A DNA stretch of 64,000 bases from Kaistella faecalis (GTDB taxonomy: Bacteria > Bacteroidota > Bacteroidia > Flavobacteriales > Weeksellaceae). The stretch covers positions 2,185,783-2,249,782 of the forward strand of contig NZ_CP078067.1 of NCBI RefSeq assembly GCF_019195395.1, given 5' to 3'. Made by a program: the position numbers and the translations under genes. Under the pieces are notes generated by a model. It did not search any database and was not told the origin of the DNA. It saw nothing but the letters and a program-made list of their open reading frames with translations. Within the stretch, counting starts at the first letter, position 1. Every line of letters begins with the position of its first letter. Positions 1 through 64,000 of this stretch are shown here, one piece after another.

Positions 1-715
1 CCAAACCTTTGATCACCCACGGCAAAGCATTTACCAACAGATTCCCCAGCGTAACCAGAACACCTTTTTCCGTTTTCGATTTTTTAATCAGTTTGTAGCC
101 CGCATCGTCCATGCGAACAATTAAAGCAACAATTCCGTACACGCCTACGGTAGCAATAATGGCTACGATTGAAACCGTTACAATTTCTACAAGCAATGGA
201 TTGAACTGCGATTTCAACGCCTCGTAACCTGCTTTTGCCGAAGCCAGCGCAATAATTACAATTTCGAGGGAAAGGATAAAATCTGTGGTGACAGCTGACT
301 TTATTTTAGATTTTTCGAGATCTGCGCCGTTTTCTGTTGTTGCATTAGCCTCATCGATTACTTCGTGCCCTTTTTTACTTTTGTGAAATAAATATTCAAT
401 AATTTTTTCAATTCCTTCGTAAGCCAGATAAAATCCGCCAAAAATCAGAATGATGGTAATGGCCGGTTCGTACAGCCATTGCAGCAAAAAGACTGCAGGA
501 ACAATAATGAGTTTATTCACAAAAGAACCCTTCATGATTTTCATTAAGACGGGAACTTCGCGCGATTCCAGAAAACCGGTTGCCTTCTCTGCATTTACGG
601 CAAGATCATCTCCCAGAATTCCCGCCGTTTTCTGGGTTGCTAATTTTGCAGTTACTGCTACATCATCCATCAAAGCTGCAATATCATCCAGAATCGCAAA
701 AAAACCTGAAGCCAT
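1..715 (-). CDS. DUF808 family membrane protein (partial, 3' part outside window)
   Basis: The first 238 codons are present; the gene runs off the left edge of the window. It begins MASGFFAILDDIAALMDDVA, the typical start of the DUF808 (E. coli YedI-like) inner-membrane family. After about residue 70 there are hydrophobic segments (for example around FLLQWLYEPAITIILIFGGF) and, toward the window edge, more predicted membrane helices. The function of the family is not established. The start is chosen at the ATG 20 bases downstream of a good flavobacterial promoter. It is divergent from purM, so it is unlikely to belong to the purine genes functionally. The family call is from memory of the N-terminal signature and is fairly secure; the role is unknown. 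Confidence 0.8.
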   Translation of the reverse strand, partial: MASGFFAILDDIAALMDDVAVTAKLATQKTAGILGDDLAVNAEKATGFLESREVPVLMKIMKGSFVNKLIIVPAVFLLQWLYEPAITIILIFGGFYLAYEGIEKIIEYLFHKSKKGHEVIDEANATTENGADLEKSKIKSAVTTDFILSLEIVIIALASAKAGYEALKSQFNPLLVEIVTVSIVAIIATVGVYGIVALIVRMDDAGYKLIKKSKTEKGVLVTLGNLLVNALPWVIKGL

Positions 716-735
716 AGTTTAAATTTTAATTGAAA

Positions 736-764
736 CAAAAGTAAGTAATTGGATCAATATACAA
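736..764 (-). promoter_or_regulatory. Promoter of the DUF808 gene
   Basis: On the minus strand a TACTTTTG box (736-743) is preceded by TTG (762-764) with an 18-base spacer, matching the Bacteroidetes consensus TTG-N17-23-TAnnTTTG. The box ends 20 bases before the ATG. Confidence 0.7.
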
Positions 765-865
765 TGTTTCGCTGCATCCTAAACCAGGATTTTTTTCTTA
801 TGATTTTCTAAATTCATTTTAAAATCTTATTTTCGCAGAACAAAATTTTTAAAGTTGAAACCGCA

Positions 866-916
866 AAGATTACATTCCCCGAAAGAAATATTCCAAAATT
901 TTGGAAGTGGAATCTT
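866..916 (+). ncRNA. Candidate structured leader or small RNA before purM
   Basis: AAGATT (866-871) can pair with AATCTT (911-916). Inside lies a 16-base perfect palindrome (891-906, core CCAAAATTTTGG) that can form its own hairpin. An intrinsic terminator follows at 938-968, 40 bases before purM. This could be a leader with an attenuator or an independent short RNA. A weak -7-like box (TATTTTCG, 828-835) lies upstream with no good TTG partner. No known riboswitch class is recognised. Structure is seen in sequence only. Confidence 0.35.
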
Positions 917-937
917 CGCCGAAATAAAATATTAGTG

Positions 938-968
938 AGCCGACGTCTGAATGACCGTCGGCTTTTTT
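938..968 (+). terminator. Intrinsic terminator/attenuator upstream of purM
   Basis: An eight-base-pair stem, AGCCGACG (938-945) with CGTCGGCT (956-963), is followed directly by a T run to 968. It lies upstream of purM with no annotated plus-strand gene before it, so it ends a leader or small RNA rather than a known gene. Confidence 0.7.
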
Positions 969-1006
969 TATCACTTAATTCCAAACTGTTAATAGTAATT
1001 AATATC

Positions 1007-1996
1007 ATGAGCAATACGTATAAATCCGCCGGTGTCGACAAAGAAGAAGGCTACAAAACCGTTGATAAAATTAAGAGTGCGGTTGCTGAAACGCATAACA
1101 AAAATGTACTGAACAACCTGGGAAGTTTCGGCGCCTTTTACCAGATTGCAGGTTACAAAAACCCTGTACTTGTGAGCGGTACCGACGGCGTGGGGACCAA
1201 ATTAAAAGTCGCCCTGGATTCTAAAAAATACGATTCCATTGGGGTTGATTGTTTTGCAATGTGTGCGAACGATATTTTGTGTCATGGAGCAAAACCGCTT
1301 TTCTTCCTTGATTATTTAGCTTGCGGAAAACTTGATTCTGAAATTGCTGCGGAAATTGTGATGGGTATGGTAAATGCCTGTAAGGATAACGAGTGTGCAC
1401 TTATTGGCGGTGAAACAGCAGAGATGCCGGGGATGTACAAACCTGGTGATTACGATGTGGCAGGATTCTGTGTCGGCATCGTAGAAAAAGATGAAATTAT
1501 TGACGGTTCTAAAATTATAGCCGGACATAAAATCATTGCATTGCCAAGTTCAGGTTTTCACAGCAACGGTTTTTCTCTGGTAAGAAAAATCTTTCCCGAT
1601 TTTAATGAAGAATTTGAAGGTAAACCACTTTACGAAACACTTCTTGTGCCTACAAGACTTTATTATAAGCCAATTCACAGATTACTGGAAGAAATTGAAG
1701 TTTCCGGAATCGCACATATCACAGGAGGAGGTCTTATAGAAAATGTTCCGCGAATCCTGGGTGAAGGATTATGTGCAGACATTGAAACTTCTAAAATTAA
1801 AATTCCAACTGTGATGCTGGAACTGGAGAAAAGAGGAAATATCGAAAGAATGGAAATGTTCGGAACTTTCAATATGGGCGTAGGAATGGTCATCGTGGTT
1901 GATGCAAAACATGCGGAAAAAGTGCTTGATCTTCTTGATGACGCCTACGAAATCGGGGAAATTACTGAAGGTACAGAGAAAATTATTTTGAATTAA
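1007..1996 (+). CDS. purM: Phosphoribosylformylglycinamidine cyclo-ligase
   Basis: AIR synthetase catalyses the fifth step of de novo purine synthesis: FGAM plus ATP gives aminoimidazole ribonucleotide. The 329-residue product is close to the usual 330-350. Visible family motifs are SGTDGVGTKL (57-66), the ANDILCHGAKPLFFLDY region (about 87-103) and GGETAEMPG (134-142), all typical of the PurM/PurL ATP-binding superfamily. The frame stays open upstream to 935, but that extension is low-complexity and overlaps the terminator at 938-968, so the ATG at 1007 (MSNTYKSAGV) is the likely start. purN follows after 16 bases, and purH and purD lie downstream on the same strand, giving a purine gene cluster. 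Cytoplasmic enzyme. Confidence 0.97.
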   Translation: MSNTYKSAGVDKEEGYKTVDKIKSAVAETHNKNVLNNLGSFGAFYQIAGYKNPVLVSGTDGVGTKLKVALDSKKYDSIGVDCFAMCANDILCHGAKPLFFLDYLACGKLDSEIAAEIVMGMVNACKDNECALIGGETAEMPGMYKPGDYDVAGFCVGIVEKDEIIDGSKIIAGHKIIALPSSGFHSNGFSLVRKIFPDFNEEFEGKPLYETLLVPTRLYYKPIHRLLEEIEVSGIAHITGGGLIENVPRILGEGLCADIETSKIKIPTVMLELEKRGNIERMEMFGTFNMGVGMVIVVDAKHAEKVLDLLDDAYEIGEITEGTEKIILN

Positions 1997-2012
1997 TAGC
2001 TGCAGAATTCCC

Positions 2013-2579
2013 ATGAAAAGTATGGTTGTTTTGGTTTCAGGAGGCGGAACAAATCTGCAGAGAATTATAGACTGCATTGGAACCGCCGAAATTCCAAATG
2101 CTGAAATCAAGTTAGTCGTTGCAGACCGGGAATGTTTCGGATTGCAGCGCGCAGAAAAACATGGAATTAAGAATGTTATCATAAAACGGGGAAAAAATTT
2201 CTCCCAAAAGCTGACTGATGTTCTTCCCGAAAACACTGATCTCATCGTTCTGGCAGGATTTTTATCAATTTTAAATAAAGAGTTCTGTGAGCGTTTTCCG
2301 GGAAAAATCATCAATATCCATCCGGCTTTACTTCCGAAATTCGGCGGCAAAGGAATGTGGGGACATCATGTACATGAAGCGGTTTTAAAAACCGGTGAAA
2401 AAGAAAGTGGCGCAACGGTTCATTTCGTCACGTCAGGAATTGACGAAGGAAAAATAATTCTGCAGAAATCTTTTGAAATTTCGCCCAATGAAACAGTAGA
2501 AAGTTTGGCGGATAAAGTCCATGAAGTCGAATACAGCATTTTCCCTGAAGCCATCAATATGGTTTTAAAGGATTATTGA
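2013..2579 (+). CDS. purN: Phosphoribosylglycinamide formyltransferase
   Basis: GAR transformylase moves a formyl group from 10-formyl-THF to glycinamide ribonucleotide, the third purine step. At 188 residues it has the normal length. The phosphate-binding loop SGGGTNLQ is at residues 9-16. The catalytic triad can be placed as Asn101 and His103 in IINIHPALLP and Asp145 in GIDEG, equivalent to Asn106, His108 and Asp144 of the E. coli enzyme. It starts 16 bases after purM and lies 40 bases before purH, so co-transcription is likely. An in-frame ATG at 2022 (MVVLVSGGGT) is an alternative start and would cost three residues. Confidence 0.96.
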   Translation: MKSMVVLVSGGGTNLQRIIDCIGTAEIPNAEIKLVVADRECFGLQRAEKHGIKNVIIKRGKNFSQKLTDVLPENTDLIVLAGFLSILNKEFCERFPGKIINIHPALLPKFGGKGMWGHHVHEAVLKTGEKESGATVHFVTSGIDEGKIILQKSFEISPNETVESLADKVHEVEYSIFPEAINMVLKDY

Positions 2580-2619
2580 AGGTAAATAACAGATCTAATA
2601 AAAAGTAAAAAGAAAGAAA

Positions 2620-4137
2620 ATGTCAAAAAAAAGAGCACTGATCTCTGTTTCCGATAAATCCGGACTCACCGATTTTGCAAAGTTTTTAGAAGAAAAAAAC
2701 TATGAACTGATTTCCACCGGAGGAACATTCAAACATCTTAAAGATGCGGGTTTGCACCCGATTCAGATTGATGAAGTTACCGAATTCCCCGAAATGTTGG
2801 ACGGAAGAGTTAAGACGCTTCATCCAAAAGTTCACGGCGGCCTTCTGGCGGTCCGCAACAGCGAAGAACACATGAAAACTGTTCAGGAACACGGTATTGG
2901 CCTGATCGATATGGTAATCGTCAATCTTTACCCTTTTTTCGAAAATGCCAACGCTGATATTTCGTTGAATGAAAAAGTAGAATTTATCGATATTGGCGGA
3001 CCTTCGATGCTAAGATCCGGAGCTAAAAATTTCAATGCTGTAACCGTGATTACTGAAGTTGAAGATTATGCAAAAGTTCAGCAGGAAATTACTGAGAACG
3101 GCGACACGACTTTAGAAACCCGTAAGAAACTTGCCGGAAAAGTTTTTAATCTTACGTCTGCTTACGACGGAGCCATTTCTAAAATGCTGCTCGATGAAGA
3201 TTATCCGCAATATCTAAATGCATCCTATAAAAAAGTTTCAGACCTGAGATACGGCGAAAATCCACACCAGTCGGCGGCGTATTACGCTTCCACAACGGAA
3301 AACGGTGCGATGAAAGATTTTGAGATTCTCGGCGGCAAAGAACTTTCCTTCAATAACCTTCGCGATATGGATTTATGCTGGAAGGTCGTCAATGAATTCA
3401 AAGACGAAATGGCCTGTTGCGCCGTGAAACATTCTACGCCGTGCGGCGTGGCGGTGGGCAGCTCAGCACTTGAAACTTACACAAAAACTTTTGCATGCGA
3501 TCCGGTTTCCATCTTTGGCGGGATTATTGGGATGAATTTTAAAGTAGATGCTGCAACCGCAGAGGAACTCAATAAAACTTTCCTTGAAATCGTAATGGCT
3601 CCGGATTTTGATGACGATGCGCTCGAAATTTTAAAAAAGAAAAAGAATCTCAGAATTATTAAAATTAAAAATCCGGTTTCCGACCGACAAACCTGGGTGA
3701 AAATTGATGGAGGAATTCTGGTTCAGGATAACGATAATCAGTTTTCTGAAAATATAGAAACCGTAACCGTTTTTAAACCTTCAGCAGAACAGGAAAAAGC
3801 ACTTTTATTTGCACAGCGCGTGGTAAAATACGTTAAATCAAATGCGATTGTGGTTTCCAATGGATTTCAGGCATTGGGAATTGGCGGCGGACAGGTAAAC
3901 AGAATCTGGGCTACGCAGCATGCAGTAGAAAGAGCAAAGGAAAAATTCTCCGGTGATCTGGTTTTAGCTTCTGATGCGTTTTTTCCGTTTAGAGATGTAG
4001 TAGATTTCTGCGCTAAAGAAGGAATCAAAGCCATCATCCAGCCAGGCGGCAGTATGAGGGATGAAGAAAGCATTGAAGCAGCGAATGAGCATGGAATTCC
4101 GATGATGTTTACAGGAATGCGCCACTTTTTGCATTAA
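2620..4137 (+). CDS. purH: Bifunctional AICAR formyltransferase/IMP cyclohydrolase
   Basis: PurH carries out the last two steps to IMP. The 505-residue protein has the N-terminal IMP cyclohydrolase domain (about 1-195, opening [13 protein letters not shown], with the MGS-like fold) and the C-terminal AICAR transformylase domain. The transformylase is marked by [12 protein letters not shown] (about 209-220) and the catalytic Lys270-His271 pair in the KHSTPCG motif. Length is slightly short of the E. coli enzyme (529), as is normal in this phylum. It is third in the purM-purN-purH run and is followed by a 134-base gap that contains a new promoter for purD. Confidence 0.97.
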
Positions 4138-4215
4138 GCAATTCCAGGTCCATCTTAGTTGCTGAATTGGGATACGGATTTAACTGTTAATTAAGAAACT
4201 TTTCTCGCTGCACAT

Positions 4216-4245
4216 TTGAAATTCATCATCAAATTAGTAATTTTG
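4216..4245 (+). promoter_or_regulatory. purD promoter
   Basis: TTG (4216-4218), a 19-base spacer and TAATTTTG (4238-4245) fit the Bacteroidetes promoter consensus. The box ends 26 bases before the purD ATG, so purD probably has its own promoter besides any read-through from purH. Confidence 0.7.
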
Positions 4246-4271
4246 AGAATACAAACATTAAATAAACTTTT

Positions 4272-5510
4272 ATGAAAATATTAATCGTAGGAAATGGAGC
4301 CCGTGAATCTGCGCTCGCTCTAAAGCTGAAAGACGACAGCAGAATCTCTAAACTGTACTTTGCAAAAGGCACTGTAACGACAGGCCAGTTGGGCCAAAAT
4401 GTGTATGAAGACAGTGTGGAAGGATTAAGGGATTTTGCAATCAAAGAGAGAATTGATCTTACGGTTGTTGGTCCGGAGGCTCCTTTGGTAGAAGGAATTG
4501 TCGATGAATTTAAGAAACATGACCTGAAAATCTTTGGCCCCGGTAAAAGAGCTGCAGAACTGGAAGGAAGTAAAGCTTTTTCTAAAAAATTCATGCAGAC
4601 CAATAACATTAAAACTGCCAAAGCAGTTGTTTTTGATGCTTATCACGATGCAGTTGAATATGTGAGAAACCAGAAATTCCCTATCGTAATTAAAGCAAGT
4701 GGACTTGCAGGCGGAAAAGGTGTTGTGATTGCCGAGAATCTTGCAGAAGCAGAATCTACCATTCATAAATTTATGATCGACAGGGTTTACGGGGACGCCG
4801 GAATTCAGTTGGTGATCGAAGAGTATCTGAAAGGTTTTGAAGCATCAATCATTGCATTTTCAAACGGTACAAAATTATTCCCTTGTATTCCGGTAAAGGA
4901 TTACAAAAAAGCCGGAAATGGCGACACAGGTCCAAACACCGGAGGAATGGGAAGTGTAGCTCCTAGCCCTGAATTTACTGCAGAACATTATAATGATTTC
5001 GAAAAAAATATCCTTGAGCCTACTTTGGCGGGTTTCAGTGCAGCAAATATTCATTTCAAAGGATTTATTTTCTTTGGATTGATGGTGACTGCGGACGGGA
5101 CTTTCCTTCTGGAATATAACATGAGAATGGGCGATCCCGAAACACAGGTGATTCTGCCACTTATGGAAAACAAACTTTTTGATGTCATTACGGATTGTTT
5201 AGAAGGTAAAGAAGTCGAGCTCAAATTCAAAAATGAAAAAGCTGTTTGTCTTGTTATGTGCTCCGGCGGATATCCAAGAAAAATAGAAACAGGTTTTGAG
5301 ATCAGAAATCTGGATAAAGTTAAAAACAGTCAGGTTCTTTTCGCCGGCGCTAAAAAGACCGGCGACAGAATTATTACTGCTGGCGGGCGGGTTTTAAGTT
5401 TGGTGGCTACAGCCGACACTTATGACCACGCAAGAAAGCTGGTTTACGAAGATGCCAAAACCATCAGCTTCGATTACGAAACTTACAGAGACGATATCGG
5501 TAAATTTTAA
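4272..5510 (+). CDS. purD: Phosphoribosylamine-glycine ligase
   Basis: GAR synthetase joins glycine to phosphoribosylamine using ATP, the second purine step. It is an ATP-grasp enzyme of normal length (412). The N-terminal nucleotide-type loop reads GNGARESA (residues 7-14), a variant of the GNGGREHA of E. coli. Further motifs are GLAGGKGVV (about 145-153), GPNTGGMG (about 220-227) and NMRMGDPETQ (about 283-292), which carries metal ligands. It has its own promoter and a strong terminator, so it is partly separate from purMNH. The H-to-S change in the first motif looks like lineage variation, not loss of function. Confidence 0.96.
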   Translation: MKILIVGNGARESALALKLKDDSRISKLYFAKGTVTTGQLGQNVYEDSVEGLRDFAIKERIDLTVVGPEAPLVEGIVDEFKKHDLKIFGPGKRAAELEGSKAFSKKFMQTNNIKTAKAVVFDAYHDAVEYVRNQKFPIVIKASGLAGGKGVVIAENLAEAESTIHKFMIDRVYGDAGIQLVIEEYLKGFEASIIAFSNGTKLFPCIPVKDYKKAGNGDTGPNTGGMGSVAPSPEFTAEHYNDFEKNILEPTLAGFSAANIHFKGFIFFGLMVTADGTFLLEYNMRMGDPETQVILPLMENKLFDVITDCLEGKEVELKFKNEKAVCLVMCSGGYPRKIETGFEIRNLDKVKNSQVLFAGAKKTGDRIITAGGRVLSLVATADTYDHARKLVYEDAKTISFDYETYRDDIGKF

Positions 5511-5516
5511 TATAGA

Positions 5517-5543
5517 AAGAGCGTGAATATTCACGCTTTTTTT
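5517..5543 (+). terminator. purD terminator
   Basis: A perfect palindrome centred on GCGTGAATATTCACGC (5521-5536) is flanked by purines on the left and followed by a T run to 5543. Seven bases separate it from the purD stop. Confidence 0.9.
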
Positions 5544-5657
5544 CTAGTTGGGTTGCTATTGGAGCTATTTCCCGCTTTCCGTTACAATCTTTTATTTGGT
5601 TGCGGCGGCGGAGCCGCCGCAACCAAATAAAAGGATTTTCTCTGCAATCGGGGCTAG
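5544..5657. repeat. Palindromic intergenic element upstream of guaA
   Basis: A 114-base segment bounded by CTAG at each end (5544-5547 and 5654-5657) has at its centre a 20-base perfect inverted repeat (5590-5609 with 5613-5632), extendable by one C-G pair, around a GGA loop. The core is GC-rich (GCGGCGGC/GCCGCCGC) in an AT-rich spacer. The flanks (AGCTATTTCCCGCTTTCCG on the left, GCAATCGGGGCTAG on the right) resemble, from memory, a dispersed intergenic repeat common in Chryseobacterium-type genomes. Transcribed, it would form a very stable hairpin, but there is no adjacent long T run. A 61-codon frame through it has no protein-like features. Confidence 0.7.
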
Positions 5658-5755
5658 TGGAGACCCGGCAAAAAAGACAATAAATTCATTCATAAAACGT
5701 TCTTTTCCTTATAATTTAAAGAACAGTCATTAAAAAATAAAAAGTAAAATCATAC

Positions 5756-7285
5756 ATGAATAACGGCATCATCATTCTCGACTTTGGGTCACAATATAAC
5801 CAACTCATTGCAAGACGGATCCGAGAACTCGGCGTCTATTCCGAGGTTCTTCCGTTCGATACTCCTTTATATGAGATTATGTCTCGTAATCCCTCAGGGA
5901 TAATTTTATCAGGCGGTCCAAGTTCGGTAAATGCTGAAAACGCACATTTAGTAGACAAAGCACTTTTCGAAAAAGGAATTCCCGTATTGGGAATCTGTTA
6001 CGGCATGCAGTTGACCACTCATTTGATGGGCGGTAAAGTGAAGAAAGGTGAAAAAGGCGAATACGGAAAAGCAAAACTTCAAATCCAGAAATCGAATGCA
6101 CTTCTTTCAGGCGTAAGCAGATTTTCTACTGTTTGGATGAGTCACTTTGATGAAGTGGAAACGGTTCCTGAAGGTTTCAGTGTTAATGGAATGACCGATG
6201 TTATTTCCGCTATTTCAAACGAACCGAAGAAAATCTATTGTGTGCAGTTTCATCCGGAAGTTTCGCATACTGAAGAAGGGTCAAGGATGATCGACAACTT
6301 TGTTTTTAACATCTGTAAAGCTCCAAAAAACTGGAAACTCACCAATTATATTGATAAAACTGTTGCTGAAATCAAAGAAAAAGTAGGGGACCAAAAAGTA
6401 ATTTTGGGACTTTCCGGCGGCGTAGATTCTTCGGTAGCTGCTGTTTTGATTCATAAAGCCATCGGCGATCAGTTGCAGTGTATTTTTGTTGATACAGGCC
6501 TTTTGAGAAAAGAAGAGGCAGAAAAAGTAATGGTTAATTACGGTGAGCATTTTAATCTGAAAATTAAACTGGTCGATGCTTCCGAGAGATTTTTATCAAA
6601 ACTGAAAGGCATCGCTGATCCGGAAGAAAAAAGAAAAGCCATAGGAAACGAGTTTGTTGCCGTCTTCGATGAAGAATCACATAAAATTGAAGGTGCCAAA
6701 TTCCTGGCACAGGGAACTATTTATCCTGACGTCATTGAAAGCCAGTCTGTAAAAGGACCTTCTGCAGTCATTAAATCCCATCACAATGTAGGCGGACTCC
6801 CAGAAGAGATGGATTTCGAACTTTTGGAACCATTAAGAGAACTATTCAAGGATGAGGTTCGCAAGGTAGGCGAGGAGCTTGGGATTCCGCACCATTTGGT
6901 ACACCGTCATCCTTTTCCCGGGCCTGGTTTAGGGATCAGAATTCTGGGCGAAGTTGACGAAGAAAAAGTAAGAATTTTGCAGGAAGCTGATGATATTTTC
7001 ATCGAAGAACTTTATAAGAATAAACTGTATGAAACCGTTTCACAGGCTTTTGTGGTTTTACTTCCGGTAAAATCTGTAGGCGTTATGGGTGATGAAAGAA
7101 CCTATGAGTATACGGCGGTAGTGCGTTCTGCAAATACTACGGATTTTATGACGGCTACTTTCAGTAAATTCCCTTGGGAGTTTCTGGAAAATGTATCGAA
7201 CAGAATCATTAATGAAGTCCGCGGGATCAACCGCGTTGCTTATGATATTTCGAGTAAACCGCCCGCAACCATCGAATGGGAATAG
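5756..7285 (+). CDS. guaA: GMP synthase (glutamine-hydrolysing)
   Basis: Converts XMP to GMP with ATP and glutamine. The 509-residue protein has a class I glutamine amidotransferase domain with nucleophile Cys81 (GICYGMQL) and His166/Glu168 (QFHPEVSH). The ATP-pyrophosphatase domain follows with its PP-loop LSGGVDSS (219-226), then the dimerisation domain ending KPPATIEWE, the conserved GuaA C-terminus. It lies after the purine genes on the same strand but is cut off from purD by a terminator and the palindromic element, so it is probably a separate transcript. guaB is not in the window. Confidence 0.98.
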   Translation: MNNGIIILDFGSQYNQLIARRIRELGVYSEVLPFDTPLYEIMSRNPSGIILSGGPSSVNAENAHLVDKALFEKGIPVLGICYGMQLTTHLMGGKVKKGEKGEYGKAKLQIQKSNALLSGVSRFSTVWMSHFDEVETVPEGFSVNGMTDVISAISNEPKKIYCVQFHPEVSHTEEGSRMIDNFVFNICKAPKNWKLTNYIDKTVAEIKEKVGDQKVILGLSGGVDSSVAAVLIHKAIGDQLQCIFVDTGLLRKEEAEKVMVNYGEHFNLKIKLVDASERFLSKLKGIADPEEKRKAIGNEFVAVFDEESHKIEGAKFLAQGTIYPDVIESQSVKGPSAVIKSHHNVGGLPEEMDFELLEPLRELFKDEVRKVGEELGIPHHLVHRHPFPGPGLGIRILGEVDEEKVRILQEADDIFIEELYKNKLYETVSQAFVVLLPVKSVGVMGDERTYEYTAVVRSANTTDFMTATFSKFPWEFLENVSNRIINEVRGINRVAYDISSKPPATIEWE

Positions 7286-7290
7286 AAATT

Positions 7291-7320
7291 AAAAAACGCA
7301 TCTTAAAGGTGCGTTTTTTT
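7291..7320 (+). terminator. guaA terminator, possibly bidirectional
   Basis: A ten-base-pair stem AAAAAACGCA (7291-7300) with TGCGTTTTTT (7310-7319) lies between convergent genes and supplies T runs on both strands. It touches the stop codon of the lipoprotein gene at 7320. Confidence 0.85.
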
Positions 7321-7964
7321 TATTCCGTTTTAATACCGAATTTCTGAAATCTTACTTTAGAATAAGGTGTGTCGAATTTTAAAGTATCCGGATACTGCAG
7401 ATGCTGCACCATTTTTTTTCTGAAGTTAAATTTCATCATAAAAGGAACTTTCTCATAAGAATTTCCAAGAAGTACAGCGACGGAATCTCCTTTCCAATAC
7501 GCTTCTTCAACAGTGAACGAGGGGCCAAAAAACGCGATGCGCTGTGCTGTTTTGTTTTTATAGTCGACCAAAGCAACTTCCTGGTCTGCTTCAAAACTTG
7601 CGTTTCCATCTGCAGCCATATTCCACTGGTAACTGTCGAAATCCAGATACTGGTTTTTGCTTTCGTTAAAAACCAAAAACGGCTTGTAGATTTCATTAAA
7701 ACCTTCTTCATTCATCACTTTTACATTACTTGGATAATAAGTGATTGGGGAAGTATTAGAAACAGCGAATTTTTCAGCACTGAAATCGGGATTGGTATTT
7801 TTGTAATAGCTAATCCAGGAACTTAATGCCGCGTTTTCATACTCCGGAAGCTTTTCTGTTATTTCAGTTTTGCCGTGTTCTGGAGTTAATACGGTGGTGT
7901 TGTTTTCTTTTTTATCTGAACACGAAAAAAGAAAAATTGGGAGCAAAAATATAGGCCATTTCAT
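7320..7964 (-). CDS. Hypothetical lipoprotein
   Basis: A 214-residue protein with a short signal peptide ending in the lipobox FLFSC, giving lipidated Cys15. An acidic, charged stretch (SDKKENN) follows, so it is probably exported to the envelope. The rest is soluble, with tyrosine- and aspartate-rich beta-type sequence (for example FNESKNQYLDFDSYQWN). I recognise no enzymatic motif and cannot assign a family. It is convergent with guaA and divergent from the helicase gene 51 bases away. The lipoprotein call is secure; the function is unknown. Confidence 0.8.
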   Translation of the reverse strand: MKWPIFLLPIFLFSCSDKKENNTTVLTPEHGKTEITEKLPEYENAALSSWISYYKNTNPDFSAEKFAVSNTSPITYYPSNVKVMNEEGFNEIYKPFLVFNESKNQYLDFDSYQWNMAADGNASFEADQEVALVDYKNKTAQRIAFFGPSFTVEEAYWKGDSVAVLLGNSYEKVPFMMKFNFRKKMVQHLQYPDTLKFDTPYSKVRFQKFGIKTE

Positions 7965-8003
7965 CGATCCAAATTACAAAATAATTTAATCCTCTAAAAA
8001 ACA

Positions 8004-8011
8004 TATCTTTG
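8004..8011 (+). promoter_or_regulatory. -7 box of the helicase gene, leaderless arrangement
   Basis: TATCTTTG matches TAnnTTTG exactly and ends 4 bases before the ATG at 8016, so transcription would start at or next to the start codon. No TTG is seen at the usual -33 distance. Confidence 0.55.
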
Positions 8012-8015
8012 CAAA

Positions 8016-9368
8016 ATGGATAAAATCACTTTTGCCGATTTCGAATTACCGGAAAAAATTCTTGATGTACTGGCAGATTCAAATTTATTTGAACCGACAC
8101 CAATTCAGGAAAAATCCCTAAAACCTATACTTTCAGGCCGTGATGTAATGGGAATTGCGCAAACGGGAACCGGAAAAACGCTGGCTTATCTGCTGCCTGT
8201 TTTAAAAACATGGAAATACAACAAAAACGGAAATCCTACGGTAGTCATTCTTGTCCCTACGCGCGAGTTGGTGGTGCAGGTGACAGAAATCGTTAAAAAC
8301 CTTACCCAAAATATTACCGCACGTGTGATTGGAATTTATGGTGGAGTAAACATCAAAACGCAAAAACTGATGTTTGATGACGGCTGCGATATTTTGATTG
8401 GAACGCCCGGCAGAATCATGGATTTGGCGATCGATAACGCAATATCTCTGAAGGAAGTTCAGAAACTTATCGTCGATGAATTTGATGAAATGCTGAATCT
8501 TGGATTCAAGGCACAGCTCGCAAATATCTTTACGATGATGAGGGAGAAAAGACAGAATATTCTTTTTTCAGCGACCATGACTGAAGCTGTGGATGCTGTT
8601 TTGGACGAATATTTTGCAAATCCCATGGAAATTTCCCTTGCTAAATCGGGAACTCCGCTTGAAAAAATTGAACAGCTCGGATATAAAGTTGAAAACTTCA
8701 ACACCAAAATAAATCTTTTAGCGCATTTACTGAAAACTGAAGAAGACTTCTCCAAAGTTTTGGTGTTCTGCAACAATAAAAAGAATGCGGATTATCTTTT
8801 TACAAAAATCGAAGAACTTTTTCCGGATGAATTTGATGTGATTCACTCTAACAAATCCCAGAATTACCGTTTGAATGCGATGAGAAGTTTTGAGAAACAG
8901 GAAATAAGAGGTTTAATTACCACCGACATTATGGCGCGGGGACTCGATATTTCAGATATTACTCACGTTATTAATTTTGAAATTCCCGAAGTTCCGGAGC
9001 AGTATATTCACAGAATTGGTAGAACCGGACGAGCGGACAAAAATGGAATTTCGGTTTCCTTTATCACCAAAAAAGAAGAAACGCTGCTGCTTGATATTGA
9101 ACTCCTAATGGACAAAGCTGTTTCGATAAAAGATTTCCCTTCAGAAGTAAAAATCAATCCTGTAAAAATTGCGTCAGAAAAAGACGAGATTATCATGAAA
9201 AATGCTCACACCGTAAAGCTGGAAGAAGGCGGAGGTGCTTTTCATGAAAAGAAAGACAAAAACAAAAAAGAAAACTGGGGCGGACCAACGAAAAGAAATC
9301 CTCCGAAGACTAAAGGTGTAAACCGTGGTCAGCAGAAAGCTAAAGCTAAAGCAAGAAAGAAAAAATAA
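8016..9368 (+). CDS. DEAD-box family ATP-dependent RNA helicase (DEFD variant)
   Basis: A 450-residue RNA helicase with all core motifs: AQTGTGKT (48-55), PTREL (81-85), TPGR (130-133), SAT (185-187), ARGLD (307-311) and HRIGRTGR (332-339). Motif II reads DEFD (154-157) instead of DEAD; the catalytic Asp-Glu pair is kept and only the alanine is changed. A lysine- and glycine-rich basic tail (from about residue 400, ending KAKARKKK) is typical of RNA-binding tails in RhlE/CsdA-like proteins. Likely role: RNA unwinding in ribosome assembly or mRNA turnover. It stands alone between a lipoprotein gene and an SGNH hydrolase. I give no symbol because the E. coli-type subfamily cannot be fixed. Confidence 0.93.
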   Translation: MDKITFADFELPEKILDVLADSNLFEPTPIQEKSLKPILSGRDVMGIAQTGTGKTLAYLLPVLKTWKYNKNGNPTVVILVPTRELVVQVTEIVKNLTQNITARVIGIYGGVNIKTQKLMFDDGCDILIGTPGRIMDLAIDNAISLKEVQKLIVDEFDEMLNLGFKAQLANIFTMMREKRQNILFSATMTEAVDAVLDEYFANPMEISLAKSGTPLEKIEQLGYKVENFNTKINLLAHLLKTEEDFSKVLVFCNNKKNADYLFTKIEELFPDEFDVIHSNKSQNYRLNAMRSFEKQEIRGLITTDIMARGLDISDITHVINFEIPEVPEQYIHRIGRTGRADKNGISVSFITKKEETLLLDIELLMDKAVSIKDFPSEVKINPVKIASEKDEIIMKNAHTVKLEEGGGAFHEKKDKNKKENWGGPTKRNPPKTKGVNRGQQKAKAKARKKK

Positions 9369-9409
9369 ACCGCAGTTTTTTAAATTTTAAATCATTTGCG
9401 CGCCTTGAT

Positions 9410-10069
9410 TTATGGCTTCTTAAGATAAGGAGCCATTTCTTTTTGCCAGATTTGGTAACCTTCAGGCTTCATATGAAGCATGTCCGGCAGAAAAAGATCT
9501 CTACGGACTTTTCCATCTGGTCCGTTCATGGCTTTCGTAATGTCGATGTATTCAGCGTTCTGCTTCCTGTTCATGAAATTTTTAATCAGACTATTGGTGG
9601 CGGTAAATTTCGGCCATAAATTTTCCCTGCTTGGCGATAGTTTAATGGAGACATACGCAACGGGAACCTTGGGAAAGATCCTGCGAATCTCAGCATAAAA
9701 ATGTTTATATCGGTTAAAAACTTCCCGTGGTTTTAGATTTCCGTTAGCCGCAAAATCATTTTCGCCACAATAAATTAAAATTTGCTTGGGATAATATGGC
9801 TTTAGCAGTTCACTTGAATAAAAATTAAGATCGTTCAGTCCTGATCCTCCAAAGCCCCGATTAATAATGACATGTTCCGGAAAATATTCGTTAACATCTT
9901 TCCACATCGTAAAAGACGAACTTCCAAGCATTAAAACTGCCTCTGGTGGAGGAGGTATTTGGGCGTCCATGATTTTAAACTGCTCCACATCGTCCCAGAA
10001 AGCGGGTTTATCCTGAGCAGTAATTGCAGAAAAAATAAGTATGAGAAAGAAGGCAAGAATTTTTTTCAT
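9410..10069 (-). CDS. Secreted SGNH/GDSL-type hydrolase
   Basis: The start is set at the ATG at 10069 (MKKILAFF), giving 219 residues with a signal peptide ending near SAITAQ (about residue 19). The longer frame to 10126 adds an unlikely extension. SGNH blocks are visible: LGSSSF (48-53, nucleophile Ser51), Gly in the GFGGSG stretch (72-77), GEND (102-105, block III) and DMLH (196-199) with the catalytic Asp and His. Such enzymes hydrolyse esters; the sequence resembles acetylhydrolase/GDSL lipase-like family members acting on lipids or carbohydrate esters. The substrate cannot be told. Probably periplasmic. It stands alone on its strand, with a -7 box TACTTTTG at 10106-10113. Confidence 0.88.
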   Translation of the reverse strand: MKKILAFFLILIFSAITAQDKPAFWDDVEQFKIMDAQIPPPPEAVLMLGSSSFTMWKDVNEYFPEHVIINRGFGGSGLNDLNFYSSELLKPYYPKQILIYCGENDFAANGNLKPREVFNRYKHFYAEIRRIFPKVPVAYVSIKLSPSRENLWPKFTATNSLIKNFMNRKQNAEYIDITKAMNGPDGKVRRDLFLPDMLHMKPEGYQIWQKEMAPYLKKP

Positions 10070-10149
10070 TGGATATTTTTGAAAGATACTCAGTAATCTA
10101 AACAACAAAAGTAAAGAAAACCTCAAAACAAATTTAAAATATTATTAAT

Positions 10150-10259
10150 GAAAACTCCTCAGGTGTTCGCCTGAGGAGTATTACATTCGGAGCAGGATTT
10201 TCTTTCCAGCTTTTGTGTTTAGGAGTTGTTTTTTTGATAGTGTTGCTCCGTTGTTAAGG
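10150..10259 (-). ncRNA. Candidate small RNA with own promoter and terminator
   Basis: A near-perfect promoter (10264-10293) points into a 110-base non-coding stretch that ends in an intrinsic terminator: ACTCCTCAGG/CCTGAGGAGT (10154-10163 with 10170-10179) followed on the minus strand by TTTTC. In between, CGGAGCA and TGCTCCG (10188-10194 and 10244-10250) form a seven-base-pair closing stem around a 49-base, mostly A-rich unpaired region. There is no open reading frame of note. I do not recognise it as SRP RNA, 6S RNA, tmRNA or a known riboswitch. It could instead be the leader of the SGNH hydrolase gene ending in an attenuator. Confidence 0.55.
10154..10179 (-). terminator. Intrinsic terminator of the candidate small RNA
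   Basis: A ten-base-pair perfect stem with a six-base loop (10164-10169), followed on the minus strand by TTTTC. It is more than 230 bases past the last paralogue gene and fits the small RNA better than that operon. Confidence 0.7.
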
Positions 10260-10263
10260 GCTG

Positions 10264-10293
10264 CAAATATATGACTGCTAAGCTTTAAAGCAA
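10264..10293 (-). promoter_or_regulatory. Promoter of the candidate small RNA
   Basis: Minus-strand TTG (10291-10293), a 19-base spacer and TATATTTG (10264-10271) match the Bacteroidetes consensus. It is almost identical in form to the tRNA operon promoter at 31719-31749. Confidence 0.7.
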
Positions 10294-10301
10294 AAAAACA
10301 G

Positions 10302-10323
10302 GGGGGACAAATGGGGGACAAAT
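10302..10323. repeat. Two 11-base direct repeats upstream of the small-RNA promoter
   Basis: GGGGGACAAAT occurs twice head to tail (10302-10312 and 10313-10323), one helical turn apart, just upstream of the -33 element. The position and phasing suit a protein-binding site. It is the only G-rich patch in this spacer. Confidence 0.55.
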
Positions 10324-10415
10324 GAATTAAGTTGCTTTAATTGCTTGTAATATAGCTACTTGCACTTTTGGTTTTTGTCTCTAATTGGTCGTGTTTTTTT
10401 TATTTCCTTTTATTT

Positions 10416-11222
10416 TTACTGAGTTACCTGTGCGGTTACAAAGATTCTTGCCATGTCATTGTTGATATTTGAGCAGCTACTGGCATTACCACCGTACGTT
10501 ATTGAGCTGTATCCACTTGTCAGTTGGGGCAAGTTCCGGCCATAAATTGTTACAGTGTGGGTGCCCACCGGCAAATCGTTGAATACTCCTGCAAGATTAA
10601 ATTTTCTCCAGTTACAAATATAATTCTTACCAATGGCAGTATATTTACTTGCTAATTTTAACTGTCCGTTCACAAAAACACCAATGGCAAACTGAAATTC
10701 CTGATTGGTATTTACGTCATTATTGATCTGTACCATTCCTTCTGTGATTATAAGGTTTGTGTTCGATGCCTTGGTTATGGTTATGGTTGCACCTGCATTC
10801 AGATTGGTCCAACCTGTTGTATTGCTGTTAAGTGCAAATAGTGGTACGCTGGCAGGGAAATTATTGATGGTTGTACTTGTTATGGAATTACCTGAGGTGT
10901 TCTCGGTTTGTTTAATAATGGCTAAGCCGTCAGCAATTTCGAAAGCCCGATTCCATTGACCCTGATCCCAAAAATTGAGTTTGTTGGTAGTGGTATTCTG
11001 AACAAGTAATCCCTGAACGGGAGTTGGGACGGTTACAATATCCGTGCTGTTGGTAAGCGCGACTGCGGGAAAGAGTACACCCCTTTTGTCATCAGCGATG
11101 TGCAGTACAGCACTTGGATCCGGTGTGCTAGCGACAGATGTATTGGTCGCAATAAGAACCTGGGCATTTATCAGGACCAACCCAATCAGGTAAAATGTAA
11201 ATATGAGAGTTAAGGTTTTCAT
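10416..11222 (-). CDS. Secreted beta-rich protein, paralogue 3 of a three-gene set
   Basis: A 268-residue protein with a signal peptide ending near VLINAQ. It shares with its two upstream neighbours an N-terminal block seen in many flavobacterial exported proteins: an alanine/serine-rich PSAVLHI stretch, KRGVLFP (46-52), a GLLVQNT segment (71-77) and a tryptophan motif NFWDQGQW (83-90). The C-terminal half is predicted to be a beta-sandwich with two conserved cysteines (NYICNWRKF about 210 and SSCSNI about 253) that could form a disulfide. No catalytic motif and no T9SS sorting domain is seen. It starts two bases after its upstream neighbour ends, so the three are one operon. Likely envelope or secreted; function unknown. 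Confidence 0.8.
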   Translation of the reverse strand: MKTLTLIFTFYLIGLVLINAQVLIATNTSVASTPDPSAVLHIADDKRGVLFPAVALTNSTDIVTVPTPVQGLLVQNTTTNKLNFWDQGQWNRAFEIADGLAIIKQTENTSGNSITSTTINNFPASVPLFALNSNTTGWTNLNAGATITITKASNTNLIITEGMVQINNDVNTNQEFQFAIGVFVNGQLKLASKYTAIGKNYICNWRKFNLAGVFNDLPVGTHTVTIYGRNLPQLTSGYSSITYGGNASSCSNINNDMARIFVTAQVTQ

Positions 11223-11224
11223 AA

Positions 11225-12058
11225 TTAAAAGGAATATGGTTGATTAATCGTAATGGTACTGCTCATTGCGGATTCAAAGCCCGAGAGTGAGCTGCAGGAG
11301 CTGTTCGGGCCGCCGTAGGTTACGGTAAGCCCGCTGATATTAGGAGCAGAAATATTTCTTATTGCAAATTTCACGGTATGAGTTCCCTGACTTAAATTTT
11401 TTGCAATTCCATAAATCATGAACTGTCTGTATGAACATGGGGACTGAAAGTCGAGGTAAAGGGGCTTCACATCAATAAGCTTATCATTAACAAAAAAGCC
11501 AATTGTTGAGGTAATGCCGCCAGTATTGTTCGCTGCACCGTTATTTGCCTGGTACATTCCATTGATGTTAAGCAATAAATCATTCTGTGGTCTGTCAATG
11601 ACGATCGATTTTGTAAGTGCTGGAATTACGGTCCACTGTGATGTGTTTAATGTTTCACCGGAGGTATGAGCCGAATAACCTAAAAACTGATTGGGTGAGT
11701 TTCTGGTAAATGTAAATGCTGTAGAAGAGTTGGAAGAATAGTATTTCATCTGATTCATCAGGTTTTCCTGATTCATGTCGGTGAATAGATATTCCCATTT
11801 TGTGCCGTCCCAATAGTAAAATCCCTCTTTTCCACCCACAGAACCGTTAGTATTATAGATAATGAGTGATTCTTTGGGATTGGGTACTGTTGAAATATCG
11901 TTTCGCCCCTGTAAAAATACTTTAGGAAAAGAAACTCCTTTGTTACTGGAACGAATGTCTAAACTGGCCGACGGATGCGGAGTTCTTGTATTGATTCCCA
12001 CCTGTGCAGTAAGCATGCTGGTTATCATCATCAGCATAAATAAGTATAAATTTTTCAT
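11225..12058 (-). CDS. Secreted beta-rich protein, paralogue 2 of a three-gene set
   Basis: A 277-residue paralogue of its neighbours on both sides. The signal peptide ends at about SMLTAQ (residue 19). The shared block is present as NKGVSFPKV, LIIYNTNGS and FYYWDGTKW, and the C-terminal cysteines as PCSYRQF and NSSCSSL. The middle (about 95-150) is asparagine- and serine-rich and differs between the three. Sequence divergence among the set is high, so the triplication is old or under diversifying pressure. Function unknown; a structural or adhesive envelope role is a guess from composition. Confidence 0.8.
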   Translation of the reverse strand: MKNLYLFMLMMITSMLTAQVGINTRTPHPSASLDIRSSNKGVSFPKVFLQGRNDISTVPNPKESLIIYNTNGSVGGKEGFYYWDGTKWEYLFTDMNQENLMNQMKYYSSNSSTAFTFTRNSPNQFLGYSAHTSGETLNTSQWTVIPALTKSIVIDRPQNDLLLNINGMYQANNGAANNTGGITSTIGFFVNDKLIDVKPLYLDFQSPCSYRQFMIYGIAKNLSQGTHTVKFAIRNISAPNISGLTVTYGGPNSSCSSLSGFESAMSSTITINQPYSF

Positions 12059-12067
12059 CGAAGTGTT

Positions 12068-12877
12068 TTAGGGTTTTTCGGAAGTTTGTACGGTCATGAT
12101 CGATTTGTCCATCAGGGGACTCAAGTTGCTGCATGCTGTATGTTTGGATCCAAATGCGATACTTTGCGTAGCAACTTCTGTAACCCGTAAGGTTTCTCTC
12201 AGCTCTATCAGATGATTGCCGACACTTACATTGTTAATGTTAAAGTAGACATTGAAATCGTTATACAGACAGTTTTCGTTGCCGTTAAGAAGAAAATTCC
12301 GAACTCCAGCCAATTGCGAATCAACAAAAAGCGCAATGGAATAAGAAATAAAAGTGTTTTCTGACGCTGCAGAATTTACCTGTACAATACCACTTCCTGA
12401 AACCGAAACTGTATTCTGGGGTGAATAGACTGATATTGTTTTTGAAAGACCGGGAATAAGTTGAAAATCATGTACAGAGGCTGACTCGCCCATGGTGTAG
12501 GATACTCCGGTTACCGGTGTACTGTCTGTGACTCCTCCGCTTGAAACAGCGGATTCCGAGCGGACTACACCCAAGTATTTATAAATGTTGGCCGTATCCA
12601 GAGACGGATTCCATTTATTATTGCTCCAAAAGTAAAAACCCTTTCCGGTCGTGGTGTTCGTATTGTACACCAAAAGCGAATTAGCGGGATTTATAACAGG
12701 AGCCGCGTTGCTTAGATTGGGGATAGAAATGTTGGGAAGGAGTACGCCTTTATTGGCAGAAACAATCTTTAAGACTTCCGAATCATCGAAAGTGGTGACG
12801 TTTGGGCCTATGCCAATCTGCGCATAGCAGAATGCATAAGCGACCAGGAACCCTGGCACTAAATTTAATTTCATCAT
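12068..12877 (-). CDS. Secreted beta-rich protein, paralogue 1 of a three-gene set
   Basis: First gene of the operon, 269 residues, signal peptide ending near AFCYAQ. The shared block reads NKGVLLPNISI, LLVYNTNTTTG and FYFWSNNKW, with conserved cysteines in ENCLYNDF and HTACSNLS. Its ATG lies 19 bases after a TAGATTTG box (12897-12904). It is divergent from the membrane-tethered regulator at 13078, across a 200-base AT-rich spacer, which suggests that regulator as its controller (inference from position only). Function unknown. Confidence 0.8.
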   Translation of the reverse strand: MMKLNLVPGFLVAYAFCYAQIGIGPNVTTFDDSEVLKIVSANKGVLLPNISIPNLSNAAPVINPANSLLVYNTNTTTGKGFYFWSNNKWNPSLDTANIYKYLGVVRSESAVSSGGVTDSTPVTGVSYTMGESASVHDFQLIPGLSKTISVYSPQNTVSVSGSGIVQVNSAASENTFISYSIALFVDSQLAGVRNFLLNGNENCLYNDFNVYFNINNVSVGNHLIELRETLRVTEVATQSIAFGSKHTACSNLSPLMDKSIMTVQTSEKP

Positions 12878-12896
12878 GTTGTGTTTTGTGTTAATG

Positions 12897-12904
12897 CAAA
12901 TCTA
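12897..12904 (-). promoter_or_regulatory. -7 box of the three-paralogue operon
   Basis: TAGATTTG on the minus strand matches TAnnTTTG and ends 19 bases before the first ATG. A TTG lies only 12 bases upstream, so the -33 element is uncertain. Confidence 0.5.
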
Positions 12905-13077
12905 TTAAAATTATTACAAATAATTACAGTGAAAACACCCCTTTTTGTGATTCAAAGTTTGATAAGTATTTAAAAGTTGCTTTTTTTTAATAAATTTATG
13001 CGATAATAAATACGTCAGTTATTAGCATTTTTTGACATTTTAAAACTTATTAAACTTTCTCACCCGATACCCGCTGA

Positions 13078-14802
13078 ATGAAAAAATTTTATTTTCTCTT
13101 TTTTCTCTTATTTCTAAGTAGATTTCATTTTGCGCAGGCGGTGAGTTCACATCCGTTAGAAAACGAAATCAAGCATTGGCAGATCATTTCAAACAACGCC
13201 AGTTTAAGTCGCGATACTGTGGTTTTGAAACAAAAGCTTACTGAGCTTGCCATGAGCAAGGCCGACATCGATCACGTATTATACCATGCACTATTAGGAA
13301 AGGGTTACAGCAATATATTCGATGGATTAAATAAAGCCGGAGACCGTCATTTTAAAGCTTCCATTAAAAAAGCAAAAAAACTTAAAGATCCCGCCATAAT
13401 GATTTGGGCTGAGCTTTGCTATGGCGATTATCTTTACAAATACCGTGATATGACGGGTGCATTGCCCGTATTTATGGATGCATCTTCCCAGATTGAAAAA
13501 ATAAACCCTGAAAAAATGCTCTTTCCGGGTAATTCTTTCAAGAAAATAGGGTACTACATGGGAACTATTGGAGATAGCCCTGAAGCCATTTCTTACCTCA
13601 AAAAGGCTTTGGATTTTACAGAAAACAATACTTCCGACTATGCCGAATTTCTCGATAATATCGGTCTGTATTACTTGGCTTCACACGATTATACCAATGC
13701 TGAAAGTTATTTTAGCAAAGCATCTGTTATAGCGAAAGATATTAAAGACGACATCCGCTACGCTAAAACTTTGGGGAATCTCGGTCGGATCCAGGAAATC
13801 AGGGGAAATTTAAAAGCGGCTATTCATTTGTTGCAGAGAGATATCAGTATTTCCGAAAAGTTAGGTGCAGATCAGAATACCATGTTTGCATATACTGTTT
13901 TGACCAGAATGCTGCTAAAGAACAATATGTTGAAAGAAGCGGAAGAGGCCGCGTTAAAAGCCGAAGTAATTGCTAAAACAAAGCACTATTTTCAAAATAC
14001 AGAACTGGAAATCATTAAACTTAAACTTGAGATTTACGTTCAGCAGAACAGACCCGTAGAAGAGTTAGCAGCCCGGCGGAAAATGAAAATACTGGAGGAT
14101 TCTCTGAAATATAAAGACGGAGATCTTGCCTTAAGTCAGGCAAAACTTATGGCGCAGAAAACCAGATACCGCTATCAAATCGAGAAAGCTGATGCAGAGT
14201 TAAAAAGAGAATCGCTGATCACGAAAATTGCTTTGGCAATAGCCGGAATTGGACTGTTCTTACTCCTCTTCAATTTCTTTTACAGTAAAAAAAGGGAGGG
14301 TAGACGCCAAACCATCTTTGAGGCCAGAATCGGCGCACATGAACAGGAAAAAGTCCTGTATGAAGAAAAGCTTGAACGTGCCCAACAGACCCTGCGCTCA
14401 CAGGTCGAATACCTGAAAAAGAAAAATTTTCACATCCAGCAGTTGACCAGTGAAATTGAGGAAATGAGAAACTCGGGATTATTGCATCTTGAGGAAGAAC
14501 ATGGTAAGCTTCATGAAATACTTGAGTCACACCTGATGACCGAACAAAACTGGCAAATGTTCAGGAGAGAATTCCAGAAGGAGTATCCCGATTTTTATCA
14601 AACCCTGAAAACCGAATTTCCCGAAGTAACGCCAGCAAATTTGAGGATTATTCTGCTGCAGAAAATGGGCTTTAGCTCGTCGGAAATTGCGTCGCTTCTT
14701 GGGATCACTCAGGATGCAGTGAAGAAATCGCGACAGCGGCTGAAAAGAAAGCTTGGGGATAAGTATGACCAGCTTTTCAGTATTGTTTTTTCAGAATCCT
14801 AA
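13078..14802 (+). CDS. Membrane-tethered TPR protein with C-terminal LuxR-type helix-turn-helix
   Basis: A 574-residue probable transcription regulator. Order of parts: signal peptide (1-20, ending HFAQA); helical tetratricopeptide-like repeats (about 60-340, for example around AEFLDNIGLYYLASHDYTNA); one transmembrane helix (about 380-402, LITKIALAIAGIGLFLLLF); a coiled coil (about 403-490); and a C-terminal helix-turn-helix (about 515-565) with GFSSSEIASLLGITQDAVKK. The layout puts the TPR sensor in the periplasm and the DNA-binding domain in the cytoplasm. This architecture is known in Bacteroidetes but its signals are mostly unknown. Divergent from the three secreted paralogues, which are the obvious candidate targets. 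No kinase or receiver domain is seen. Confidence 0.85.
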   Translation: MKKFYFLFFLLFLSRFHFAQAVSSHPLENEIKHWQIISNNASLSRDTVVLKQKLTELAMSKADIDHVLYHALLGKGYSNIFDGLNKAGDRHFKASIKKAKKLKDPAIMIWAELCYGDYLYKYRDMTGALPVFMDASSQIEKINPEKMLFPGNSFKKIGYYMGTIGDSPEAISYLKKALDFTENNTSDYAEFLDNIGLYYLASHDYTNAESYFSKASVIAKDIKDDIRYAKTLGNLGRIQEIRGNLKAAIHLLQRDISISEKLGADQNTMFAYTVLTRMLLKNNMLKEAEEAALKAEVIAKTKHYFQNTELEIIKLKLEIYVQQNRPVEELAARRKMKILEDSLKYKDGDLALSQAKLMAQKTRYRYQIEKADAELKRESLITKIALAIAGIGLFLLLFNFFYSKKREGRRQTIFEARIGAHEQEKVLYEEKLERAQQTLRSQVEYLKKKNFHIQQLTSEIEEMRNSGLLHLEEEHGKLHEILESHLMTEQNWQMFRREFQKEYPDFYQTLKTEFPEVTPANLRIILLQKMGFSSSEIASLLGITQDAVKKSRQRLKRKLGDKYDQLFSIVFSES

Positions 14803-14808
14803 AAAAAT

Positions 14809-14839
14809 AAAAACGCTTTGGAAACTCCAAAGCGTTTTT
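14809..14839 (+). terminator. Bidirectional terminator between the TPR regulator and ahcY
   Basis: A fourteen-base-pair perfect stem (14809-14822 with 14826-14839) around an AAC loop, core ACGCTTTGGA. A and T runs on the two arms allow termination on both strands of this convergent pair. Confidence 0.9.
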
Positions 14840-14857
14840 ATTTTTGCTAATTGCTAA

Positions 14858-16171
14858 TTAGTATCTGTAGTATTCCGGTTTGAATGGTCCTTCAACTGTT
14901 ACACCGATATATTTAGCCTGCTCAGGCGAAAGTGTTTCAAGTTCAACACCTAATTTTTTCAGGTGTAAAGCTGCTACTTTTTCATCCAGATGTTTCGGTA
15001 ATGTATATACCTCATTGCCGTAAGCTGAAGCATTAGTCCAAAGTTCAATTTGAGCCAAAGTCTGGTTACTGAATGAGTTACTCATCACAAAACTTGGGTG
15101 ACCGGTTGCGCAACCCAGATTCACCAAACGGCCTTCTGCAAGAATAATGATTTCTCTGCCTTCGATATTATAAACATCAACCTGAGGTTTCACTTCATAT
15201 TTTGTAGAACCATAGGTTTCGTTCAACCATGCCATATCGATTTCGTTGTCGAAGTGACCGATGTTACAAACGATGGTTTTATCTTTCATCTTCGCGAAAT
15301 GTTCAGCACGAACGATGTTGAAGTTTCCTGTAGTCGTGATGATAATGTCTGCATTATCTACCACGCTTTCAAGTTTTTTCACCTCAAAACCTTCCATAGA
15401 AGCCTGAAGCGCACAGATTGGGTCGATTTCAGTAACGGTAACGATAGAACCGGCACCTCTGAAAGAAGCTGCAGTTCCTTTGCCAACATCTCCGTAACCA
15501 CAAACAACCACTCTTTTACCAGCAAGCATAATATCTGTTGCTCTTCTAATCGCGTCTACCGCAGATTCTCTACATCCATATTTGTTATCGAATTTAGATT
15601 TGGTTACCGAATCGTTTACGTTGATGGCCGGCATCACTAAAGTTCCGTTCGCCATTCTTTCGTACAATCTGTGAACCCCTGTAGTAGTTTCTTCTGAAAG
15701 TCCTTTGATGTCTTTTGTCAATTCAGGATATTTATCGAAAACAAGATTGGTTAAATCTCCACCGTCGTCCAGGATGAGGTTCAGAGGCTTTCTGTCTTCA
15801 CCGAAAAATACGGTTTGCTCGATACACCACTCAAATTCTTCTTCATTCATTCCTTTCCATGCGTAAACCGGGATTCCTGCAGCGGCAATCGCTGCGGCAG
15901 CGTGATCCTGAGTCGAGAATATATTACATGAAGACCAGGTAACATCAGCTCCCAGCGCTACTAAAGTCTCGATAAGAACGGCAGTTTGAATCGTCATGTG
16001 AAGACAACCCGCAATTCTTGCGCCTTTTAAAGGTTGAGACGGTCCGTATTCTTCACGGATGGCCATTAAACCAGGCATTTCTGCTTCCGCTAATTTAATT
16101 TCTTTTCTGCCCCATTCTGCAAGGGAAATGTCCTTTACCTTGTAAGGCACGTATTGTGTAGTTGTTTCCAT
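14858..16171 (-). CDS. ahcY: Adenosylhomocysteinase
   Basis: S-adenosyl-L-homocysteine hydrolase splits SAH to homocysteine and adenosine with bound NAD, recycling the methylation by-product. The start at 16171 ([12 protein letters not shown]) gives 437 residues; the open extension to 16222 runs over the promoter. The NAD-binding loop GYGDVGKG is at about 223-230, and the protein ends KPEYYRY, equivalent to the conserved C-terminal Lys-Tyr tail that reaches into the partner subunit. A short leader follows a clear promoter. No SAH riboswitch is visible in the 93-base spacer. Confidence 0.97.
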
Positions 16172-16191
16172 TTTAATTGAAAAAATTTTTG

Positions 16192-16222
16192 CAAAATTAC
16201 GCAATTTTCTTTTGACTGTCAA
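16192..16222 (-). promoter_or_regulatory. ahcY promoter
   Basis: Minus-strand TTG (16220-16222), a 20-base spacer and TAATTTTG (16192-16199). The box ends 20 bases before the ATG, which supports the downstream start. Confidence 0.75.
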
Positions 16223-16264
16223 ATTGGTTTCTGGCTAAGTAAAGTGGTAATTTTCTGAAACTTC

Positions 16265-16960
16265 TCAACTGATCAGAAGTAGACGATATTCGTGATTGTT
16301 TTCGACAGGAGCCCTGTGAATACATGGCAAAACCTCCTGAAATGGATGGTCTACCGCCAGCCTCCAGAGATGCCCGTTTCCTAAACTGATGGGGTTAGCA
16401 TCCGGCTTTGCCTGATAGTGAAGATCAAAGAAGTTTTCTGTCAGAAAGGTTTCAAAGGAATCTTCATGACCATCGTGTAGCTCTCTGAGTTTTTCCCTGA
16501 TTTCGGGAATCATGATTTTCTGTATGGCATCCTCATTGGGCAAGATGTCGCTTGAGGCACCATGATACGTGCACAAAAAAGTATCAGCCGCAATGGGGGA
16601 GCGGTCAACATGATAAGAATATACGTCGGTTGAAATAAAACTGAACTCGTCATCACGTTCGTAACATTTCAGAAGATTAAGTGAAGGCTGGGCTCCGCAA
16701 TCGGTAAGCAGTTTTAAATCATTCAGGATAATCTTTCTTGCCAGACTTCCTTTTTCCGTTAATTCCAGTTGTTGAAGATCTTCTTCTGAAACTTGGGTAA
16801 TGTCTTCATGAAGGCACAGTTTGCTTACAATTTCAGAAAAGTCTCCGTCTAGAGTCCGCTCCCAGCAAAAAGCATTTTTACTTCCGTGAAAGTTGGTATT
16901 TGCAATTTCTCCGAAAGTTGAACATACTTTAATATTACTGTGGTCGCCGAATTCGCTCAT
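16265..16960 (-). CDS. DUF1826-like protein
   Basis: A 231-residue soluble protein. The stretch YHVDRSPIAADTFLCTYHG (116-134) and the later CIHRAP (213-218) followed by YRLLLIS at the C-terminus fit the DUF1826 family as I remember it. His117-x-Asp119 with His215 has the form of a metal-binding HxD...H triad, as in cupin or 2-oxoglutarate-oxygenase folds; this is an inference. Several cysteines are present but no CxxC zinc motif. No signal peptide, so cytoplasmic. Preceded by TAATTTTG (16980-16987) 19 bases before the ATG; 93 bases before ahcY, which has its own promoter. Function unknown. Confidence 0.65.
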   Translation of the reverse strand: MSEFGDHSNIKVCSTFGEIANTNFHGSKNAFCWERTLDGDFSEIVSKLCLHEDITQVSEEDLQQLELTEKGSLARKIILNDLKLLTDCGAQPSLNLLKCYERDDEFSFISTDVYSYHVDRSPIAADTFLCTYHGASSDILPNEDAIQKIMIPEIREKLRELHDGHEDSFETFLTENFFDLHYQAKPDANPISLGNGHLWRLAVDHPFQEVLPCIHRAPVENNHEYRLLLIS

Positions 16961-16979
16961 TGCATAAAGGTTTGTGCGG

Positions 16980-16987
16980 CAAAATTA
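16980..16987 (-). promoter_or_regulatory. -7 box of the DUF1826-like gene
   Basis: TAATTTTG on the minus strand matches the consensus and ends 19 bases before the ATG at 16960. Confidence 0.5.
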
Positions 16988-17018
16988 CAATAAACCAAAG
17001 GATAGTGGCAGTCATAAA

Positions 17019-17047
17019 AAAATAGCGACCATTACCGTCGCTATTTT
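17019..17047 (-). terminator. Terminator after the 92-residue protein gene
   Basis: An eleven-base-pair stem AAAATAGCGAC (17019-17029) with GTCGCTATTTT (17037-17047). On the minus strand it is followed by more T residues, so it ends the gene at 17103-17381. Confidence 0.8.
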
Positions 17048-17102
17048 ATAACTCGAAGTTTTCAGCCTTACTTTTGGAAGAACTGAAACTTTTACCTGAT
17101 CT

Positions 17103-17381
17103 TTATCTGTGTCTGACCCCTCTCTGGTGAAACTGAACGTTTTTAGCAGCAGCCTGATAATTGGGAGTAAAATTATCACTGTGCTTTGTAGCAGTTATAG
17201 GATCGGTTATAAAGTGATTCTGGGGTTTCAGAGTTTCTTTTTCCTGATCTTCTTCTGAATTACCGGAAGTTCCGTTTGATGCGGAAAACTGGTTTTGCGA
17301 TTGTCTTTTTCTTACCCTATTCAGGGCATATGCTCCTGCGGCTGTGGCTGCGATGCCTAAAGCAATTTTTAGTGTGTTCAT
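17103..17381 (-). CDS. Small hypothetical protein with N-terminal membrane segment
   Basis: A 92-residue protein: a short hydrophobic, alanine-rich N-terminus (about 5-20, IALGIAATAAGAYALN) followed by an arginine/lysine-rich patch (RVRKRQ) and a polar, disordered-looking remainder. The positive patch after the helix suggests a single-pass membrane protein with a cytoplasmic tail. It has a clear terminator and stands alone between a divergent transferase gene and the DUF1826-like gene, which supports a real gene. I recognise no family. Confidence 0.65.
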   Translation of the reverse strand: MNTLKIALGIAATAAGAYALNRVRKRQSQNQFSASNGTSGNSEEDQEKETLKPQNHFITDPITATKHSDNFTPNYQAAAKNVQFHQRGVRHR

Positions 17382-17517
17382 ATTTTGTAATTTGAGAAAT
17401 ACTACACAAAGTTCTTGCCAACGCCGAAATAAAATCTGCCTTTTTTACCCGATTTTTTTATTGTGTATGATTTATAAATGAAGTGTAAATGAGCCCGATA
17501 ATTGCCTTAAAAATAAT

Positions 17518-17525
17518 TACTTTTG
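17518..17525 (+). promoter_or_regulatory. -7 box of the phosphopantetheinyl transferase gene
   Basis: TACTTTTG matches the consensus; the nearest upstream TTG (17502-17504) is only 13 bases away, so only the -7 box is supported. Confidence 0.45.
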
Positions 17526-17556
17526 TAATCATAAACCGATATCCTTTCTACAAAAC

Positions 17557-18168
17557 ATGCCTTTATACCGAGATTTTTCTGATCAAAATGCCACCATTCT
17601 TCTCTGGAAGTTTGATGAGCATGAAGACCTGGATCCGGAAATTCTGCTCGAGAAAGAAAATTTTGAGAAAGTGAAGGATTATCATCCCACTAAACTTAAG
17701 GAATTGCTGCTGGTAAGAAAAATCCTGAAATCACAGCTGCCTGAACATAAAATTCTATACAATGGGAGAGCGCCCTATCTTGATCCTCCGGATTTCCAAA
17801 TATCCATTACCCATTCGTTTCCGTTTGCGGCGCTTGCAATTTCTAAAAATAAAGTGGGGATTGATATAGAGCCTTTCAATCCGAAAATCATCAGGATTAG
17901 ACATAAATTTCTTCATGACGAAGAAGCTGGTTTCATCGAACCGGATAAGGAGACTGCCTATCTTACCGTGATCTGGTCGCTGAAAGAGAGTTTATACAAA
18001 ATACATCATTCCAATTACTGGTCTCTTAAAAAACATTACGAAGTAAAACCTTTCAGTCTCGATTTTCCTTTCAATATTGTGTGCCGCGTACATGATGAAA
18101 CGGTTTCTGATCTTTACAGCGCACGGGTAGAATTTTTCGGGAATTACTGCCTAACGATTGTAGACTGA
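17557..18168 (+). CDS. 4'-phosphopantetheinyl transferase superfamily protein
   Basis: A 203-residue Sfp-type enzyme that would move phosphopantetheine from CoA to a carrier-protein serine. The family motifs are clear: SITHS (83-87), GIDIE (101-105, magnesium ligands Asp103 and Glu105) and WSLKESLYK (140-148, with Glu144 and Lys148). No carrier-protein or secondary-metabolite genes lie nearby, so the target may be the fatty-acid carrier or a distant pathway. Its 3' end overlaps the 3' end of the convergent FUSC gene by 25 bases, so neither has room for a private terminator. Confidence 0.9.
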   Translation: MPLYRDFSDQNATILLWKFDEHEDLDPEILLEKENFEKVKDYHPTKLKELLLVRKILKSQLPEHKILYNGRAPYLDPPDFQISITHSFPFAALAISKNKVGIDIEPFNPKIIRIRHKFLHDEEAGFIEPDKETAYLTVIWSLKESLYKIHHSNYWSLKKHYEVKPFSLDFPFNIVCRVHDETVSDLYSARVEFFGNYCLTIVD

Positions 18169-20405
18169 AGTTCCGGGTCTAATTTTTCAGCACCTTTTCG
18201 CTGCTCTTTGGCAACATCATAAATAAGTTCCAGGATTTCGCTCAGATTTTTTAACTCGGTAAGGCGCGTAATTCTGTTGGGATCCCGTCTATTTATAATT
18301 TCGCTCTCCGAAATCTCCTTTTTTCTTTTTTCCAGCAGTTTACCTACTGAATCTTCAGGTTTCAGATTGCTTTCCTCAACAATAGCACGGTTGAATTTTT
18401 TCTGCTCGAGAATAAGACTGGTCCGTAGAAGTTCTGCTGAAATTTTTCGCGTCCAGCTGTCGAAATCGATTTCGGGGTAATCTTTAGCTGTTTTTGAATA
18501 TTGTGAAAACGAAGCAATATAGGCGGTAATCAGATGTGCAGTATTCACAAACTGATGTACGTGTTCCATTTTTTTCTGCTGATTTTTCGGATCCGAAATC
18601 ATCCGCTGAAAATTGTCGGAAAGATTAGCCAAATCAATGATAGCATCTTTTCTTTTCAGTTTATAATCCTGAATTCCAATGCTTTCGTCTTTAAAAAAGT
18701 CCATGGCAGCCTTAAAATATTTCAGATTACTTTTTGCAGATTTCTTCATGAAATCCAAATTCTGGGTATGTTCCCAAACCGGCAGAACAAAGTATGAAAC
18801 AGCAAAAGCTACAACGCCGGCAAGCGCAGTATCAAAAATCCTGTCCCGGAAGATGTTGTTGACATTTCCCGGATTCAGGAAGTTGAAAGTGAGAAAGATA
18901 TAAATCGTCATAAACAACACCGCCCAGAAATATTTGGCCTTCAAAAAACTGAAACACATAATCATACTCAGCAAAAGAAGGGTAAATAATACGGTATTGC
19001 TGGTAACTGTTAGAAGAATTCCATAAGCCAGCACCGCACCTATTGCCGTTCCGTACAGACGCAGAAGATTCCGGTGTTTGGTGGTAGAGTAGGCTGGTTT
19101 CAGAATGGCGACTATGGTAATTAAAATCCAGTAAGAGTGACCAATTCCCAGAAAATCCAGTTTCGAAATAAGATAGCCGATGAGCAGTGCAAGCGTAATG
19201 CGGATTGAATGCCGGAAGTGGCCAGACTTCAGGGAGATATTATTCCGAAGTACCTTGAAATTCATTTTTTCATCAGCGGTGACAAATTTCTGCAGGTCTA
19301 GACCGGTAGAAAGACTCTTGGCCAGTTTTTGATCCTGCATAAACACTTTGTACATGGTATTAATCTCGTCTGTGATGTCTGTAATCCTCACCAGTATAAT
19401 CCGCAGAATCATAAAATCCTCGAGCGTCTCCGGATTTAATTTTTTATTCCGTAAATCAAAGTACTCGTCAAAAACAGCATCAAGTTCGTCATCTAAGTTC
19501 CTCAGGGATTTTGCTTTTGTACCACTCTGCAGCGCAATCCCGATATTGCTAAGCTCTTCAGCAAGGTTTGATAAATATTCGCTCACCGATTTCAGAAAAC
19601 CGGTATCGCCGAAGCTTTCCTGAATTTTTCTGTAATCACTTTCAGAAGTCATTAATTTCTCGTGTAAATCAATAGAATTCAGAAACATCAACATAAGAAG
19701 CCGACTTGTGGTAGTGGATTCGTTTACTATTTTTCGGGTTTTAAAAACTGTTTCGCGCGTCTCTTCCTGCAAATTTTTAATTTTTACCTGTTGGGAAATA
19801 ACCTGTAAGTAGAGTGCATCGAAATCTGGATCAGGAAGATAAAACTTTGATTTTATTTTGAGATAATCGCCAAGTTCAAGGTAATTTTCGCCAATCATCT
19901 GGCCTGCAAGTTTATAGGGCTGTATTTTTGAAACTACCAGAAAAACAAGTAAATAACAAGCAGAGCCCGCCACAAAAATGAGGGAGTTTTTTACGACATT
20001 TCCATCGCTGAGGTGGCCATCGATAAAAATTGCCAGTACAACAAGAGAAAGGGATCCTACAGCTGCCAGCCTTTGCCCATAAACGCCGATCATGGAGAAA
20101 AACATACCGAAAAAAATAATTTCGAGATAAATGATGGGAGGAAAATCCTTCAGTAATGTGGCAATTACAGAAACTGAAAAGAAACATATAATGGCGAATA
20201 TAAGAGCGTTACGTCTACGGATAAAAGGGCCGGGCTGATCGGTAAGTCCTACAAAACTCGTTGCGAGAGGAAAAAGAAAATATTCTTTCAGTAACCCGAA
20301 GTATGCTAAAATAATGCTGGGAACTACAATTGCCAGAGTAATCCGCACTGCCGAAAAAATATACTGGCTGGTAGCGAATTTCCTGAGTTCTGTAGCATAG
20401 TTCAT
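18144..20405 (-). CDS. FUSC-family inner membrane protein (YccS-like)
   Basis: A 753-residue protein from the ATG at 20405 (MNYATELRKF); the open frame upstream to 20432 crosses the promoter. It has two membrane blocks, at about 20-160 and about 400-530, each of several hydrophobic helices, separated and followed by large helical cytoplasmic domains. This duplicated layout is typical of the FUSC/YccS/YhfK family, linked to aromatic-acid efflux and fusaric acid resistance. The substrate is unknown. No membrane-fusion partner gene is adjacent, as is usual for YccS-type members. Transcription is predicted to be leaderless. Confidence 0.88.
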   Translation of the reverse strand: MNYATELRKFATSQYIFSAVRITLAIVVPSIILAYFGLLKEYFLFPLATSFVGLTDQPGPFIRRRNALIFAIICFFSVSVIATLLKDFPPIIYLEIIFFGMFFSMIGVYGQRLAAVGSLSLVVLAIFIDGHLSDGNVVKNSLIFVAGSACYLLVFLVVSKIQPYKLAGQMIGENYLELGDYLKIKSKFYLPDPDFDALYLQVISQQVKIKNLQEETRETVFKTRKIVNESTTTSRLLMLMFLNSIDLHEKLMTSESDYRKIQESFGDTGFLKSVSEYLSNLAEELSNIGIALQSGTKAKSLRNLDDELDAVFDEYFDLRNKKLNPETLEDFMILRIILVRITDITDEINTMYKVFMQDQKLAKSLSTGLDLQKFVTADEKMNFKVLRNNISLKSGHFRHSIRITLALLIGYLISKLDFLGIGHSYWILITIVAILKPAYSTTKHRNLLRLYGTAIGAVLAYGILLTVTSNTVLFTLLLLSMIMCFSFLKAKYFWAVLFMTIYIFLTFNFLNPGNVNNIFRDRIFDTALAGVVAFAVSYFVLPVWEHTQNLDFMKKSAKSNLKYFKAAMDFFKDESIGIQDYKLKRKDAIIDLANLSDNFQRMISDPKNQQKKMEHVHQFVNTAHLITAYIASFSQYSKTAKDYPEIDFDSWTRKISAELLRTSLILEQKKFNRAIVEESNLKPEDSVGKLLEKRKKEISESEIINRRDPNRITRLTELKNLSEILELIYDVAKEQRKGAEKLDPELQSTIVRQ

Positions 20406-20409
20406 TTTA

Positions 20410-20417
20410 CAAATGTA
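20410..20417 (-). promoter_or_regulatory. -7 box of the FUSC gene, leaderless arrangement
   Basis: TACATTTG on the minus strand matches TAnnTTTG and ends 4 bases (TAAA) before the ATG at 20405. Confidence 0.55.
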
Positions 20418-20433
20418 GGATTTAATCCACAAA

Positions 20434-20456
20434 AAAGCCTCAGTTGCTGAGGCTTT
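20434..20456 (-). terminator. Terminator of the porU-porV operon
   Basis: A ten-base-pair stem AAAGCCTCAG (20434-20443) with CTGAGGCTTT (20447-20456) around TTG; on the minus strand a T run follows. It lies between the porV stop and the FUSC promoter. Confidence 0.88.
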
Positions 20457-20482
20457 AAAAAGATGTTTTTGAAAAATGAATA

Positions 20483-21604
20483 TTAATAATCAGAGTTGGA
20501 AGATTCTTCACCGATATTCCAGGTTAATCCGAATCTCAAGGTATTATCCAGTGCTGAATTTACTTTCGAAGTGTTGATGAGGTAAGACATATCCAATCCG
20601 AAAGACTGGTATTTTAATCCTACACCTACGGTAGCATACTGTCTGGCTCCCTGTTCTTCGCTTTCGTGGAAATAACCTCCTCTTAGTGCAAATGCATTGT
20701 CGTATTCATATTCTACCGCGCCACTGAACATGGTACTTTTTTCGTTGCTAAATGATTTTCCGATTCCTTCGATCACCCCAACATTGGGTACGTTTCCTGT
20801 TTTGTCAGGCCCCGGAACCAAAAGTTTAGACGCTTCAAAATTCAAACCTACACGGTTTAAATCATCAATAAAAAGATCGTAACCCGCCCCCAATCTTGCC
20901 ATGGTAGGAAGATATGATCTGGATTCGTCATCACCTGTATAATCAAGTCTCGGACCTAAATTCTGAATCGAAAAACCTCCTCTTGCACGGCCTTCGAAAT
21001 CATTAATACTTGTGTGTTTATCAGACTGAAAGTAACCAGATACATCAACTGCGAAAGAATTTGCGGGCTTCAAGGTGTTGTCTGAGTTGAAACCTCCGGA
21101 CAAGTCTGAGCGGATAAATCTACCGGTAACCGCCATGGAATAATAATCACTAAGTTTCAAACCATAGGCCACATCGATAGAGAATTCGTTTGGTTTGGCT
21201 GTACCTTCCTGCACCACTTCAGTCCCTACAAGTTTTGTCAAATCCACTGCACCCATGTTGAAATAATAAATACTTGCAGAGATTGTTGATCTTTCTTCAT
21301 CGCCCAAAAACTGGTGATATGCTCCGTATAAAAGGAAAACATCATTGGTCAGTTTACTCATGTACGGTGTATAGTTAACCCCGATAGCGGACGTGGTTTT
21401 ACTGAACGGGTATTTTGCAGCATTCCAGAACTGGGAAAATGCATCGGTAGTGGTTGCTACCCCCTGATCACCCATGCCTCCTGCGCGTGCATCCGGAGAA
21501 ATTCTGAGAAAAGGGGCACCGGTAAGAACCGGCTGAACCTGGGAATAAGCGGCGACACTCAATCCTAATCCTAATCCTAAAAATAGTTTTTTAGTCAATT
21601 TCAT
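20483..21604 (-). CDS. porV: Type IX secretion outer membrane protein PorV (LptO)
   Basis: PorV is an outer-membrane beta-barrel that carries T9SS cargo from the translocon to the PorU sortase on the cell surface. This 373-residue protein has a signal peptide (to about AAYSQ, residue 21) and the family N-terminus LRISPDARAGGMGDQGVATT, followed by alternating barrel strands to the C-terminal LTWNIGEESSNSDY. Length agrees with Flavobacterium and Porphyromonas PorV. It starts 25 bases after porU ends and is co-transcribed with it; porV-porU next to gldJ is also the order known in Flavobacterium johnsoniae. Confidence 0.95.
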   Translation of the reverse strand: MKLTKKLFLGLGLGLSVAAYSQVQPVLTGAPFLRISPDARAGGMGDQGVATTTDAFSQFWNAAKYPFSKTTSAIGVNYTPYMSKLTNDVFLLYGAYHQFLGDEERSTISASIYYFNMGAVDLTKLVGTEVVQEGTAKPNEFSIDVAYGLKLSDYYSMAVTGRFIRSDLSGGFNSDNTLKPANSFAVDVSGYFQSDKHTSINDFEGRARGGFSIQNLGPRLDYTGDDESRSYLPTMARLGAGYDLFIDDLNRVGLNFEASKLLVPGPDKTGNVPNVGVIEGIGKSFSNEKSTMFSGAVEYEYDNAFALRGGYFHESEEQGARQYATVGVGLKYQSFGLDMSYLINTSKVNSALDNTLRFGLTWNIGEESSNSDY

Positions 21605-21629
21605 AAGTCGTTTTTTATCGTTTATATGT

Positions 21630-24600
21630 TTATTTTAATAGTACCATTTTTTCTACGGCAGTGGCGCTGCCCTTGCATTTGTCCTGGTTCTGGCTTTTTG
21701 CAAAGATCTTAAAAATATAGGTGCCTTTACCAACAGCATCACCAAAATCATCAGTTCCATCCCATTCAATTGCAGTTTTCGGAGTGCGGAAACCCTGGAA
21801 AAACGGTTCAGCGGTAACTGCAGTACTTATGGTTTTTACCAGTTTGCCTGTAATGGTGTATATCTGAACATTCACATCCAACATGTCATCGCAATTATGT
21901 TCAAACTGAACGTAAGTCTTATTGGTAAAGGGATTCGGCCAATTTAAGAGTTTGTTAACAATTAAATTTTGGTTGGTTTCATCCTTAACTATAAAGTTTA
22001 ACGTCTCGGTGGTGGAATTATTGTTAATGTCCCAAACTTTAAACGTAAGCTGATGAGGCCCCGGTGCTAAGTTACGGAAAGGATAGGTAACATTCCCTTT
22101 TTGGTAATCGGATAATGTAGTATTCACACAACCGTTGCCATCCCCTGAAAAGTAGAAATCATTCAGCACCACGGTGTCAATGATTTTACCGTCGAGAATT
22201 ACCGTAATATCATGACCAATTCCAGAACCGGTGGAGTTGATTCCTTTATCATCGGTTACGCATGCCAGAAGTGTTGGGTTTTGATCGGTGATTCCGCCGT
22301 CGGCAAAATTGGTATTATTCATATATACTTTCACCTTGGGTGCTTCGTTGTCGTTAATACCATCGGGATTTATTCCTCCTATTTTTTGGATTTGGTTATT
22401 AAAAACATCGAATACCTTATTGTCTGCATACGCTAAAATTCTTCCGTTCCCGATTTCATAATTGATGTCTTTTGGAACATAAAATTCTACAGTAAACACT
22501 CCGTTAACAGCCTGTCCTGAGGATTTTACAATGGGTCCGTTTTCTTCTGTATAGGTTAATACAGGACTCATCTTAGGTTCCCCATCGTTGTTCAGGGTTT
22601 TTTTACTTAACCTTTTATCGAAGATATTAATGGCGACTCTGCCGTTAAATGAGGTATCTAAAGTTCCGTCGGCTTTGTTGATATGGCCTTTTACTTTTAC
22701 GAAATCCAGTGCGCGCAACTGTCCCGGAACCGGAGATTCAATTTCATCGATATTGAGGAGTCTTTTTGGCCGGCTGAGTTTGGTTGCAGGATCGCCCAGT
22801 AGATTTACTTTAAGGTGATCGGAATGGGTGCCTTTTTCAATTTTAGCTTTCAGAAACGCATCCCCCAAAGTAATGAAGTCATCATTAACCAATTCGAAAA
22901 GATGGCGGGTAAAAATGGTTGTAAATTCTTCGCCATAGCCCACGCCGATTGCACGGCTTGAGGTAAGCATCATCGAGGCGCCACCCTGTTTGGATTTAAT
23001 GACCTGTTCGCCGGCAGAAAAAGTAGCCGGATCATCCCATAAAGTGAATTCGCAGGTTATGGTCGAAACAAGCGGAAGACGGGAATATACATTATTGTAA
23101 TTGTTGAAATTCTGAATCATATCAATGGTCATCACGCGTTCCTGAGCCCAGCCATTGATCCCTCCATGCCCAAAATAAAACAGATAAAGACTGTTGCCCA
23201 CATCATTGGAAATTGCCTGATTGACCTGCGGATAACGTTGCCCTCCCGCTGAAGTCTGCGCAGTAAAAGAGTCCAGATATAATTTACGGATATTGTATTC
23301 CTTTCTCAAATTTCCCGTTTCGAAAACATTCACCAGAGATGCATTCATTGTATTGTGAAACGGAAATTGATTATCTGCATCATCATCAACAACAAAATCC
23401 ATCTTCATACGCCATTCGCCAAAAGGGGTAGACTGACCCGGAAGCCCGTTGTTGTACGCCAGCGCTTTATCAATCAGAAGTTTTGCTTCCGAGACGTTTC
23501 CGGCCGGCAATCTTCCGACAGGAAAATCAGGCAGGGTCGAAGATAAAGTTACTGCAGTACTACTTTGTGGTGACGTCATGGTGTAATAATCGTCAGATAC
23601 GAATGAGTCAGCATAATTGCCGCTTTCCTCACTTTGGAAAGAGGGAACAATATCTGATCCGGGATGATTGATGCCACGGAAATCATAGGAAGTATCGCCC
23701 AAAATGAAAAGATATTTCAGTTTTCCCGCCGGAGTATTGAGTTTTGTGGCAAAATCTCTTATCGCCGTGATATCTTTGTTTCCACTGCTGAATTCGTTAT
23801 AAATTTTATTCACATCAACTACCGCAACATTGTATTTGTCCTGATAGAAGTTTGCAAGTCTTTGGGCATGCCCCATCATCTCGGGAACAGTAATCATTAA
23901 ATAATCAACATTCTGAAGACCCGCCAGATCCTGATTTTCGATTTTACCTACAAATGCCGGAGCAAAAGCGTCAGCGTTCTTAAAGGCGACAAATTCATTA
24001 ACGAAAGTATTGCTGTTTGCAATGTATCCGAAGCTGTAAGTTGAAGAGCTGCCTGATTTATTGATTTTTCTGGTCACATTGGTGATATCCGAAACCTGCC
24101 AAACCTGCTCCAGCGCACCTGCATCGGATACACTGAAGGTGTAATTTGTTCCGCTGCCTTCATCAATGGAGTAACTGCGGAAATTCATCTGTGAATTATT
24201 GAATTTCAGATCTTCTTTGTACTGAACTTCAGCATAATCGAAATAGAATTTACCGTTCGGGTTGCTCGAAGTGTCCGGAGTATAATTAAAAGTAAGTTGG
24301 TTTCCCTGCAGATTAGTTACCGTTCCGGTATAGATGATAGGAATGTACTCTTTTTTGTCGGCCGGGGATATGGTGGATGTGTTGGAGCTCTGATTGTTGA
24401 TGTTGGCCGTAATTTTATTCCCGGAAGATAAATAACCGATATATCTGCTGCGGTACCGGATTACATCGGTTGGCTGGATTGGTGATCTAGTGGTGAAAGA
24501 AACTGTTTTATTATCGGTGAAAGCGTCGCCAGTCCAGATTCGCCCGATTTTCATCAAATTGAATTTCTCCTCGTTAATATATTGGTAATCGTCGTAACGG

Positions 24601-25532
24601 GTAATAGCATCGGAGGTTACAGATGATTCACTGTCAAGAATTCTTTTTCCCGGACCTAAATCGAAATTGATAAAATAGTAGGCAAAATCATTGTAGATAT
24701 TGATGAAATTATCAGATCTATCTGTTCTTGTTTCTATTCTTCTGTTTCCGTTCCCGTTGATGTTTCCAAGTGTTTTGTACACATTGTATCCATGCGGACC
24801 CTGTGCGTAAAAAAGTGCGTAATCGTCGTCGTTCCAGGTTCCGTCGGCTTCACCAGTTACCTGAATAGCGTTTTCCTGCAGCGCAGCGTATCTTGAGTCC
24901 TGATTGTGTTCCGGAAGCATTAACCCGCCGTTTCCATAAACTCTGAAATTTTTGGGGTTAATATTGGAAGGGTTTATTCCATTATCCCGCAGGAATTTTG
25001 ATGTAATTTTGAATACGCCGGACTTATCGACTTTTATCTTGTAGAAGGTTCCTGTTTTTAAAGGATTTTCCGTTGTGCCCACTTTACCTGAGAGTAAGGG
25101 GCTTTCCGCTGGCTGTGCGCTGTTTACAATAGAAAAGGAGGTAAGCCGGTAGATTATTCCCTTTTCAAACTTCAGGGCAGAGACCCTGATATTTGTGGTT
25201 TGCTCGTTGGTGTAAGGGTTGGTGTAGATGCTGATTTCGCTTTTTTCAGTGGTGGGAATACTTGAAGTACTGATCTCAAATAATTCCTTTGGGGTAACCT
25301 TTTCCCACACAAAATTTGTTACCGTCTGATTGGTTCCTGTATATTTCGCGGTGGAGCGGTAATATACCGAGCTCTCCTCGTAAGTAAATCCGTTGTTCTT
25401 AAAAAAAGGAACAGAAACCTGATAGGTGCCAAAATCGATTATTTTATTTCCTTCCCACTGTATTTTTACAGTTTGCGAAAAACTAAATGAAAAAAGTAAA
25501 GGGAGTAAAATAAGGGTAAAAATGCGTTTCAT
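21630..25532 (-). CDS. porU: Type IX secretion system sortase PorU
   Basis: PorU is the surface cysteine protease (C25, gingipain-like) that removes the C-terminal signal of T9SS cargo and attaches it to lipopolysaccharide. The start at 25532 (MKRIFTLILL) gives a 1300-residue protein with a signal peptide ending at FSFSQ; the open extension to 25619 is poor. The catalytic dyad can be placed as His789 in FGHGGINGW and Cys827 in TITCEFTLW. The C-terminus (about 1200-1300) carries a T9SS-like/FlgD-like beta domain with NWPNPF and a closing GTYIFKI. It is divergent from gldJ across 161 bases. Confidence 0.95.
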   Translation of the reverse strand: MKRIFTLILLPLLFSFSFSQTVKIQWEGNKIIDFGTYQVSVPFFKNNGFTYEESSVYYRSTAKYTGTNQTVTNFVWEKVTPKELFEISTSSIPTTEKSEISIYTNPYTNEQTTNIRVSALKFEKGIIYRLTSFSIVNSAQPAESPLLSGKVGTTENPLKTGTFYKIKVDKSGVFKITSKFLRDNGINPSNINPKNFRVYGNGGLMLPEHNQDSRYAALQENAIQVTGEADGTWNDDDYALFYAQGPHGYNVYKTLGNINGNGNRRIETRTDRSDNFINIYNDFAYYFINFDLGPGKRILDSESSVTSDAITRYDDYQYINEEKFNLMKIGRIWTGDAFTDNKTVSFTTRSPIQPTDVIRYRSRYIGYLSSGNKITANINNQSSNTSTISPADKKEYIPIIYTGTVTNLQGNQLTFNYTPDTSSNPNGKFYFDYAEVQYKEDLKFNNSQMNFRSYSIDEGSGTNYTFSVSDAGALEQVWQVSDITNVTRKINKSGSSSTYSFGYIANSNTFVNEFVAFKNADAFAPAFVGKIENQDLAGLQNVDYLMITVPEMMGHAQRLANFYQDKYNVAVVDVNKIYNEFSSGNKDITAIRDFATKLNTPAGKLKYLFILGDTSYDFRGINHPGSDIVPSFQSEESGNYADSFVSDDYYTMTSPQSSTAVTLSSTLPDFPVGRLPAGNVSEAKLLIDKALAYNNGLPGQSTPFGEWRMKMDFVVDDDADNQFPFHNTMNASLVNVFETGNLRKEYNIRKLYLDSFTAQTSAGGQRYPQVNQAISNDVGNSLYLFYFGHGGINGWAQERVMTIDMIQNFNNYNNVYSRLPLVSTITCEFTLWDDPATFSAGEQVIKSKQGGASMMLTSSRAIGVGYGEEFTTIFTRHLFELVNDDFITLGDAFLKAKIEKGTHSDHLKVNLLGDPATKLSRPKRLLNIDEIESPVPGQLRALDFVKVKGHINKADGTLDTSFNGRVAINIFDKRLSKKTLNNDGEPKMSPVLTYTEENGPIVKSSGQAVNGVFTVEFYVPKDINYEIGNGRILAYADNKVFDVFNNQIQKIGGINPDGINDNEAPKVKVYMNNTNFADGGITDQNPTLLACVTDDKGINSTGSGIGHDITVILDGKIIDTVVLNDFYFSGDGNGCVNTTLSDYQKGNVTYPFRNLAPGPHQLTFKVWDINNNSTTETLNFIVKDETNQNLIVNKLLNWPNPFTNKTYVQFEHNCDDMLDVNVQIYTITGKLVKTISTAVTAEPFFQGFRTPKTAIEWDGTDDFGDAVGKGTYIFKIFAKSQNQDKCKGSATAVEKMVLLK

Positions 25533-25637
25533 CAGGTGTAAAATTTCAGAATTACAAATTAAACGAAAAATAATAAATAATAATATATGCAATAAAATTA
25601 ATTTGTTAACGTTTTCCAAAAAAAATCAATTTATAAT

Positions 25638-25668
25638 TTGGGTTATTAAATAATTTCATTTTTCTTTG
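25638..25668 (+). promoter_or_regulatory. gldJ promoter (near consensus)
   Basis: TTG (25638-25640), a 20-base spacer and TTTCTTTG (25661-25668), one mismatch from TAnnTTTG. The box ends 25 bases before the gldJ ATG. Confidence 0.5.
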
Positions 25669-25693
25669 TACTCTGAAAATATCTATATCAACT

Positions 25694-27301
25694 ATGAATA
25701 AACTAAAGTTGTTTACATTAATAGCGTTAAGTTCTACACTCCTTCTGATCAGTTGCGGCGGTGGCGGTAACAGCAAGAAAGGTGGTGGTACAAAGCGTTT
25801 TACCAGTAAAACAGGTTGGAAGCCAAATGATCAAAAAGGTTGGTTTTTTACCGGAAAACAACAAAAACAGAAAGGATGGCCGGGAATGGTATATGTAGAA
25901 GGCGGAACTTTTACCATGGGATTGGTGAAAGATGATGTAATGCATGATTGGAACAATACCCCGAGAAGAATGCAGGTTAGTGCATTTTTTATCGGTGAAA
26001 CCGAAATTACAAACTACGAATACAGAGAATATGTTACGTGGTTGAAATATGTTTTCCCACCGTCAGATCCTAGCTTTAAAGAAATTTATAAAGGAGCACT
26101 TCCTGATACCCTGGTTTGGAATAATGAACTTTCAAGAAACGATTTCGCTGAAACCTATTTCCGCAGCCCGGAATTCGATTACTATCCGGTAGTTGGGGTT
26201 TCATGGCTTCAGGCTTCAAGATACTGCGACTGGCTTACAGACAGAGCGAATGAAAAAGCTTTGATGGAACAAGGCGTGATCTCAAAAGATTTCTATACGA
26301 ATGACGGAAATAATCAGGGTCCAAACTCATTCACCCTTGATAAATTCAAAGGCAATGATCCTGAAATGGAAGCTTACATCAACAAAGAAAGATTAAAGCA
26401 GAAATCAGGTATCAAAACATCTAACGAGAGAATTCTTGCTGCAAACCGTAATGCTACAGCAGGTGTTGTTCAGAAATTCAGACTTCCTACAGAAGTTGAA
26501 TGGGAATTTGCAGCACTGGGAATGCAGAAAGAACGCGAATATAATCTTTACACGAACAAAGAGCCTGAAATTCAGAAGCTGAAAGGCAAAAAAGGCAGAG
26601 ACAGAGGAATGTACCTGGAGAATTTCAAGCAGGGTAAAGGTGATTATTCAGGTGTTGCAGGTTGGAAAAACGATGGTGCACCAACAACTGCTGACGTAAA
26701 ACAATATCCTTCCAACAACTTAGGAATCTACGGAATGTTCGGTAACGTTGCAGAATGGACTGCCGATGTTTACAGACCTATTATTGATGAAGAAGCTAGT
26801 GATTTCAACTACTACAGAGGAAATGTTGCACAGGAAGTAGTTAAAAATGCAGACGGAACTTTCAAGAAGATTGAAACTGCGAAGTATGATACTCTTGCCG
26901 ACGGAAGATTGGTTTACAAAGGATTGCCAGGTCAGTATGAAAGAGAAGTGGTTGCTGATAACAGAAACTTCAGAGACGGAGACTTCCAGTCATCACTTGA
27001 TGCAGGTTATGGCAGAGGCGAAGACAGTACTACAGCCGGTTATAACATGTACAACTCCAAACAGAAAAGATTTATCGTAGACGAAAGAGGCAGAGTAGTG
27101 TTACAGAAAGACCCGCTTTCAAGAACAACCAGAATTTCCAACGAAGTTAGAGTAGTAAAAGGTGGATCATGGTTGGACGGAGCTTATTGGCTTGATCCGG
27201 GTCAGAGAAGATTCCGCGACGAAGCAAAAGCTTACGGTTGGGTTGGTTTCCGTGTTGCACAGGATGCCAAGTCTAGCGGGAAAGGCAGAACAAAAAGATA
27301 A
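25694..27301 (+). CDS. gldJ: Gliding motility/T9SS lipoprotein GldJ
   Basis: GldJ is a lipoprotein needed for gliding and for stability of the T9SS motor ring components, with a formylglycine-generating-enzyme-like (FGE-sulfatase) fold without known catalysis. The 535-residue product has lipobox LLLISC with lipidated Cys21, a glycine/lysine linker, then the FGE-like domain (about 60-525) with GMVYVEGGTFTMG, GNVAEWTADVYRP (about 350) and GGSWLDGAYWLDPGQRRF (about 490). It is divergent from porU-porV and followed, past a terminator, by murF, an arrangement also seen in other flavobacteria. Confidence 0.95.
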   Translation: MNKLKLFTLIALSSTLLLISCGGGGNSKKGGGTKRFTSKTGWKPNDQKGWFFTGKQQKQKGWPGMVYVEGGTFTMGLVKDDVMHDWNNTPRRMQVSAFFIGETEITNYEYREYVTWLKYVFPPSDPSFKEIYKGALPDTLVWNNELSRNDFAETYFRSPEFDYYPVVGVSWLQASRYCDWLTDRANEKALMEQGVISKDFYTNDGNNQGPNSFTLDKFKGNDPEMEAYINKERLKQKSGIKTSNERILAANRNATAGVVQKFRLPTEVEWEFAALGMQKEREYNLYTNKEPEIQKLKGKKGRDRGMYLENFKQGKGDYSGVAGWKNDGAPTTADVKQYPSNNLGIYGMFGNVAEWTADVYRPIIDEEASDFNYYRGNVAQEVVKNADGTFKKIETAKYDTLADGRLVYKGLPGQYEREVVADNRNFRDGDFQSSLDAGYGRGEDSTTAGYNMYNSKQKRFIVDERGRVVLQKDPLSRTTRISNEVRVVKGGSWLDGAYWLDPGQRRFRDEAKAYGWVGFRVAQDAKSSGKGRTKR

Positions 27302-27321
27302 TTATCTTAAAATATTTAAAG

Positions 27322-27350
27322 AATCCTTCTGTAATTGCAGAAGGATTTTT
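27322..27350 (+). terminator. gldJ terminator
   Basis: A ten-base-pair stem AATCCTTCTG (27322-27331) with CAGAAGGATT (27338-27347) and a T run to 27350. It ends directly next to the murF -7 box at 27351. Confidence 0.88.
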
Positions 27351-27358
27351 TATTTTTG
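27351..27358 (+). promoter_or_regulatory. murF -7 box, leaderless arrangement
   Basis: TATTTTTG matches TAnnTTTG and ends 4 bases (AAAA) before the murF ATG at 27363. It abuts the gldJ terminator, so murF has its own start site in very little space. Confidence 0.55.
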
Positions 27359-27362
27359 AAAA

Positions 27363-28637
27363 ATGAATGCAGCCTCTTTCTATCCGCTTTTTTTAAAGGC
27401 CAATAAAGTAACCATCGACAGCAGAACCGTTGAGAAGAACGATATCTTTTTTGCCTTTTCCGGTGAAAATTTCAATGCCGCTGTTTCCGCGGAAGAAGCT
27501 ATAGATAAAGGAGCTTTAGCCGTCATTGTTGAAGACAAAACTTTTGAAAAGAAAGAAAGCAAAATTTTCTACGTGCCCTCGACCTTAGATTTTTTACAGG
27601 AACTGGCTTCCTATCACCGTAATGAAGTGAAGATTCCAATAATTGCCCTTACGGGAAGCAATGGAAAAACCACGACGAAAGAGATCATTCATGCTGTTTT
27701 ATCTCAGAAATACAACGTCCAGTATACGTTCGGCAATCTCAATAATCATATCGGGGTTCCGCTTACTCTACTTTCCATTAAACCCGAACATCAACTGGCT
27801 GTTGTGGAAATGGGGGCAAACCATCAGAAAGAGATTGAGCTGCTGTGCAAAATCGCGCAACCGAATTACGGATACATCACCAACTTCGGGAAAGCTCATC
27901 TGGAAGGCTTCGGCGGTTTTGCAGGGGTAATCAAAGGTAAATCTGAGCTTTATGATTATCTGAAGTCTGCCGGACAGACCATTTTAGTCAATGAAAATGA
28001 TCCGCTGCAGGTAGAAAAGACCCAAAATTATTCTCCACGCATCACTTTTGGGAACAGCGGTTCAGATTATCGTTTTACTGAATTCTCCAATGATAATTTT
28101 GTAGGTTTAAGTTTTAATGAAGAAACCGCGCAGTCGAAACTTACCGGAAATTATAATTTCACCAATTTATGTGCGGCTGCGAGTTTAGGATTTCATTTCG
28201 GGGTAGATTTCGCTCAGGTCAAAAATGCCATCGAAAATTATACGCCGACCAACATGCGGTCCCAGATTATGGAAATGGGCGGTAAAACTTTTGTGTTGGA
28301 TACTTATAACGCGAATCCGAGTTCGATGACAGAATCGCTGAAAAATTTCAGCGCTTTCGAAGGTTCCAAAACTATAATTATCGGCGATATGCTCGAATTG
28401 GGCGAAGAATCAGAAAAAGAACACCGTGAAATTTTAGCGTTGGCCAAATCCCTTCATTTTAATGAAATCATCACTGTGGGAAAGCACTTCAAGAAGGTTA
28501 ATGTCCATGCGCAGTCTTATGAGACCTCACAGGAGCTTTCTCAGGCACTGGAAAAAAATAAAATTCATTCTAAAAACATTCTGCTTAAAGCATCCCGGGG
28601 AATCGCTTTAGAGAAAGTTCTGGATTTTATCGTTTAG
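27363..28637 (+). CDS. murF: UDP-N-acetylmuramoyl-tripeptide-D-alanyl-D-alanine ligase
   Basis: MurF adds D-Ala-D-Ala to the UDP-MurNAc-tripeptide, the last cytoplasmic step of peptidoglycan precursor synthesis. The 424-residue protein has the Mur ligase layout: N-terminal UDP-binding domain with VTIDSRTV, the ATP-binding loop TGSNGKTTTKE (about 96-106), the central domain with FGNLNNHIGVPL, and a C-terminal domain containing DTYNANPSSM. It stands apart from other mur genes and follows gldJ. Its stop overlaps the stop of the convergent Nudix gene by four bases. Confidence 0.96.
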   Translation: MNAASFYPLFLKANKVTIDSRTVEKNDIFFAFSGENFNAAVSAEEAIDKGALAVIVEDKTFEKKESKIFYVPSTLDFLQELASYHRNEVKIPIIALTGSNGKTTTKEIIHAVLSQKYNVQYTFGNLNNHIGVPLTLLSIKPEHQLAVVEMGANHQKEIELLCKIAQPNYGYITNFGKAHLEGFGGFAGVIKGKSELYDYLKSAGQTILVNENDPLQVEKTQNYSPRITFGNSGSDYRFTEFSNDNFVGLSFNEETAQSKLTGNYNFTNLCAAASLGFHFGVDFAQVKNAIENYTPTNMRSQIMEMGGKTFVLDTYNANPSSMTESLKNFSAFEGSKTIIIGDMLELGEESEKEHREILALAKSLHFNEIITVGKHFKKVNVHAQSYETSQELSQALEKNKIHSKNILLKASRGIALEKVLDFIV

Positions 28638-29239
28638 TGAAGTTCCCAGTAATCATTCAGGATTAATTTGATATTGTTGAAGGTTTTAGGGAACACTTCC
28701 TCCATTATCATCTCTCTGTTTTTCCATGAAACTGCGGTGATTCCTTCTTCCGTCTGGGGTTTTGGCGTTTCGTTACCTACATAATTCATTTTGAACCAAT
28801 AGGTGGTTTTCAGGATTTTCTCCCCATTGCGCTCCGTGTAAATATGAAATGTATTGTTCAGGAATTCTTCAAGAATCAATTCCTTCAAACCGGTTTCTTC
28901 TTCAATTTCCCGCAGGGCCGCCTGTTCCAGTGATTCGCCTTTCTCAATTTTACCTTTTGGTAAATCCCATCTCCCAATTCTGTGAATAAATAAGATCTCG
29001 CCGTTTTTGTTGCTGACTACACCGCCTGCAGCTTCAATTACTTTAAACATGTGGGTAAAATCTTCCCAAACTTCCTCCAGATCTTCTCCGTATACATTAA
29101 GTTCTGGGCAGGAGGTATTTTCTAAGAGATCTACCGCGATTTCCAGGGTTGCAAATCCTTCAAACCTAAGCTTTTTCTCCATGTCTTCAGGATATTTACT
29201 TAAAGTTAATTTTTTTTCATTCACAAAAACTTTATACAT
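28634..29239 (-). CDS. Nudix hydrolase
   Basis: A 201-residue protein from the ATG at 29239 (MYKVFVNEKKLTL); the longer frame to 29374 overlaps the divergent gene and is rejected. The Nudix box fits exactly: Gly96, Glu102, Arg110-Glu111, Glu114-Glu115 and Gly117 in the GX5EX7REUXEEXGU pattern. About 70 residues precede the Nudix domain, an extension typical of the flavobacterial family. It would hydrolyse a nucleoside diphosphate-linked compound; the substrate cannot be told. It is divergent from the SRPBCC gene and convergent with murF. Confidence 0.92.
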   Translation of the reverse strand: MYKVFVNEKKLTLSKYPEDMEKKLRFEGFATLEIAVDLLENTSCPELNVYGEDLEEVWEDFTHMFKVIEAAGGVVSNKNGEILFIHRIGRWDLPKGKIEKGESLEQAALREIEEETGLKELILEEFLNNTFHIYTERNGEKILKTTYWFKMNYVGNETPKPQTEEGITAVSWKNREMIMEEVFPKTFNNIKLILNDYWELH

Positions 29240-29271
29240 TTGCAACGTTTTAATCTTACAAAAATATAAAA

Positions 29272-29658
29272 ATGAATTTAGAAGGACGCAAAATAGTGGT
29301 AAATAAATCGGTAAATACGCTGGTTGAAATGCTGAATAAACCCGAAGATTATAAAAACCTGATGCCTGATTCACTGCAGAATTTTGAAGTTCGTGATAAT
29401 GGGTTTAAATTCGGTTTAAAGGGAATGCCGGAAATTGCTTTGAAAATTGAAGAAGTTAGTGATAAGGCTGTGGTGCTGAAATCAGCAAGTTCGAGTCTGG
29501 ATTTCGAACTGAAAGGCGCAATGAATGCATTGAATGAAAATCAAACCGAAGTTCAGTTGTTTTTTGAAGGAAAATTTAATCCTTTCATCAAAATGATGGT
29601 GGAGAAGCCGCTTCAGAATTTCATTAATTCCCTTTCTGATAATCTTGAAAAGATCTAG
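29272..29658 (+). CDS. SRPBCC-family (START-like) small protein
   Basis: A 128-residue protein with the alternating helix-strand pattern of the SRPBCC ligand-binding fold: an N-terminal strand (EGRKIVVNKS), a helix (VNTLVEMLNK), central strands and a long C-terminal helix (MMVEKPLQNFINSLSDNLEKI) that covers the pocket. No catalytic residues can be named, and the ligand is unknown. The gene is divergent from the Nudix gene with a 32-base spacer and followed by a terminator. Homologues are common as stand-alone genes in flavobacteria. Confidence 0.75.
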   Translation: MNLEGRKIVVNKSVNTLVEMLNKPEDYKNLMPDSLQNFEVRDNGFKFGLKGMPEIALKIEEVSDKAVVLKSASSSLDFELKGAMNALNENQTEVQLFFEGKFNPFIKMMVEKPLQNFINSLSDNLEKI

Positions 29659-29678
29659 AAAAACGATTTGATATAAAG

Positions 29679-29710
29679 AATCCCGCACCTTACAGGCTGC
29701 GGGATTTTTG
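29679..29710 (+). terminator. Terminator of the SRPBCC gene
   Basis: A nine-base-pair stem AATCCCGCA (29679-29687) with TGCGGGATT (29698-29706), followed by T residues. It lies between convergent genes. Confidence 0.85.
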
Positions 29711-30406
29711 TTAGTTGGTATAGCTTGTGAAAGCTTCTTCCAGGCTTCCGTATTTGCCCCTAAATTCACCGATGGGCGAATCCTGTATTACATTGCCCTG
29801 ATGAATGAGAATCACCCTTGAACAGAGCGCTTCGACTTCCTGCATAATGTGAGTGGACAGGATGACGGTTTTTTCTTTACCGATTTCTTTGATGACGTTT
29901 CTGATTTCGATGATTTGGTTCGGATCAAGCCCGTTCGTAGGTTCATCCAGAATCAACAGATCGGGGGAATGCAGAATGGCCTGTGCCAATCCAACCCGCT
30001 GCTTATATCCTTTGGAAAGCTGAGAAATTTTCTTCGATTTCTCGGGAGTGATTCCGACGAGTTCAATAACCTCATCAATCCTTTCTTTTGAAATTTTATG
30101 AAGGTTGGCAACAAAACTTAAATATTCCCTTACATACATTTCGGGGTAGAGAGGGTTGTTTTCCGGCAGAAAACCCATGTTTTTCTTAACCTCAACTGCG
30201 TTTTCAACGATGTCTTTCCCATTAAAAAGGATTTGGCCCTCATCAATTTTCAGCGCGCCGACAATCGACTTCATTAAAGTTGATTTTCCTGCTCCGTTAG
30301 GTCCAAGAAGTCCGATTATCTCGCTGTTTCCGATTTCAAGATGAATATCGTTTAATGCGGTTTGCTCCCCGAATTTCTTGCTTAGATTAATGATTTGAAG
30401 TGACAT
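29711..30406 (-). CDS. ABC transporter ATP-binding protein (ABC-2/GldA-like)
   Basis: A 231-residue ATPase subunit with Walker A GPNGAGKST (35-43), signature LSKGYKQR (130-137), Walker B LLILDEPTNGLDP (150-162) and H-loop His186 in STHIM. The sequence NMGFLPENNPLYPEMYVREYL (about 77-97) resembles the GldA/ABC-2 export group. It is shorter than GldA of F. johnsoniae (about 300 residues), so I do not use that symbol. No membrane-subunit gene is next to it; the partner permease must be elsewhere. A TAAATTTG box (30426-30433) lies 19 bases before the ATG. Confidence 0.9.
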   Translation of the reverse strand: MSLQIINLSKKFGEQTALNDIHLEIGNSEIIGLLGPNGAGKSTLMKSIVGALKIDEGQILFNGKDIVENAVEVKKNMGFLPENNPLYPEMYVREYLSFVANLHKISKERIDEVIELVGITPEKSKKISQLSKGYKQRVGLAQAILHSPDLLILDEPTNGLDPNQIIEIRNVIKEIGKEKTVILSTHIMQEVEALCSRVILIHQGNVIQDSPIGEFRGKYGSLEEAFTSYTN

Positions 30407-30425
30407 GAATTTTTTGAATTGACTG

Positions 30426-30433
30426 CAAATTTA
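30426..30433 (-). promoter_or_regulatory. -7 box of the ABC ATPase gene
   Basis: TAAATTTG on the minus strand matches the consensus and ends 19 bases before the ATG. Confidence 0.5.
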
Positions 30434-30515
30434 AGGAATGAAACTCAAACCGCTGCGATTAATAATGCTTAATCGGAAGTTTGTGTCCGCAAGACAGAAA
30501 ATACCGGCGACAAAA

Positions 30516-30540
30516 AACCTTACAGACCTGTCAGGTTTCT
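30516..30540. repeat. Small palindrome next to the duplicated unit
   Basis: ACCTGTCAGGT (30526-30536), an odd-centred palindrome, sits within the longer imperfect inverted repeat AACCTTACAGACCTGTCAGG, directly left of copy A. From memory, closely similar short repeats are scattered in many Bacteroidetes genomes. Confidence 0.45.
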
Positions 30541-30541
30541 G

Positions 30542-30612
30542 TGAGCGCGCCAGGATTGAATGCCGATACTCGGCACAGACTCTGGGACCGTCCCGATTAA
30601 AATCGGGATGCT

Positions 30613-30629
<17 letters not shown>
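30542..30629 (-). pseudogene. Degenerate tRNA-Arg copy A
   Basis: On the minus strand it matches the genuine tRNA-Arg (31298-31371) from the D-arm (GGATAGAGC) to the 3' acceptor (CGCGCTC). The 5' acceptor strand is gone, the anticodon arm is replaced by the palindrome TCCCGATTTTAATCGGGA, and about 20 bases containing a GCCGAGTATCGGC hairpin interrupt the T-arm. Compared with copy B it also lacks one C in the T-loop. It cannot fold as a tRNA. Confidence 0.8.
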
Positions 30630-30917
<288 letters not shown>

Positions 30918-30922
30918 TAAAG

Positions 30923-31293
<371 letters not shown>

Positions 31294-31297
31294 AAAG

Positions 31298-31371
31298 TGA
31301 GCGCGCCAGGATTCGAACCTGGGACCGTCTGCTTAGAAGGCAGATGCTCTATCCAGCTGAGCTACGCACCC
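31298..31371 (-). tRNA. tRNA-Arg (TCT)
   Basis: 74 bases fold as a full cloverleaf: acceptor GGGTGCG with CGCGCTC (one G-T and one T-G pair), D-arm GCTC/GAGC, anticodon stem TCTGC/GCAGA with loop CTTCTAA (anticodon TCT), T-arm CCAGG-TTCGAAT-CCTGG, discriminator A. The CCA end is not encoded. Last functional tRNA of the minus-strand cluster and the source of the degenerate copies. Confidence 0.97.
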
Positions 31372-31383
31372 GTTTTGTGTTTT

Positions 31384-31446
31384 CCCCGAACCTTAAGACC
31401 GTTCCGATTGAAATCGGAATGCTCTATCCAGCTGAGCTCTGCACCC
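31384..31446 (-). pseudogene. Truncated tRNA-Arg copy D
   Basis: On the minus strand it begins GGGTGCAGAGCTCAGCTGG, nearly identical to the 5' half of tRNA-Arg. Its anticodon arm is replaced by TTCCGATTTCAATCGGAA, and homology ends just after the T-loop start (GGTTCG), with no 3' acceptor strand. Its replaced arm is of the same kind as in copies A and B, so these share an origin. Confidence 0.75.
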
Positions 31447-31464
31447 TAACAGGGTAATAAATGT

Positions 31465-31486
31465 AAAAATTCCCGAAGGAATTTTT
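31465..31486 (-). terminator. Hairpin after tRNA-Pro
   Basis: A nine-base-pair stem AAAAATTCC (31465-31473) with GGAATTTTT (31478-31486). On the minus strand the loop is TTCG closed by C-G, the stable UUCG tetraloop. It may end the Ser-Pro transcript or be a processing site before the Arg part. Confidence 0.65.
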
Positions 31487-31493
31487 TAAAAAG

Positions 31494-31568
31494 TCGGGGC
31501 GGCAGGATTCGAACCTGCGACCTCCTGGTCCCAAACCAGGCGCGATGACCGGACTACGCTACGCCCCG
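31494..31568 (-). tRNA. tRNA-Pro (TGG)
   Basis: 75 bases: acceptor CGGGGCG/CGCCCCG, anticodon stem CCTGG/CCAGG with loop TTTGGGA (anticodon TGG), T-arm GCAGG-TTCGAAT-CCTGC, discriminator A. CCA is not encoded. It lies between tRNA-Ser and tRNA-Arg. Confidence 0.97.
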
Positions 31569-31589
31569 AGTAATTTTTAGTGGAAGTTG

Positions 31590-31676
31590 CGGAGAGTAAG
31601 GGATTCGAACCCTTGGTACAGTTTCCCGTACGCTTGTTTAGCAAACAAGTCCTTTCGGCCACTCAGGCAACTCTCC
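31590..31676 (-). tRNA. tRNA-Ser (GCT)
   Basis: 87 bases with the long variable arm of serine tRNAs (GTACGG-GAAA-CTGTAC). Acceptor GGAGAGT/ACTCTCC, anticodon stem CTTGT/ACAAG with loop TTGCTAA (anticodon GCT), T-arm AAGGG-TTCGAAT-CCCTT, discriminator G. First gene of the tRNA cluster. Confidence 0.97.
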
Positions 31677-31718
31677 AGTGCAATATTTGTAAGAGCTTCT
31701 GTTCTGTAATTGCGAGTG

Positions 31719-31749
31719 CAAATATAGAATAGTTTTCGGTATTAACCAA
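31719..31749 (-). promoter_or_regulatory. Promoter of the tRNA Ser-Pro-Arg cluster
   Basis: Minus-strand TTG (31747-31749), a 20-base spacer and TATATTTG (31719-31726), ending 42 bases before tRNA-Ser. Confidence 0.75.
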
Positions 31750-31772
31750 AACTTTTTGCTTAATTTTTTTTG

Positions 31773-31780
31773 TATTTTTG
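31773..31780 (+). promoter_or_regulatory. -7 box of the amidase gene
   Basis: TATTTTTG matches the consensus, 29 bases before the ATG at 31810. The nearest TTG (31756-31758) is only 14 bases upstream. Confidence 0.45.
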
Positions 31781-31809
31781 AAAGATAAATTTTTAAAAAT
31801 TAAACCGAA

Positions 31810-32838
31810 ATGCGTAATTCATTATATCTCATATCATTAAGTATTGCTTTAGCCTCGTGCGCTTCTCAGCAGCCGGCGAAAAAAAATTCCACAAAATCTA
31901 AAACTCCGGTGTCAAAGGTGGCCCAACCTGCTAAACCCACCACCCCGAACCTTCCCAAACAGCAGATTTCACAAGAAGACAATCATGACTTTTTCAGAGT
32001 AAATATTGGTGATGTTTCTAAAAATGACAATACCATAAGCTATGGTTCTATTGTTTCAGCAAATCCGCAGGGGTACAAAGTGGTTAAAACTTTCTTCCCG
32101 GCAGTAGCGCAGAATTTCCGCCAGAAATATATCATCTTACATTATACCGCGTTGGATGACGACAAATCGGTGACGGTTCTTACCCAACAGTCGGTGAGTG
32201 CACATTATCTTGTAAATAATCTGGGGGACCGCGACATTTACCAACTTGTAGATGAGAATAAAAGATCCTACCATGCCGGAGTCAGTGCGTGGAGAAACGA
32301 TAAAATGCTTAACGATACTTCCATAGGAATCGAGATTGTGAATCCCGGCTATGTAGCTGATGCCTCAGGAGAGCGTGTTTTCCCGGAATTCGATAATCAC
32401 CAGATGAAAAAAGTTGCTGCCCTGGTTAAGGATATCGCAGACCGCTATATGATTCCCGCTACCAATATTTTAGCACATTCCGATATTGCACCTACCAGAA
32501 AATCGGATCCGGGACCGAAATTCCCGTGGAAAAAACTGTATGATGACTATCAGATCGGAATGTGGTATGACGACGCTACAAAACAGGGCTTCTATGATCA
32601 GATCATTCCCGAAACCTATGCCCTTGAGATGACTACAGCGCAGTTTATTTATAAATACCAGGCCGCGCTGAAAACGCTAGGTTACGGTTTGGAGCCTTCA
32701 GGAACTTATGATGACGCTACTAAAAAGACTGTCGAAGCTTTCCAGTTTCATTTCCGTCCGGAGAAGTATGATGGGGTGATGGATGCTGAAACCTGGGCAA
32801 TTCTGCAGGCTTTAAATGTGAAATATCCTAATAAATAG
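31810..32838 (+). CDS. N-acetylmuramoyl-L-alanine amidase lipoprotein (AmiD-like)
   Basis: A 342-residue peptidoglycan amidase that cuts the bond between MurNAc and the stem peptide. Lipobox SIALASC gives lipidated Cys17; a lysine/proline-rich linker follows. The amidase_2 (PGRP-type) domain is at about 95-250, with zinc histidine in LHYTA (about 111) and in LAHSDIAPTRKSDPG (about 221-235). A C-terminal peptidoglycan-binding domain (about 270-340, KYQAALKTLGYGLEPSGTYD) completes the AmiD layout. Probably anchored to the inner face of the outer membrane and used in cell-wall recycling. Confidence 0.93.
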   Translation: MRNSLYLISLSIALASCASQQPAKKNSTKSKTPVSKVAQPAKPTTPNLPKQQISQEDNHDFFRVNIGDVSKNDNTISYGSIVSANPQGYKVVKTFFPAVAQNFRQKYIILHYTALDDDKSVTVLTQQSVSAHYLVNNLGDRDIYQLVDENKRSYHAGVSAWRNDKMLNDTSIGIEIVNPGYVADASGERVFPEFDNHQMKKVAALVKDIADRYMIPATNILAHSDIAPTRKSDPGPKFPWKKLYDDYQIGMWYDDATKQGFYDQIIPETYALEMTTAQFIYKYQAALKTLGYGLEPSGTYDDATKKTVEAFQFHFRPEKYDGVMDAETWAILQALNVKYPNK

Positions 32839-32926
32839 AAGCCGAAAATTATAAATTACAAAACAGTTTCTTCAAGAAGTTTCTTCAGAGATTAATTTAC
32901 CTGATTGAGATTCACTTACATAAGTA

Positions 32927-32953
32927 CGGGCAGTGCATTACTGCCTGTTTTTT
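32927..32953 (+). terminator. Terminator after the amidase gene
   Basis: An eight-base-pair stem CGGGCAGT (32927-32934) with ACTGCCTG (32940-32947, one G-T pair) and a T run to 32953. It rules out the long upstream start (32933) for aspA. Confidence 0.85.
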
Positions 32954-33022
32954 ATGAGGGAAAAAGCAATTCCTTTCCCTGAAATCGAACAATTAATCTT
33001 ATCTTTTCAGCAAATTATTTTT

Positions 33023-34423
33023 ATGGAAAATTATAGAAATGAAAGCGATCTGCTGGGAACTTTACAGGTTCCTGCGAACGCTTATTATGGCGTACAGACT
33101 CAAAGAGCAATTGAGAATTTTAAAATTTCGGGACAATACCTTTCCTCATATCCACATTTCATTAAAGCTTTGGCAATCGTAAAAAAAGCGGCTGCCAAGA
33201 CCAATTACGAATTGGGTCTCCTTGAAGGGGATCTGTATCTGAAAATCGCAGAAACCTGTGATGAACTGATGGCGGGAGAATTCCATGACCAGTTCCCGAT
33301 CGATATGATACAGGGCGGTGCCGGAACCTCAGTGAATATGAATGCCAATGAGGTAATCGCGAACCGTGTTCTCGAGAAACTGGGGAAAGAAAAAGGCGAT
33401 TATCAGTTCTGTTCGCCGAACGATCACATTAATCTTTCGCAGTCGACAAACGATGCTTATCCTACGGCACTTAAAATGGCGCTTCTGCATATGAATCACG
33501 ACCTGGTTGAAAAACTTAAAAAAACCATTGCGGCATTCCGTGAAAAGGGAAAAGAGTTTCATGATGTGATCAAAATGGGGCGTACCCAACTTCAGGACGC
33601 GGTGCCCATGACCTTAGGTCAGGAATTTGAAGCCTTTGCAGCTACCCTGGAAGAAGATATTTCCAAACTCAACGGTAACGCCAATCTTTTTGTTGAAGTC
33701 AACATGGGCGCTACCGCAATCGGTACGGGACTAAATGCACCCATGGGTTATGCAAACCTTTGTGCTAAAAATCTGGCGATGATTTCCGGATATCCGATTG
33801 TTTCCGCACCCAATCTGGTGGAAGCAACACCGGATACGGGATCTTACGTTATTTATTCATCGGCGATGAAGCGTTTGGCAGTCAAACTTTCCAAGATCTG
33901 TAATGATTTAAGGCTGCTTTCTTCCGGTCCGCGGGCTGGTTTATTCGAGATTAATCTTCCGCCAATGCAGCCCGGATCTTCCATCATGCCGGGTAAAGTG
34001 AATCCTGTAATTCCGGAAGTGGTAAATCAGGTTTGCTACAAGGTGATCGGGAATGATCTTACCGTAACTTTTGCCGCGGAAGCCGGCCAGTTGCAGCTCA
34101 ATGTTATGGAGCCGGTTCTTTCTCACTCGATTATGGAAAGTATTAACTTTTTAGGAAATGCTCTGGATACTTTGAGAGAGAAATGTGTGACCGGAATCAC
34201 CGCCAATAAAGAAGTCTGCCTGAATATGGTAAAACACAGCATCGGGATTGTTACGGCTTTGAATCCTTACATTGGCTATAAAGTATCCACAGAAATCGCA
34301 AAAGAAGCACTGGAAACCGGCAAAAGCGTCTATAATCTGGTTCTAGAAAGAGGGATACTTTCACAGGAAAAACTTGATGAAATCCTGGATCCTGCGAATA
34401 TGCTTAAGCCCCATCATCTTTAA
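33023..34423 (+). CDS. aspA: Aspartate ammonia-lyase
   Basis: Aspartase converts L-aspartate to fumarate and ammonia. The start at 33023 (MENYRNESDLLGTL) gives 466 residues; the frame upstream to 32933 begins inside a terminator. The protein follows E. coli AspA closely: VPANAYYGVQTQRAIENF near the N-terminus, DQFPIDMIQGGAGTSVNMN, KMGRTQLQDAVPMTLGQEF, and the superfamily signature GSSIMPGKVNP (about 317-327) on the catalytic serine loop. These aspartase-type sequences separate it from fumarase FumC. No aspartate transporter or asparaginase is adjacent. Confidence 0.95.
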   Translation: MENYRNESDLLGTLQVPANAYYGVQTQRAIENFKISGQYLSSYPHFIKALAIVKKAAAKTNYELGLLEGDLYLKIAETCDELMAGEFHDQFPIDMIQGGAGTSVNMNANEVIANRVLEKLGKEKGDYQFCSPNDHINLSQSTNDAYPTALKMALLHMNHDLVEKLKKTIAAFREKGKEFHDVIKMGRTQLQDAVPMTLGQEFEAFAATLEEDISKLNGNANLFVEVNMGATAIGTGLNAPMGYANLCAKNLAMISGYPIVSAPNLVEATPDTGSYVIYSSAMKRLAVKLSKICNDLRLLSSGPRAGLFEINLPPMQPGSSIMPGKVNPVIPEVVNQVCYKVIGNDLTVTFAAEAGQLQLNVMEPVLSHSIMESINFLGNALDTLREKCVTGITANKEVCLNMVKHSIGIVTALNPYIGYKVSTEIAKEALETGKSVYNLVLERGILSQEKLDEILDPANMLKPHHL

Positions 34424-34470
34424 ATATAAAATTAATTCCCACCTCAATTACGTTTAATTAAAAATTCAGA

Positions 34471-37386
34471 ATGAAGAAAATTCTTACAACGTTAACTTTA
34501 ATAGGAGCGCTAACAATGACGACTGCACAAAAATTTGAAACGAAAAAATTAACCGATAAAGCCGGATATTCCTACGAAACCGTGGTGAATGACAAAAATG
34601 GTGTCAGGATTTACACCTTAAAAAACGGACTGAAGGTTTATCTCGCTCAGAACTTCGACGCACCGAAAATACAGACTTATATTCCTGTGAGAACGGGGAG
34701 TAACAATGATCCGTCGGACAATACCGGACTGGCTCATTACCTGGAGCATATGATGTTCAAAGGAACCTCAAAATTAGCTTCTGCAGACTGGGCGAAGGAA
34801 AAACCTCTTTTAGATGAAATTTCGCGCCTTTACGAACAGCATAAAGCGGAACAGGATCCTGAAAAGAAGAAAGAACTCTACAAAAGAATCGACGAGGTTT
34901 CTCAGGAAGCCAGCAAGTACGCCATCGCGAACGAATACGACAAAGCCATTTCGTCTTTAGGTGCTTCAGGAACCAATGCGCATACCTGGCTTGATGAGAC
35001 TGTTTACAAAAACAATATTCCGAACAATGAGCTCGAAAAATGGCTGAAAGTTGAAAAAGAAAGATTCTCTGAACTGGTTCTGAGACTTTTCCATACCGAA
35101 CTGGAAGCGGTGTACGAAGAATATAACCGTTCTCAGGATAACGATTCGCGTTTGGTGAATTATGAACTGATGGATGCGCTGTTCCCGAAACATCCGAACG
35201 GGCAGCAAACCACCATCGGGAAATCCGAACACCTGAAAAACCCTTCTATGATTGCCATTCATAAGTATTTCGATACGTATTATGTACCGAACAATTACGC
35301 GATGGTTCTCGTAGGTGATCTGGATTTCGATAAAACCATCAAGCTTGTAGACCAGTATTTCGGAACTTTCGAGTACAAAGAACTGCCGATGAAGAAAATG
35401 GTGACCGAAGAGCCGATGTCTAAAATTGTTGAAAGAACTGTGAAAAGCCCGTCTGCACCGCGTCTTCAGTTAGCCTGGAGAACAGATTCATACGGAACGC
35501 AGGATGCTCGACTTGCCGAAATTGTGGCCAATCTTCTGTCGAATTCCGGCGAAACCGGATTGATTGATATCAACATCAACCAAAGCCAGAAGGCACTGCG
35601 AGCAATGGCGTATGATTCTCCTTTCAAAATGTACGGGAATTTTTCAATGGTTATTGTGCCGAAAAATGATCAGACTTTAGACCAGGCGAAACAGTTGCTG
35701 CTGAGCCAGATTGAACTGGTGAAAAAAGGGGAGTTTCAGGAATGGCTGATTCCTGCGATCATTAATGATATGAAGATCCAGCGCATGAAAAGTTTTGAAA
35801 CTGCCGACGGATTGGCCACCGCACTTTACGGAGCCTACATCAACAACCAGGAGTGGGAAAAGGAACTTAGCGAAATTGCTGAGTACGAAAAAATCACGAA
35901 AGCTGATGTGGTGAAATTTGCCAACGAATTTTTCAAAGACAATTATGTAATTATCAAAAAAGAAAAAGGGGTAAATGATAAATTAGTCCGTGTTGAAAAT
36001 CCGGGAATTACGCCGATTAAACTGAACAAAGAAGCGCAGTCGCCTTTCCTGAAAAGTATTCTGAACGAGAAATCTTCTGAAATCAAACCTGAATTCGTTG
36101 ATTTTGCAAAAGCCATTAAAACCGATAAAATCGAAGGTAAGAAAGCAAGTTTTGTAGAGAATAAATACAACGATGTAGCCCAGACTTACTTTATTTTCCC
36201 GTTCGGAAGCGATCATGACAAAGAATTGAGTCTGGCCGCGCAGGTTCTACAGTATCTTGGGACAGATCAACTTTCCGCAGAAGCTTTGAAGAAAGAATTC
36301 TTTAAACTCGGGATTTCCCATGATTTCCGTACCGCACCTGATCAGCTGATTATCTCACTCAGCGGTCTGGAAGAAAATATGCCGAAAGGTATTGCCCTTC
36401 TTAAAAACTGGATGCAGAATGCAAAACCGGATCAGAATGTGTACAACGAGAATGTAAAAACCATTCTGGAAAGCCGCGAAGTTGCCAAGAAAGATAAAGG
36501 CAGAATTATGGCAGCACTTTCGAACTACGCCAAATTCGGAAAAGTTTCCCGTTTCACAGATGTAGTTTCTGAAGAAAGGCTGAAAGCCATTAAATCTGAG
36601 GAAATGACCGGAAAAATTAAAAATTTACTGGCAATGCCTTATGAAATCTTTTTCTACGGAAACGATTTCAATCAATTTAAAAAGTATGCTAAAACCTTTG
36701 TAGATAAGGAAACCGTAAAAGTTCCGGCGAAGAACATCTATCCTGAGCCGGCTACTGAAGGAAAAGTATTCTTCACCAACTATGATATGGTGCAGACCGA
36801 AATGAGTAAGGTGGCGAAAGGAAAATCCGTAAACCTGAAGAACTTCGGGAAAATCAATGTGTTTAATGAGTATTTCGGGCGCGGACTGTCGTCAATCGTA
36901 TTCCAGGAAATCCGCGAGAGTAAGAGTTTAGCCTATTCTGCTTACGTTTCTTATGCCAACAACAGCGAACTGAACCGTCCGGATTACGTTACAACGTATA
37001 TCGGAACCCAGGCCAACAAACTGCCACAGGCGGTAAACGCGATGGACGAATTGATGGCCAACCTTCCGCAGGTTCCTGCACAGTTTGAAAATGCCAGAAA
37101 TGCGGCGTTGAAACAGATTGCTTCAGGAAGAATCAACAGAACCAATATTTTCTTTAATCAGCTGAATCTTAAAAAACTGGGAATCGATTATGATTTAAGA
37201 AAAGATATCTATGCTGAGATCGAAAAACTTAGTTTAGCTGACGTTACTCAATTTTATAATGCCGAAGTAAAACCTTTGAAATATAACACAGCAATCATCG
37301 GTAAGAAGGAAAATCTCGATATGGCTGCAATGTCTAAAATGGGAACTTTTACTGAAGTAAGTCTCGAAGAGATTTTCGGCTATTAA
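34471..37386 (+). CDS. Secreted M16 (insulinase-family) zinc metallopeptidase
   Basis: A 971-residue peptidase with a signal peptide (1-20, ending TMTTAQ). The inverted zinc motif HxxEH is at 89-93 (HYLEH), with a downstream zinc glutamate in ELEAVYEEYN (about 210-219). A second, inactive M16-like half follows with a degenerate motif (about 540-960, for example GKINVFNEYFGRGLSSIVFQ), as in pitrilysin-type two-domain enzymes. Periplasmic degradation of peptides is the likely role. Preceded by aspA by 47 bases and followed by a strong terminator. Confidence 0.92.
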   Translation: MKKILTTLTLIGALTMTTAQKFETKKLTDKAGYSYETVVNDKNGVRIYTLKNGLKVYLAQNFDAPKIQTYIPVRTGSNNDPSDNTGLAHYLEHMMFKGTSKLASADWAKEKPLLDEISRLYEQHKAEQDPEKKKELYKRIDEVSQEASKYAIANEYDKAISSLGASGTNAHTWLDETVYKNNIPNNELEKWLKVEKERFSELVLRLFHTELEAVYEEYNRSQDNDSRLVNYELMDALFPKHPNGQQTTIGKSEHLKNPSMIAIHKYFDTYYVPNNYAMVLVGDLDFDKTIKLVDQYFGTFEYKELPMKKMVTEEPMSKIVERTVKSPSAPRLQLAWRTDSYGTQDARLAEIVANLLSNSGETGLIDININQSQKALRAMAYDSPFKMYGNFSMVIVPKNDQTLDQAKQLLLSQIELVKKGEFQEWLIPAIINDMKIQRMKSFETADGLATALYGAYINNQEWEKELSEIAEYEKITKADVVKFANEFFKDNYVIIKKEKGVNDKLVRVENPGITPIKLNKEAQSPFLKSILNEKSSEIKPEFVDFAKAIKTDKIEGKKASFVENKYNDVAQTYFIFPFGSDHDKELSLAAQVLQYLGTDQLSAEALKKEFFKLGISHDFRTAPDQLIISLSGLEENMPKGIALLKNWMQNAKPDQNVYNENVKTILESREVAKKDKGRIMAALSNYAKFGKVSRFTDVVSEERLKAIKSEEMTGKIKNLLAMPYEIFFYGNDFNQFKKYAKTFVDKETVKVPAKNIYPEPATEGKVFFTNYDMVQTEMSKVAKGKSVNLKNFGKINVFNEYFGRGLSSIVFQEIRESKSLAYSAYVSYANNSELNRPDYVTTYIGTQANKLPQAVNAMDELMANLPQVPAQFENARNAALKQIASGRINRTNIFFNQLNLKKLGIDYDLRKDIYAEIEKLSLADVTQFYNAEVKPLKYNTAIIGKKENLDMAAMSKMGTFTEVSLEEIFGY

Positions 37387-37405
37387 TTGTTTTCTGTCCT
37401 GTATT

Positions 37406-37437
37406 AAAAGGTGAAACTTCGGTTTCGCCTTTTTTTG
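37406..37437 (+). terminator. Terminator of the M16 peptidase gene
   Basis: A twelve-base-pair stem (37406-37417 with 37422-37433, one G-T pair) closed by a C(TTCG)G tetraloop, followed by T residues. Confidence 0.9.
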
Positions 37438-37497
37438 TTCAATCAATCACTAACCGAAATGGCAGAAAATAAGGAGTTAAAATGGGTGAAATCACGC

Positions 37498-37528
37498 TTG
37501 TGAAAATTAACATAATGTAAGATATTTG
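37498..37528 (+). promoter_or_regulatory. Promoter-like site before the second candidate small RNA
   Basis: TTG (37498-37500), a 20-base spacer and GATATTTG (37521-37528), one mismatch from TAnnTTTG. Confidence 0.4.
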
Positions 37529-37532
37529 CCAT

Positions 37533-37624
37533 GCAAAACATAACATTTTTCATTCTATCAAACTAAACTTTCACTACAATAACCATGAAGACGCAAACTC
37601 CGGAAATAGGTCCGGAGTTTTTTT
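37533..37624 (+). ncRNA. Candidate small RNA in the repeat-rich spacer
   Basis: About 90 bases run from the promoter-like site to a strong intrinsic terminator (stem 37595-37604 with 37611-37620, then T run) with no gene in between. A 26-codon frame begins at the ATG at 37574 (MKTQTPEIGP) but crosses the terminator, so it is unlikely to be a product. I recognise no known RNA family. Confidence 0.4.
37595..37624 (+). terminator. Orphan intrinsic terminator
   Basis: A ten-base-pair perfect stem AAACTCCGGA (37595-37604) with TCCGGAGTTT (37611-37620) and a T run. It is 190 bases past the M16 terminator, with no annotated gene before it. Confidence 0.85.
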
Positions 37625-37726
37625 ATTGTTACGTGTTTGGCTGTCAGCTTATCCAATTTAATTGAAGTTCTTTTTTGGCAGAGGATGTTGAAAATTATAT
37701 GAATTATGGGACTCGTTTTCATACAC

Positions 37727-37770
37727 TATCCATACGCTATCCATGAAGTATCCATGAAGTATCCATGAAT
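37727..37770. repeat. Four tandem 11-base repeats
   Basis: TATCCATACGC, TATCCATGAAG, TATCCATGAAG and TATCCATGAAT follow each other at 37727, 37738, 37749 and 37760. A 65-codon minus-strand frame crosses it but looks like chance. Confidence 0.85.
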
Positions 37771-37840
37771 GGGACATGAAGTTGAGCCGTCCCGAAATAA
37801 CTATACAGTTTTTTAGATAAATCCCCAACTTAGTTATTAA

Positions 37841-37920
37841 GTTCTTTTGTTTCATTCTTTCCTATTTTTTCAAAGGAATCAGCGATCCGCCCTTGGCGGA
37901 TTGTCTTGAAACAAAAGAAC
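37841..37920. repeat. Nested inverted repeat
   Basis: A 14-base perfect inverted repeat, GTTCTTTTGTTTCA (37841-37854) with its complement at 37907-37920, encloses a second hairpin ATCCGCC-CTT-GGCGGAT (37885-37901). The inner hairpin recurs at 38028-38044. The outer arm resembles, from memory, a common flavobacterial dispersed repeat. Confidence 0.8.
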
Positions 37921-38027
37921 CAAAAAATGACTCCTTTTTTAATCTGGTTCATTTTAGTCGTCGAACCTTCGGTTTCAAGACTGGATCTTTTTGCCTCATC
38001 TCTTTTATATTTTTATTTGAATCGGCG

Positions 38028-38044
38028 ATCCGCCTGTGGCGGAT
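38028..38044. repeat. Second copy of the ATCCGCC hairpin
   Basis: ATCCGCC-TGT-GGCGGAT repeats the stem at 37885-37901 with a different loop. Flanking text (TGACTCC ... GTCGTCGAACC) also recurs on its right side, so a longer, decayed repeat is present. Confidence 0.75.
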
Positions 38045-38286
38045 TGCTAAAAAATACCAATTATTTCCACAAAATCCCCAAACTGACTCCCTTTGGTCGT
38101 CGAACCACTTCGTTAGGTTTCGGGCGAAAATATTAATGGTTTTGAATAATGAAATTATTTGCCGCCACTCAAACAGGGGAAATTTTTATGTGGTTAAAAC
38201 TAGAGAAGGGCGTCTGAAAGAAATTCGATTTTTTTTGACGCAAAAATCTCCTAGGTCGTGTTGGGGATATTAAAGGAGATTTTTAC

Positions 38287-38434
38287 GGTGAACACTGAGA
38301 AAGTACCGGGAACAATACCTGCAGCTTTTTTACACTTTTGAACATCTGGCTCTTAAAAAACTTTTGTGACTTTTGCGGTTTAAGATTTAACCACAGAGTG
38401 CACTGAGGTTTTATGGTGAACACTGAGAAAGTAC
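38287..38434. repeat. 20-base direct repeats with 128-base period
   Basis: GGTGAACACTGAGAAAGTAC occurs at 38287-38306 and at 38415-38434. Weaker matches continue after each copy (GCAGCTT, then GACTT...GGTT), so about 120 bases were duplicated and then diverged. Confidence 0.8.
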
Positions 38435-38540
38435 AGTGAACAACATGGTGCAGCTTATGTATATTTTTTTAATGTTATGAACATGAAACTTATATGACTT
38501 ATGTGGTTAATCAGCAGTAGCTCCAGTTACACAAAAACAA

Positions 38541-38568
38541 AAAAAAACGCGCTCGTAAAAGGCGCGTT
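38541..38568 (-). terminator. Terminator of the S46 peptidase gene
   Basis: Stem AACGCGC (38546-38552) with GCGCGTT (38562-38568); on the minus strand a long T run follows. It is 23 bases past the stop. Confidence 0.88.
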
Positions 38569-38590
38569 CTTTATATAAATGTACTGATAC

Positions 38591-40735
38591 TTACTTCACG
38601 ATTTTCATCTCGTTAAGCAGCCATTTTGCGTCGGCGTATTTATCAACGATAAAGAGAATGTATTTGGTGTCGACCATAATGTTTCTGCTGAAACGCGGGT
38701 CGAAGTTGATATCACTCATCGTGCCTTCCCACTGTCTGTCGAAGTTTAATCCGATGAGGTTTCCGTTGGCATCCAAAGCCGGACTTCCGGAGTTTCCGCC
38801 GGTGGTGTGGTTGGTGGCGGTGAAGTTTACAGGAACATCGCCCGTACTGTTTTTATAGATTCCGTAATCTTTTCTGTTGTAAAGGTCGATGAGTTTTTTT
38901 GGAACATCAAACTCGTAATCTCCCGGAACATATTTTTCCATCACGCCTGATAAATGCGTCTGGTAGCCATAATAAAGCGCATCTTTCGGGTTGGAGCCTT
39001 TTACTTCACCGTAAGTTACCCTAAGCGTAGAGTTTGCGTCAGGATAGAAGGTGCGGTCTTTGTCGGTTTCCATTTGCTGTGCCATGTATTTTTTCTGAAG
39101 CACATCAATCTGTTTCTGATACTCTGCGTATTTACCATCTGTTTTCCCAAGATAATTTTCTCTCATCGTGGTAAAGAGTTTCATCAGAGGATCATTCTTA
39201 AGATTCTGAACCAACGCATTAGGGTCAGCAAAAATTTTATCAAGTCCGGAATATGCAGTTGCACCATTGAAAGTCCCGCGTCCTGTGATTACCGAATTTT
39301 TTGAAAGTTCTTCGATGGTCTGAAGGTTTCTGTTCACGTCTTTGTACTGGTCGAAACCTGCAGGTAAAAATTCAGGTTTTACGCGGTTTGCATAAAGCGC
39401 CAAAACTTTTGCCGTTACTTTAGCGTCCAGCTCAGGATCATAATTTTTGTAGACTTCTGCAAGTCTGTTCTTAAAGTTTTCGAGCGTTTTAGCATCCATT
39501 TTTCCGGCTTCCACCGCGTTTGCAAAGCTGAAATAGTTGTTGGCCAGCGAAAGGGTTTCTGCATTTCTGATGACTTCAGAATAATATGCTCTGCTCAGCG
39601 CATACGGAGCCTGTTCGCTGTAGAGTCGGTTGAACTCATCCAACGTGGTTTTCACCTGTGGGTTTTTCGCCATCAGCGACTGCTCATACCGCTGCTTTTT
39701 TCCTACAGCGTCAGATTTTGTGAGGCCTTCAACTTCACCTTTCCATTTTTTCCAGTAATTGGCAACGCTGGCAAATTTGGAAGCGTATTTAATTTTGGTT
39801 GCCTGATCCGTACGCATTTTTTCGTCGAGCGTTTTCAGGGCAACGTCTCGCACATCAATCATTGCAGGATCAATTTCTGAGCGGATTTTCTCTACCGCAA
39901 CTGAAGGCAGATATTCTGTAGTTCTTCCCGGGAAGCCGAATACGAAAGTAAAATCACCTTCTTTTTTGTCTTTGATGGAAACCGGAAGGAAATGCTTAGG
40001 CTTGTACGGAATATTGTCTTTGCTGTATTCCGCAGGTTTATTGTTTTTATCCGCATAAATTCTGAACATCATGAAATCTCCGGTATGTCTCGGGAACACC
40101 CAGTTGTCGGTATCTGAACCGAATTTTCCGATGGAACTTGGCGGTGCGCCCACCATACGGATATCTTTAAAGGTTTCGATGATGTACGCGTAATATTTGT
40201 TGCCGTAATACATCGGGCGGATGACCACTTTCTGGTGTGGCTCTGTTTTAAAGGATTTCGAGACTACGTCGATATTGTTTTTAATCACCTGCTCTGCCTG
40301 TTTGGCGTCGAGATTGGCAGTATTTCCAAGAATCTGTCCTGTAACGTCTTTAATGTCGAGAACAAAATCTACCGTTACTCCGGGATTTGGAAGTTCTTCG
40401 CCCATGTTTTTCGCCCAGAAACCGTCAGCCAGTAAATCATTTTCTACGGTGGAGTGCGACTGGATATTGTCGTATCCGCAATGGTGATTGGTGAGGAGAA
40501 GTCCTTTCGGAGAAATAATTTCTGCGGTACAGCCTCCGTCGAACTGCACCACTGCATCTTTGATGGAAGGTTTTGAAGGATCGAAAATCTGTTTGGCAGA
40601 AATCTTCATTCCCATTGACTTCATTTCTTTTTCATTAAGTTCCGTAGGAATCCACATTCCGCCATATTGCTGGCCAAAAGCCATTACCGCAGGAAATATC
40701 ACCGCCGCAAGCAATATATTTTTCTTGTTTATCAT
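38591..40735 (-). CDS. dpp11: S46 dipeptidyl-peptidase, DPP11-type
   Basis: A 714-residue periplasmic serine exopeptidase with a signal peptide (to about AFGQQ, residue 23). The triad can be placed as His85 (TNHHCGY), Asp220 (HTGDF, tentative) and Ser649 (GGNSGSP). Eighteen residues after the serine is Arg667 (LNFDRQWEG). In Porphyromonas gingivalis the equivalent Arg673 of DPP11 gives preference for Asp/Glu at P1, whereas DPP7 has glycine. So this enzyme should release dipeptides from acidic substrates, useful to an amino-acid-fermenting or proteolytic flavobacterium. Symbol assigned on that residue. Confidence 0.9.
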   Translation of the reverse strand: MINKKNILLAAVIFPAVMAFGQQYGGMWIPTELNEKEMKSMGMKISAKQIFDPSKPSIKDAVVQFDGGCTAEIISPKGLLLTNHHCGYDNIQSHSTVENDLLADGFWAKNMGEELPNPGVTVDFVLDIKDVTGQILGNTANLDAKQAEQVIKNNIDVVSKSFKTEPHQKVVIRPMYYGNKYYAYIIETFKDIRMVGAPPSSIGKFGSDTDNWVFPRHTGDFMMFRIYADKNNKPAEYSKDNIPYKPKHFLPVSIKDKKEGDFTFVFGFPGRTTEYLPSVAVEKIRSEIDPAMIDVRDVALKTLDEKMRTDQATKIKYASKFASVANYWKKWKGEVEGLTKSDAVGKKQRYEQSLMAKNPQVKTTLDEFNRLYSEQAPYALSRAYYSEVIRNAETLSLANNYFSFANAVEAGKMDAKTLENFKNRLAEVYKNYDPELDAKVTAKVLALYANRVKPEFLPAGFDQYKDVNRNLQTIEELSKNSVITGRGTFNGATAYSGLDKIFADPNALVQNLKNDPLMKLFTTMRENYLGKTDGKYAEYQKQIDVLQKKYMAQQMETDKDRTFYPDANSTLRVTYGEVKGSNPKDALYYGYQTHLSGVMEKYVPGDYEFDVPKKLIDLYNRKDYGIYKNSTGDVPVNFTATNHTTGGNSGSPALDANGNLIGLNFDRQWEGTMSDINFDPRFSRNIMVDTKYILFIVDKYADAKWLLNEMKIVK

Positions 40736-40863
40736 AAATCTTTAATTATATCTGAGGATTGAAATCAGTTTTCAAAATTCGGTCTAAAAATAAGGAATTT
40801 TTGTGAACCGCGAAACAGCCCAGCTTACGGGTGAAAATCAGAAAAATCAGAAAGAATTGGGCG

Positions 40864-42846
40864 TTATTTTTTAGTAAAATCCATATGTTGAATACGCACG
40901 GCGTTGAGGATGGCTAAAAGGGCTACACCAACATCCGCAAACACTGCCTCCCACATCGTTGCCAAACCGCCAGCGCCCAAAATCAGAACTACGGCTTTTA
41001 CCCCAAAAGCCAGCGCAATATTCTGCCAGACAATTTTTCTTGTTTCCCTGCCAATTTTTATTGCCATGGGAATTTTAGAAGGTCTATCGTCCTGAATCAC
41101 GACATCCGCAGTTTCTATGGTCGCATCACTGCCGAGACCGCCCATCGCGATGCCGACGTCGCTCAATGCAACAACCGGTGCGTCATTCACACCATCACCA
41201 ATAAAGGCTACACTTTCATTCAGTGATTTTATCTCTTTTACTTTATTCACTTTGTCTTCGGGCAGTAAGTCTCCAAAAGCGCTGGTAATGCCGATTTTTT
41301 CAGCAACTTCATTTACCACTGCCTGTTTGTCGCCGCTCAGCATAGTAACTGTTACACCAAGTTTTTTGAGTGCGGAAACCGCAGCTACAGAATCCTCTTT
41401 GATCTGGTCTGAAATGGTGACGTAACATGCGAACTTTCGGTCGATAGCGACTGCAATCAGGGTATCCGCAACTTCTGAATGGTTGATGTTGTGACTGATG
41501 CTGAATTTATCCATCAACTTAAAGTTTCCTGCGAGATATTCTTTCCCGTCTATTGTGCCTTTAAGTCCGCGTCCAGCGATCTCTTCGAAATCACTAATCT
41601 GTACAGAATGGTCAACTTCACCTACGTGTTCATGAATTGCAGTGGCAATAGGATGGGTAGATTTGCTTTCCAGGATATTGAGTCTATGCAGAATTTCCTC
41701 TTTATTAAAACCTGATTCCACGGAGACCTGCTGCACTTTGAAAACCCCTTCAGTCATCGTTCCGGTTTTATCCATCACCACATTTTTTACGCTGGCAAGT
41801 GTATCCAGAAAATTGCTTCCTTTAAATAAAATTCCGTTCCGGCTACCGGCCCCGATGCCGCCAAAATATCCCAGGGGTATTGAAATCACCAGAGCACAAG
41901 GACATGAAATCACCAAAAATACCAATGCGCGGTACAGCCAGTCCCGGAACTCATAGTTTTCAACAAGAAAGTAGGGAAGCAGGCATATTGCCACTGCCAG
42001 AACTACCACAATCGGCGTATATATTTTGGCAAATTTGCGGATGAAAAGTTCGGTCGGGGCTTTCTGTGAACTGGCATTCTGGACCATTTCAAGAATGCGC
42101 GAGAGTTTGGAATCTTCGTAAGCTGTATTGATTTTTACTAGTGACAGCGTGTTGATGTTAATCATCCCTGCCAAAACAATGTCCCCGGCTTTTTTGTTGT
42201 CGGGTTTGCTTTCACCGGTTAGAGCAGCGGTGTTGAATGACGCGTTATCCGAGATTAATTCGCCGTCCAATGCCAGCTTTTCACCGGGCTTCAGCTGAAT
42301 AATCTGGCCCATTGTGGCGTCTTTGGCTTTAATGATTTTGGGGATGTTGTTTTCTATAACCGTCACTTCCTCAGGCCGCTGGTCTAGTAATGTTTTGATA
42401 TTGAGTTTGGCTTTCTGCACCGCTAAAGTCTGAAAAACTTCGCCGACGGAATAAAAGAGCATCACTGCCACCCCTTCAGGATATTCGCCAATGGCAAAAG
42501 CACCTACAGTGGCAATGGTCATCAGCAAAAATTCGGAAAAGAAATCTCCATGTTTTATACTTAAAAAAGCTTCTTTAATTACAGGTAATCCTACAGGAAC
42601 ATAAGCGCCCAGATAGAAAATGATGCGCAGCCAATCTTTAAACCAATCCGGTTTCAGCCAATAGTCAAAAGCGATTCCCGTTACAAGAAGAGTAAAAGAG
42701 ACCGCAGCGGGAAGAAAAAGCTGGAAAACCGTTTGATCTGTATTGTCATGTGAATGGCCGTGACCGTCGTGGCCATGTTCATCATGTTGTTTAATCTCAG
42801 AAACGGGCTTTTCATCTTCACCTGTGGTACAGCATTCTTTTGACAT
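40864..42846 (-). CDS. Heavy-metal P1B-type ATPase (Zn/Cd/Co exporter-like)
   Basis: A 660-residue metal pump from the ATG at 42846 (MSKECCTTGE). The N-terminus has no HMA ferredoxin-like domain; instead there is a Cys-Cys pair and a histidine-rich stretch (HDEHGHDGHGHSH, about 20-32). It contains the membrane metal site CPC (about 315), the phosphorylation motif DKTGT (about 357-361) and GDGVNDAP (about 546-553). The CPC-A-L-V-I-S-I-P context and His-rich tail point to Zn(II)/Cd(II)/Co(II) export. No metal-responsive regulator gene is adjacent. The open frame upstream to 42906 is not needed. Confidence 0.92.
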   Translation of the reverse strand: MSKECCTTGEDEKPVSEIKQHDEHGHDGHGHSHDNTDQTVFQLFLPAAVSFTLLVTGIAFDYWLKPDWFKDWLRIIFYLGAYVPVGLPVIKEAFLSIKHGDFFSEFLLMTIATVGAFAIGEYPEGVAVMLFYSVGEVFQTLAVQKAKLNIKTLLDQRPEEVTVIENNIPKIIKAKDATMGQIIQLKPGEKLALDGELISDNASFNTAALTGESKPDNKKAGDIVLAGMININTLSLVKINTAYEDSKLSRILEMVQNASSQKAPTELFIRKFAKIYTPIVVVLAVAICLLPYFLVENYEFRDWLYRALVFLVISCPCALVISIPLGYFGGIGAGSRNGILFKGSNFLDTLASVKNVVMDKTGTMTEGVFKVQQVSVESGFNKEEILHRLNILESKSTHPIATAIHEHVGEVDHSVQISDFEEIAGRGLKGTIDGKEYLAGNFKLMDKFSISHNINHSEVADTLIAVAIDRKFACYVTISDQIKEDSVAAVSALKKLGVTVTMLSGDKQAVVNEVAEKIGITSAFGDLLPEDKVNKVKEIKSLNESVAFIGDGVNDAPVVALSDVGIAMGGLGSDATIETADVVIQDDRPSKIPMAIKIGRETRKIVWQNIALAFGVKAVVLILGAGGLATMWEAVFADVGVALLAILNAVRIQHMDFTKK

Positions 42847-42933
42847 AAAATGGGAGTATTTCTCTCGAATATACAAATTCAGCACCACAAATTTGTGTGG
42901 CATCACTTTTGAATTTCAAGATTAAACTTAAAC

Positions 42934-43359
42934 ATGGATTTTCTTTACGAGCAGCTTATCTGGCTATTTATTATTGCAGTTCCGGTGGCGTGCATTGCGT
43001 GGACGGTGACTCATGAGGAAATTTTCCGGGAGCCCAGGGAATATTGCGTCCGAAAATCACAGGAATGTAAGAAACTGTATGAAAGGAAATTTTTTTATCT
43101 GTTCACGTGTGAATACTGTTTCAGTCATTATATCACTGCATTCTTTCTGATCGTGACGCAGTACAAACTTCTGTTTGATGACTGGCGGGGGTATCTGATT
43201 TCTTTTTTTGCGGTCGTTTTTGTAGCCAATGTTTATATGAGCCTTTTTGCTTATCTGCGCCAGAGTCTTAAAGTCGAAAAAATTGAAGCCAAACTTAAAG
43301 ATAACGAATGGCACGAGGTAAAAGAAGATATTCCTGAAAAAAATAATACGAAACACTAA
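42934..43359 (+). CDS. Hypothetical membrane protein with a CxxC motif
   Basis: A 141-residue protein with three likely membrane helices (about 8-24, 52-75, 85-108) and a charged C-terminal tail. A conserved-looking TCEYCFSHYIT (about 58-68) sits at the membrane edge, and two further cysteines precede it (YCVRKSQECKK). It is divergent from the metal ATPase, 87 bases from that start, which hints at a metal or redox link but proves nothing. The next gene starts 13 bases after its stop, so the two are likely one transcript. No family recognised. Confidence 0.7.
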   Translation: MDFLYEQLIWLFIIAVPVACIAWTVTHEEIFREPREYCVRKSQECKKLYERKFFYLFTCEYCFSHYITAFFLIVTQYKLLFDDWRGYLISFFAVVFVANVYMSLFAYLRQSLKVEKIEAKLKDNEWHEVKEDIPEKNNTKH

Positions 43360-43372
43360 AAAATAAACCATT

Positions 43373-43843
43373 ATGGACAAGAACGAGAGACTTCAGCGCT
43401 ACGAATATGAGGAGTATACCGTAGTCACCAATTTCGAAACCTATCAGGATATTCTGGATTATGCTGCAAAACACAGCGGAGAGCTCATAGAAGTTGGGTT
43501 TACCGACGGATCCGACAATCCAATGCCCAATACCGACGGAAATCTTATTGCTGAAAAGAAAACTTTTAAAGTAGGGCTGGATCCGGAATATAAGGTACTG
43601 TATTCTTATGATGAGGGATTTCAGGAAATGGCAGAAGAGATTCTGGAAGAAATGAAAGTTATCGAAAATGATATCGCTCCCGAAGACTGGCTTGCAGACC
43701 AGAATATCGCAACCGGAGACCGGATCATCGTACTGCGCGATGGCGAAGTAAATACCGTAACCACCAGAGAAAGAATTAAGTTCCTCATGCGCGGTAATCT
43801 TTACGAACTTGCAGTAAAAGTTCCTAAATCAGCCGAGGATTAA
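43373..43843 (+). CDS. Hypothetical acidic cytoplasmic protein
   Basis: A 156-residue soluble, acidic protein (many Glu and Asp) without signal peptide, cysteine motifs or membrane segments. It contains a GFTDGSDNPMPNTDGNLIAEK turn region (about 42-62), a helical stretch EMAEEILEEMKVIEND and a basic end. It follows the CxxC membrane protein by 13 bases and is followed by a stem-loop terminator. Function unknown; I recognise no family. Confidence 0.7.
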   Translation: MDKNERLQRYEYEEYTVVTNFETYQDILDYAAKHSGELIEVGFTDGSDNPMPNTDGNLIAEKKTFKVGLDPEYKVLYSYDEGFQEMAEEILEEMKVIENDIAPEDWLADQNIATGDRIIVLRDGEVNTVTTRERIKFLMRGNLYELAVKVPKSAED

Positions 43844-43865
43844 TTTCAATATTTAAAAGTTATTT

Positions 43866-43912
43866 CCACTTTGAATTTCAATTTTTTTGGAATTTGAGGT
43901 GGATTTTATTTT
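43866..43912 (+). terminator. Probable terminator after the acidic protein gene
   Basis: A 14-pair stem using several G-U pairs (43866-43879 with 43889-43902) is followed by ATTTTATTTT. It is weaker than the other terminators here. Confidence 0.55.
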
Positions 43913-43992
43913 AAAGCTCAGTTCAGTTCCCAAAAAATAAAAACTCATCACTATTTATTTCTGTTTTAACAGATTCTCTCCGCTTTTTATCT

Positions 43993-44010
43993 TAATTTTG
44001 GATATATTTG
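43993..44010 (+). promoter_or_regulatory. glgB promoter region (two -7-like boxes)
   Basis: TAATTTTG (43993-44000) and TATATTTG (44003-44010) both match TAnnTTTG upstream of glgB. No TTG lies at a suitable distance, so which is used is open. Confidence 0.45.
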
Positions 44011-44071
44011 ATGGATTAAAGGGAGTCGTTGCATCTCGCTGAATTCCAAAAAAACTATAAATCCGGAAACC

Positions 44072-46012
44072 ATGGAAAAAGTTCTTCCTCACTCGTTGTT
44101 TACAGACCACGATATTTACCTTTTCCGCGAAGGAAAGCACTATAAACTTTACGATAAATTTGGGTCTCACAGTGTTGAATCCCACGGACTGAAAGGCGTT
44201 TACTTTGCAGTCTGGGCACCGTTCGCGAAGGAAGTCTCAGTGATCGGAAACTTTAACAACTGGCATTCCGAAAGTCATAAGCTTCTGCCCAGATGGGACG
44301 AGTCGGGGATTTGGGAAGGTTTTATTCCAGGTTTGAACTGGGGCAATCTCTATAAATACGCCATCCGTTCGAATACCGGCGTCCTGCTGGAAAAAGGCGA
44401 CCCGTTTGCACTCAGTTGGGAACAGAATGCGCAGGCCAGTTCTGTTATTTCTACGACCTGGTACGAATGGACCGACAAAAACTGGATGGCCAACCGTGGG
44501 AAAAAAAACAGTCTGGAAGCGCCGCTTTCGGTGTATGAAATGCACTTAGGATCGTGGATGCGCGGGGTTGATGATCCAAACCGGTTTTTTAATTACCGGG
44601 AAATTGCTGAGCGGCTTGTTCCGTATTTAAAAGAAATGAATTTCACCCATGTGGAATTTATGCCCGTGATGGAGTATCCTTACGATCCGAGCTGGGGTTA
44701 TCAGGTAACCGGTTTTTTCGCCGCTACTTCGCGTTTTGGCTCGCCACAGGATCTTATGTTTTTGATTGACGAACTTCACAAAAACGACATAGGAGTTATT
44801 CTCGATTGGGTTCCGTCGCATTTTCCGGGCGATGCCAACGGACTTCATTTTTTCGACGGAACTTATCTGTATGAACACGAAGATCCAAGAAAAGGGTTCC
44901 ATCCCGAATGGAAGTCACATATTTTCAATTACGGAAGACCTGAAGTAAAATCTTTTCTCATTTCCAACGCCATGTTCTGGCTCGACCGGTATCATGCAGA
45001 CGGGCTTCGCGTTGATGCGGTTACCTCTATGCTTCATCTGGATTATGCCAGAAACGACGGCGAATGGGAACCCAATACCGAAGGCGGAAACGTAAATCTG
45101 GAAGCCAAACAGTTTCTGCAGGAATTCAACACCGCAGTGTACAAGGAATTTCCTGATATTATTACGATTGCGGAAGAAAGTTCAGATTTTCCCATGCTCA
45201 CAAAACCTGTTCATGATGGCGGAATCGGTTTCGGAATGAAATGGATGATGGGCTGGATGCACGATACGCTTAAATATTTCAAAGAAGATCCAATCAGCAG
45301 AAAATATCAGCATAATAAAATTACGTTCGCCTCCATGTACATGTATAATGAAAATTATATGATGCCGCTTTCGCATGATGAGGTTGTACACGGTAAATCG
45401 AGTTTGATTTATAAAATGCCCGGCGATGAATGGCAGAAATTTGCCAATCTGCGTGCATTATACACTTATATGTACACTCATCCGGGCGGCAAACTGCTGT
45501 TTATGGGAAATGAATTTGGCCAGACCGGTGAATGGAATTTCAAACAGAGTCTCGACTGGCATTTGCTGCAGTATCCTGTTCACAAAGGGTTGCAGGACTA
45601 CGTAAAAGACCTTAATTCAGTTTATACGAAAGAAACGTCACTCTATGAAAATCAGTTTAAACCCGAAGGTTTTGAATGGGTAGAGGCCAATGATGATGAC
45701 AATTCAATCTTTATCTACCTTAGAAAAGGCAGAGAGGAGGCTGATGTAACCATGACGGTTCTGAACCTTACCCCCAGAGTTTTTGATTATAAAATAGGGG
45801 TTGATGAAGGCAGCAACTGGGAGGTAATCCTAAATTCAGATGACGAAAAATATGGCGGCAGCGGTGTAAAAGCCGAGATTGTAGATGAAGAAGATGATGA
45901 ATGGATGTACCGCCCGAACGCTATCATCCTGAAGTTACCGCCTCTTGCCGGTGTTGTTTTGAAACAGAAAAAACCGGTTCAGATGATCAAAAAACCAAAG
46001 TCAGCCGGATAA
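44072..46012 (+). CDS. glgB: 1,4-alpha-glucan branching enzyme
   Basis: Makes alpha-1,6 branches in glycogen. The 646-residue protein has an N-terminal CBM48 domain (about 30-130, FAVWAPFAKEVSVIGNFNNW) and a GH13 catalytic domain. The catalytic nucleophile is Asp315 (GLRVDAV), the acid/base Glu368 (IAEESSDFP) and the third carboxylate Asp436 (LSHDEVVHG). It lacks the extra N-terminal module of E. coli GlgB (728 residues). The C-terminal beta domain ends in a lysine-rich tail. glgA follows 28 bases downstream, so the pair is a glycogen operon; glgC is not in the window. Confidence 0.96.
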   Translation: MEKVLPHSLFTDHDIYLFREGKHYKLYDKFGSHSVESHGLKGVYFAVWAPFAKEVSVIGNFNNWHSESHKLLPRWDESGIWEGFIPGLNWGNLYKYAIRSNTGVLLEKGDPFALSWEQNAQASSVISTTWYEWTDKNWMANRGKKNSLEAPLSVYEMHLGSWMRGVDDPNRFFNYREIAERLVPYLKEMNFTHVEFMPVMEYPYDPSWGYQVTGFFAATSRFGSPQDLMFLIDELHKNDIGVILDWVPSHFPGDANGLHFFDGTYLYEHEDPRKGFHPEWKSHIFNYGRPEVKSFLISNAMFWLDRYHADGLRVDAVTSMLHLDYARNDGEWEPNTEGGNVNLEAKQFLQEFNTAVYKEFPDIITIAEESSDFPMLTKPVHDGGIGFGMKWMMGWMHDTLKYFKEDPISRKYQHNKITFASMYMYNENYMMPLSHDEVVHGKSSLIYKMPGDEWQKFANLRALYTYMYTHPGGKLLFMGNEFGQTGEWNFKQSLDWHLLQYPVHKGLQDYVKDLNSVYTKETSLYENQFKPEGFEWVEANDDDNSIFIYLRKGREEADVTMTVLNLTPRVFDYKIGVDEGSNWEVILNSDDEKYGGSGVKAEIVDEEDDEWMYRPNAIILKLPPLAGVVLKQKKPVQMIKKPKSAG

Positions 46013-46040
46013 ATTTTAAATCTCCGGCCTAATAACGCCT

Positions 46041-47447
46041 ATGAAAATCTTTAATCTTTCCCTGGAATGTTATCCGGTTGCCAAAGTTGGCGGCCTGGGC
46101 GATGTTGTAGGCGCGCTGCCTAAATACCTCAATAAAATTGAAGGAGTTGAAGCCAGCGTGATTATGCCGTGGTATAACAAACCTTTTGTTCACGAGCATG
46201 AATTCGAGATTGTTTTCGATGGATGGATTCACCAGAGTCATCATACTTTTCAGGTTCAGGTGATGAAAGAAAAATCGAAAGTTCTGGGTTTCGATTTGTT
46301 TCTTGTGAAAATTCCCGGGCTTTTAGACCGCAACAATCCTTATGGTTACTGGGACGAGAGCCAGCAGTTTCTCGCTTTTCAGCACGGCGTCCTTCACTGG
46401 TTGACAGCGATGCAGATCCGTCCGGATATTTTGCACTGTCACGATTATCACACGGGTTTAGTGCCTTTTATGATTGAGAACTGCCCTGAATTCAGTTTCC
46501 TGAAAGGCGTAAAAACGATTGGCACCATACACAACGGCGAATATCAGGGACAGATGAAGTGGGAAATGTTGAGCTATTTTCCGTGGTTTTATGGGGAACA
46601 GTGGGGACTTCTCGACTGGGATGGGATGATCAATCCTCTGGCGGCAATGATTAAATGCTGCCATGCCTTCAATGCCGTTTCGGAAGGTTATCTTCAGGAA
46701 CTTTATCAGAGTTTCCGTGGTCTGGAAGGTCTTGTGCGGCAGGAACATGCCAAAGTGTACGGAATCATTAACGGGATTGACAGCGATGTTTGGGATCCGG
46801 CCACCGACAGTTTTCTGGATTATAATTTCTCCAGGGATGAAGCGGAAACAGGTAAACGCAAAAATAAAGTGGAACTCTGCAAAGAGTACGGTCTGAATCC
46901 TGACCTTCCACTCTTCGGATTTATCGGGAGATTCGCGGGTGAAAAGGGGGCAGATTTGCTTCCCGATATTGTCTGGAAAAGCATTCAGGAAACTTATGGT
47001 GCTCTCAATATTATCATTCTCGGTTCTGGCGATAAAAATATCGAACTTCAATTAAGTGAACTCACCAAATATTATTCAAATTTTGCTTTGGATTTGGGTT
47101 ATAAAGAGTATCTGTCTCATAAAATTTACGCTTCCTCAGATTTTTTACTGATGCCGTCAAGGGTAGAGCCCTGCGGACTGAATCAAATGTATGCAATGCG
47201 TTACGGAACTGTTCCTATTGTAAGTTATACCGGCGGTTTGCGGGATACGGTAGAAGATATTGCGACCGGTGGCAGCGGTCTTAATTTTGGTGATGCTACA
47301 GCAGAAGACGCGGTACATGCCATTCACCGCGCTTTGCATATTTATCATCAGGAAGAACTCATGACGGATCTTGTACAATCGAATATGAGTTTTGATTTTT
47401 CCTGGGAAAAGTCTGCCCAAAAATACATGGAGATGTACAGGCGGTAA
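46041..47447 (+). CDS. glgA: Glycogen synthase
   Basis: A GT5 glycosyltransferase that adds glucose from ADP-glucose (or UDP-glucose in some lineages) to alpha-1,4-glucan. The 468-residue protein begins with the nucleotide-sugar loop KVGGLGDVVGALP (15-27) and contains DILHCHDYHTGLVPF, a GFIGRFAGEKGADLL stretch and the PSRVEPCGLNQMYAMRYG donor-binding motif. It follows glgB at 28 bases, which supports co-transcription. Confidence 0.95.
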   Translation: MKIFNLSLECYPVAKVGGLGDVVGALPKYLNKIEGVEASVIMPWYNKPFVHEHEFEIVFDGWIHQSHHTFQVQVMKEKSKVLGFDLFLVKIPGLLDRNNPYGYWDESQQFLAFQHGVLHWLTAMQIRPDILHCHDYHTGLVPFMIENCPEFSFLKGVKTIGTIHNGEYQGQMKWEMLSYFPWFYGEQWGLLDWDGMINPLAAMIKCCHAFNAVSEGYLQELYQSFRGLEGLVRQEHAKVYGIINGIDSDVWDPATDSFLDYNFSRDEAETGKRKNKVELCKEYGLNPDLPLFGFIGRFAGEKGADLLPDIVWKSIQETYGALNIIILGSGDKNIELQLSELTKYYSNFALDLGYKEYLSHKIYASSDFLLMPSRVEPCGLNQMYAMRYGTVPIVSYTGGLRDTVEDIATGGSGLNFGDATAEDAVHAIHRALHIYHQEELMTDLVQSNMSFDFSWEKSAQKYMEMYRR

Positions 47448-47547
47448 TTTCGGATGTAAATTCAGGATAAAACATTGAAAAATTCTTTATTAATGGTACT
47501 GTTCTTGCAAACTGTTCACATTTTAACGATCAATGTATATGACTAAG

Positions 47548-48516
47548 ATGAAGAATTTACAGCCTGCAAAACTTATGATTTTCGGAATTTCGCTTGTTTT
47601 TTTAACCCAATGTAAAAAAGACCAGCAACTTCTCGGAAACGAAAACCATCAGCCTATCACTCAAAATGATTCCATCACTGCTGCCAAAGCCGATTCAGTA
47701 AAAAAAGCTGAAGAAGAGAAGAGCAAAGTGACGTACCGGTCAATCATTTTCCCTAAAAACAAAAAAGATTCTGCGATGCGTGCTTTCAAGAAAGAGTTCA
47801 GCGCAGAAGAGCAATATACAATTCTGGCACTCAACCGTCTTGATTCCAAAAACAGCTGGCGTGCCGATACCCTGTCGATTCCTGATAAAATCGACCCTAC
47901 TTTGATGGCTTACTCGCCATTTCCTGCCGAAGTAGAAACGCTGAGTAACGTAAAGAAAATGGTTTTTTTCTCTTACCCGATACAGGCCTACGCTTTATAC
48001 GAAAAGGGTAAACTCATCAAATGGGGACCTACAAGTATGGGAAAGAAATCTGCACAGACCAAACGCGGGCTGATGTTTGCGAACTGGAAAAAAGAACTCG
48101 CCATTTCAACGGTAGACAGCGAATGGAAATTACCATTTAATGTTAACGTTCACAATACTTTGGGGATTGGCTGGCACCAATATGATCTGCCGGGATTTCC
48201 TGCTTCACATTCCTGCCTGAGGCTTCTCATGAATGATGCGAAATTTCTTTATAACTGGGTAGATACCTGGATTCTGAATAAAGGAGGCGCTACTTTGAAG
48301 GCACACGGAACTCCGGTAATTGTCTTTGGCGATTACAACTGGGGCGGTAAAAAACCATGGAAATATCTGAGTGATGATGCGAATTCCAATGAGATCTCTC
48401 TGGATGAAATCAATGATATTATAAAGCCTCACCTCGATAAAATACTGAAGGAACAGCAAAACAGAGAAGAGGTACTTTCTCAAAAAGCAACTGAAGAGCA
48501 AATGCCGGCGGCTTAA
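47548..48516 (+). CDS. L,D-transpeptidase (YkuD domain) lipoprotein
   Basis: The start at 47548 (MKNLQPAKLM) gives 322 residues; ATGs at 47533 and 47539 are in frame alternatives. Lipobox VFLTQC makes Cys22 the lipidated residue. The YkuD catalytic signature is HQYDLPGFPASHSCLRLL, with the nucleophilic cysteine in SHSCLR (about 223) and the preceding histidine. Such enzymes form meso-DAP cross-links in peptidoglycan or attach proteins to it. A charged, lysine/glutamate-rich linker follows the lipobox. It stands after glgA with an 85-base or longer gap and no shared function. Confidence 0.9.
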   Translation: MKNLQPAKLMIFGISLVFLTQCKKDQQLLGNENHQPITQNDSITAAKADSVKKAEEEKSKVTYRSIIFPKNKKDSAMRAFKKEFSAEEQYTILALNRLDSKNSWRADTLSIPDKIDPTLMAYSPFPAEVETLSNVKKMVFFSYPIQAYALYEKGKLIKWGPTSMGKKSAQTKRGLMFANWKKELAISTVDSEWKLPFNVNVHNTLGIGWHQYDLPGFPASHSCLRLLMNDAKFLYNWVDTWILNKGGATLKAHGTPVIVFGDYNWGGKKPWKYLSDDANSNEISLDEINDIIKPHLDKILKEQQNREEVLSQKATEEQMPAA

Positions 48517-48528
48517 ACTGAAGCAGAT

Positions 48529-49056
48529 TTACTCCGTGTCTTTTTTGAATTCAAGAATCGACTGTTCCGCGAATTTCCTTAATTGCTGCATTTCAGATTT
48601 TGCTTTCTGCTGTCCGAGTCTTGTGGCTAAATAGGTTCCAGCCAAAAGCAAAAGCATGATAAATGAAGCTGAAAGCGCCCAGGGGAAATCACTGCTTTTA
48701 ATTTGCTTTTCCACGAACCAGATGGTGATAAAAACCATCCACAGAATCCCGAAAATAAAATAGAGGAACATAAAGAATGTCCACACCGCCGAACTCGGTC
48801 CGAAAACCCCGCGGATTACCGTTTTGTTTTCTTCAGTTTCCGTGCGGAGCGAAAGGCAGGGTTTCAAGTAATCATCACCATCTGTTTTTACGGTGATAAC
48901 AGCGGTTTCCGAATTAACGTTTCCTGAGAATTCACCTGATTTAGAGGCCAGAAAATCTTTAAGAAAAGCGGTGTAATTTTCCCTGCTGATGTCAGTTATC
49001 ATTTTAAATCTTGGTCTAACCCGGATATGGTCGATTACGGTTTCTTCAATTTGCAT
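48529..49056 (-). CDS. Hypothetical two-helix membrane protein
   Basis: A 175-residue protein: a soluble N-terminal half (1-85), two membrane helices (about 91-113, FFMFLYFIFGILWMVFITIWF, and about 124-145), and a coiled C-terminal tail (RLGQQKAKSEMQQLRKF). Its start overlaps the end of the upstream protease gene by 11 bases, so they are translationally coupled. No family recognised. The coupling suggests it works with, or is regulated with, the retropepsin-like protein. Confidence 0.75.
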   Translation of the reverse strand: MQIEETVIDHIRVRPRFKMITDISRENYTAFLKDFLASKSGEFSGNVNSETAVITVKTDGDDYLKPCLSLRTETEENKTVIRGVFGPSSAVWTFFMFLYFIFGILWMVFITIWFVEKQIKSSDFPWALSASFIMLLLLAGTYLATRLGQQKAKSEMQQLRKFAEQSILEFKKDTE

Positions 49057-50377
49057 CCTGATACGGTATTGGATCTACTAATATTATTTGAAATTTAAAG
49101 GTTTGGCTGTTTCTTTCGACTTCGAAATTCACTTTCGTTCCGTCGTCGCCGCGCATTAAATTATTGATCTGCTGCAGCGTATAATTGCCTGCCTTTTTTT
49201 TATTAATGCTCAGTATTTTGTCGTCTTTCCTGAGTCCGGCGATATAGCACGGCGAATCCGGGCGGCAGCCGGCGACTGAATATTTCGGCTTCAGGACGAA
49301 GTTGTACTGAAATCCTTCCTTGGCATCGTATACTTTAGTTCCCTCGCTATCGTAACTTTTTTTAGTTTCGACCCTTACCAAATCGCTTTCCCAGGTCATT
49401 CCGTCGTGCTGAATATCCAAACCGCTTTTATTGAAGAGAAAAGGATCTTTGAAATGCGTGTTTTTTCTAAAATATATCTTTTTTTCAGGATAGTCGAAGA
49501 TGACAGTAAACCGTCGCAAAATGTCACTTCCGATGGAGCCTTTCCGGTCCGGAACCAGCCTTAAATTCTGTATCGAATACTCGTCGGGCATTGCTGTTAG
49601 AGGTTTTTCAAAAATATAGTCTCCGATGTAGAGTCTGTGGATCCGGCTTCTCTTACCGAAAATATCGCCATTAAAACCCTGGCCCAGATAATCATCAATA
49701 TTCGGGCGGTTATAAACAAAATCTTTAATGAGTTTCGGGAACAGCCAGATGGCATCACTGTTTCCCAAATCGATTAAGAGTTTAGAATCTGTTTTCCGGT
49801 TGGTCATTTCCACTCCGGCCGTGATATAAGGTTTGTTGCCTTCAATGCTGACCGGGAATTCCTGAAATCTTTTATTGCGGTTCGTAAAGGTTTTGCTGTC
49901 ATTGAAAACCGTAATTTTTTTCCTGATATAGTCGATCTCTACGGGATGGTTTTTAAAAAACTGATACCCGATAATTCCGTTTACAGGGATTCCGACATGC
50001 GAAGAAAAATTAATGCTCTCATCTAAAATGATAAACACCGTATGGGTGTAATCCTTGTAATCTTTACCGATGTTCACAATATTATTATCCGATCTGAGGC
50101 CTTCAATATCTTTACTTTCACCAAGTCCGGAAAATTTTATTTTTTCAATATCGTTGAAGTTAATTTCCTTGTTTTCCAAACTGAAAAGTATGGTTTCATT
50201 CACGCCTGAATCCACTAAAAAAGTAAGATCGGCTCCGTTAATATTCAGCGGCACGAAAATCAGATTATTGATCAGCTGAAACGGGATAACGGTTTTTTTC
50301 CGGTCCGAAATTTCAAATCCTTTCTGCGCCGTAAAAAACGAGAATGCCAGAAGAAACAAGACGGTTAGAAATTTCAT
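49046..50377 (-). CDS. Retropepsin-like aspartyl protease with PDZ domain
   Basis: A 443-residue exported protein from the ATG at 50377 (MKFLTVLFLL) with a signal peptide to about FFTAQ. The pepsin-like motif VDSG (55-58; Asp56) follows a strand LTFLV; a second, DLG-type motif (about 208) is in SKLLIDLGNSD, as in paired retropepsin-like repeats. A PDZ domain forms the C-terminus (about 380-440, CYIAGLRKDDKILSINKKKAG). This architecture is common in Bacteroidetes envelope proteins; the substrate is unknown. It is divergent from ppc and overlaps the next gene by 11 bases. Confidence 0.85.
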   Translation of the reverse strand: MKFLTVLFLLAFSFFTAQKGFEISDRKKTVIPFQLINNLIFVPLNINGADLTFLVDSGVNETILFSLENKEINFNDIEKIKFSGLGESKDIEGLRSDNNIVNIGKDYKDYTHTVFIILDESINFSSHVGIPVNGIIGYQFFKNHPVEIDYIRKKITVFNDSKTFTNRNKRFQEFPVSIEGNKPYITAGVEMTNRKTDSKLLIDLGNSDAIWLFPKLIKDFVYNRPNIDDYLGQGFNGDIFGKRSRIHRLYIGDYIFEKPLTAMPDEYSIQNLRLVPDRKGSIGSDILRRFTVIFDYPEKKIYFRKNTHFKDPFLFNKSGLDIQHDGMTWESDLVRVETKKSYDSEGTKVYDAKEGFQYNFVLKPKYSVAGCRPDSPCYIAGLRKDDKILSINKKKAGNYTLQQINNLMRGDDGTKVNFEVERNSQTFKFQIILVDPIPYQDAN

Positions 50378-50453
50378 ATTATGAAGATACAATATTTCTG
50401 TTTCGATTTCTTTAATTTTAGAAAGATTCAGACCAACAAATTTTAAAAAGAAT

Positions 50454-50461
50454 TAAATTTG
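50454..50461 (+). promoter_or_regulatory. ppc -7 box, leaderless arrangement
   Basis: TAAATTTG matches TAnnTTTG and ends 4 bases (TTAT) before the ppc ATG at 50466. No TTG at the usual distance. Confidence 0.5.
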
Positions 50462-50465
50462 TTAT

Positions 50466-53006
50466 ATGCAAAACGAAGAGAAAGCCGAAAAATTCAGACA
50501 GACCGTCGAGAATAAGTTCCAGATTTACAACTCATTATTTATGAGTTTGCCTTACGATAAAATGACTAATATCGGTATGCTGCTGCCTTTTCTCTATGAA
50601 GAAAGCAAAGCAGGATACGAAGAGGGAAAGAGTCCGGAAGAAATTGTAGAAGAGTTTTTCAGCAAACATACCGAACTGGAAACCGAAGCGCAGAAAACCG
50701 AACTGCTGTTCAAAATCATTCAGTATATCGAGAGGCAGGTTGTTCTTTTCGACAGTATTGAAGACGCGGCATTTCCCGGACTTCATTCGGAAAGCGAAGC
50801 GGGGACACTGCTGCAACTCCACGAACGGGCTTTACAGGAACATCAGCTGGAAGCGACCAGAAAGAAAATAAAAGATTTTGCAGTAAGGGTGGTCTTCACA
50901 GCGCATCCGACTCAGTTTTACCCGAATTCTGTACAGCGGATTCTGCACGATCTGCGGTCAGCAATTATGAAAGATTCGGTGACGGAAATCGATATGCTTC
51001 TGCAGCAGCTTGGTAAAACACCTTTTCTAAACAGGGAAAAACCCACGCCGCTCGATGAGGCGATGAGTATTATTTTTTACCTCAGATATGTATATTACGA
51101 TTCCATCGGCGAGCTTTACAGAAAGATCAAAAACTCTTTTGGCAACGATCATTTTGTGCCGCCTCACGATATTTTTCAGCTGGGATTCTGGCCCGGCGGT
51201 GACCGCGACGGAAATCCCTTCGTTACTGCAGAAATCACGCAGAAAGTGGCTCAGGAACTGCATATTTCAGTTCTTAAATCCTATTATGAGCACCTGAAAA
51301 ACCTGAGAAGAAGACTGAGTTTCCGCGGTGTTTCTGAAGTTCTCGAGCAGTTCAGTCATGAACTTTACGATGCGATTTTCAAGGAAGAAAAAATCACAGC
51401 GGAGCATATTTTAAGCAGAATCAATGAAGCAGACCATATTCTGACCGCGCAGCATAACGGACTTTTCAGAAATCTTCTGGAAGATTTCAAAGACCGCGTA
51501 AGAATATTCGGAACCCATTTTGCAACACTGGATATCCGCCAGGACAGCCGAGTCCATCAAAGCGTAGTTGATGAAATTATCGCCAAAAAGTCCGGACTTG
51601 ATATGCAGAATATCACCACCGAACATAAAATAGAATGGCTGCTGGAAACGGATGTTATTTTAGACCCGAGCGATTTCGAAGGGATTACCAAAGACACGCT
51701 TGAAAACATTTATAACATCAGAAATATTCAGAAGAATAATGGAGAAAGAGGCCTCAGCCGCTATATTATTTCAAATTCTGATGAGGTGAAAGATGTGCTG
51801 AATGTGTTCGGAATGTTCAGGCTTTGCGGTTACCGCGAAGAGGAAATCAACATCGATATCGTTCCGCTTTTCGAAACCATGGAAGGTCTGGATGCCGGTG
51901 AAAATGTAATGAAAGCACTGTATGAACTCCCGGTTTACAGAAAACATCTGGAAAGAAGAGGTAACGCACAGACCATTATGCTTGGTTTTTCCGACGGTAC
52001 CAAAGACGGCGGCTATCTGAAAGCCAACTGGGAAATCTATGAGACCAAGGAACAGCTCACCAGAATTTCAGACGAGAATAATATCAAAGTCATTTTCTTC
52101 GACGGACGCGGCGGTCCGCCAGCGAGAGGAGGAGGGAAGACCCACGATTTCTACGCTTCTCAGGGAAAAACCATTGCCAACAATAAAATAGAAATCACGA
52201 TTCAGGGACAGACGATTACAAGTGTTTTCGGGAACAAAGACCAGGCAAAATATAATTTCGAACAGCTTTTAACTGCCGGGATTGAAAATGATGTCTTCAA
52301 AAATTCAAAGAAAGATTTAACAGAAAAGGAAAGAAATCTCATTCAGGAACTCGCGGAAATCAGTTTCAGGAAATATTCAGATTTAAAGGCGCACCCGATG
52401 TTTGTACCGTATCTGCAGGAAATGAGCACGCTGGAATATTATGGAAGAACCAATATCGGCAGCCGGCCAAGCAAAAGAGGCGGAAATAACGAACTCAAGT
52501 TCGAGGATCTGCGTGCGATTCCGTTTGTAGGGTCGTGGAGCCAGCTGAAACAGAATGTTCCCGGGTTTTTCGGGTTTGGTTTTGCTTTGAATGAACTGAA
52601 AATACAGGGAAGGTTTGACGAGATACACGCGCTTTACAAAGGGTCGGATTTCTTTAAAACCTTGGTGCTGAATTCCATGATGAGCATGAACAAATCTTAT
52701 TTTCCGCTCACGTATTATATGAAAAACAATGAGAAATTCGGAAGTTTCTGGAATGTGCTGTTTGAAGAGTATGAACTTTCAAAATCAATGATGCTTGAAT
52801 TAACCGGCTTTAAAATGCTGATGGAAGAAGAGCCGCTTTCGAGAAAGTCGGTCAAGATCAGAGAAAAGATTGTATTACCGCTATTGAGTATTCAGCAATA
52901 TGCGCTGATGAAAATCCAGAAGAATGAAGGCAACCGGGAAGCGTATGAAAAACTGGTGATGCGGTCGCTGTTCGGGAATATCAATGCGAGCAGGAACTCG
53001 GCCTAA
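50466..53006 (+). CDS. ppc: Phosphoenolpyruvate carboxylase
   Basis: Adds bicarbonate to PEP to give oxaloacetate, refilling the TCA cycle. The 846-residue protein is close to the usual size. Active-site motifs are FTAHPTQ with His147 (about 143-149), [15 protein letters not shown] (about 240-254), [14 protein letters not shown] (about 544-557) and GSRPSKR (about 665-671). The C-terminus ends RNSA rather than the QNTG of many PEPCs, a change seen in some lineages that may alter allosteric behaviour. The mRNA may be leaderless. A DUF2200 gene follows 10 bases downstream. Confidence 0.96.
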
Positions 53007-53016
53007 ATTTATTAAG

Positions 53017-53376
53017 ATGGACACTAAAAATACCCGCATCTATCAAATGTCTTTTGCCGGCGTTTATCCGCACTATATTGCGAAAGCAGAAAAGAAAGGC
53101 CGCACCAAAGCTGAGGTTGATGAAATTATTTTCTGGCTCACGGGCTACGATAATGACGGCCTTCAAAAAGTGATTGAGGAAAAGACAAATTTCGAGGATT
53201 TCTTTAATCAGGCGCCTAAACTCAATCCCGGAGTTTCTAAAATCACCGGCGTCATCTGCGGTTATCGTGTCGAAGATATTGAAGATCCACTGATGCAGAA
53301 AATCCGGTATCTCGACAAACTCGTTGATGAACTGGCGAAAGGTAAAACCATGGACAAAATCTTAAGAAAAATTTAA
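53017..53376 (+). CDS. DUF2200 domain protein
   Basis: A 119-residue cytoplasmic protein from the ATG at 53017 ([20 protein letters not shown]). The frame is open further back to 52984, inside ppc. The N-terminal [21 protein letters not shown] (about 13-33) and the [13 protein letters not shown] segment match the DUF2200 family as I remember it. The start lies 10 bases after the ppc stop, so the two are co-transcribed. Function not known. Confidence 0.82.
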
Positions 53377-53520
53377 AAAGGCCACAATTGGCGAATTGTA
53401 ATACCCACGTAGTCAGTGTGTTGTTGTATTTAATTTGAAATTTCGTATATTAAGCTCGCTTAAATCTGCTGCAAAATTCAGGTTTCTGCCAACAAATACG
53501 AATCAAAAAAAACAGGACAT

Positions 53521-54303
53521 ATGAAAATAGGATTACTGGGATTTGGAAAAACAGGAAAGGCTGTAGCCGCGGTTATACTTCAACACAAAGAATTTTCGCT
53601 CGAGTGGGTGTATCGCCGAAGCGCAACACTTGAAGGCCGGGATGTACCGGAATTTTTGGGTGTGGAATCCGATCAGCCCGGACGTATCTACTCCGCGGCC
53701 AAAATTGACATACCTGAACTTATTGATCAACATCCTGTTGATATTATTATCGATTTTTCGTCCGAAACCGGAATCTATGTTTATGGTGAGTCTGCAGCGG
53801 AACGCAGGATAAAAATCATCAGTGCTGTTTCGCATTATGGTGATGAAGAAAAAGCGCTTCTAAAAAAACTTTCAGCTAAAACCGTTGTTTTCTGGAGCCC
53901 GAATATCACGTTGGGCGTAAATTATCTGCTGTTTGCAGCGCAGTTTTTAAAAAAAATAGCTCCGTGGGTCGATATTGAAATCAATGAAGAACATTTCAAA
54001 GAAAAGAAAGGCCTGTCCGGCACGGCTGTGAAACTTGCCAATGCACTCGAACTGGAAGAGACCGATATAAACTCAGTAAGGGCCGGCGGAATCGTTGGCA
54101 AACACGAGGTTATTTTCGGATTTCCTTACCAGACAGTGCGGCTTATTCACGAATCAATCTCACGCGAGGCGTTTGGGAATGGTGTTGTATTCGTAGCTGA
54201 AAATATCAAAACCAAAAAACCGGGACTTTACAGTTTTGAAGATATTTTGATCCCGTATTTTTCGCCGCAATATATCGAACAGGCTGACCACAGCAACTTT
54301 TAA
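53521..54303 (+). CDS. Divergent dihydrodipicolinate reductase-like protein
   Basis: A 260-residue two-domain dehydrogenase resembling DapB. The N-terminal NAD(P) loop GFGKTGKAV (7-15) fits a Rossmann fold, and the C-terminal domain has VRAGGIVGKHEVIFGF, the equivalent of the DapB RGG..GEH..F strand. However, the DapB catalytic motifs are changed: the usual E(L/I)HH and KxDAPSGTA read INEEHFKEKKGLSGTA here (about 155-170), so one histidine and the DAPSG core are altered. It may be a DapB paralogue with another substrate. A 144-base spacer separates it from DUF2200, so it probably has its own promoter. Confidence 0.7.
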   Translation: MKIGLLGFGKTGKAVAAVILQHKEFSLEWVYRRSATLEGRDVPEFLGVESDQPGRIYSAAKIDIPELIDQHPVDIIIDFSSETGIYVYGESAAERRIKIISAVSHYGDEEKALLKKLSAKTVVFWSPNITLGVNYLLFAAQFLKKIAPWVDIEINEEHFKEKKGLSGTAVKLANALELEETDINSVRAGGIVGKHEVIFGFPYQTVRLIHESISREAFGNGVVFVAENIKTKKPGLYSFEDILIPYFSPQYIEQADHSNF

Positions 54304-54308
54304 GCATA

Positions 54309-54338
54309 AAAAAAGACCTTCATTTGAAGGTCTTTTTT
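54309..54338 (+). terminator. Bidirectional terminator between dapB-like and subtilase genes
   Basis: A thirteen-base-pair perfect stem, core AAGACCTTC, around an ATTT loop (54322-54325), with A and T runs on both sides. It serves the convergent genes. Confidence 0.92.
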
Positions 54339-54340
54339 AT

Positions 54341-55954
54341 TTACTGCTTGATAAGCTTTTCAATGTACTCGCCGGTACCGGTTTTTATTTTCACAAAGTA
54401 AATACCTTTACTCAGTCTTTCAATATTATAGGTTTTCGAATCCTGAAGGTTCTGAATTTTCCGTCCTAAAGTATCGTAGATTTCGACAGATAAAACTTTT
54501 TCCGAAGTTTCAATGGTAAAATAACTGACTGCCGGATTCGGATAAATGTTAATTCCTGATTTGGTAGTGCTTTCTGCAGTGGCCAGTTGGGCATCGCTTA
54601 GGGTTTGCGCAAAATTTAAGATTCCGTAACCCATCTGCGCGGTATAACCCGGATAAAGTGAAGCGTTTTCCCTAAGAAGATTTCTTAATACCGGTAAAGG
54701 TCTATTAGGAACGGCCTGAATCAGACATGCTACACCGCCTGCAGCAAGGGGAGTGGCAAACGAAGTTCCGCTTCCTGAAGTAGGACCGTTATTGTAACCC
54801 ATTGCAGTATCTGTTCCGCGTGCACTAGTATCCGGTTTTATTACGCCCACCGAATTAGGTCCGTAAGATGAAAAAGAAGAACTCGCACCTGTATAAGTTA
54901 CCCCTCCGATGGTAAAAACTTTTTCATTGTCCGCGGGAGTAATGATATATTTCCAGGGCTTCAGCGCTTCATTTCCGGCGGCTGCCAGTACGAAAATTCC
55001 TTTTTCTACCGCGATCTGGGCAGTGCGCGCAATAAATGAAGTGGTACCATTCATATCAGAATACAGCAGGTTATAGCGGCTGTCATCAAAATCATAATAT
55101 CCCAATGAGGTCGAAATAACATCAACACCTTTTCTGTCAGCCTCTTCGGCTGCTTCAGTCCAGTAGATCATTTCCTCAGGAATTTCGTTGTAAGCATCTT
55201 CGGTAGCATAAAGGTAGAAATCTGCATCGGGCGCCGAACCTACATATTGATTCTGCACATAACCTGCAATCACACCCAGACAGTAGGACCCGTGATTACT
55301 GAGCGCGGTGCTGTAAATATCACTGTTCTTACTGATAAAATTATACCCGCCTTTGATCTGTCCGTTATTCCGGATTCGTGCAAAGGCTGATCCTGTATTT
55401 ACGGTTGGAAATCCGGTGTCGATCACTGCGATCGTTACGCCGGTTCCTGTATATCCTGACACATGCAGCGGCCGAAGATTGATCTGGTTGATTTGTGAAA
55501 GTCCGGTTCCGTAATTAAAATCGGTTTTGCCAACGGTATTGTTAAAAACTTCGAACTTATTTACTTTTTCAGGATTTGTTTTTCCGCCACCTGTAGGATG
55601 TTTGATGAAGCGTTCTACAGACTGAACGTAAGACTGTGCCTGAATCGTTGCAATTTGGGCAGTGGTTGCATTTACCGCGACACCGTTCATCCATTTCGAA
55701 TAATCTGTTACGGTGAAACCCAGATTCCTGATGTTCTGAACGTAGGACTGTTCCAGCGGTGCATCCTGATCATTTAGTGCAATGCCGTATTTTGTCCGCC
55801 GGTCAAGCGATTTCTGTGAAAGTTCACTCAGTGGATTTGCATAAAAAGCAGCTTTGTTCGGTTTGTCTTTAAAGAAAACGAAGACCAGTTCCGTTTGAGC
55901 GCTTACAAAGGTAAAAACGATCAGAACGAAAACCGAAAGTATTTTTTTAATCAT
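54341..55954 (-). CDS. Secreted S8 subtilisin-like protease with T9SS type A sorting domain
   Basis: A 537-residue secreted serine protease: signal peptide (to about FVSAQ), propeptide (about 20-130), S8 catalytic domain and a C-terminal sorting domain. The triad is Asp179 (VIDTG), His221 (NHGSYC) and Ser398 (GTSFATP). The last 75 residues begin NIYPNPAVSYFTIE and end EYIEKLIKQ, a T9SS type A C-terminal domain, so the protein is cargo for the PorU/PorV system encoded at 20483-25532. It is a lone gene between terminators. A TAATTTTG box (55977-55984) lies 22 bases before the ATG. Confidence 0.93.
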   Translation of the reverse strand: MIKKILSVFVLIVFTFVSAQTELVFVFFKDKPNKAAFYANPLSELSQKSLDRRTKYGIALNDQDAPLEQSYVQNIRNLGFTVTDYSKWMNGVAVNATTAQIATIQAQSYVQSVERFIKHPTGGGKTNPEKVNKFEVFNNTVGKTDFNYGTGLSQINQINLRPLHVSGYTGTGVTIAVIDTGFPTVNTGSAFARIRNNGQIKGGYNFISKNSDIYSTALSNHGSYCLGVIAGYVQNQYVGSAPDADFYLYATEDAYNEIPEEMIYWTEAAEEADRKGVDVISTSLGYYDFDDSRYNLLYSDMNGTTSFIARTAQIAVEKGIFVLAAAGNEALKPWKYIITPADNEKVFTIGGVTYTGASSSFSSYGPNSVGVIKPDTSARGTDTAMGYNNGPTSGSGTSFATPLAAGGVACLIQAVPNRPLPVLRNLLRENASLYPGYTAQMGYGILNFAQTLSDAQLATAESTTKSGINIYPNPAVSYFTIETSEKVLSVEIYDTLGRKIQNLQDSKTYNIERLSKGIYFVKIKTGTGEYIEKLIKQ

Positions 55955-55976
55955 TTCAGTAATTATTAAATTCCTT

Positions 55977-55984
55977 CAAAATTA
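55977..55984 (-). promoter_or_regulatory. -7 box of the subtilase gene
   Basis: TAATTTTG on the minus strand matches the consensus and ends 22 bases before the ATG at 55954. Confidence 0.5.
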
Positions 55985-56293
55985 GTAAAAATGCTGAAAA
56001 TTTAATGCGGTTTTCGTGATTAAATTTTCGTCCCACTAAATAAGACGATATATGTTTTGATTTTCGCTAAAGTATGTTTTTTGATTAGAGCGTGGCTTTC
56101 GATGGTGCCGGCTTTTAGTTTTACAGAATTTATGTCGCACTGTAAACACTTTCCAAAACATATTGCGTTTTGCTTTCGCCCAAAATTTAATTTTCTTAAA
56201 TTTGAGCAATATTCCGGATGTCGGACGTGATACACATTCTTAAAATTATCAACTTTAAATCACGTTACCGGCGGGATAAAAAATAGAGTACTT
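55985..56293. other. Intergenic spacer with promoter for the aminotransferase gene
   Basis: Divergent spacer of 339 bases in all. Besides the subtilase -7 box it has a plus-strand TAAATTTG (56197-56204) with TTG at 56170-56172 (24-base spacer, long). A 71-codon minus-strand frame (56020-56235) with four cysteines crosses that site; I see no evidence that it is translated. Confidence 0.5.
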
Positions 56294-57418
56294 ATGAAAA
56301 AAATTCAGATGGTTGACCTTCAGAGTCAATATTATAAGATCAAAGCTGATGTAGATAACGCAGTCCTTAATGTACTGGATTCTGCCGCATTTATTAACGG
56401 TCCCGAAGTAAAATCTTTTCAAACTGAACTTGAAGCTTATCTGGATGTAAAACACGTTATCCCGTGTGCTAATGGAACCGATGCTTTACAAATTGCGCTG
56501 ATGTCGCTGGATTTGAAGGAAGGCGATGAAGTTATTACGGCAGATTTCACTTTTGCTGCCACCGTGGAAGTTATTCATCTTCTTAAACTGAAATCCGTTT
56601 TGGTTGATGTAGATTATGATACGTTCACTATGGATATCGATAAACTGAAAGCCGCGATTACTCCGAACACCAAGGCAATTATCCCTGTACATCTTTTCGG
56701 GCAGTGCGCCAATATGGAAGAAATTCTAAAAGTTGCAAAAGCCCACGATCTTCATGTTATTGAAGACAACGCGCAGGCAATTGGTGCAGATTTCACGTTT
56801 TCTGACGGGGCGGTTAAAAAATCCGGAACAATGGGGATTCTCGGAACTACGTCATTTTTTCCTTCCAAGAACCTGGGCTGCTATGGAGATGGCGGTGCAA
56901 TTTTCACCAATGATGATGAACTTGCCCACAAAATCAGGGGAATTGTAAATCACGGCATGTACGAAAGATATTACCATGATGAGGTGGGTGTGAATTCGCG
57001 GTTAGACAGTATTCAGGCGACGGTTTTAAGAAAAAAACTTCCGCTTCTTGATACTTATAATGAAGCGCGCAGAAAAGCTGCGGATTATTATGATGAGGCT
57101 TTCGCTGGAAATCCTAATATCTTAATTCCTACCAGAGCAGAAAATTCAACGCACGTTTTTCACCAGTATACTTTAAGAATCCTGAACGGAAAGCGCAACG
57201 AACTGCAGCAGTTTTTAACAGAAAAAGAAGTTCCGGCAATGATTTATTATCCGGTTGCACTGAGAAAACAGAAAGCTTATTTTCAGGACAGTGACGATAA
57301 GGATTTCGTAAATACTGATAAACTTTTAGGTGAAGTAATTTCGCTTCCTATGCATACCGAACTGGACGAAGAGCAGCAAAAGTATATTGCTGATGCGGTT
57401 CTGGAATTTATGAAATAG
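56294..57418 (+). CDS. DegT/DnrJ/EryC1/StrS-family sugar aminotransferase
   Basis: A 374-residue PLP enzyme that would put an amino group on a keto-sugar nucleotide, or act on a related intermediate. Lys192 in FFPSKNLGCYGDGG is the PLP Schiff-base lysine. The N-terminal MVDLQSQYYKIKADVDNAV and the ANGTDALQIAL loop (about 59-69, phosphate contact) are typical of WbpE/DegT members. It is followed by galE (67-base spacer with a tandem repeat), which suggests a surface-polysaccharide or nucleotide-sugar role. The exact sugar cannot be told. Confidence 0.9.
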   Translation: MKKIQMVDLQSQYYKIKADVDNAVLNVLDSAAFINGPEVKSFQTELEAYLDVKHVIPCANGTDALQIALMSLDLKEGDEVITADFTFAATVEVIHLLKLKSVLVDVDYDTFTMDIDKLKAAITPNTKAIIPVHLFGQCANMEEILKVAKAHDLHVIEDNAQAIGADFTFSDGAVKKSGTMGILGTTSFFPSKNLGCYGDGGAIFTNDDELAHKIRGIVNHGMYERYYHDEVGVNSRLDSIQATVLRKKLPLLDTYNEARRKAADYYDEAFAGNPNILIPTRAENSTHVFHQYTLRILNGKRNELQQFLTEKEVPAMIYYPVALRKQKAYFQDSDDKDFVNTDKLLGEVISLPMHTELDEEQQKYIADAVLEFMK

Positions 57419-57435
57419 TTTCATTAGTTAAACTT

Positions 57436-57470
57436 CACCCATCACCCATCACCCATCATCCATCACCCAT
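57436..57470. repeat. Heptanucleotide tandem repeat before galE
   Basis: Five consecutive units of CACCCAT (the fourth is CATCCAT) lie 16-50 bases before the galE ATG. The unit length is not a multiple of three, but the repeat is outside both reading frames. Confidence 0.9.
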
Positions 57471-57485
57471 CATCAAACATCTCAT

Positions 57486-58505
57486 ATGACCATACTCGTA
57501 ACAGGCGGTTTAGGCTATATCGGTTCACACACCGTTGTAGAACTTTTAAAAAATAACTTTCAGGTTATCATTGTTGATGATCTTTCGAACTCAGAAAAAT
57601 TTATCTTAAATAATATTGAAGAAGTAGCGGGCAAAAGACCGGTATTTTTCCCCTTCGATCTGAAAAGGAAAGAACTGCTTTCCCAGGTTTTCGACGCTTA
57701 TGAAATCGACGGGTGTATTAATTTTGCAGCATACAAAGCTGTAGGTGAAAGCCAGGAAAAGCCCATCGATTATTACGAAAACAATTTATTTTCTTTAATC
57801 AACATTCTGCAGGAATTTAAAGTGAGAAATATTTCAAACTTTATTTTCAGCTCTTCATGCACTGTTTACGGACAGGCAGATGAGCAGCCTATTGATGAAA
57901 ATACGCCACTGAAAACTCCGGAATCCTCCTACGGTAAAACCAAGCAGATGGGGGAGGAGATTCTTAAGGACTTCGCTACCGCCCATCACAGAAAAGTTTC
58001 ACTTCTGAGGTATTTCAATCCGATCGGTGCACATCCAACGGCTTTGCTCGGTGAGCTTCCAATCGGTGTTCCGAATAATCTGGTGCCTTATGTGACGCAG
58101 ACCGCTTCGGGAATCCGGGAGAAACTTAATATCTGGGGAAATGATTATGAGACTGAAGACGGAACAGCAGTCCGCGATTATATTTATGTGGTAGATCTTG
58201 CTAAAGCTCACGTAAAAGCTTTGCAGAAACTGATCGCTTCCAACGAAGATACCGTAATTGATATTTACAATCTGGGAACAGGAAAGGGTTCATCGGTTTT
58301 AGAAGTCGTTGAAGCTTTTGAAACAGCAAATGACGTTAAAGTTCCCTACCAGATCTGTGAAAGGCGGGCAGGAGATATCACCATTGCTTACGCCAATGCC
58401 GATAAAGCAGAAAAAGAACTGGGCTGGAAAGCTGAAACTTCGCTTGAAGAGGCACTGCGTACCACCTGGGAATGGCAGAAATACCTTGAATCCAGAAATA
58501 ATTAG
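57486..58505 (+). CDS. galE: UDP-glucose 4-epimerase
   Basis: Interconverts UDP-glucose and UDP-galactose (or the N-acetyl forms). The 339-residue short-chain dehydrogenase has the NAD loop GGLGYIGSHT (7-16) and the catalytic pair Tyr149 and Lys153 in SSYGKTKQ, with the serine of the SSSCTVYG strand upstream. It follows the DegT aminotransferase, so both may supply surface polysaccharide precursors. A terminator follows. Confidence 0.95.
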   Translation: MTILVTGGLGYIGSHTVVELLKNNFQVIIVDDLSNSEKFILNNIEEVAGKRPVFFPFDLKRKELLSQVFDAYEIDGCINFAAYKAVGESQEKPIDYYENNLFSLINILQEFKVRNISNFIFSSSCTVYGQADEQPIDENTPLKTPESSYGKTKQMGEEILKDFATAHHRKVSLLRYFNPIGAHPTALLGELPIGVPNNLVPYVTQTASGIREKLNIWGNDYETEDGTAVRDYIYVVDLAKAHVKALQKLIASNEDTVIDIYNLGTGKGSSVLEVVEAFETANDVKVPYQICERRAGDITIAYANADKAEKELGWKAETSLEEALRTTWEWQKYLESRNN

Positions 58506-58534
58506 TGGAATAATATCGCTTAAACTCTAAAAAC

Positions 58535-58570
58535 AACAGTCCCGTTCAAATATCGAACGGGACTGTTTTT
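58535..58570 (+). terminator. Terminator between galE and the barrel gene
   Basis: A thirteen-base-pair stem AACAGTCCCGTTC (58535-58547) with GAACGGGACTGTT (58555-58567) and flanking A and T runs; bidirectional between convergent genes. Confidence 0.9.
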
Positions 58571-58590
58571 ATAATAAAACTAACTCTTTT

Positions 58591-61110
58591 TTACATTGGT
58601 CCTTGCGGCTCGTCATCGCCGGAAGAATTACTGTTAATATCTTTCTTACGTTTTGGCTGATCAATTTTTTCACCCTGTTTGAAGCGGTAAGTCAATGAAA
58701 CGTTGAAAGTTCTCGGGTTCCATCTCATGAATGATTCTTTTTCAAAGTTGTTTCCAAAACCTGTCATCTCACGGCCTCTGGTTCCTAAGATATCCTGGAT
58801 GTTAAAGGCAAGTGTTCCGTTTCCTTTCCAGATGGTTTTATTGGCTCCGAAATTAAGTACATACATTGGTTTGCTTTCGCTGGAAGCTGTTTTCTGACCT
58901 CCTCTGTAAAAGCCCTGTACCTGCATGCTGAAGGTTTTATCCACTTTAAAGCTATTGGTGAGTCGGAAACGTGTAGAGAAACCGGAACCGTCGAATGACA
59001 TTGGCTTAATCATTGTTGCTGCATCGAAATATTCACCATCGGATTTATACCCAAACAGATCGGCGCTTGCCATAATTTTCCACCATGAAAACAGGTCAGC
59101 AGTTGCATTAAGGTCTAAACCGTATTGGTGCTCGTTTCCGATATTAAACGGCTTTGTGATCAGTACGTTATATCCCGGAGTTTCGCTCACTACCACAAAA
59201 CGGGTTTCGTCTTGAGTTGCGCGGTAATATAGGGTAGGGTTGATCGTGATTTTTTTCTTCTGAATAGCATATCCCACCTCAAATGAATCGATATATTCCG
59301 GATTAAGGTCTTCATTTCCTCTGAAGAGATTTTGACGGTTGGCTAAAGAAGTAGGATAAGGAATCAAGAACCAGGATCTTGGCCTGTTGATTCTTCTGGA
59401 GTAATTCACCAATAACTGGTTGTTGGAGCTGCCCAAGTCATAGCTTAAAAATACACTGGGGAAAAAGCCTGTATAATTTTTTTCCTTGCTCGACTGGTTG
59501 CCGCTTAAACTCCTGTAGTCGATTCCGATATTTGAGTTTTCTGCACGCAGACCTAACTGATAACCGAACTTGTCGATTTTACTCTTGAACTGTGTATAAA
59601 CGGCGTTAATGGATTCGCTGTAAACGGTATTTCCACTGTAAGCATCTACAGTTCCATAATTGAGGAAGGTATCGGTTTCGCGATTTAAGAAATCATAATC
59701 GTTATTGTTATTGTCGAAACGGTAACCTGCTTCAAATTTAGAGGCTTCACCAATAGGCAATTCGTAGTCGATTTTACCAATAATGGATTTATTTATCGTG
59801 TTGTTATTGCCAGAGGAGCCGTATTTAAAGACCGCCTCATCAAATTCACGGGAATTTTCCACGGACTCGTTATCACTTTTCTGCAGACTCAGTGAAAGAT
59901 AAATATTATGGCCCTGATCATTAAATTTATGATCCAAACCTAAATCTCCCTGAAGTGAAAGATTTTTACTGTTACCCAGAGCCAGCGTCTGAGTGTAAGA
60001 ATCTACATTTCTAGCGGCATCATAACCGAAATTATCCACGGTATTGTTGTTTTCACTTTCAAAAGTACGCAGCATTCCTGAAACGTTGAATGATGTTTTA
60101 TCTGAAAGATCTACCGTGAAACCTGCGTTGGCATTATAGTTTTTATTTTCGCTGGCGTTAAGAGAATTCTGCTCAAAGTAAGAAGTGGTAGCTCCGGTTG
60201 CAGGATCAAAAAATCTTGTATCACTGTCGTTTTTACCTTCACTTTCACGATAACCGCCGCCGCCATTCAGGAACCATGTCCAGCTTCCTTTTTTCCAGCT
60301 CAGGTTGGTATTCAGGTTGGTGCTTGGCAAATATCCAACACTTCCGGTTACGCTTCCGTTGAAGCCCATTCCTTTGGTTTTCTTCAGGATAATATTTAAA
60401 ATTCCGGCGGTACCGCTGGCTTCAAATTTAGAAGAAGGGTTGGTAATTACTTCGATTCTCTCAATCTGGTCTGCAGGAATGGATTGTAACGCATTGGCAC
60501 CACTGTCGATGCCCAGAAGCGCCGAAGGTTTTCCGTTAATAAGAAATCTTACATTGGAGTTTCCACGCATAGATACTGTACCGTCTGTTTCAACCGAAAC
60601 GGAAGGAACGTTGGTCAGCACATCCTGCAGATTACCACCTTTGCTGATGATGTCTGTAGAAGGATCGTAAACTTTTTTATCCAGTTCAACCCTGTAAGGT
60701 TTTACGGCTGCCGCAGTGATTACGACACCCTGTATATCCTGGGTTTTTGTATTGGTTAAAGAACCTTCGGGCTCCACCGAAATACTGCCGAGATTTCCCG
60801 GTCTGGCAATCTGTTTATTTAGAGTTGATTTTTTGAAATCGATGGCTTCTACTGTGATGTCGTAGTTGCCCGGAGTTAATGCAAGCTGGTAGTTTCCTTT
60901 TTCATCAGTCAGTGCTGCATCGCTGAAGAGTTTGTTGGCCTTGTTGCTGAAGCTTACCGAAGCATAAGGAACCGGCTGGTTCTGTTTGTCTACGATTTGC
61001 CCGCTCACATTCATTTTTTCCTGCGCAAAGGCGAAAGCCGCCGCAGTAAGTAAAAATGTTAAGCCTAATGTTTTCCTGGTAAAATTTTGAGTAATTTCAG
61101 TTTTAATCAT
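58591..61110 (-). CDS. Outer membrane beta-barrel protein with CarboxypepD_reg-like and plug domains
   Basis: An 839-residue outer-membrane protein of the TonB-dependent-receptor-like family. Order: signal peptide (1-29, ending AFAFAQ), a carboxypeptidase regulatory-like beta domain (about 32-115, GQIVDKQNQPVPYASVSF), a plug domain (about 125-240, with LQDVLTNVPSVSVETDG and RIEVITNPSSKFEASG), and a long aromatic-rich barrel (about 245-820). The C-terminus is a basic, asparagine/serine-rich tail (QPKRKKDINSNSSGDDEPQ). No SusD partner is adjacent, so a SusCD nutrient pair is not supported here. Substrate unknown. Confidence 0.88.
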   Translation of the reverse strand: MIKTEITQNFTRKTLGLTFLLTAAAFAFAQEKMNVSGQIVDKQNQPVPYASVSFSNKANKLFSDAALTDEKGNYQLALTPGNYDITVEAIDFKKSTLNKQIARPGNLGSISVEPEGSLTNTKTQDIQGVVITAAAVKPYRVELDKKVYDPSTDIISKGGNLQDVLTNVPSVSVETDGTVSMRGNSNVRFLINGKPSALLGIDSGANALQSIPADQIERIEVITNPSSKFEASGTAGILNIILKKTKGMGFNGSVTGSVGYLPSTNLNTNLSWKKGSWTWFLNGGGGYRESEGKNDSDTRFFDPATGATTSYFEQNSLNASENKNYNANAGFTVDLSDKTSFNVSGMLRTFESENNNTVDNFGYDAARNVDSYTQTLALGNSKNLSLQGDLGLDHKFNDQGHNIYLSLSLQKSDNESVENSREFDEAVFKYGSSGNNNTINKSIIGKIDYELPIGEASKFEAGYRFDNNNNDYDFLNRETDTFLNYGTVDAYSGNTVYSESINAVYTQFKSKIDKFGYQLGLRAENSNIGIDYRSLSGNQSSKEKNYTGFFPSVFLSYDLGSSNNQLLVNYSRRINRPRSWFLIPYPTSLANRQNLFRGNEDLNPEYIDSFEVGYAIQKKKITINPTLYYRATQDETRFVVVSETPGYNVLITKPFNIGNEHQYGLDLNATADLFSWWKIMASADLFGYKSDGEYFDAATMIKPMSFDGSGFSTRFRLTNSFKVDKTFSMQVQGFYRGGQKTASSESKPMYVLNFGANKTIWKGNGTLAFNIQDILGTRGREMTGFGNNFEKESFMRWNPRTFNVSLTYRFKQGEKIDQPKRKKDINSNSSGDDEPQGPM

Positions 61111-61251
61111 GTCAGTCGGTTTGTAATCGCTCGATACCCTTCACGTGAAGCGGGGTACAGCCGATTAGATGTCAATTTTTTAATGTATTAGCTAATTAGA
61201 CGCAGAATTTGCCTGAATGTTAAAGCGGAAGATGTTAAATAATGTTAACAT

Positions 61252-62286
61252 TTATCTGATATTCTTCGAATTCAGCCATTCCTGATAATCCCGGGCGTTT
61301 TTAGCATGTTCGGCATCGCTTGCAGTAAAGCGGTGAAATCCGAATTTATCGGGATCTGCAGCCATGAAGATATAGTTGTTCCGGTCGGGATTAAGAACCG
61401 CGTCAACCGAACTTTTATCGGTAATACAAATCGGTCCCGGTGGAATTCCTGCATTGGCATAAGTGTTATAAGGAGAAGGGTGTCTCAGATGTTTGTAAAG
61501 AACCCTTTTTATCGGAGTGGTAAAATTGGTCTCTTTGTTAATTGCATAAATTACTGTTGGATCGCTCTGTAGTTTCATTCCTTTTCGGTAACGGTTCAGG
61601 TACAGGCCTGCAATCGTCTTCTGTTCATCCGGTTTTCCGCCGGATTCTTTGTACACAATCGATGCAAGCGCATAAATCTGATCGCGTGTTAAGCCGCTCT
61701 GTGCTTCTTTCGCTTTTCTTTCGGCGGTCCAGAAATCGTTGTACTGGTCCTCGAATTTCTGGAAAAACTCATCCGGAGTTACCGTCCAGAAAAAATTATA
61801 GGTGTCGATGAAAAAATATTTCTTCAGGTCTTCAGCGTTGCTGTAGCCTTTCTTAACCGCTATTTTATTCAGGTCTTTTGCAAATCTCAGCGAGTCGAGC
61901 TCGGTTTTTTTCGTTACACGCCCTACCATTTGATATACATCTCCAAAATCTCCGATCCTGAAAGTGTTTTCGGTCTGGTTGCCGGCTTTAATCATATTCA
62001 CGAGATCGGTATTGCTGGTTCCGGATTTAATGCGGTAACGTCCTGCTTTGAAGAAACGGTCCATGCTTTTATCCAGAGCAACCGCCTTAAAGGATTCCCT
62101 GTTTTTAATATATGGCGTAATGGAATCCAGGATTGAATTGAAGTTTGCCGAGTGCGGAATCAGTACATAGCCTTCTTTAGCGACATTGCTTCCGAAAAAT
62201 TTCTGATAATACCGCAAACCGAAAAATCCGCTGATTAACAGAATAACCAATGCAATGACCGCAACAACCGAAATCCCTTTTTTCAT
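61252..62286 (-). CDS. mltG: Endolytic transglycosylase MltG
   Basis: MltG cuts nascent glycan strands and ends peptidoglycan chain growth at the membrane. The 344-residue protein has one N-terminal membrane helix (about 7-28, VVAVIALVILLISGFFGLRYY) and a YceG catalytic domain in the periplasm. Glu214 in SIVYKESGGKPDE is the catalytic glutamate (E218 in E. coli). The LQSDPTVIYA motif and the AGIPPGPI near the C-terminus are typical. It lies 42 bases after dapF, so the two may share a transcript. Confidence 0.95.
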   Translation of the reverse strand: MKKGISVVAVIALVILLISGFFGLRYYQKFFGSNVAKEGYVLIPHSANFNSILDSITPYIKNRESFKAVALDKSMDRFFKAGRYRIKSGTSNTDLVNMIKAGNQTENTFRIGDFGDVYQMVGRVTKKTELDSLRFAKDLNKIAVKKGYSNAEDLKKYFFIDTYNFFWTVTPDEFFQKFEDQYNDFWTAERKAKEAQSGLTRDQIYALASIVYKESGGKPDEQKTIAGLYLNRYRKGMKLQSDPTVIYAINKETNFTTPIKRVLYKHLRHPSPYNTYANAGIPPGPICITDKSSVDAVLNPDRNNYIFMAADPDKFGFHRFTASDAEHAKNARDYQEWLNSKNIR

Positions 62287-62328
62287 ATAATTATAATTGA
62301 TTTTCTAATCTAGATGTTTTTCGCTGTT

Positions 62329-63105
62329 TCAGAGGTTTATTTTTCCTTTGAAGACCTGTTTTGCAGGACCTTCCAGCCAAATATTTGTGAACGCACCGCC
62401 GTGCTGTTCGGCGTATACTTTAAGATTTCCGCCCAAAACTTTTACATTAACTGAACTGTTGCTTTTATCTTTAAGATAAACCAGTGCTGATGCGGTAACC
62501 CCTGTTCCGCAGCTGAATGTTTCATCTTCAACTCCGCGTTCGTACGTTCTGACGAATATTTCGTTTTCCCCGGTTTCTTCCACGAAATTCACGTTGATGC
62601 CTTCTGTTTTGTAAGTCGCAGAATTACGGATTCTGTTACCTTCAGCATACACTTTAAAGTTTTTCACATCCTCCACATACTGTACGAAATGCGGCGAACC
62701 GGTATTAAGAACATGGTCTGCACCATCTTTATTTATTGCAGAAACATCAATCATTTTCAGTTTCACGATGCCGTTGCTGATTTCTGCTTCATGAATTCCG
62801 TCGACTGCTTCAAAACTTGCCCGGTCTTCGAAAATATCCAGAAAATGGGCAAACGCTACAATGCATCGGCCACCATTTCCGCACATGGTACTTTCATTTC
62901 CGTCGGAATTATAATATACCATTCTGAAGTCGGTGTTGGCATCATTTTCAAGTAAGATAAGGCCGTCGCCACCGATTCCGAATCTTCGGTCACAAAGCCT
63001 CTCAATCAACTCTTTTTCTTTAGGAAACTGCATATCGCGGTTATCGATCATTACGAAATCGTTGCCGGTTCCCTGGTATTTGTAAAATTCAATTGTATTC
63101 TGCAT
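62329..63105 (-). CDS. dapF: Diaminopimelate epimerase
   Basis: Converts LL- to meso-diaminopimelate, for lysine and peptidoglycan. The 258-residue enzyme has the paired acid-base cysteines Cys75 (MCGNGGR) and Cys199 (FSCGTGV). The N-terminus FYKYQGTGNDFVMID is the family start. It heads a probable dapF-mltG unit and is preceded by a TATCTTTG box (63137-63144) 31 bases before the ATG. Confidence 0.97.
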   Translation of the reverse strand: MQNTIEFYKYQGTGNDFVMIDNRDMQFPKEKELIERLCDRRFGIGGDGLILLENDANTDFRMVYYNSDGNESTMCGNGGRCIVAFAHFLDIFEDRASFEAVDGIHEAEISNGIVKLKMIDVSAINKDGADHVLNTGSPHFVQYVEDVKNFKVYAEGNRIRNSATYKTEGINVNFVEETGENEIFVRTYERGVEDETFSCGTGVTASALVYLKDKSNSSVNVKVLGGNLKVYAEQHGGAFTNIWLEGPAKQVFKGKINL

Positions 63106-63136
63106 AAGAAACCAAAATGGTTATAAAATATGGCAG

Positions 63137-63144
63137 CAAAGATA
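63137..63144 (-). promoter_or_regulatory. dapF -7 box
   Basis: TATCTTTG on the minus strand matches the consensus. No suitable TTG is present, so support is moderate. Confidence 0.4.
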
Positions 63145-63206
63145 CTTAAAAGGGATAACCTGAATTGATGTGGATGCGTTAAAGTTTTTACAAAATAACC
63201 GAACGA

Positions 63207-63872
63207 TTACGGCATCAGTTTCCGTGGCTTTTTCCATTCCAAATACCCAATCACCGCCATTACGGTGAATACCAGATATTGGACGGAGGTAATTCCCAAT
63301 CCTTTGTAAAGCATCATGGGGATGCAGATGATATCGCCGATGATCCAGAAAATCCAGTTCTCGATCTTTCTTTTTGCCATGAGCCACATGCCCACAAGAA
63401 AAATAGCGGTGGTAAAAATATCCAGCCAGTTGGCCCAGTCGAGATGATAAAGCCCGAAATCGGCATTTTCCGCAGAAAACTGATTATCAATAAACGGCTT
63501 ATAATAGTAAACAACCGTCACCAAAATTAAGCTGATTAGGAAAAGTCCGGCAGAAACTGCCCACTCTTTTCTTGTGGCGGCCGACACTTCTACATGAACA
63601 TGGTCCTCGGAACTTTTTGCCCAAAGTACCCAGCCATAAACGCTCATCACGGTATAGTAGAAGTTGATCATCATATCGCCCAGCAACCCGAATTTAAAAA
63701 GGATATAAACGTAAAGTGCCGTAGAAATAATGCCGGTTGGGTAGACCCAGATATTCTTTTTAATCGAAAAATAGACACTCAGAAGACCGAAAAGCGTGGC
63801 GGTTGCTTCCAGAATAATCTGATATGTTTCGTAGGATTCGTAAGGTTTTATGAAGAGTTCATGCAGATTCAT
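63207..63872 (-). CDS. pnuC: Nicotinamide riboside transporter PnuC
   Basis: A 221-residue inner-membrane transporter with seven predicted helices of the PnuC/SWEET-like fold. It imports nicotinamide riboside for NAD synthesis. Family features include the ATLFGLLSVYFSIKKNIWVYP segment near the N-terminus (about 26-46), YGWVLWAKS (about 80-88), and a C-terminal lysine-rich end (YLEWKKPRKLMP). No NadR or other NAD gene is in the window, and the leader is too short for an NAD-II or NiaR-type control element. The mRNA may be leaderless. Confidence 0.93.
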   Translation of the reverse strand: MNLHELFIKPYESYETYQIILEATATLFGLLSVYFSIKKNIWVYPTGIISTALYVYILFKFGLLGDMMINFYYTVMSVYGWVLWAKSSEDHVHVEVSAATRKEWAVSAGLFLISLILVTVVYYYKPFIDNQFSAENADFGLYHLDWANWLDIFTTAIFLVGMWLMAKRKIENWIFWIIGDIICIPMMLYKGLGITSVQYLVFTVMAVIGYLEWKKPRKLMP

Positions 63873-63876
63873 GAAC

Positions 63877-63884
63877 CAAAGATA
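63877..63884 (-). promoter_or_regulatory. pnuC -7 box, leaderless arrangement
   Basis: TATCTTTG on the minus strand ends 4 bases (GTTC) before the pnuC ATG. No TTG at the usual distance. Confidence 0.5.
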
Positions 63885-63938
63885 ATTTTTTTAATTGACG
63901 GAAGTAAGCATTTTGCACGCGACAGTGTGTTTCACTAT

Positions 63939-63964
63939 AAAACCCCGTAATTTCCGGGGTTTTT
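63939..63964. terminator. Terminator at the right edge
   Basis: A nine-base-pair stem AAAACCCCG (63939-63947) with CGGGGTTTT (63955-63963) and flanking A/T runs. It probably ends a minus-strand gene beyond the window, because no plus-strand gene precedes it. Confidence 0.7.
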
Positions 63965-64000
63965 GTCATTTTTACTTTTCTATATTATTGCCCGATTATA

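What the first reader, a model, noticed from the sequence alone, without database searches (positions are those of the whole stretch)
8004..63884. Five genes with TAnnTTTG exactly 4 bases before the ATG: predicted leaderless mRNAs
The helicase (TATCTTTG at 8004-8011), FUSC (20410-20417), murF (27351-27358), ppc (50454-50461) and pnuC (63877-63884) genes each have a perfect -7 box whose G lies exactly 4 bases before the start codon. The genes are unrelated and on both strands. With A+T about 60%, the chance of the six fixed bases at one set offset is about 0.0005, so about 0.02 hits are expected among some 42 genes. In Bacteroidetes the -7 box puts transcription a few bases downstream, so the RNA would start at the ATG. 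This would fit a phylum that makes little use of Shine-Dalgarno pairing. In murF the box abuts the gldJ terminator.
Basis: partly seen in the sequence, partly recalled or inferred. Interest (0 to 1): 0.8.

Follow-up and report, generated by a model that had tools for sequence, protein, structure and literature searches.

The report
Conserved promoters making leaderless messenger RNAs
Five unrelated genes of a Kaistella-like bacterium carry their promoter so close to the first codon that the messenger RNA should begin at the start codon itself, an arrangement kept in related species and seemingly much commoner in some other lineages of the same phylum.

Summary
All five TAnnTTTG boxes lie where stated, each with exactly four bases between the G and the ATG. 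It is not chance: in 484 called genes from 800 kb of the same genome the box-to-ATG distance is bimodal, with a sharp peak at 4-5, a trough at 6-13, and a broad leadered mode at 14-25. In relatives (Kaistella, Cloacibacterium, Soonwooa and others) 95 of 108 distinct orthologous starts keep the box 3-6 bases before the ATG. The ATGs are real starts: no other in-frame start codon lies within the first 19 codons, and these codons evolve as coding sequence. Published Flavobacterium maps put transcription starts 4-5 nt after this box, so leaderless mRNAs are the best reading; no 5' end was measured here. Leaderless mRNAs are already reported as a minority in this phylum (5.5% in F. psychrophilum). 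What seems new is lineage variation: 242 of 295 class genomes show more boxes at 4-5 than at 8-9 bases, from no excess in family f2 to 3.5-fold in f44; in 440 kb of one f44 genome no leadered mode stands out.

The parts
8004..8011 (+). -7 box TATCTTTG of the helicase gene, offset 4
   Evidence: offset 4 in 18 of 19 distinct orthologous starts
8016..9368 (+). DEAD-box RNA helicase gene, predicted leaderless
20410..20417 (-). -7 box TACATTTG of the FUSC (YccS-like) gene, offset 4
   Evidence: offset 4 in 15 of 21 distinct orthologous starts
18144..20405 (-). FUSC/YccS-like membrane protein gene, predicted leaderless
27351..27358 (+). -7 box TATTTTTG of murF, offset 4
   Evidence: offset 4 in 17, 5 in 1, 6 in 1 of 21 distinct orthologous starts
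27363..28637 (+). murF gene, predicted leaderless
27317..27352 (+). terminator-like hairpin of gldJ; its last two bases are the first two of the murF box
   Evidence: gldJ; fold
50454..50461 (+). -7 box TAAATTTG of ppc, offset 4
   Evidence: offset 4 in 21, 3 in 2 of 25 distinct orthologous starts
50466..53006 (+). ppc (phosphoenolpyruvate carboxylase) gene, predicted leaderless
63877..63884 (-). -7 box TATCTTTG of pnuC, offset 4
   Evidence: offset 4 in 5, 5 in 15 of 22 distinct orthologous starts
63207..63872 (-). pnuC gene, predicted leaderless
20434..20456 (-). terminator-like hairpin between porV and the FUSC gene
   Evidence: (porV)
63939..63963 (-). terminator-like hairpin upstream of pnuC

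Best explanation
Each box is the -7 element of a promoter for the primary Bacteroidota sigma factor, placed so that RNA polymerase starts on the A of the ATG (offset 4) or about one base before it (offset 5). The mRNA then has no 5' leader, and the ribosome must bind the 5'-terminal AUG directly. Shown: box, spacing, true start codon, conservation in orthologs, bimodal distance in the genome. Inferred: that transcription starts 4 nt after the box in this species, and that leaderless translation (ribosomes loaded with initiator tRNA on a terminal AUG) is the main route for these genes.
For: Peak at offset 4 in the genome sample: 10 of 484 genes, and 5 at offset 5, against about 0.9 per offset in the trough 6-13; reversed-motif control 0-2 per offset and 0 at offsets 4-6. 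In the whole genome 83 perfect sites at offset 4 against 31 for the reversed pattern. Conservation: box 3-6 bases before the ATG in 95 of 108 distinct orthologous starts of the five genes while bases further upstream diverge; in helicase orthologs whose start lies one codon further in (L210; L015/L212), that ATG is again 4 bases from the box. Starts are fixed: in 4 of 5 genes no ATG/GTG/TTG lies upstream in frame, the next in-frame start codon downstream is codon 20 or later, and codons 2 to 19-25 show third-position excess in orthologs. Published spacing: 4-5 nt between box and TSS, box at -12 to -5. None of the five has G at the two variable positions, as in the revised TAHHTTTG consensus. 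The five stand at likely transcription-unit starts: divergent neighbours upstream of helicase and ppc, terminator-like hairpins upstream of murF, FUSC and pnuC.
Against: No 5' end was measured. In the own genome sample the operon-start test is not significant (2 of 20 against 91 of 374, P 0.11). 13 of 108 orthologous starts lack a perfect box at 3-6 bases: FUSC 6 (five with one base of the box changed at the same place, one with a box at 18), murF 2, ppc 2, pnuC 2, helicase 1. Capnocytophaga and Weeksellaceae TAE3-ERU29 orthologs lack the box at this spacing. Leadered boxes also keep their spacing fairly well in some genes (18-20, 19-22), so conserved spacing is not unique to these genes. Absence of SD-like 4-mers is no special mark: leadered genes lack them too (0 of 104). 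The -33 element was not tested.
Confidence: 0.87

Rival explanations
1. The boxes are working promoters, but most protein comes from a second, leadered mRNA: another promoter upstream, or read-through from the gene before; the leaderless RNA is a minor or regulatory isoform.
For: Alternative promoters are common in bacteria (recalled). Imperfect boxes further upstream were not excluded; FUSC has 77 and ppc 88 noncoding bases upstream.
Against: Terminator-like hairpins precede murF, FUSC and pnuC; the noncoding gaps are short (51-88 nt for the four genes listed; pnuC not listed); no second TAnnTTTG begins within 59 bases upstream of any of the five ATGs; conservation of the spacing suggests that the leaderless RNA matters.
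Confidence: 0.09
2. Chance: the reader noticed a coincidence in an A+T-rich window.
For: The window is about 6 times richer than its genome (5 of 38 against 10 of 484), which points to selection of a striking window.
Against: Peak in the genome and conservation in 95 of 108 orthologous starts.
Confidence: 0.01
3. The motif acts in translation (an AU-rich ribosome-landing element) and not as a promoter.
For: Published work describes AT-rich signals of unknown role before Bacteroidetes starts (passage).
Against: It is the sigma-factor consensus, with no G at the two variable positions; the same box forms the leadered mode 14-25 bases upstream; in the G039 and G082 samples it is depleted in genes inside operons (2 of 51 and 10 of 45 tight co-directional against 45 of 151 and 98 of 213 without box).
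Confidence: 0.01
4. The start codons are mis-assigned, and translation begins further downstream on a leadered mRNA.
For: Starts were called mechanically (first ATG).
Against: No in-frame ATG/GTG/TTG before codon 20 (FUSC), 26 (ppc), 45 (helicase) or within 60 codons (murF, pnuC); N-termini conserved with third-position excess.
Confidence: 0.02

Closest known systems
Leaderless mRNAs of Flavobacterium psychrophilum (PMC9723704, passages read)
   Same: Same phylum, same TAnnTTTG box at -12 to -5, leaderless mRNAs as a minority (5.5% of mRNAs preceding 890 CDSs).
   Different: Measured there, predicted here. The passages treat the class as minor; here its placement is shown to be conserved between genera for five genes and to vary between families of the class.
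Flavobacterium johnsoniae promoters (PMC6847099, section 14 read)
   Same: TAHHTTTG box, 4 or 5 nt to the TSS.
   Different: 87% of leaders there exceed 10 nt; leaderless initiation judged not to explain the absence of SD.
Bacteroides thetaiotaomicron short 5' UTRs (PMC7366714, passages read)
   Same: A small class (about 3.7%) with 5' UTR under 10 nt.
   Different: The genes named there are transposases, sensor kinases and transporters.
Leaderless genes of Actinobacteria and Deinococcus-Thermus (PMC3160421, passages read)
   Same: A promoter box set a short distance before the start codon.
   Different: Pribnow-type box. That survey found leaderless genes in 1 of 37 Bacteroidetes/Chlorobi genomes; its authors name the Pribnow-only search as a limitation that may underestimate groups such as Bacteroidetes, but think high missed percentages unlikely.

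Membership tests
Bacteroidota primary-sigma promoter (-7 box) | TAnnTTTG, with no G at the two variable positions | tested here: met
   5 of 5 boxes; consensus
Bacteroidota primary-sigma promoter (-7 box) | TSS 4-5 nt downstream of the box | not testable with these tools
   needs 5'-end mapping
Bacteroidota primary-sigma promoter (-7 box) | Located at the start of transcription units | tested here: met
   the five genes: divergent neighbour (helicase, ppc) or terminator-like hairpin upstream (murF, FUSC, pnuC). As a class: significant in G039 and G082, not in the own genome (P 0.11)
Bacteroidota primary-sigma promoter (-7 box) | -33 element TTTG | not tested
   reported as much less evident in F. 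johnsoniae
Leaderless mRNA | 5' end at or within a few nt of the start codon | not testable with these tools
   predicted from box spacing only
Leaderless mRNA | The codon at the predicted 5' end is the true start codon | tested here: met
Leaderless mRNA | No upstream ribosome-binding context | tested here: inconclusive
   0 of 23 own leaderless-type genes have an SD-like 4-mer, but neither have leadered genes (0 of 104); the upstream bases are taken up by the box itself
Leaderless mRNA | Translated by direct binding of ribosomes to the 5'-terminal AUG | not testable with these tools
   needs toeprinting or reporters

The most novel reading that the evidence does not exclude
Leaderless transcription is an old, conserved second mode of gene expression across this class of Bacteroidota, near absent in some families and the default in others: in genus g47 (family f44) the primary-sigma box is enriched before genes only at leaderless spacing (3-7 bases, with a tail to 13) and the leadered mode is gone, although the genome looked at (G082) keeps its 16S anti-SD, bS21 and an S1-type protein.
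Probability: 0.65. Interest if true: 0.72.

Novelty: new member of a known kind. Interest (0 to 1): 0.52.

Why it matters
Bacteroidota mostly lack Shine-Dalgarno signals, and how their ribosomes choose starts is still being worked out. A class of genes whose promoters are held at leaderless spacing, and lineages where that is the rule, would be a natural test of leaderless initiation in bacteria that keep, or have lost, the anti-SD. The spacing is also a strong start-site signal that the StartLink passages I read do not describe for this group, and it warns that expression tools built around a leader may not suit such lineages.

Tried and rejected
Chance, start mis-annotation and a purely translational motif were tested and rejected. 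Loss of the anti-SD as the cause of leaderless use was considered: the own genome and G021 have lost CCTCC, but G082, strongly leaderless-leaning, keeps it, as do the two f2 genomes G065 and G101, which show no excess (5 genomes seen; 7 of the 12 searched gave no match to the 16S pattern). Loss of bS21 or S1 as a cause was considered: 10 of 10 genomes examined have a bS21 match over the cut-off, and 10 of 10 match the S1 model rpsA, though none over its cut-off. Gene-level profiles of G065 and G218 were too small to use (53 and 44 genes; 40 genes with another codon model); for f2 I rely on whole-genome counts (8 genomes) and a raw 146 kb profile (2 sites at offset 4). Other g47 genomes could be looked at in only 42 kb, too little to judge: 0 sites at offset 4, 3 at offset 5. 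G113 was seen in 3 kb only, and 20 kb of G292 were fetched but not analysed. The unnamed families could not be named. Paper searches (listings, plus passages of eight papers, two of them with one section) showed no report of leaderless-dominated Bacteroidota; PMC6028130 (GeneMarkS-2) is not held. [quoted passage not shown]
Full report
WHAT WAS CLAIMED AND WHAT IS THERE. Each of the five boxes is at the stated place and has exactly four bases between its G and the ATG. The genes are a DEAD-box helicase, a YccS-like FUSC protein, murF, ppc and pnuC. TAnnTTTG is not over-represented in the window as a whole (72 sites, shuffles 64.9 +/- 8.5); what is unusual is where it stands. The window lies in a genome held as one contig of 2,658,401 bases. 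By ppc its relatives are Kaistella and other members of the Chryseobacterium group.

CHANCE. I took 40 spaced stretches (800 kb) of the same genome, called genes with a simple codon model and used the first ATG of each open frame, a rule blind to the box. In 484 complete genes the box TAHHTTTG occurs at offset 4 in 10 genes and at offset 5 in 5; at offsets 6 to 13 in 7 in all; then a broad second mode runs from 14 to 25 (peak 11 at offset 19). A reversed motif gives 0-2 per offset and 0 at offsets 4-6. Against the trough rate the offset-4 count has P 3e-8. Counting every ATG of the 800 kb, without gene calls, offset 4 is the highest of 46 offsets (29; 20 at offset 5, 15 at 6, 8 at 7, 6 at 8; next highest 24 at 19 and 21). 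In the whole genome there are 83 sites at offset 4, against 31 for the reversed pattern, and the five of the window are among them; at offsets 4-5, 8-9 and 18-19 the whole-genome counts are 142, 70 and 131. The window holds 5 of its 38 called genes at offset 4, more than its genome (Fisher P 0.003), so it was a rich window, but the signal is not made by selection.

TRUE STARTS. In helicase, murF, ppc and pnuC no ATG, GTG or TTG lies upstream in frame; FUSC has a TTG 27 bases upstream. The first in-frame start codon downstream is codon 45 (helicase), 20 (FUSC), 26 (ppc), or none in 60 codons (murF, pnuC). Orthologs align from the methionine, and their differences in codons 2-19 (FUSC) or 2-25 (the other four) fall mostly on third positions (for example 53/24/149 in helicase). 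The line 'up open nt' is a faulty print and was not used.

CONSERVATION. Orthologs came from 28 named records for ppc and from 24 of those genomes for the other four genes. One search pooled these loci, dropped alignments under 55% identity or starting after residue 6 and starts without ATG, and merged identical start regions; one search lists what was dropped. Of the distinct starts left, the box stands at offset 4 in 18 of 19 helicase, 15 of 21 FUSC, 17 of 21 murF, 21 of 25 ppc and 5 of 22 pnuC starts; pnuC has offset 5 in 15 more, ppc offset 3 in 2, murF offsets 5 and 6 in one each. In all, 95 of 108 are at 3-6. Bases further upstream diverge. Three helicase orthologs start one codon further in: in L210 and L015/L212 that ATG is again 4 bases from the box, and in L211 the same spacing holds with one base of the box changed. 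Misses among the 108: FUSC L170, L175, L177, L178, L180 (one base of the box changed, same place) and L187 (box at 18); murF L135 (one base changed) and L140; ppc L024, L025; pnuC L162, L166; helicase L211. Dropped before the count: L186 (FUSC, GTG start, box at offset 4), L027 (ppc, offset 5), L190, L191, L142, L143, L165, L167, L028, L018 in the helicase search, and three loci with partial pnuC matches; of these L142, L143, L165, L167, L190 and L191 show no perfect box at this spacing. As a comparison, five leadered window genes with orthologs in the same loci keep their box less exactly: 18-20 (8 of 9), 19-22 (14 of 14), 29-34 (17 of 17), 21-25 (12 of 20; 7 no box) and 31-38 (11 of 13; 8 more without ATG were dropped); three other leadered genes had no orthologs there. 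The contrast is one of degree.

MECHANISM. In F. johnsoniae many TSSs lie 4 or 5 nt after the box (PMC6847099, section 14); in F. psychrophilum the box spans -12 to -5 (PMC9723704, passages). Offset 4 therefore puts the A of the ATG at +1. The trough at 6-13 suggests that leaders of about 2-9 nt are avoided: either none, or enough for ordinary binding (inference). In this genome leadered genes have A-rich upstream bases, whereas in leaderless-type genes the box fills that place; neither class has SD-like 4-mers (0 of 104 and 0 of 23). Three of the five genes have a terminator-like hairpin just upstream; that of gldJ shares its last bases with the murF box, so a terminator and a promoter fit into about 60 bases.

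CLASS-WIDE PICTURE. On 295 genomes of the class (unnamed; Bacteroidia in GTDB, recalled) I counted TAHHTTTG before ATG at 4-5, 8-9 and 18-19 bases. Offsets 4-5 exceed 8-9 in 242 of 295 genomes, 66 of them after Bonferroni correction; median ratio 1.3 (table typed by hand). By family the ratio runs from 0.71 (f70, 1 genome), 0.82 (f33, 5 genomes) and 0.99 (f2, same order as the window, 8 genomes) to 3.52 (f44, 9 genomes, all of genus g47); the window's family f1 has 1.39 (3 genomes; the own genome 142 to 70, the two others 180 to 146 and 171 to 139). In f44 each of the 9 genomes has more than twice as many sites at 4-5 as at 8-9 and far fewer at 18-19 (23-44 per genome). The three f40 genomes have the highest absolute counts of the 295 (517, 425, 409). 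Offsets 8-9 are not a pure background, since some short-leader promoters fall there.

TWO LEANING LINEAGES. In 397 kb of G039 (f40) and 440 kb of G082 (f44) the box density in noncoding DNA at offsets 3-7 is 48 and 50 per 1000 positions, against 10.9 and 2.3 at offsets 14-25; in the own genome it is 9.5 and 15.2. In G082 there are 40 boxes at 3-7, 8 at 8-13 and 21 from 14 to 200 bases; the last are 0-2.3 per 1000 by bin, comparable with the antisense box (0.6-3.5) though above the reversed motif (0-0.4), so no leadered mode stands out. By genes, G082 has 46 boxes at offsets 3-7 and G039 has 53, among 278 and 254 called genes. GTG also peaks at offsets 4-7 in G082 (14, 7, 14, 7 against 1-8 at other offsets), and 13 pairs of back-to-back sites lie within 40 bases of each other. 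Ten leaderless-type G082 proteins were scanned: two (glycine-cleavage T protein, amine oxidoreductase) have a family domain beginning within the first 11 residues, so their starts can hardly lie further downstream. Genes with the box at 3-7 are depleted among tightly packed co-directional genes in G039 and G082 (P 3e-5 and 0.002), as promoters should be; in the own genome the trend is the same but not significant (P 0.11).

ANTI-SD. The 16S 3' end of the own genome reads GGCTGGAACATCTCATTTTAG: CCTCC is lost, as in G021 of the same family; two f2 genomes and G082 keep it. PMC10783764 (section 21) lists Weeksella, Chryseobacterium and Riemerella as lacking it. Leaderless use and anti-SD loss are thus not coupled in the five genomes seen.

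WHAT IS KNOWN. Leaderless mRNAs are reported as 5.5% (F. psychrophilum, passages); 5' UTRs under 10 nt as 3.7% (B. thetaiotaomicron, passages); 87% of F. johnsoniae leaders exceed 10 nt. One survey found leaderless genes in 1 of 37 Bacteroidetes/Chlorobi genomes, seeking Pribnow boxes only, and its authors doubt that many were missed (passages); StartLink's authors describe the group by non-canonical AT-rich ribosome sites (passages); PMC5397173 says a high leaderless fraction had been reported (passage). So the five genes are new members of a known kind. The conserved spacing, the bimodal distance and the lineages dominated by leaderless placement I did not find in print, by the searches named under Tried and rejected.

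LIMITS. No 5' end was measured; only perfect boxes were counted; the gene caller is simple and misses genes; the lineages are unnamed; f44 rests at gene level on one genome, although the whole-genome counts agree in 9 of 9.

Noticed in passing
L214 (G000:C1:1129600-1129800): The 16S rRNA 3' end of the window's genome lacks the anti-Shine-Dalgarno CCTCC (reads ACATCTCATTTT); such loss is reported for Chryseobacterium and Weeksella.
   Followed up: yes
L078, L107, L110, L118 (G082): Divergent gene pairs separated by only 35-79 bases in which both genes have a box at leaderless spacing, so two promoters share a tiny gap.
   Followed up: partly
G082 sample (L078, L079, L100-L119): GTG codons also peak 4-7 bases after the box, suggesting leaderless GTG starts; the FUSC ortholog L186 (Cruoricaptor) starts with GTG at offset 4.
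   Followed up: partly
G039, G079, G113 (family f40): Highest absolute numbers of boxes at 4-5 bases of all 295 genomes (409-517), with a leadered mode still present in the G039 sample.
   Followed up: partly
27317-27358: The gldJ terminator-like hairpin and the murF box share bases; the same layout is visible in the murF orthologs L120-L134 printed.
   Followed up: partly
G077:C20:57177-58163: The best S1-type protein match in this genome is short (open frame 372 aa against 576-652 in the other nine genomes examined).
   Followed up: no
L170, L176, L183 (FUSC orthologs): The protein search reported one stop inside the match in these three orthologs; where it lies was not checked.
   Followed up: no
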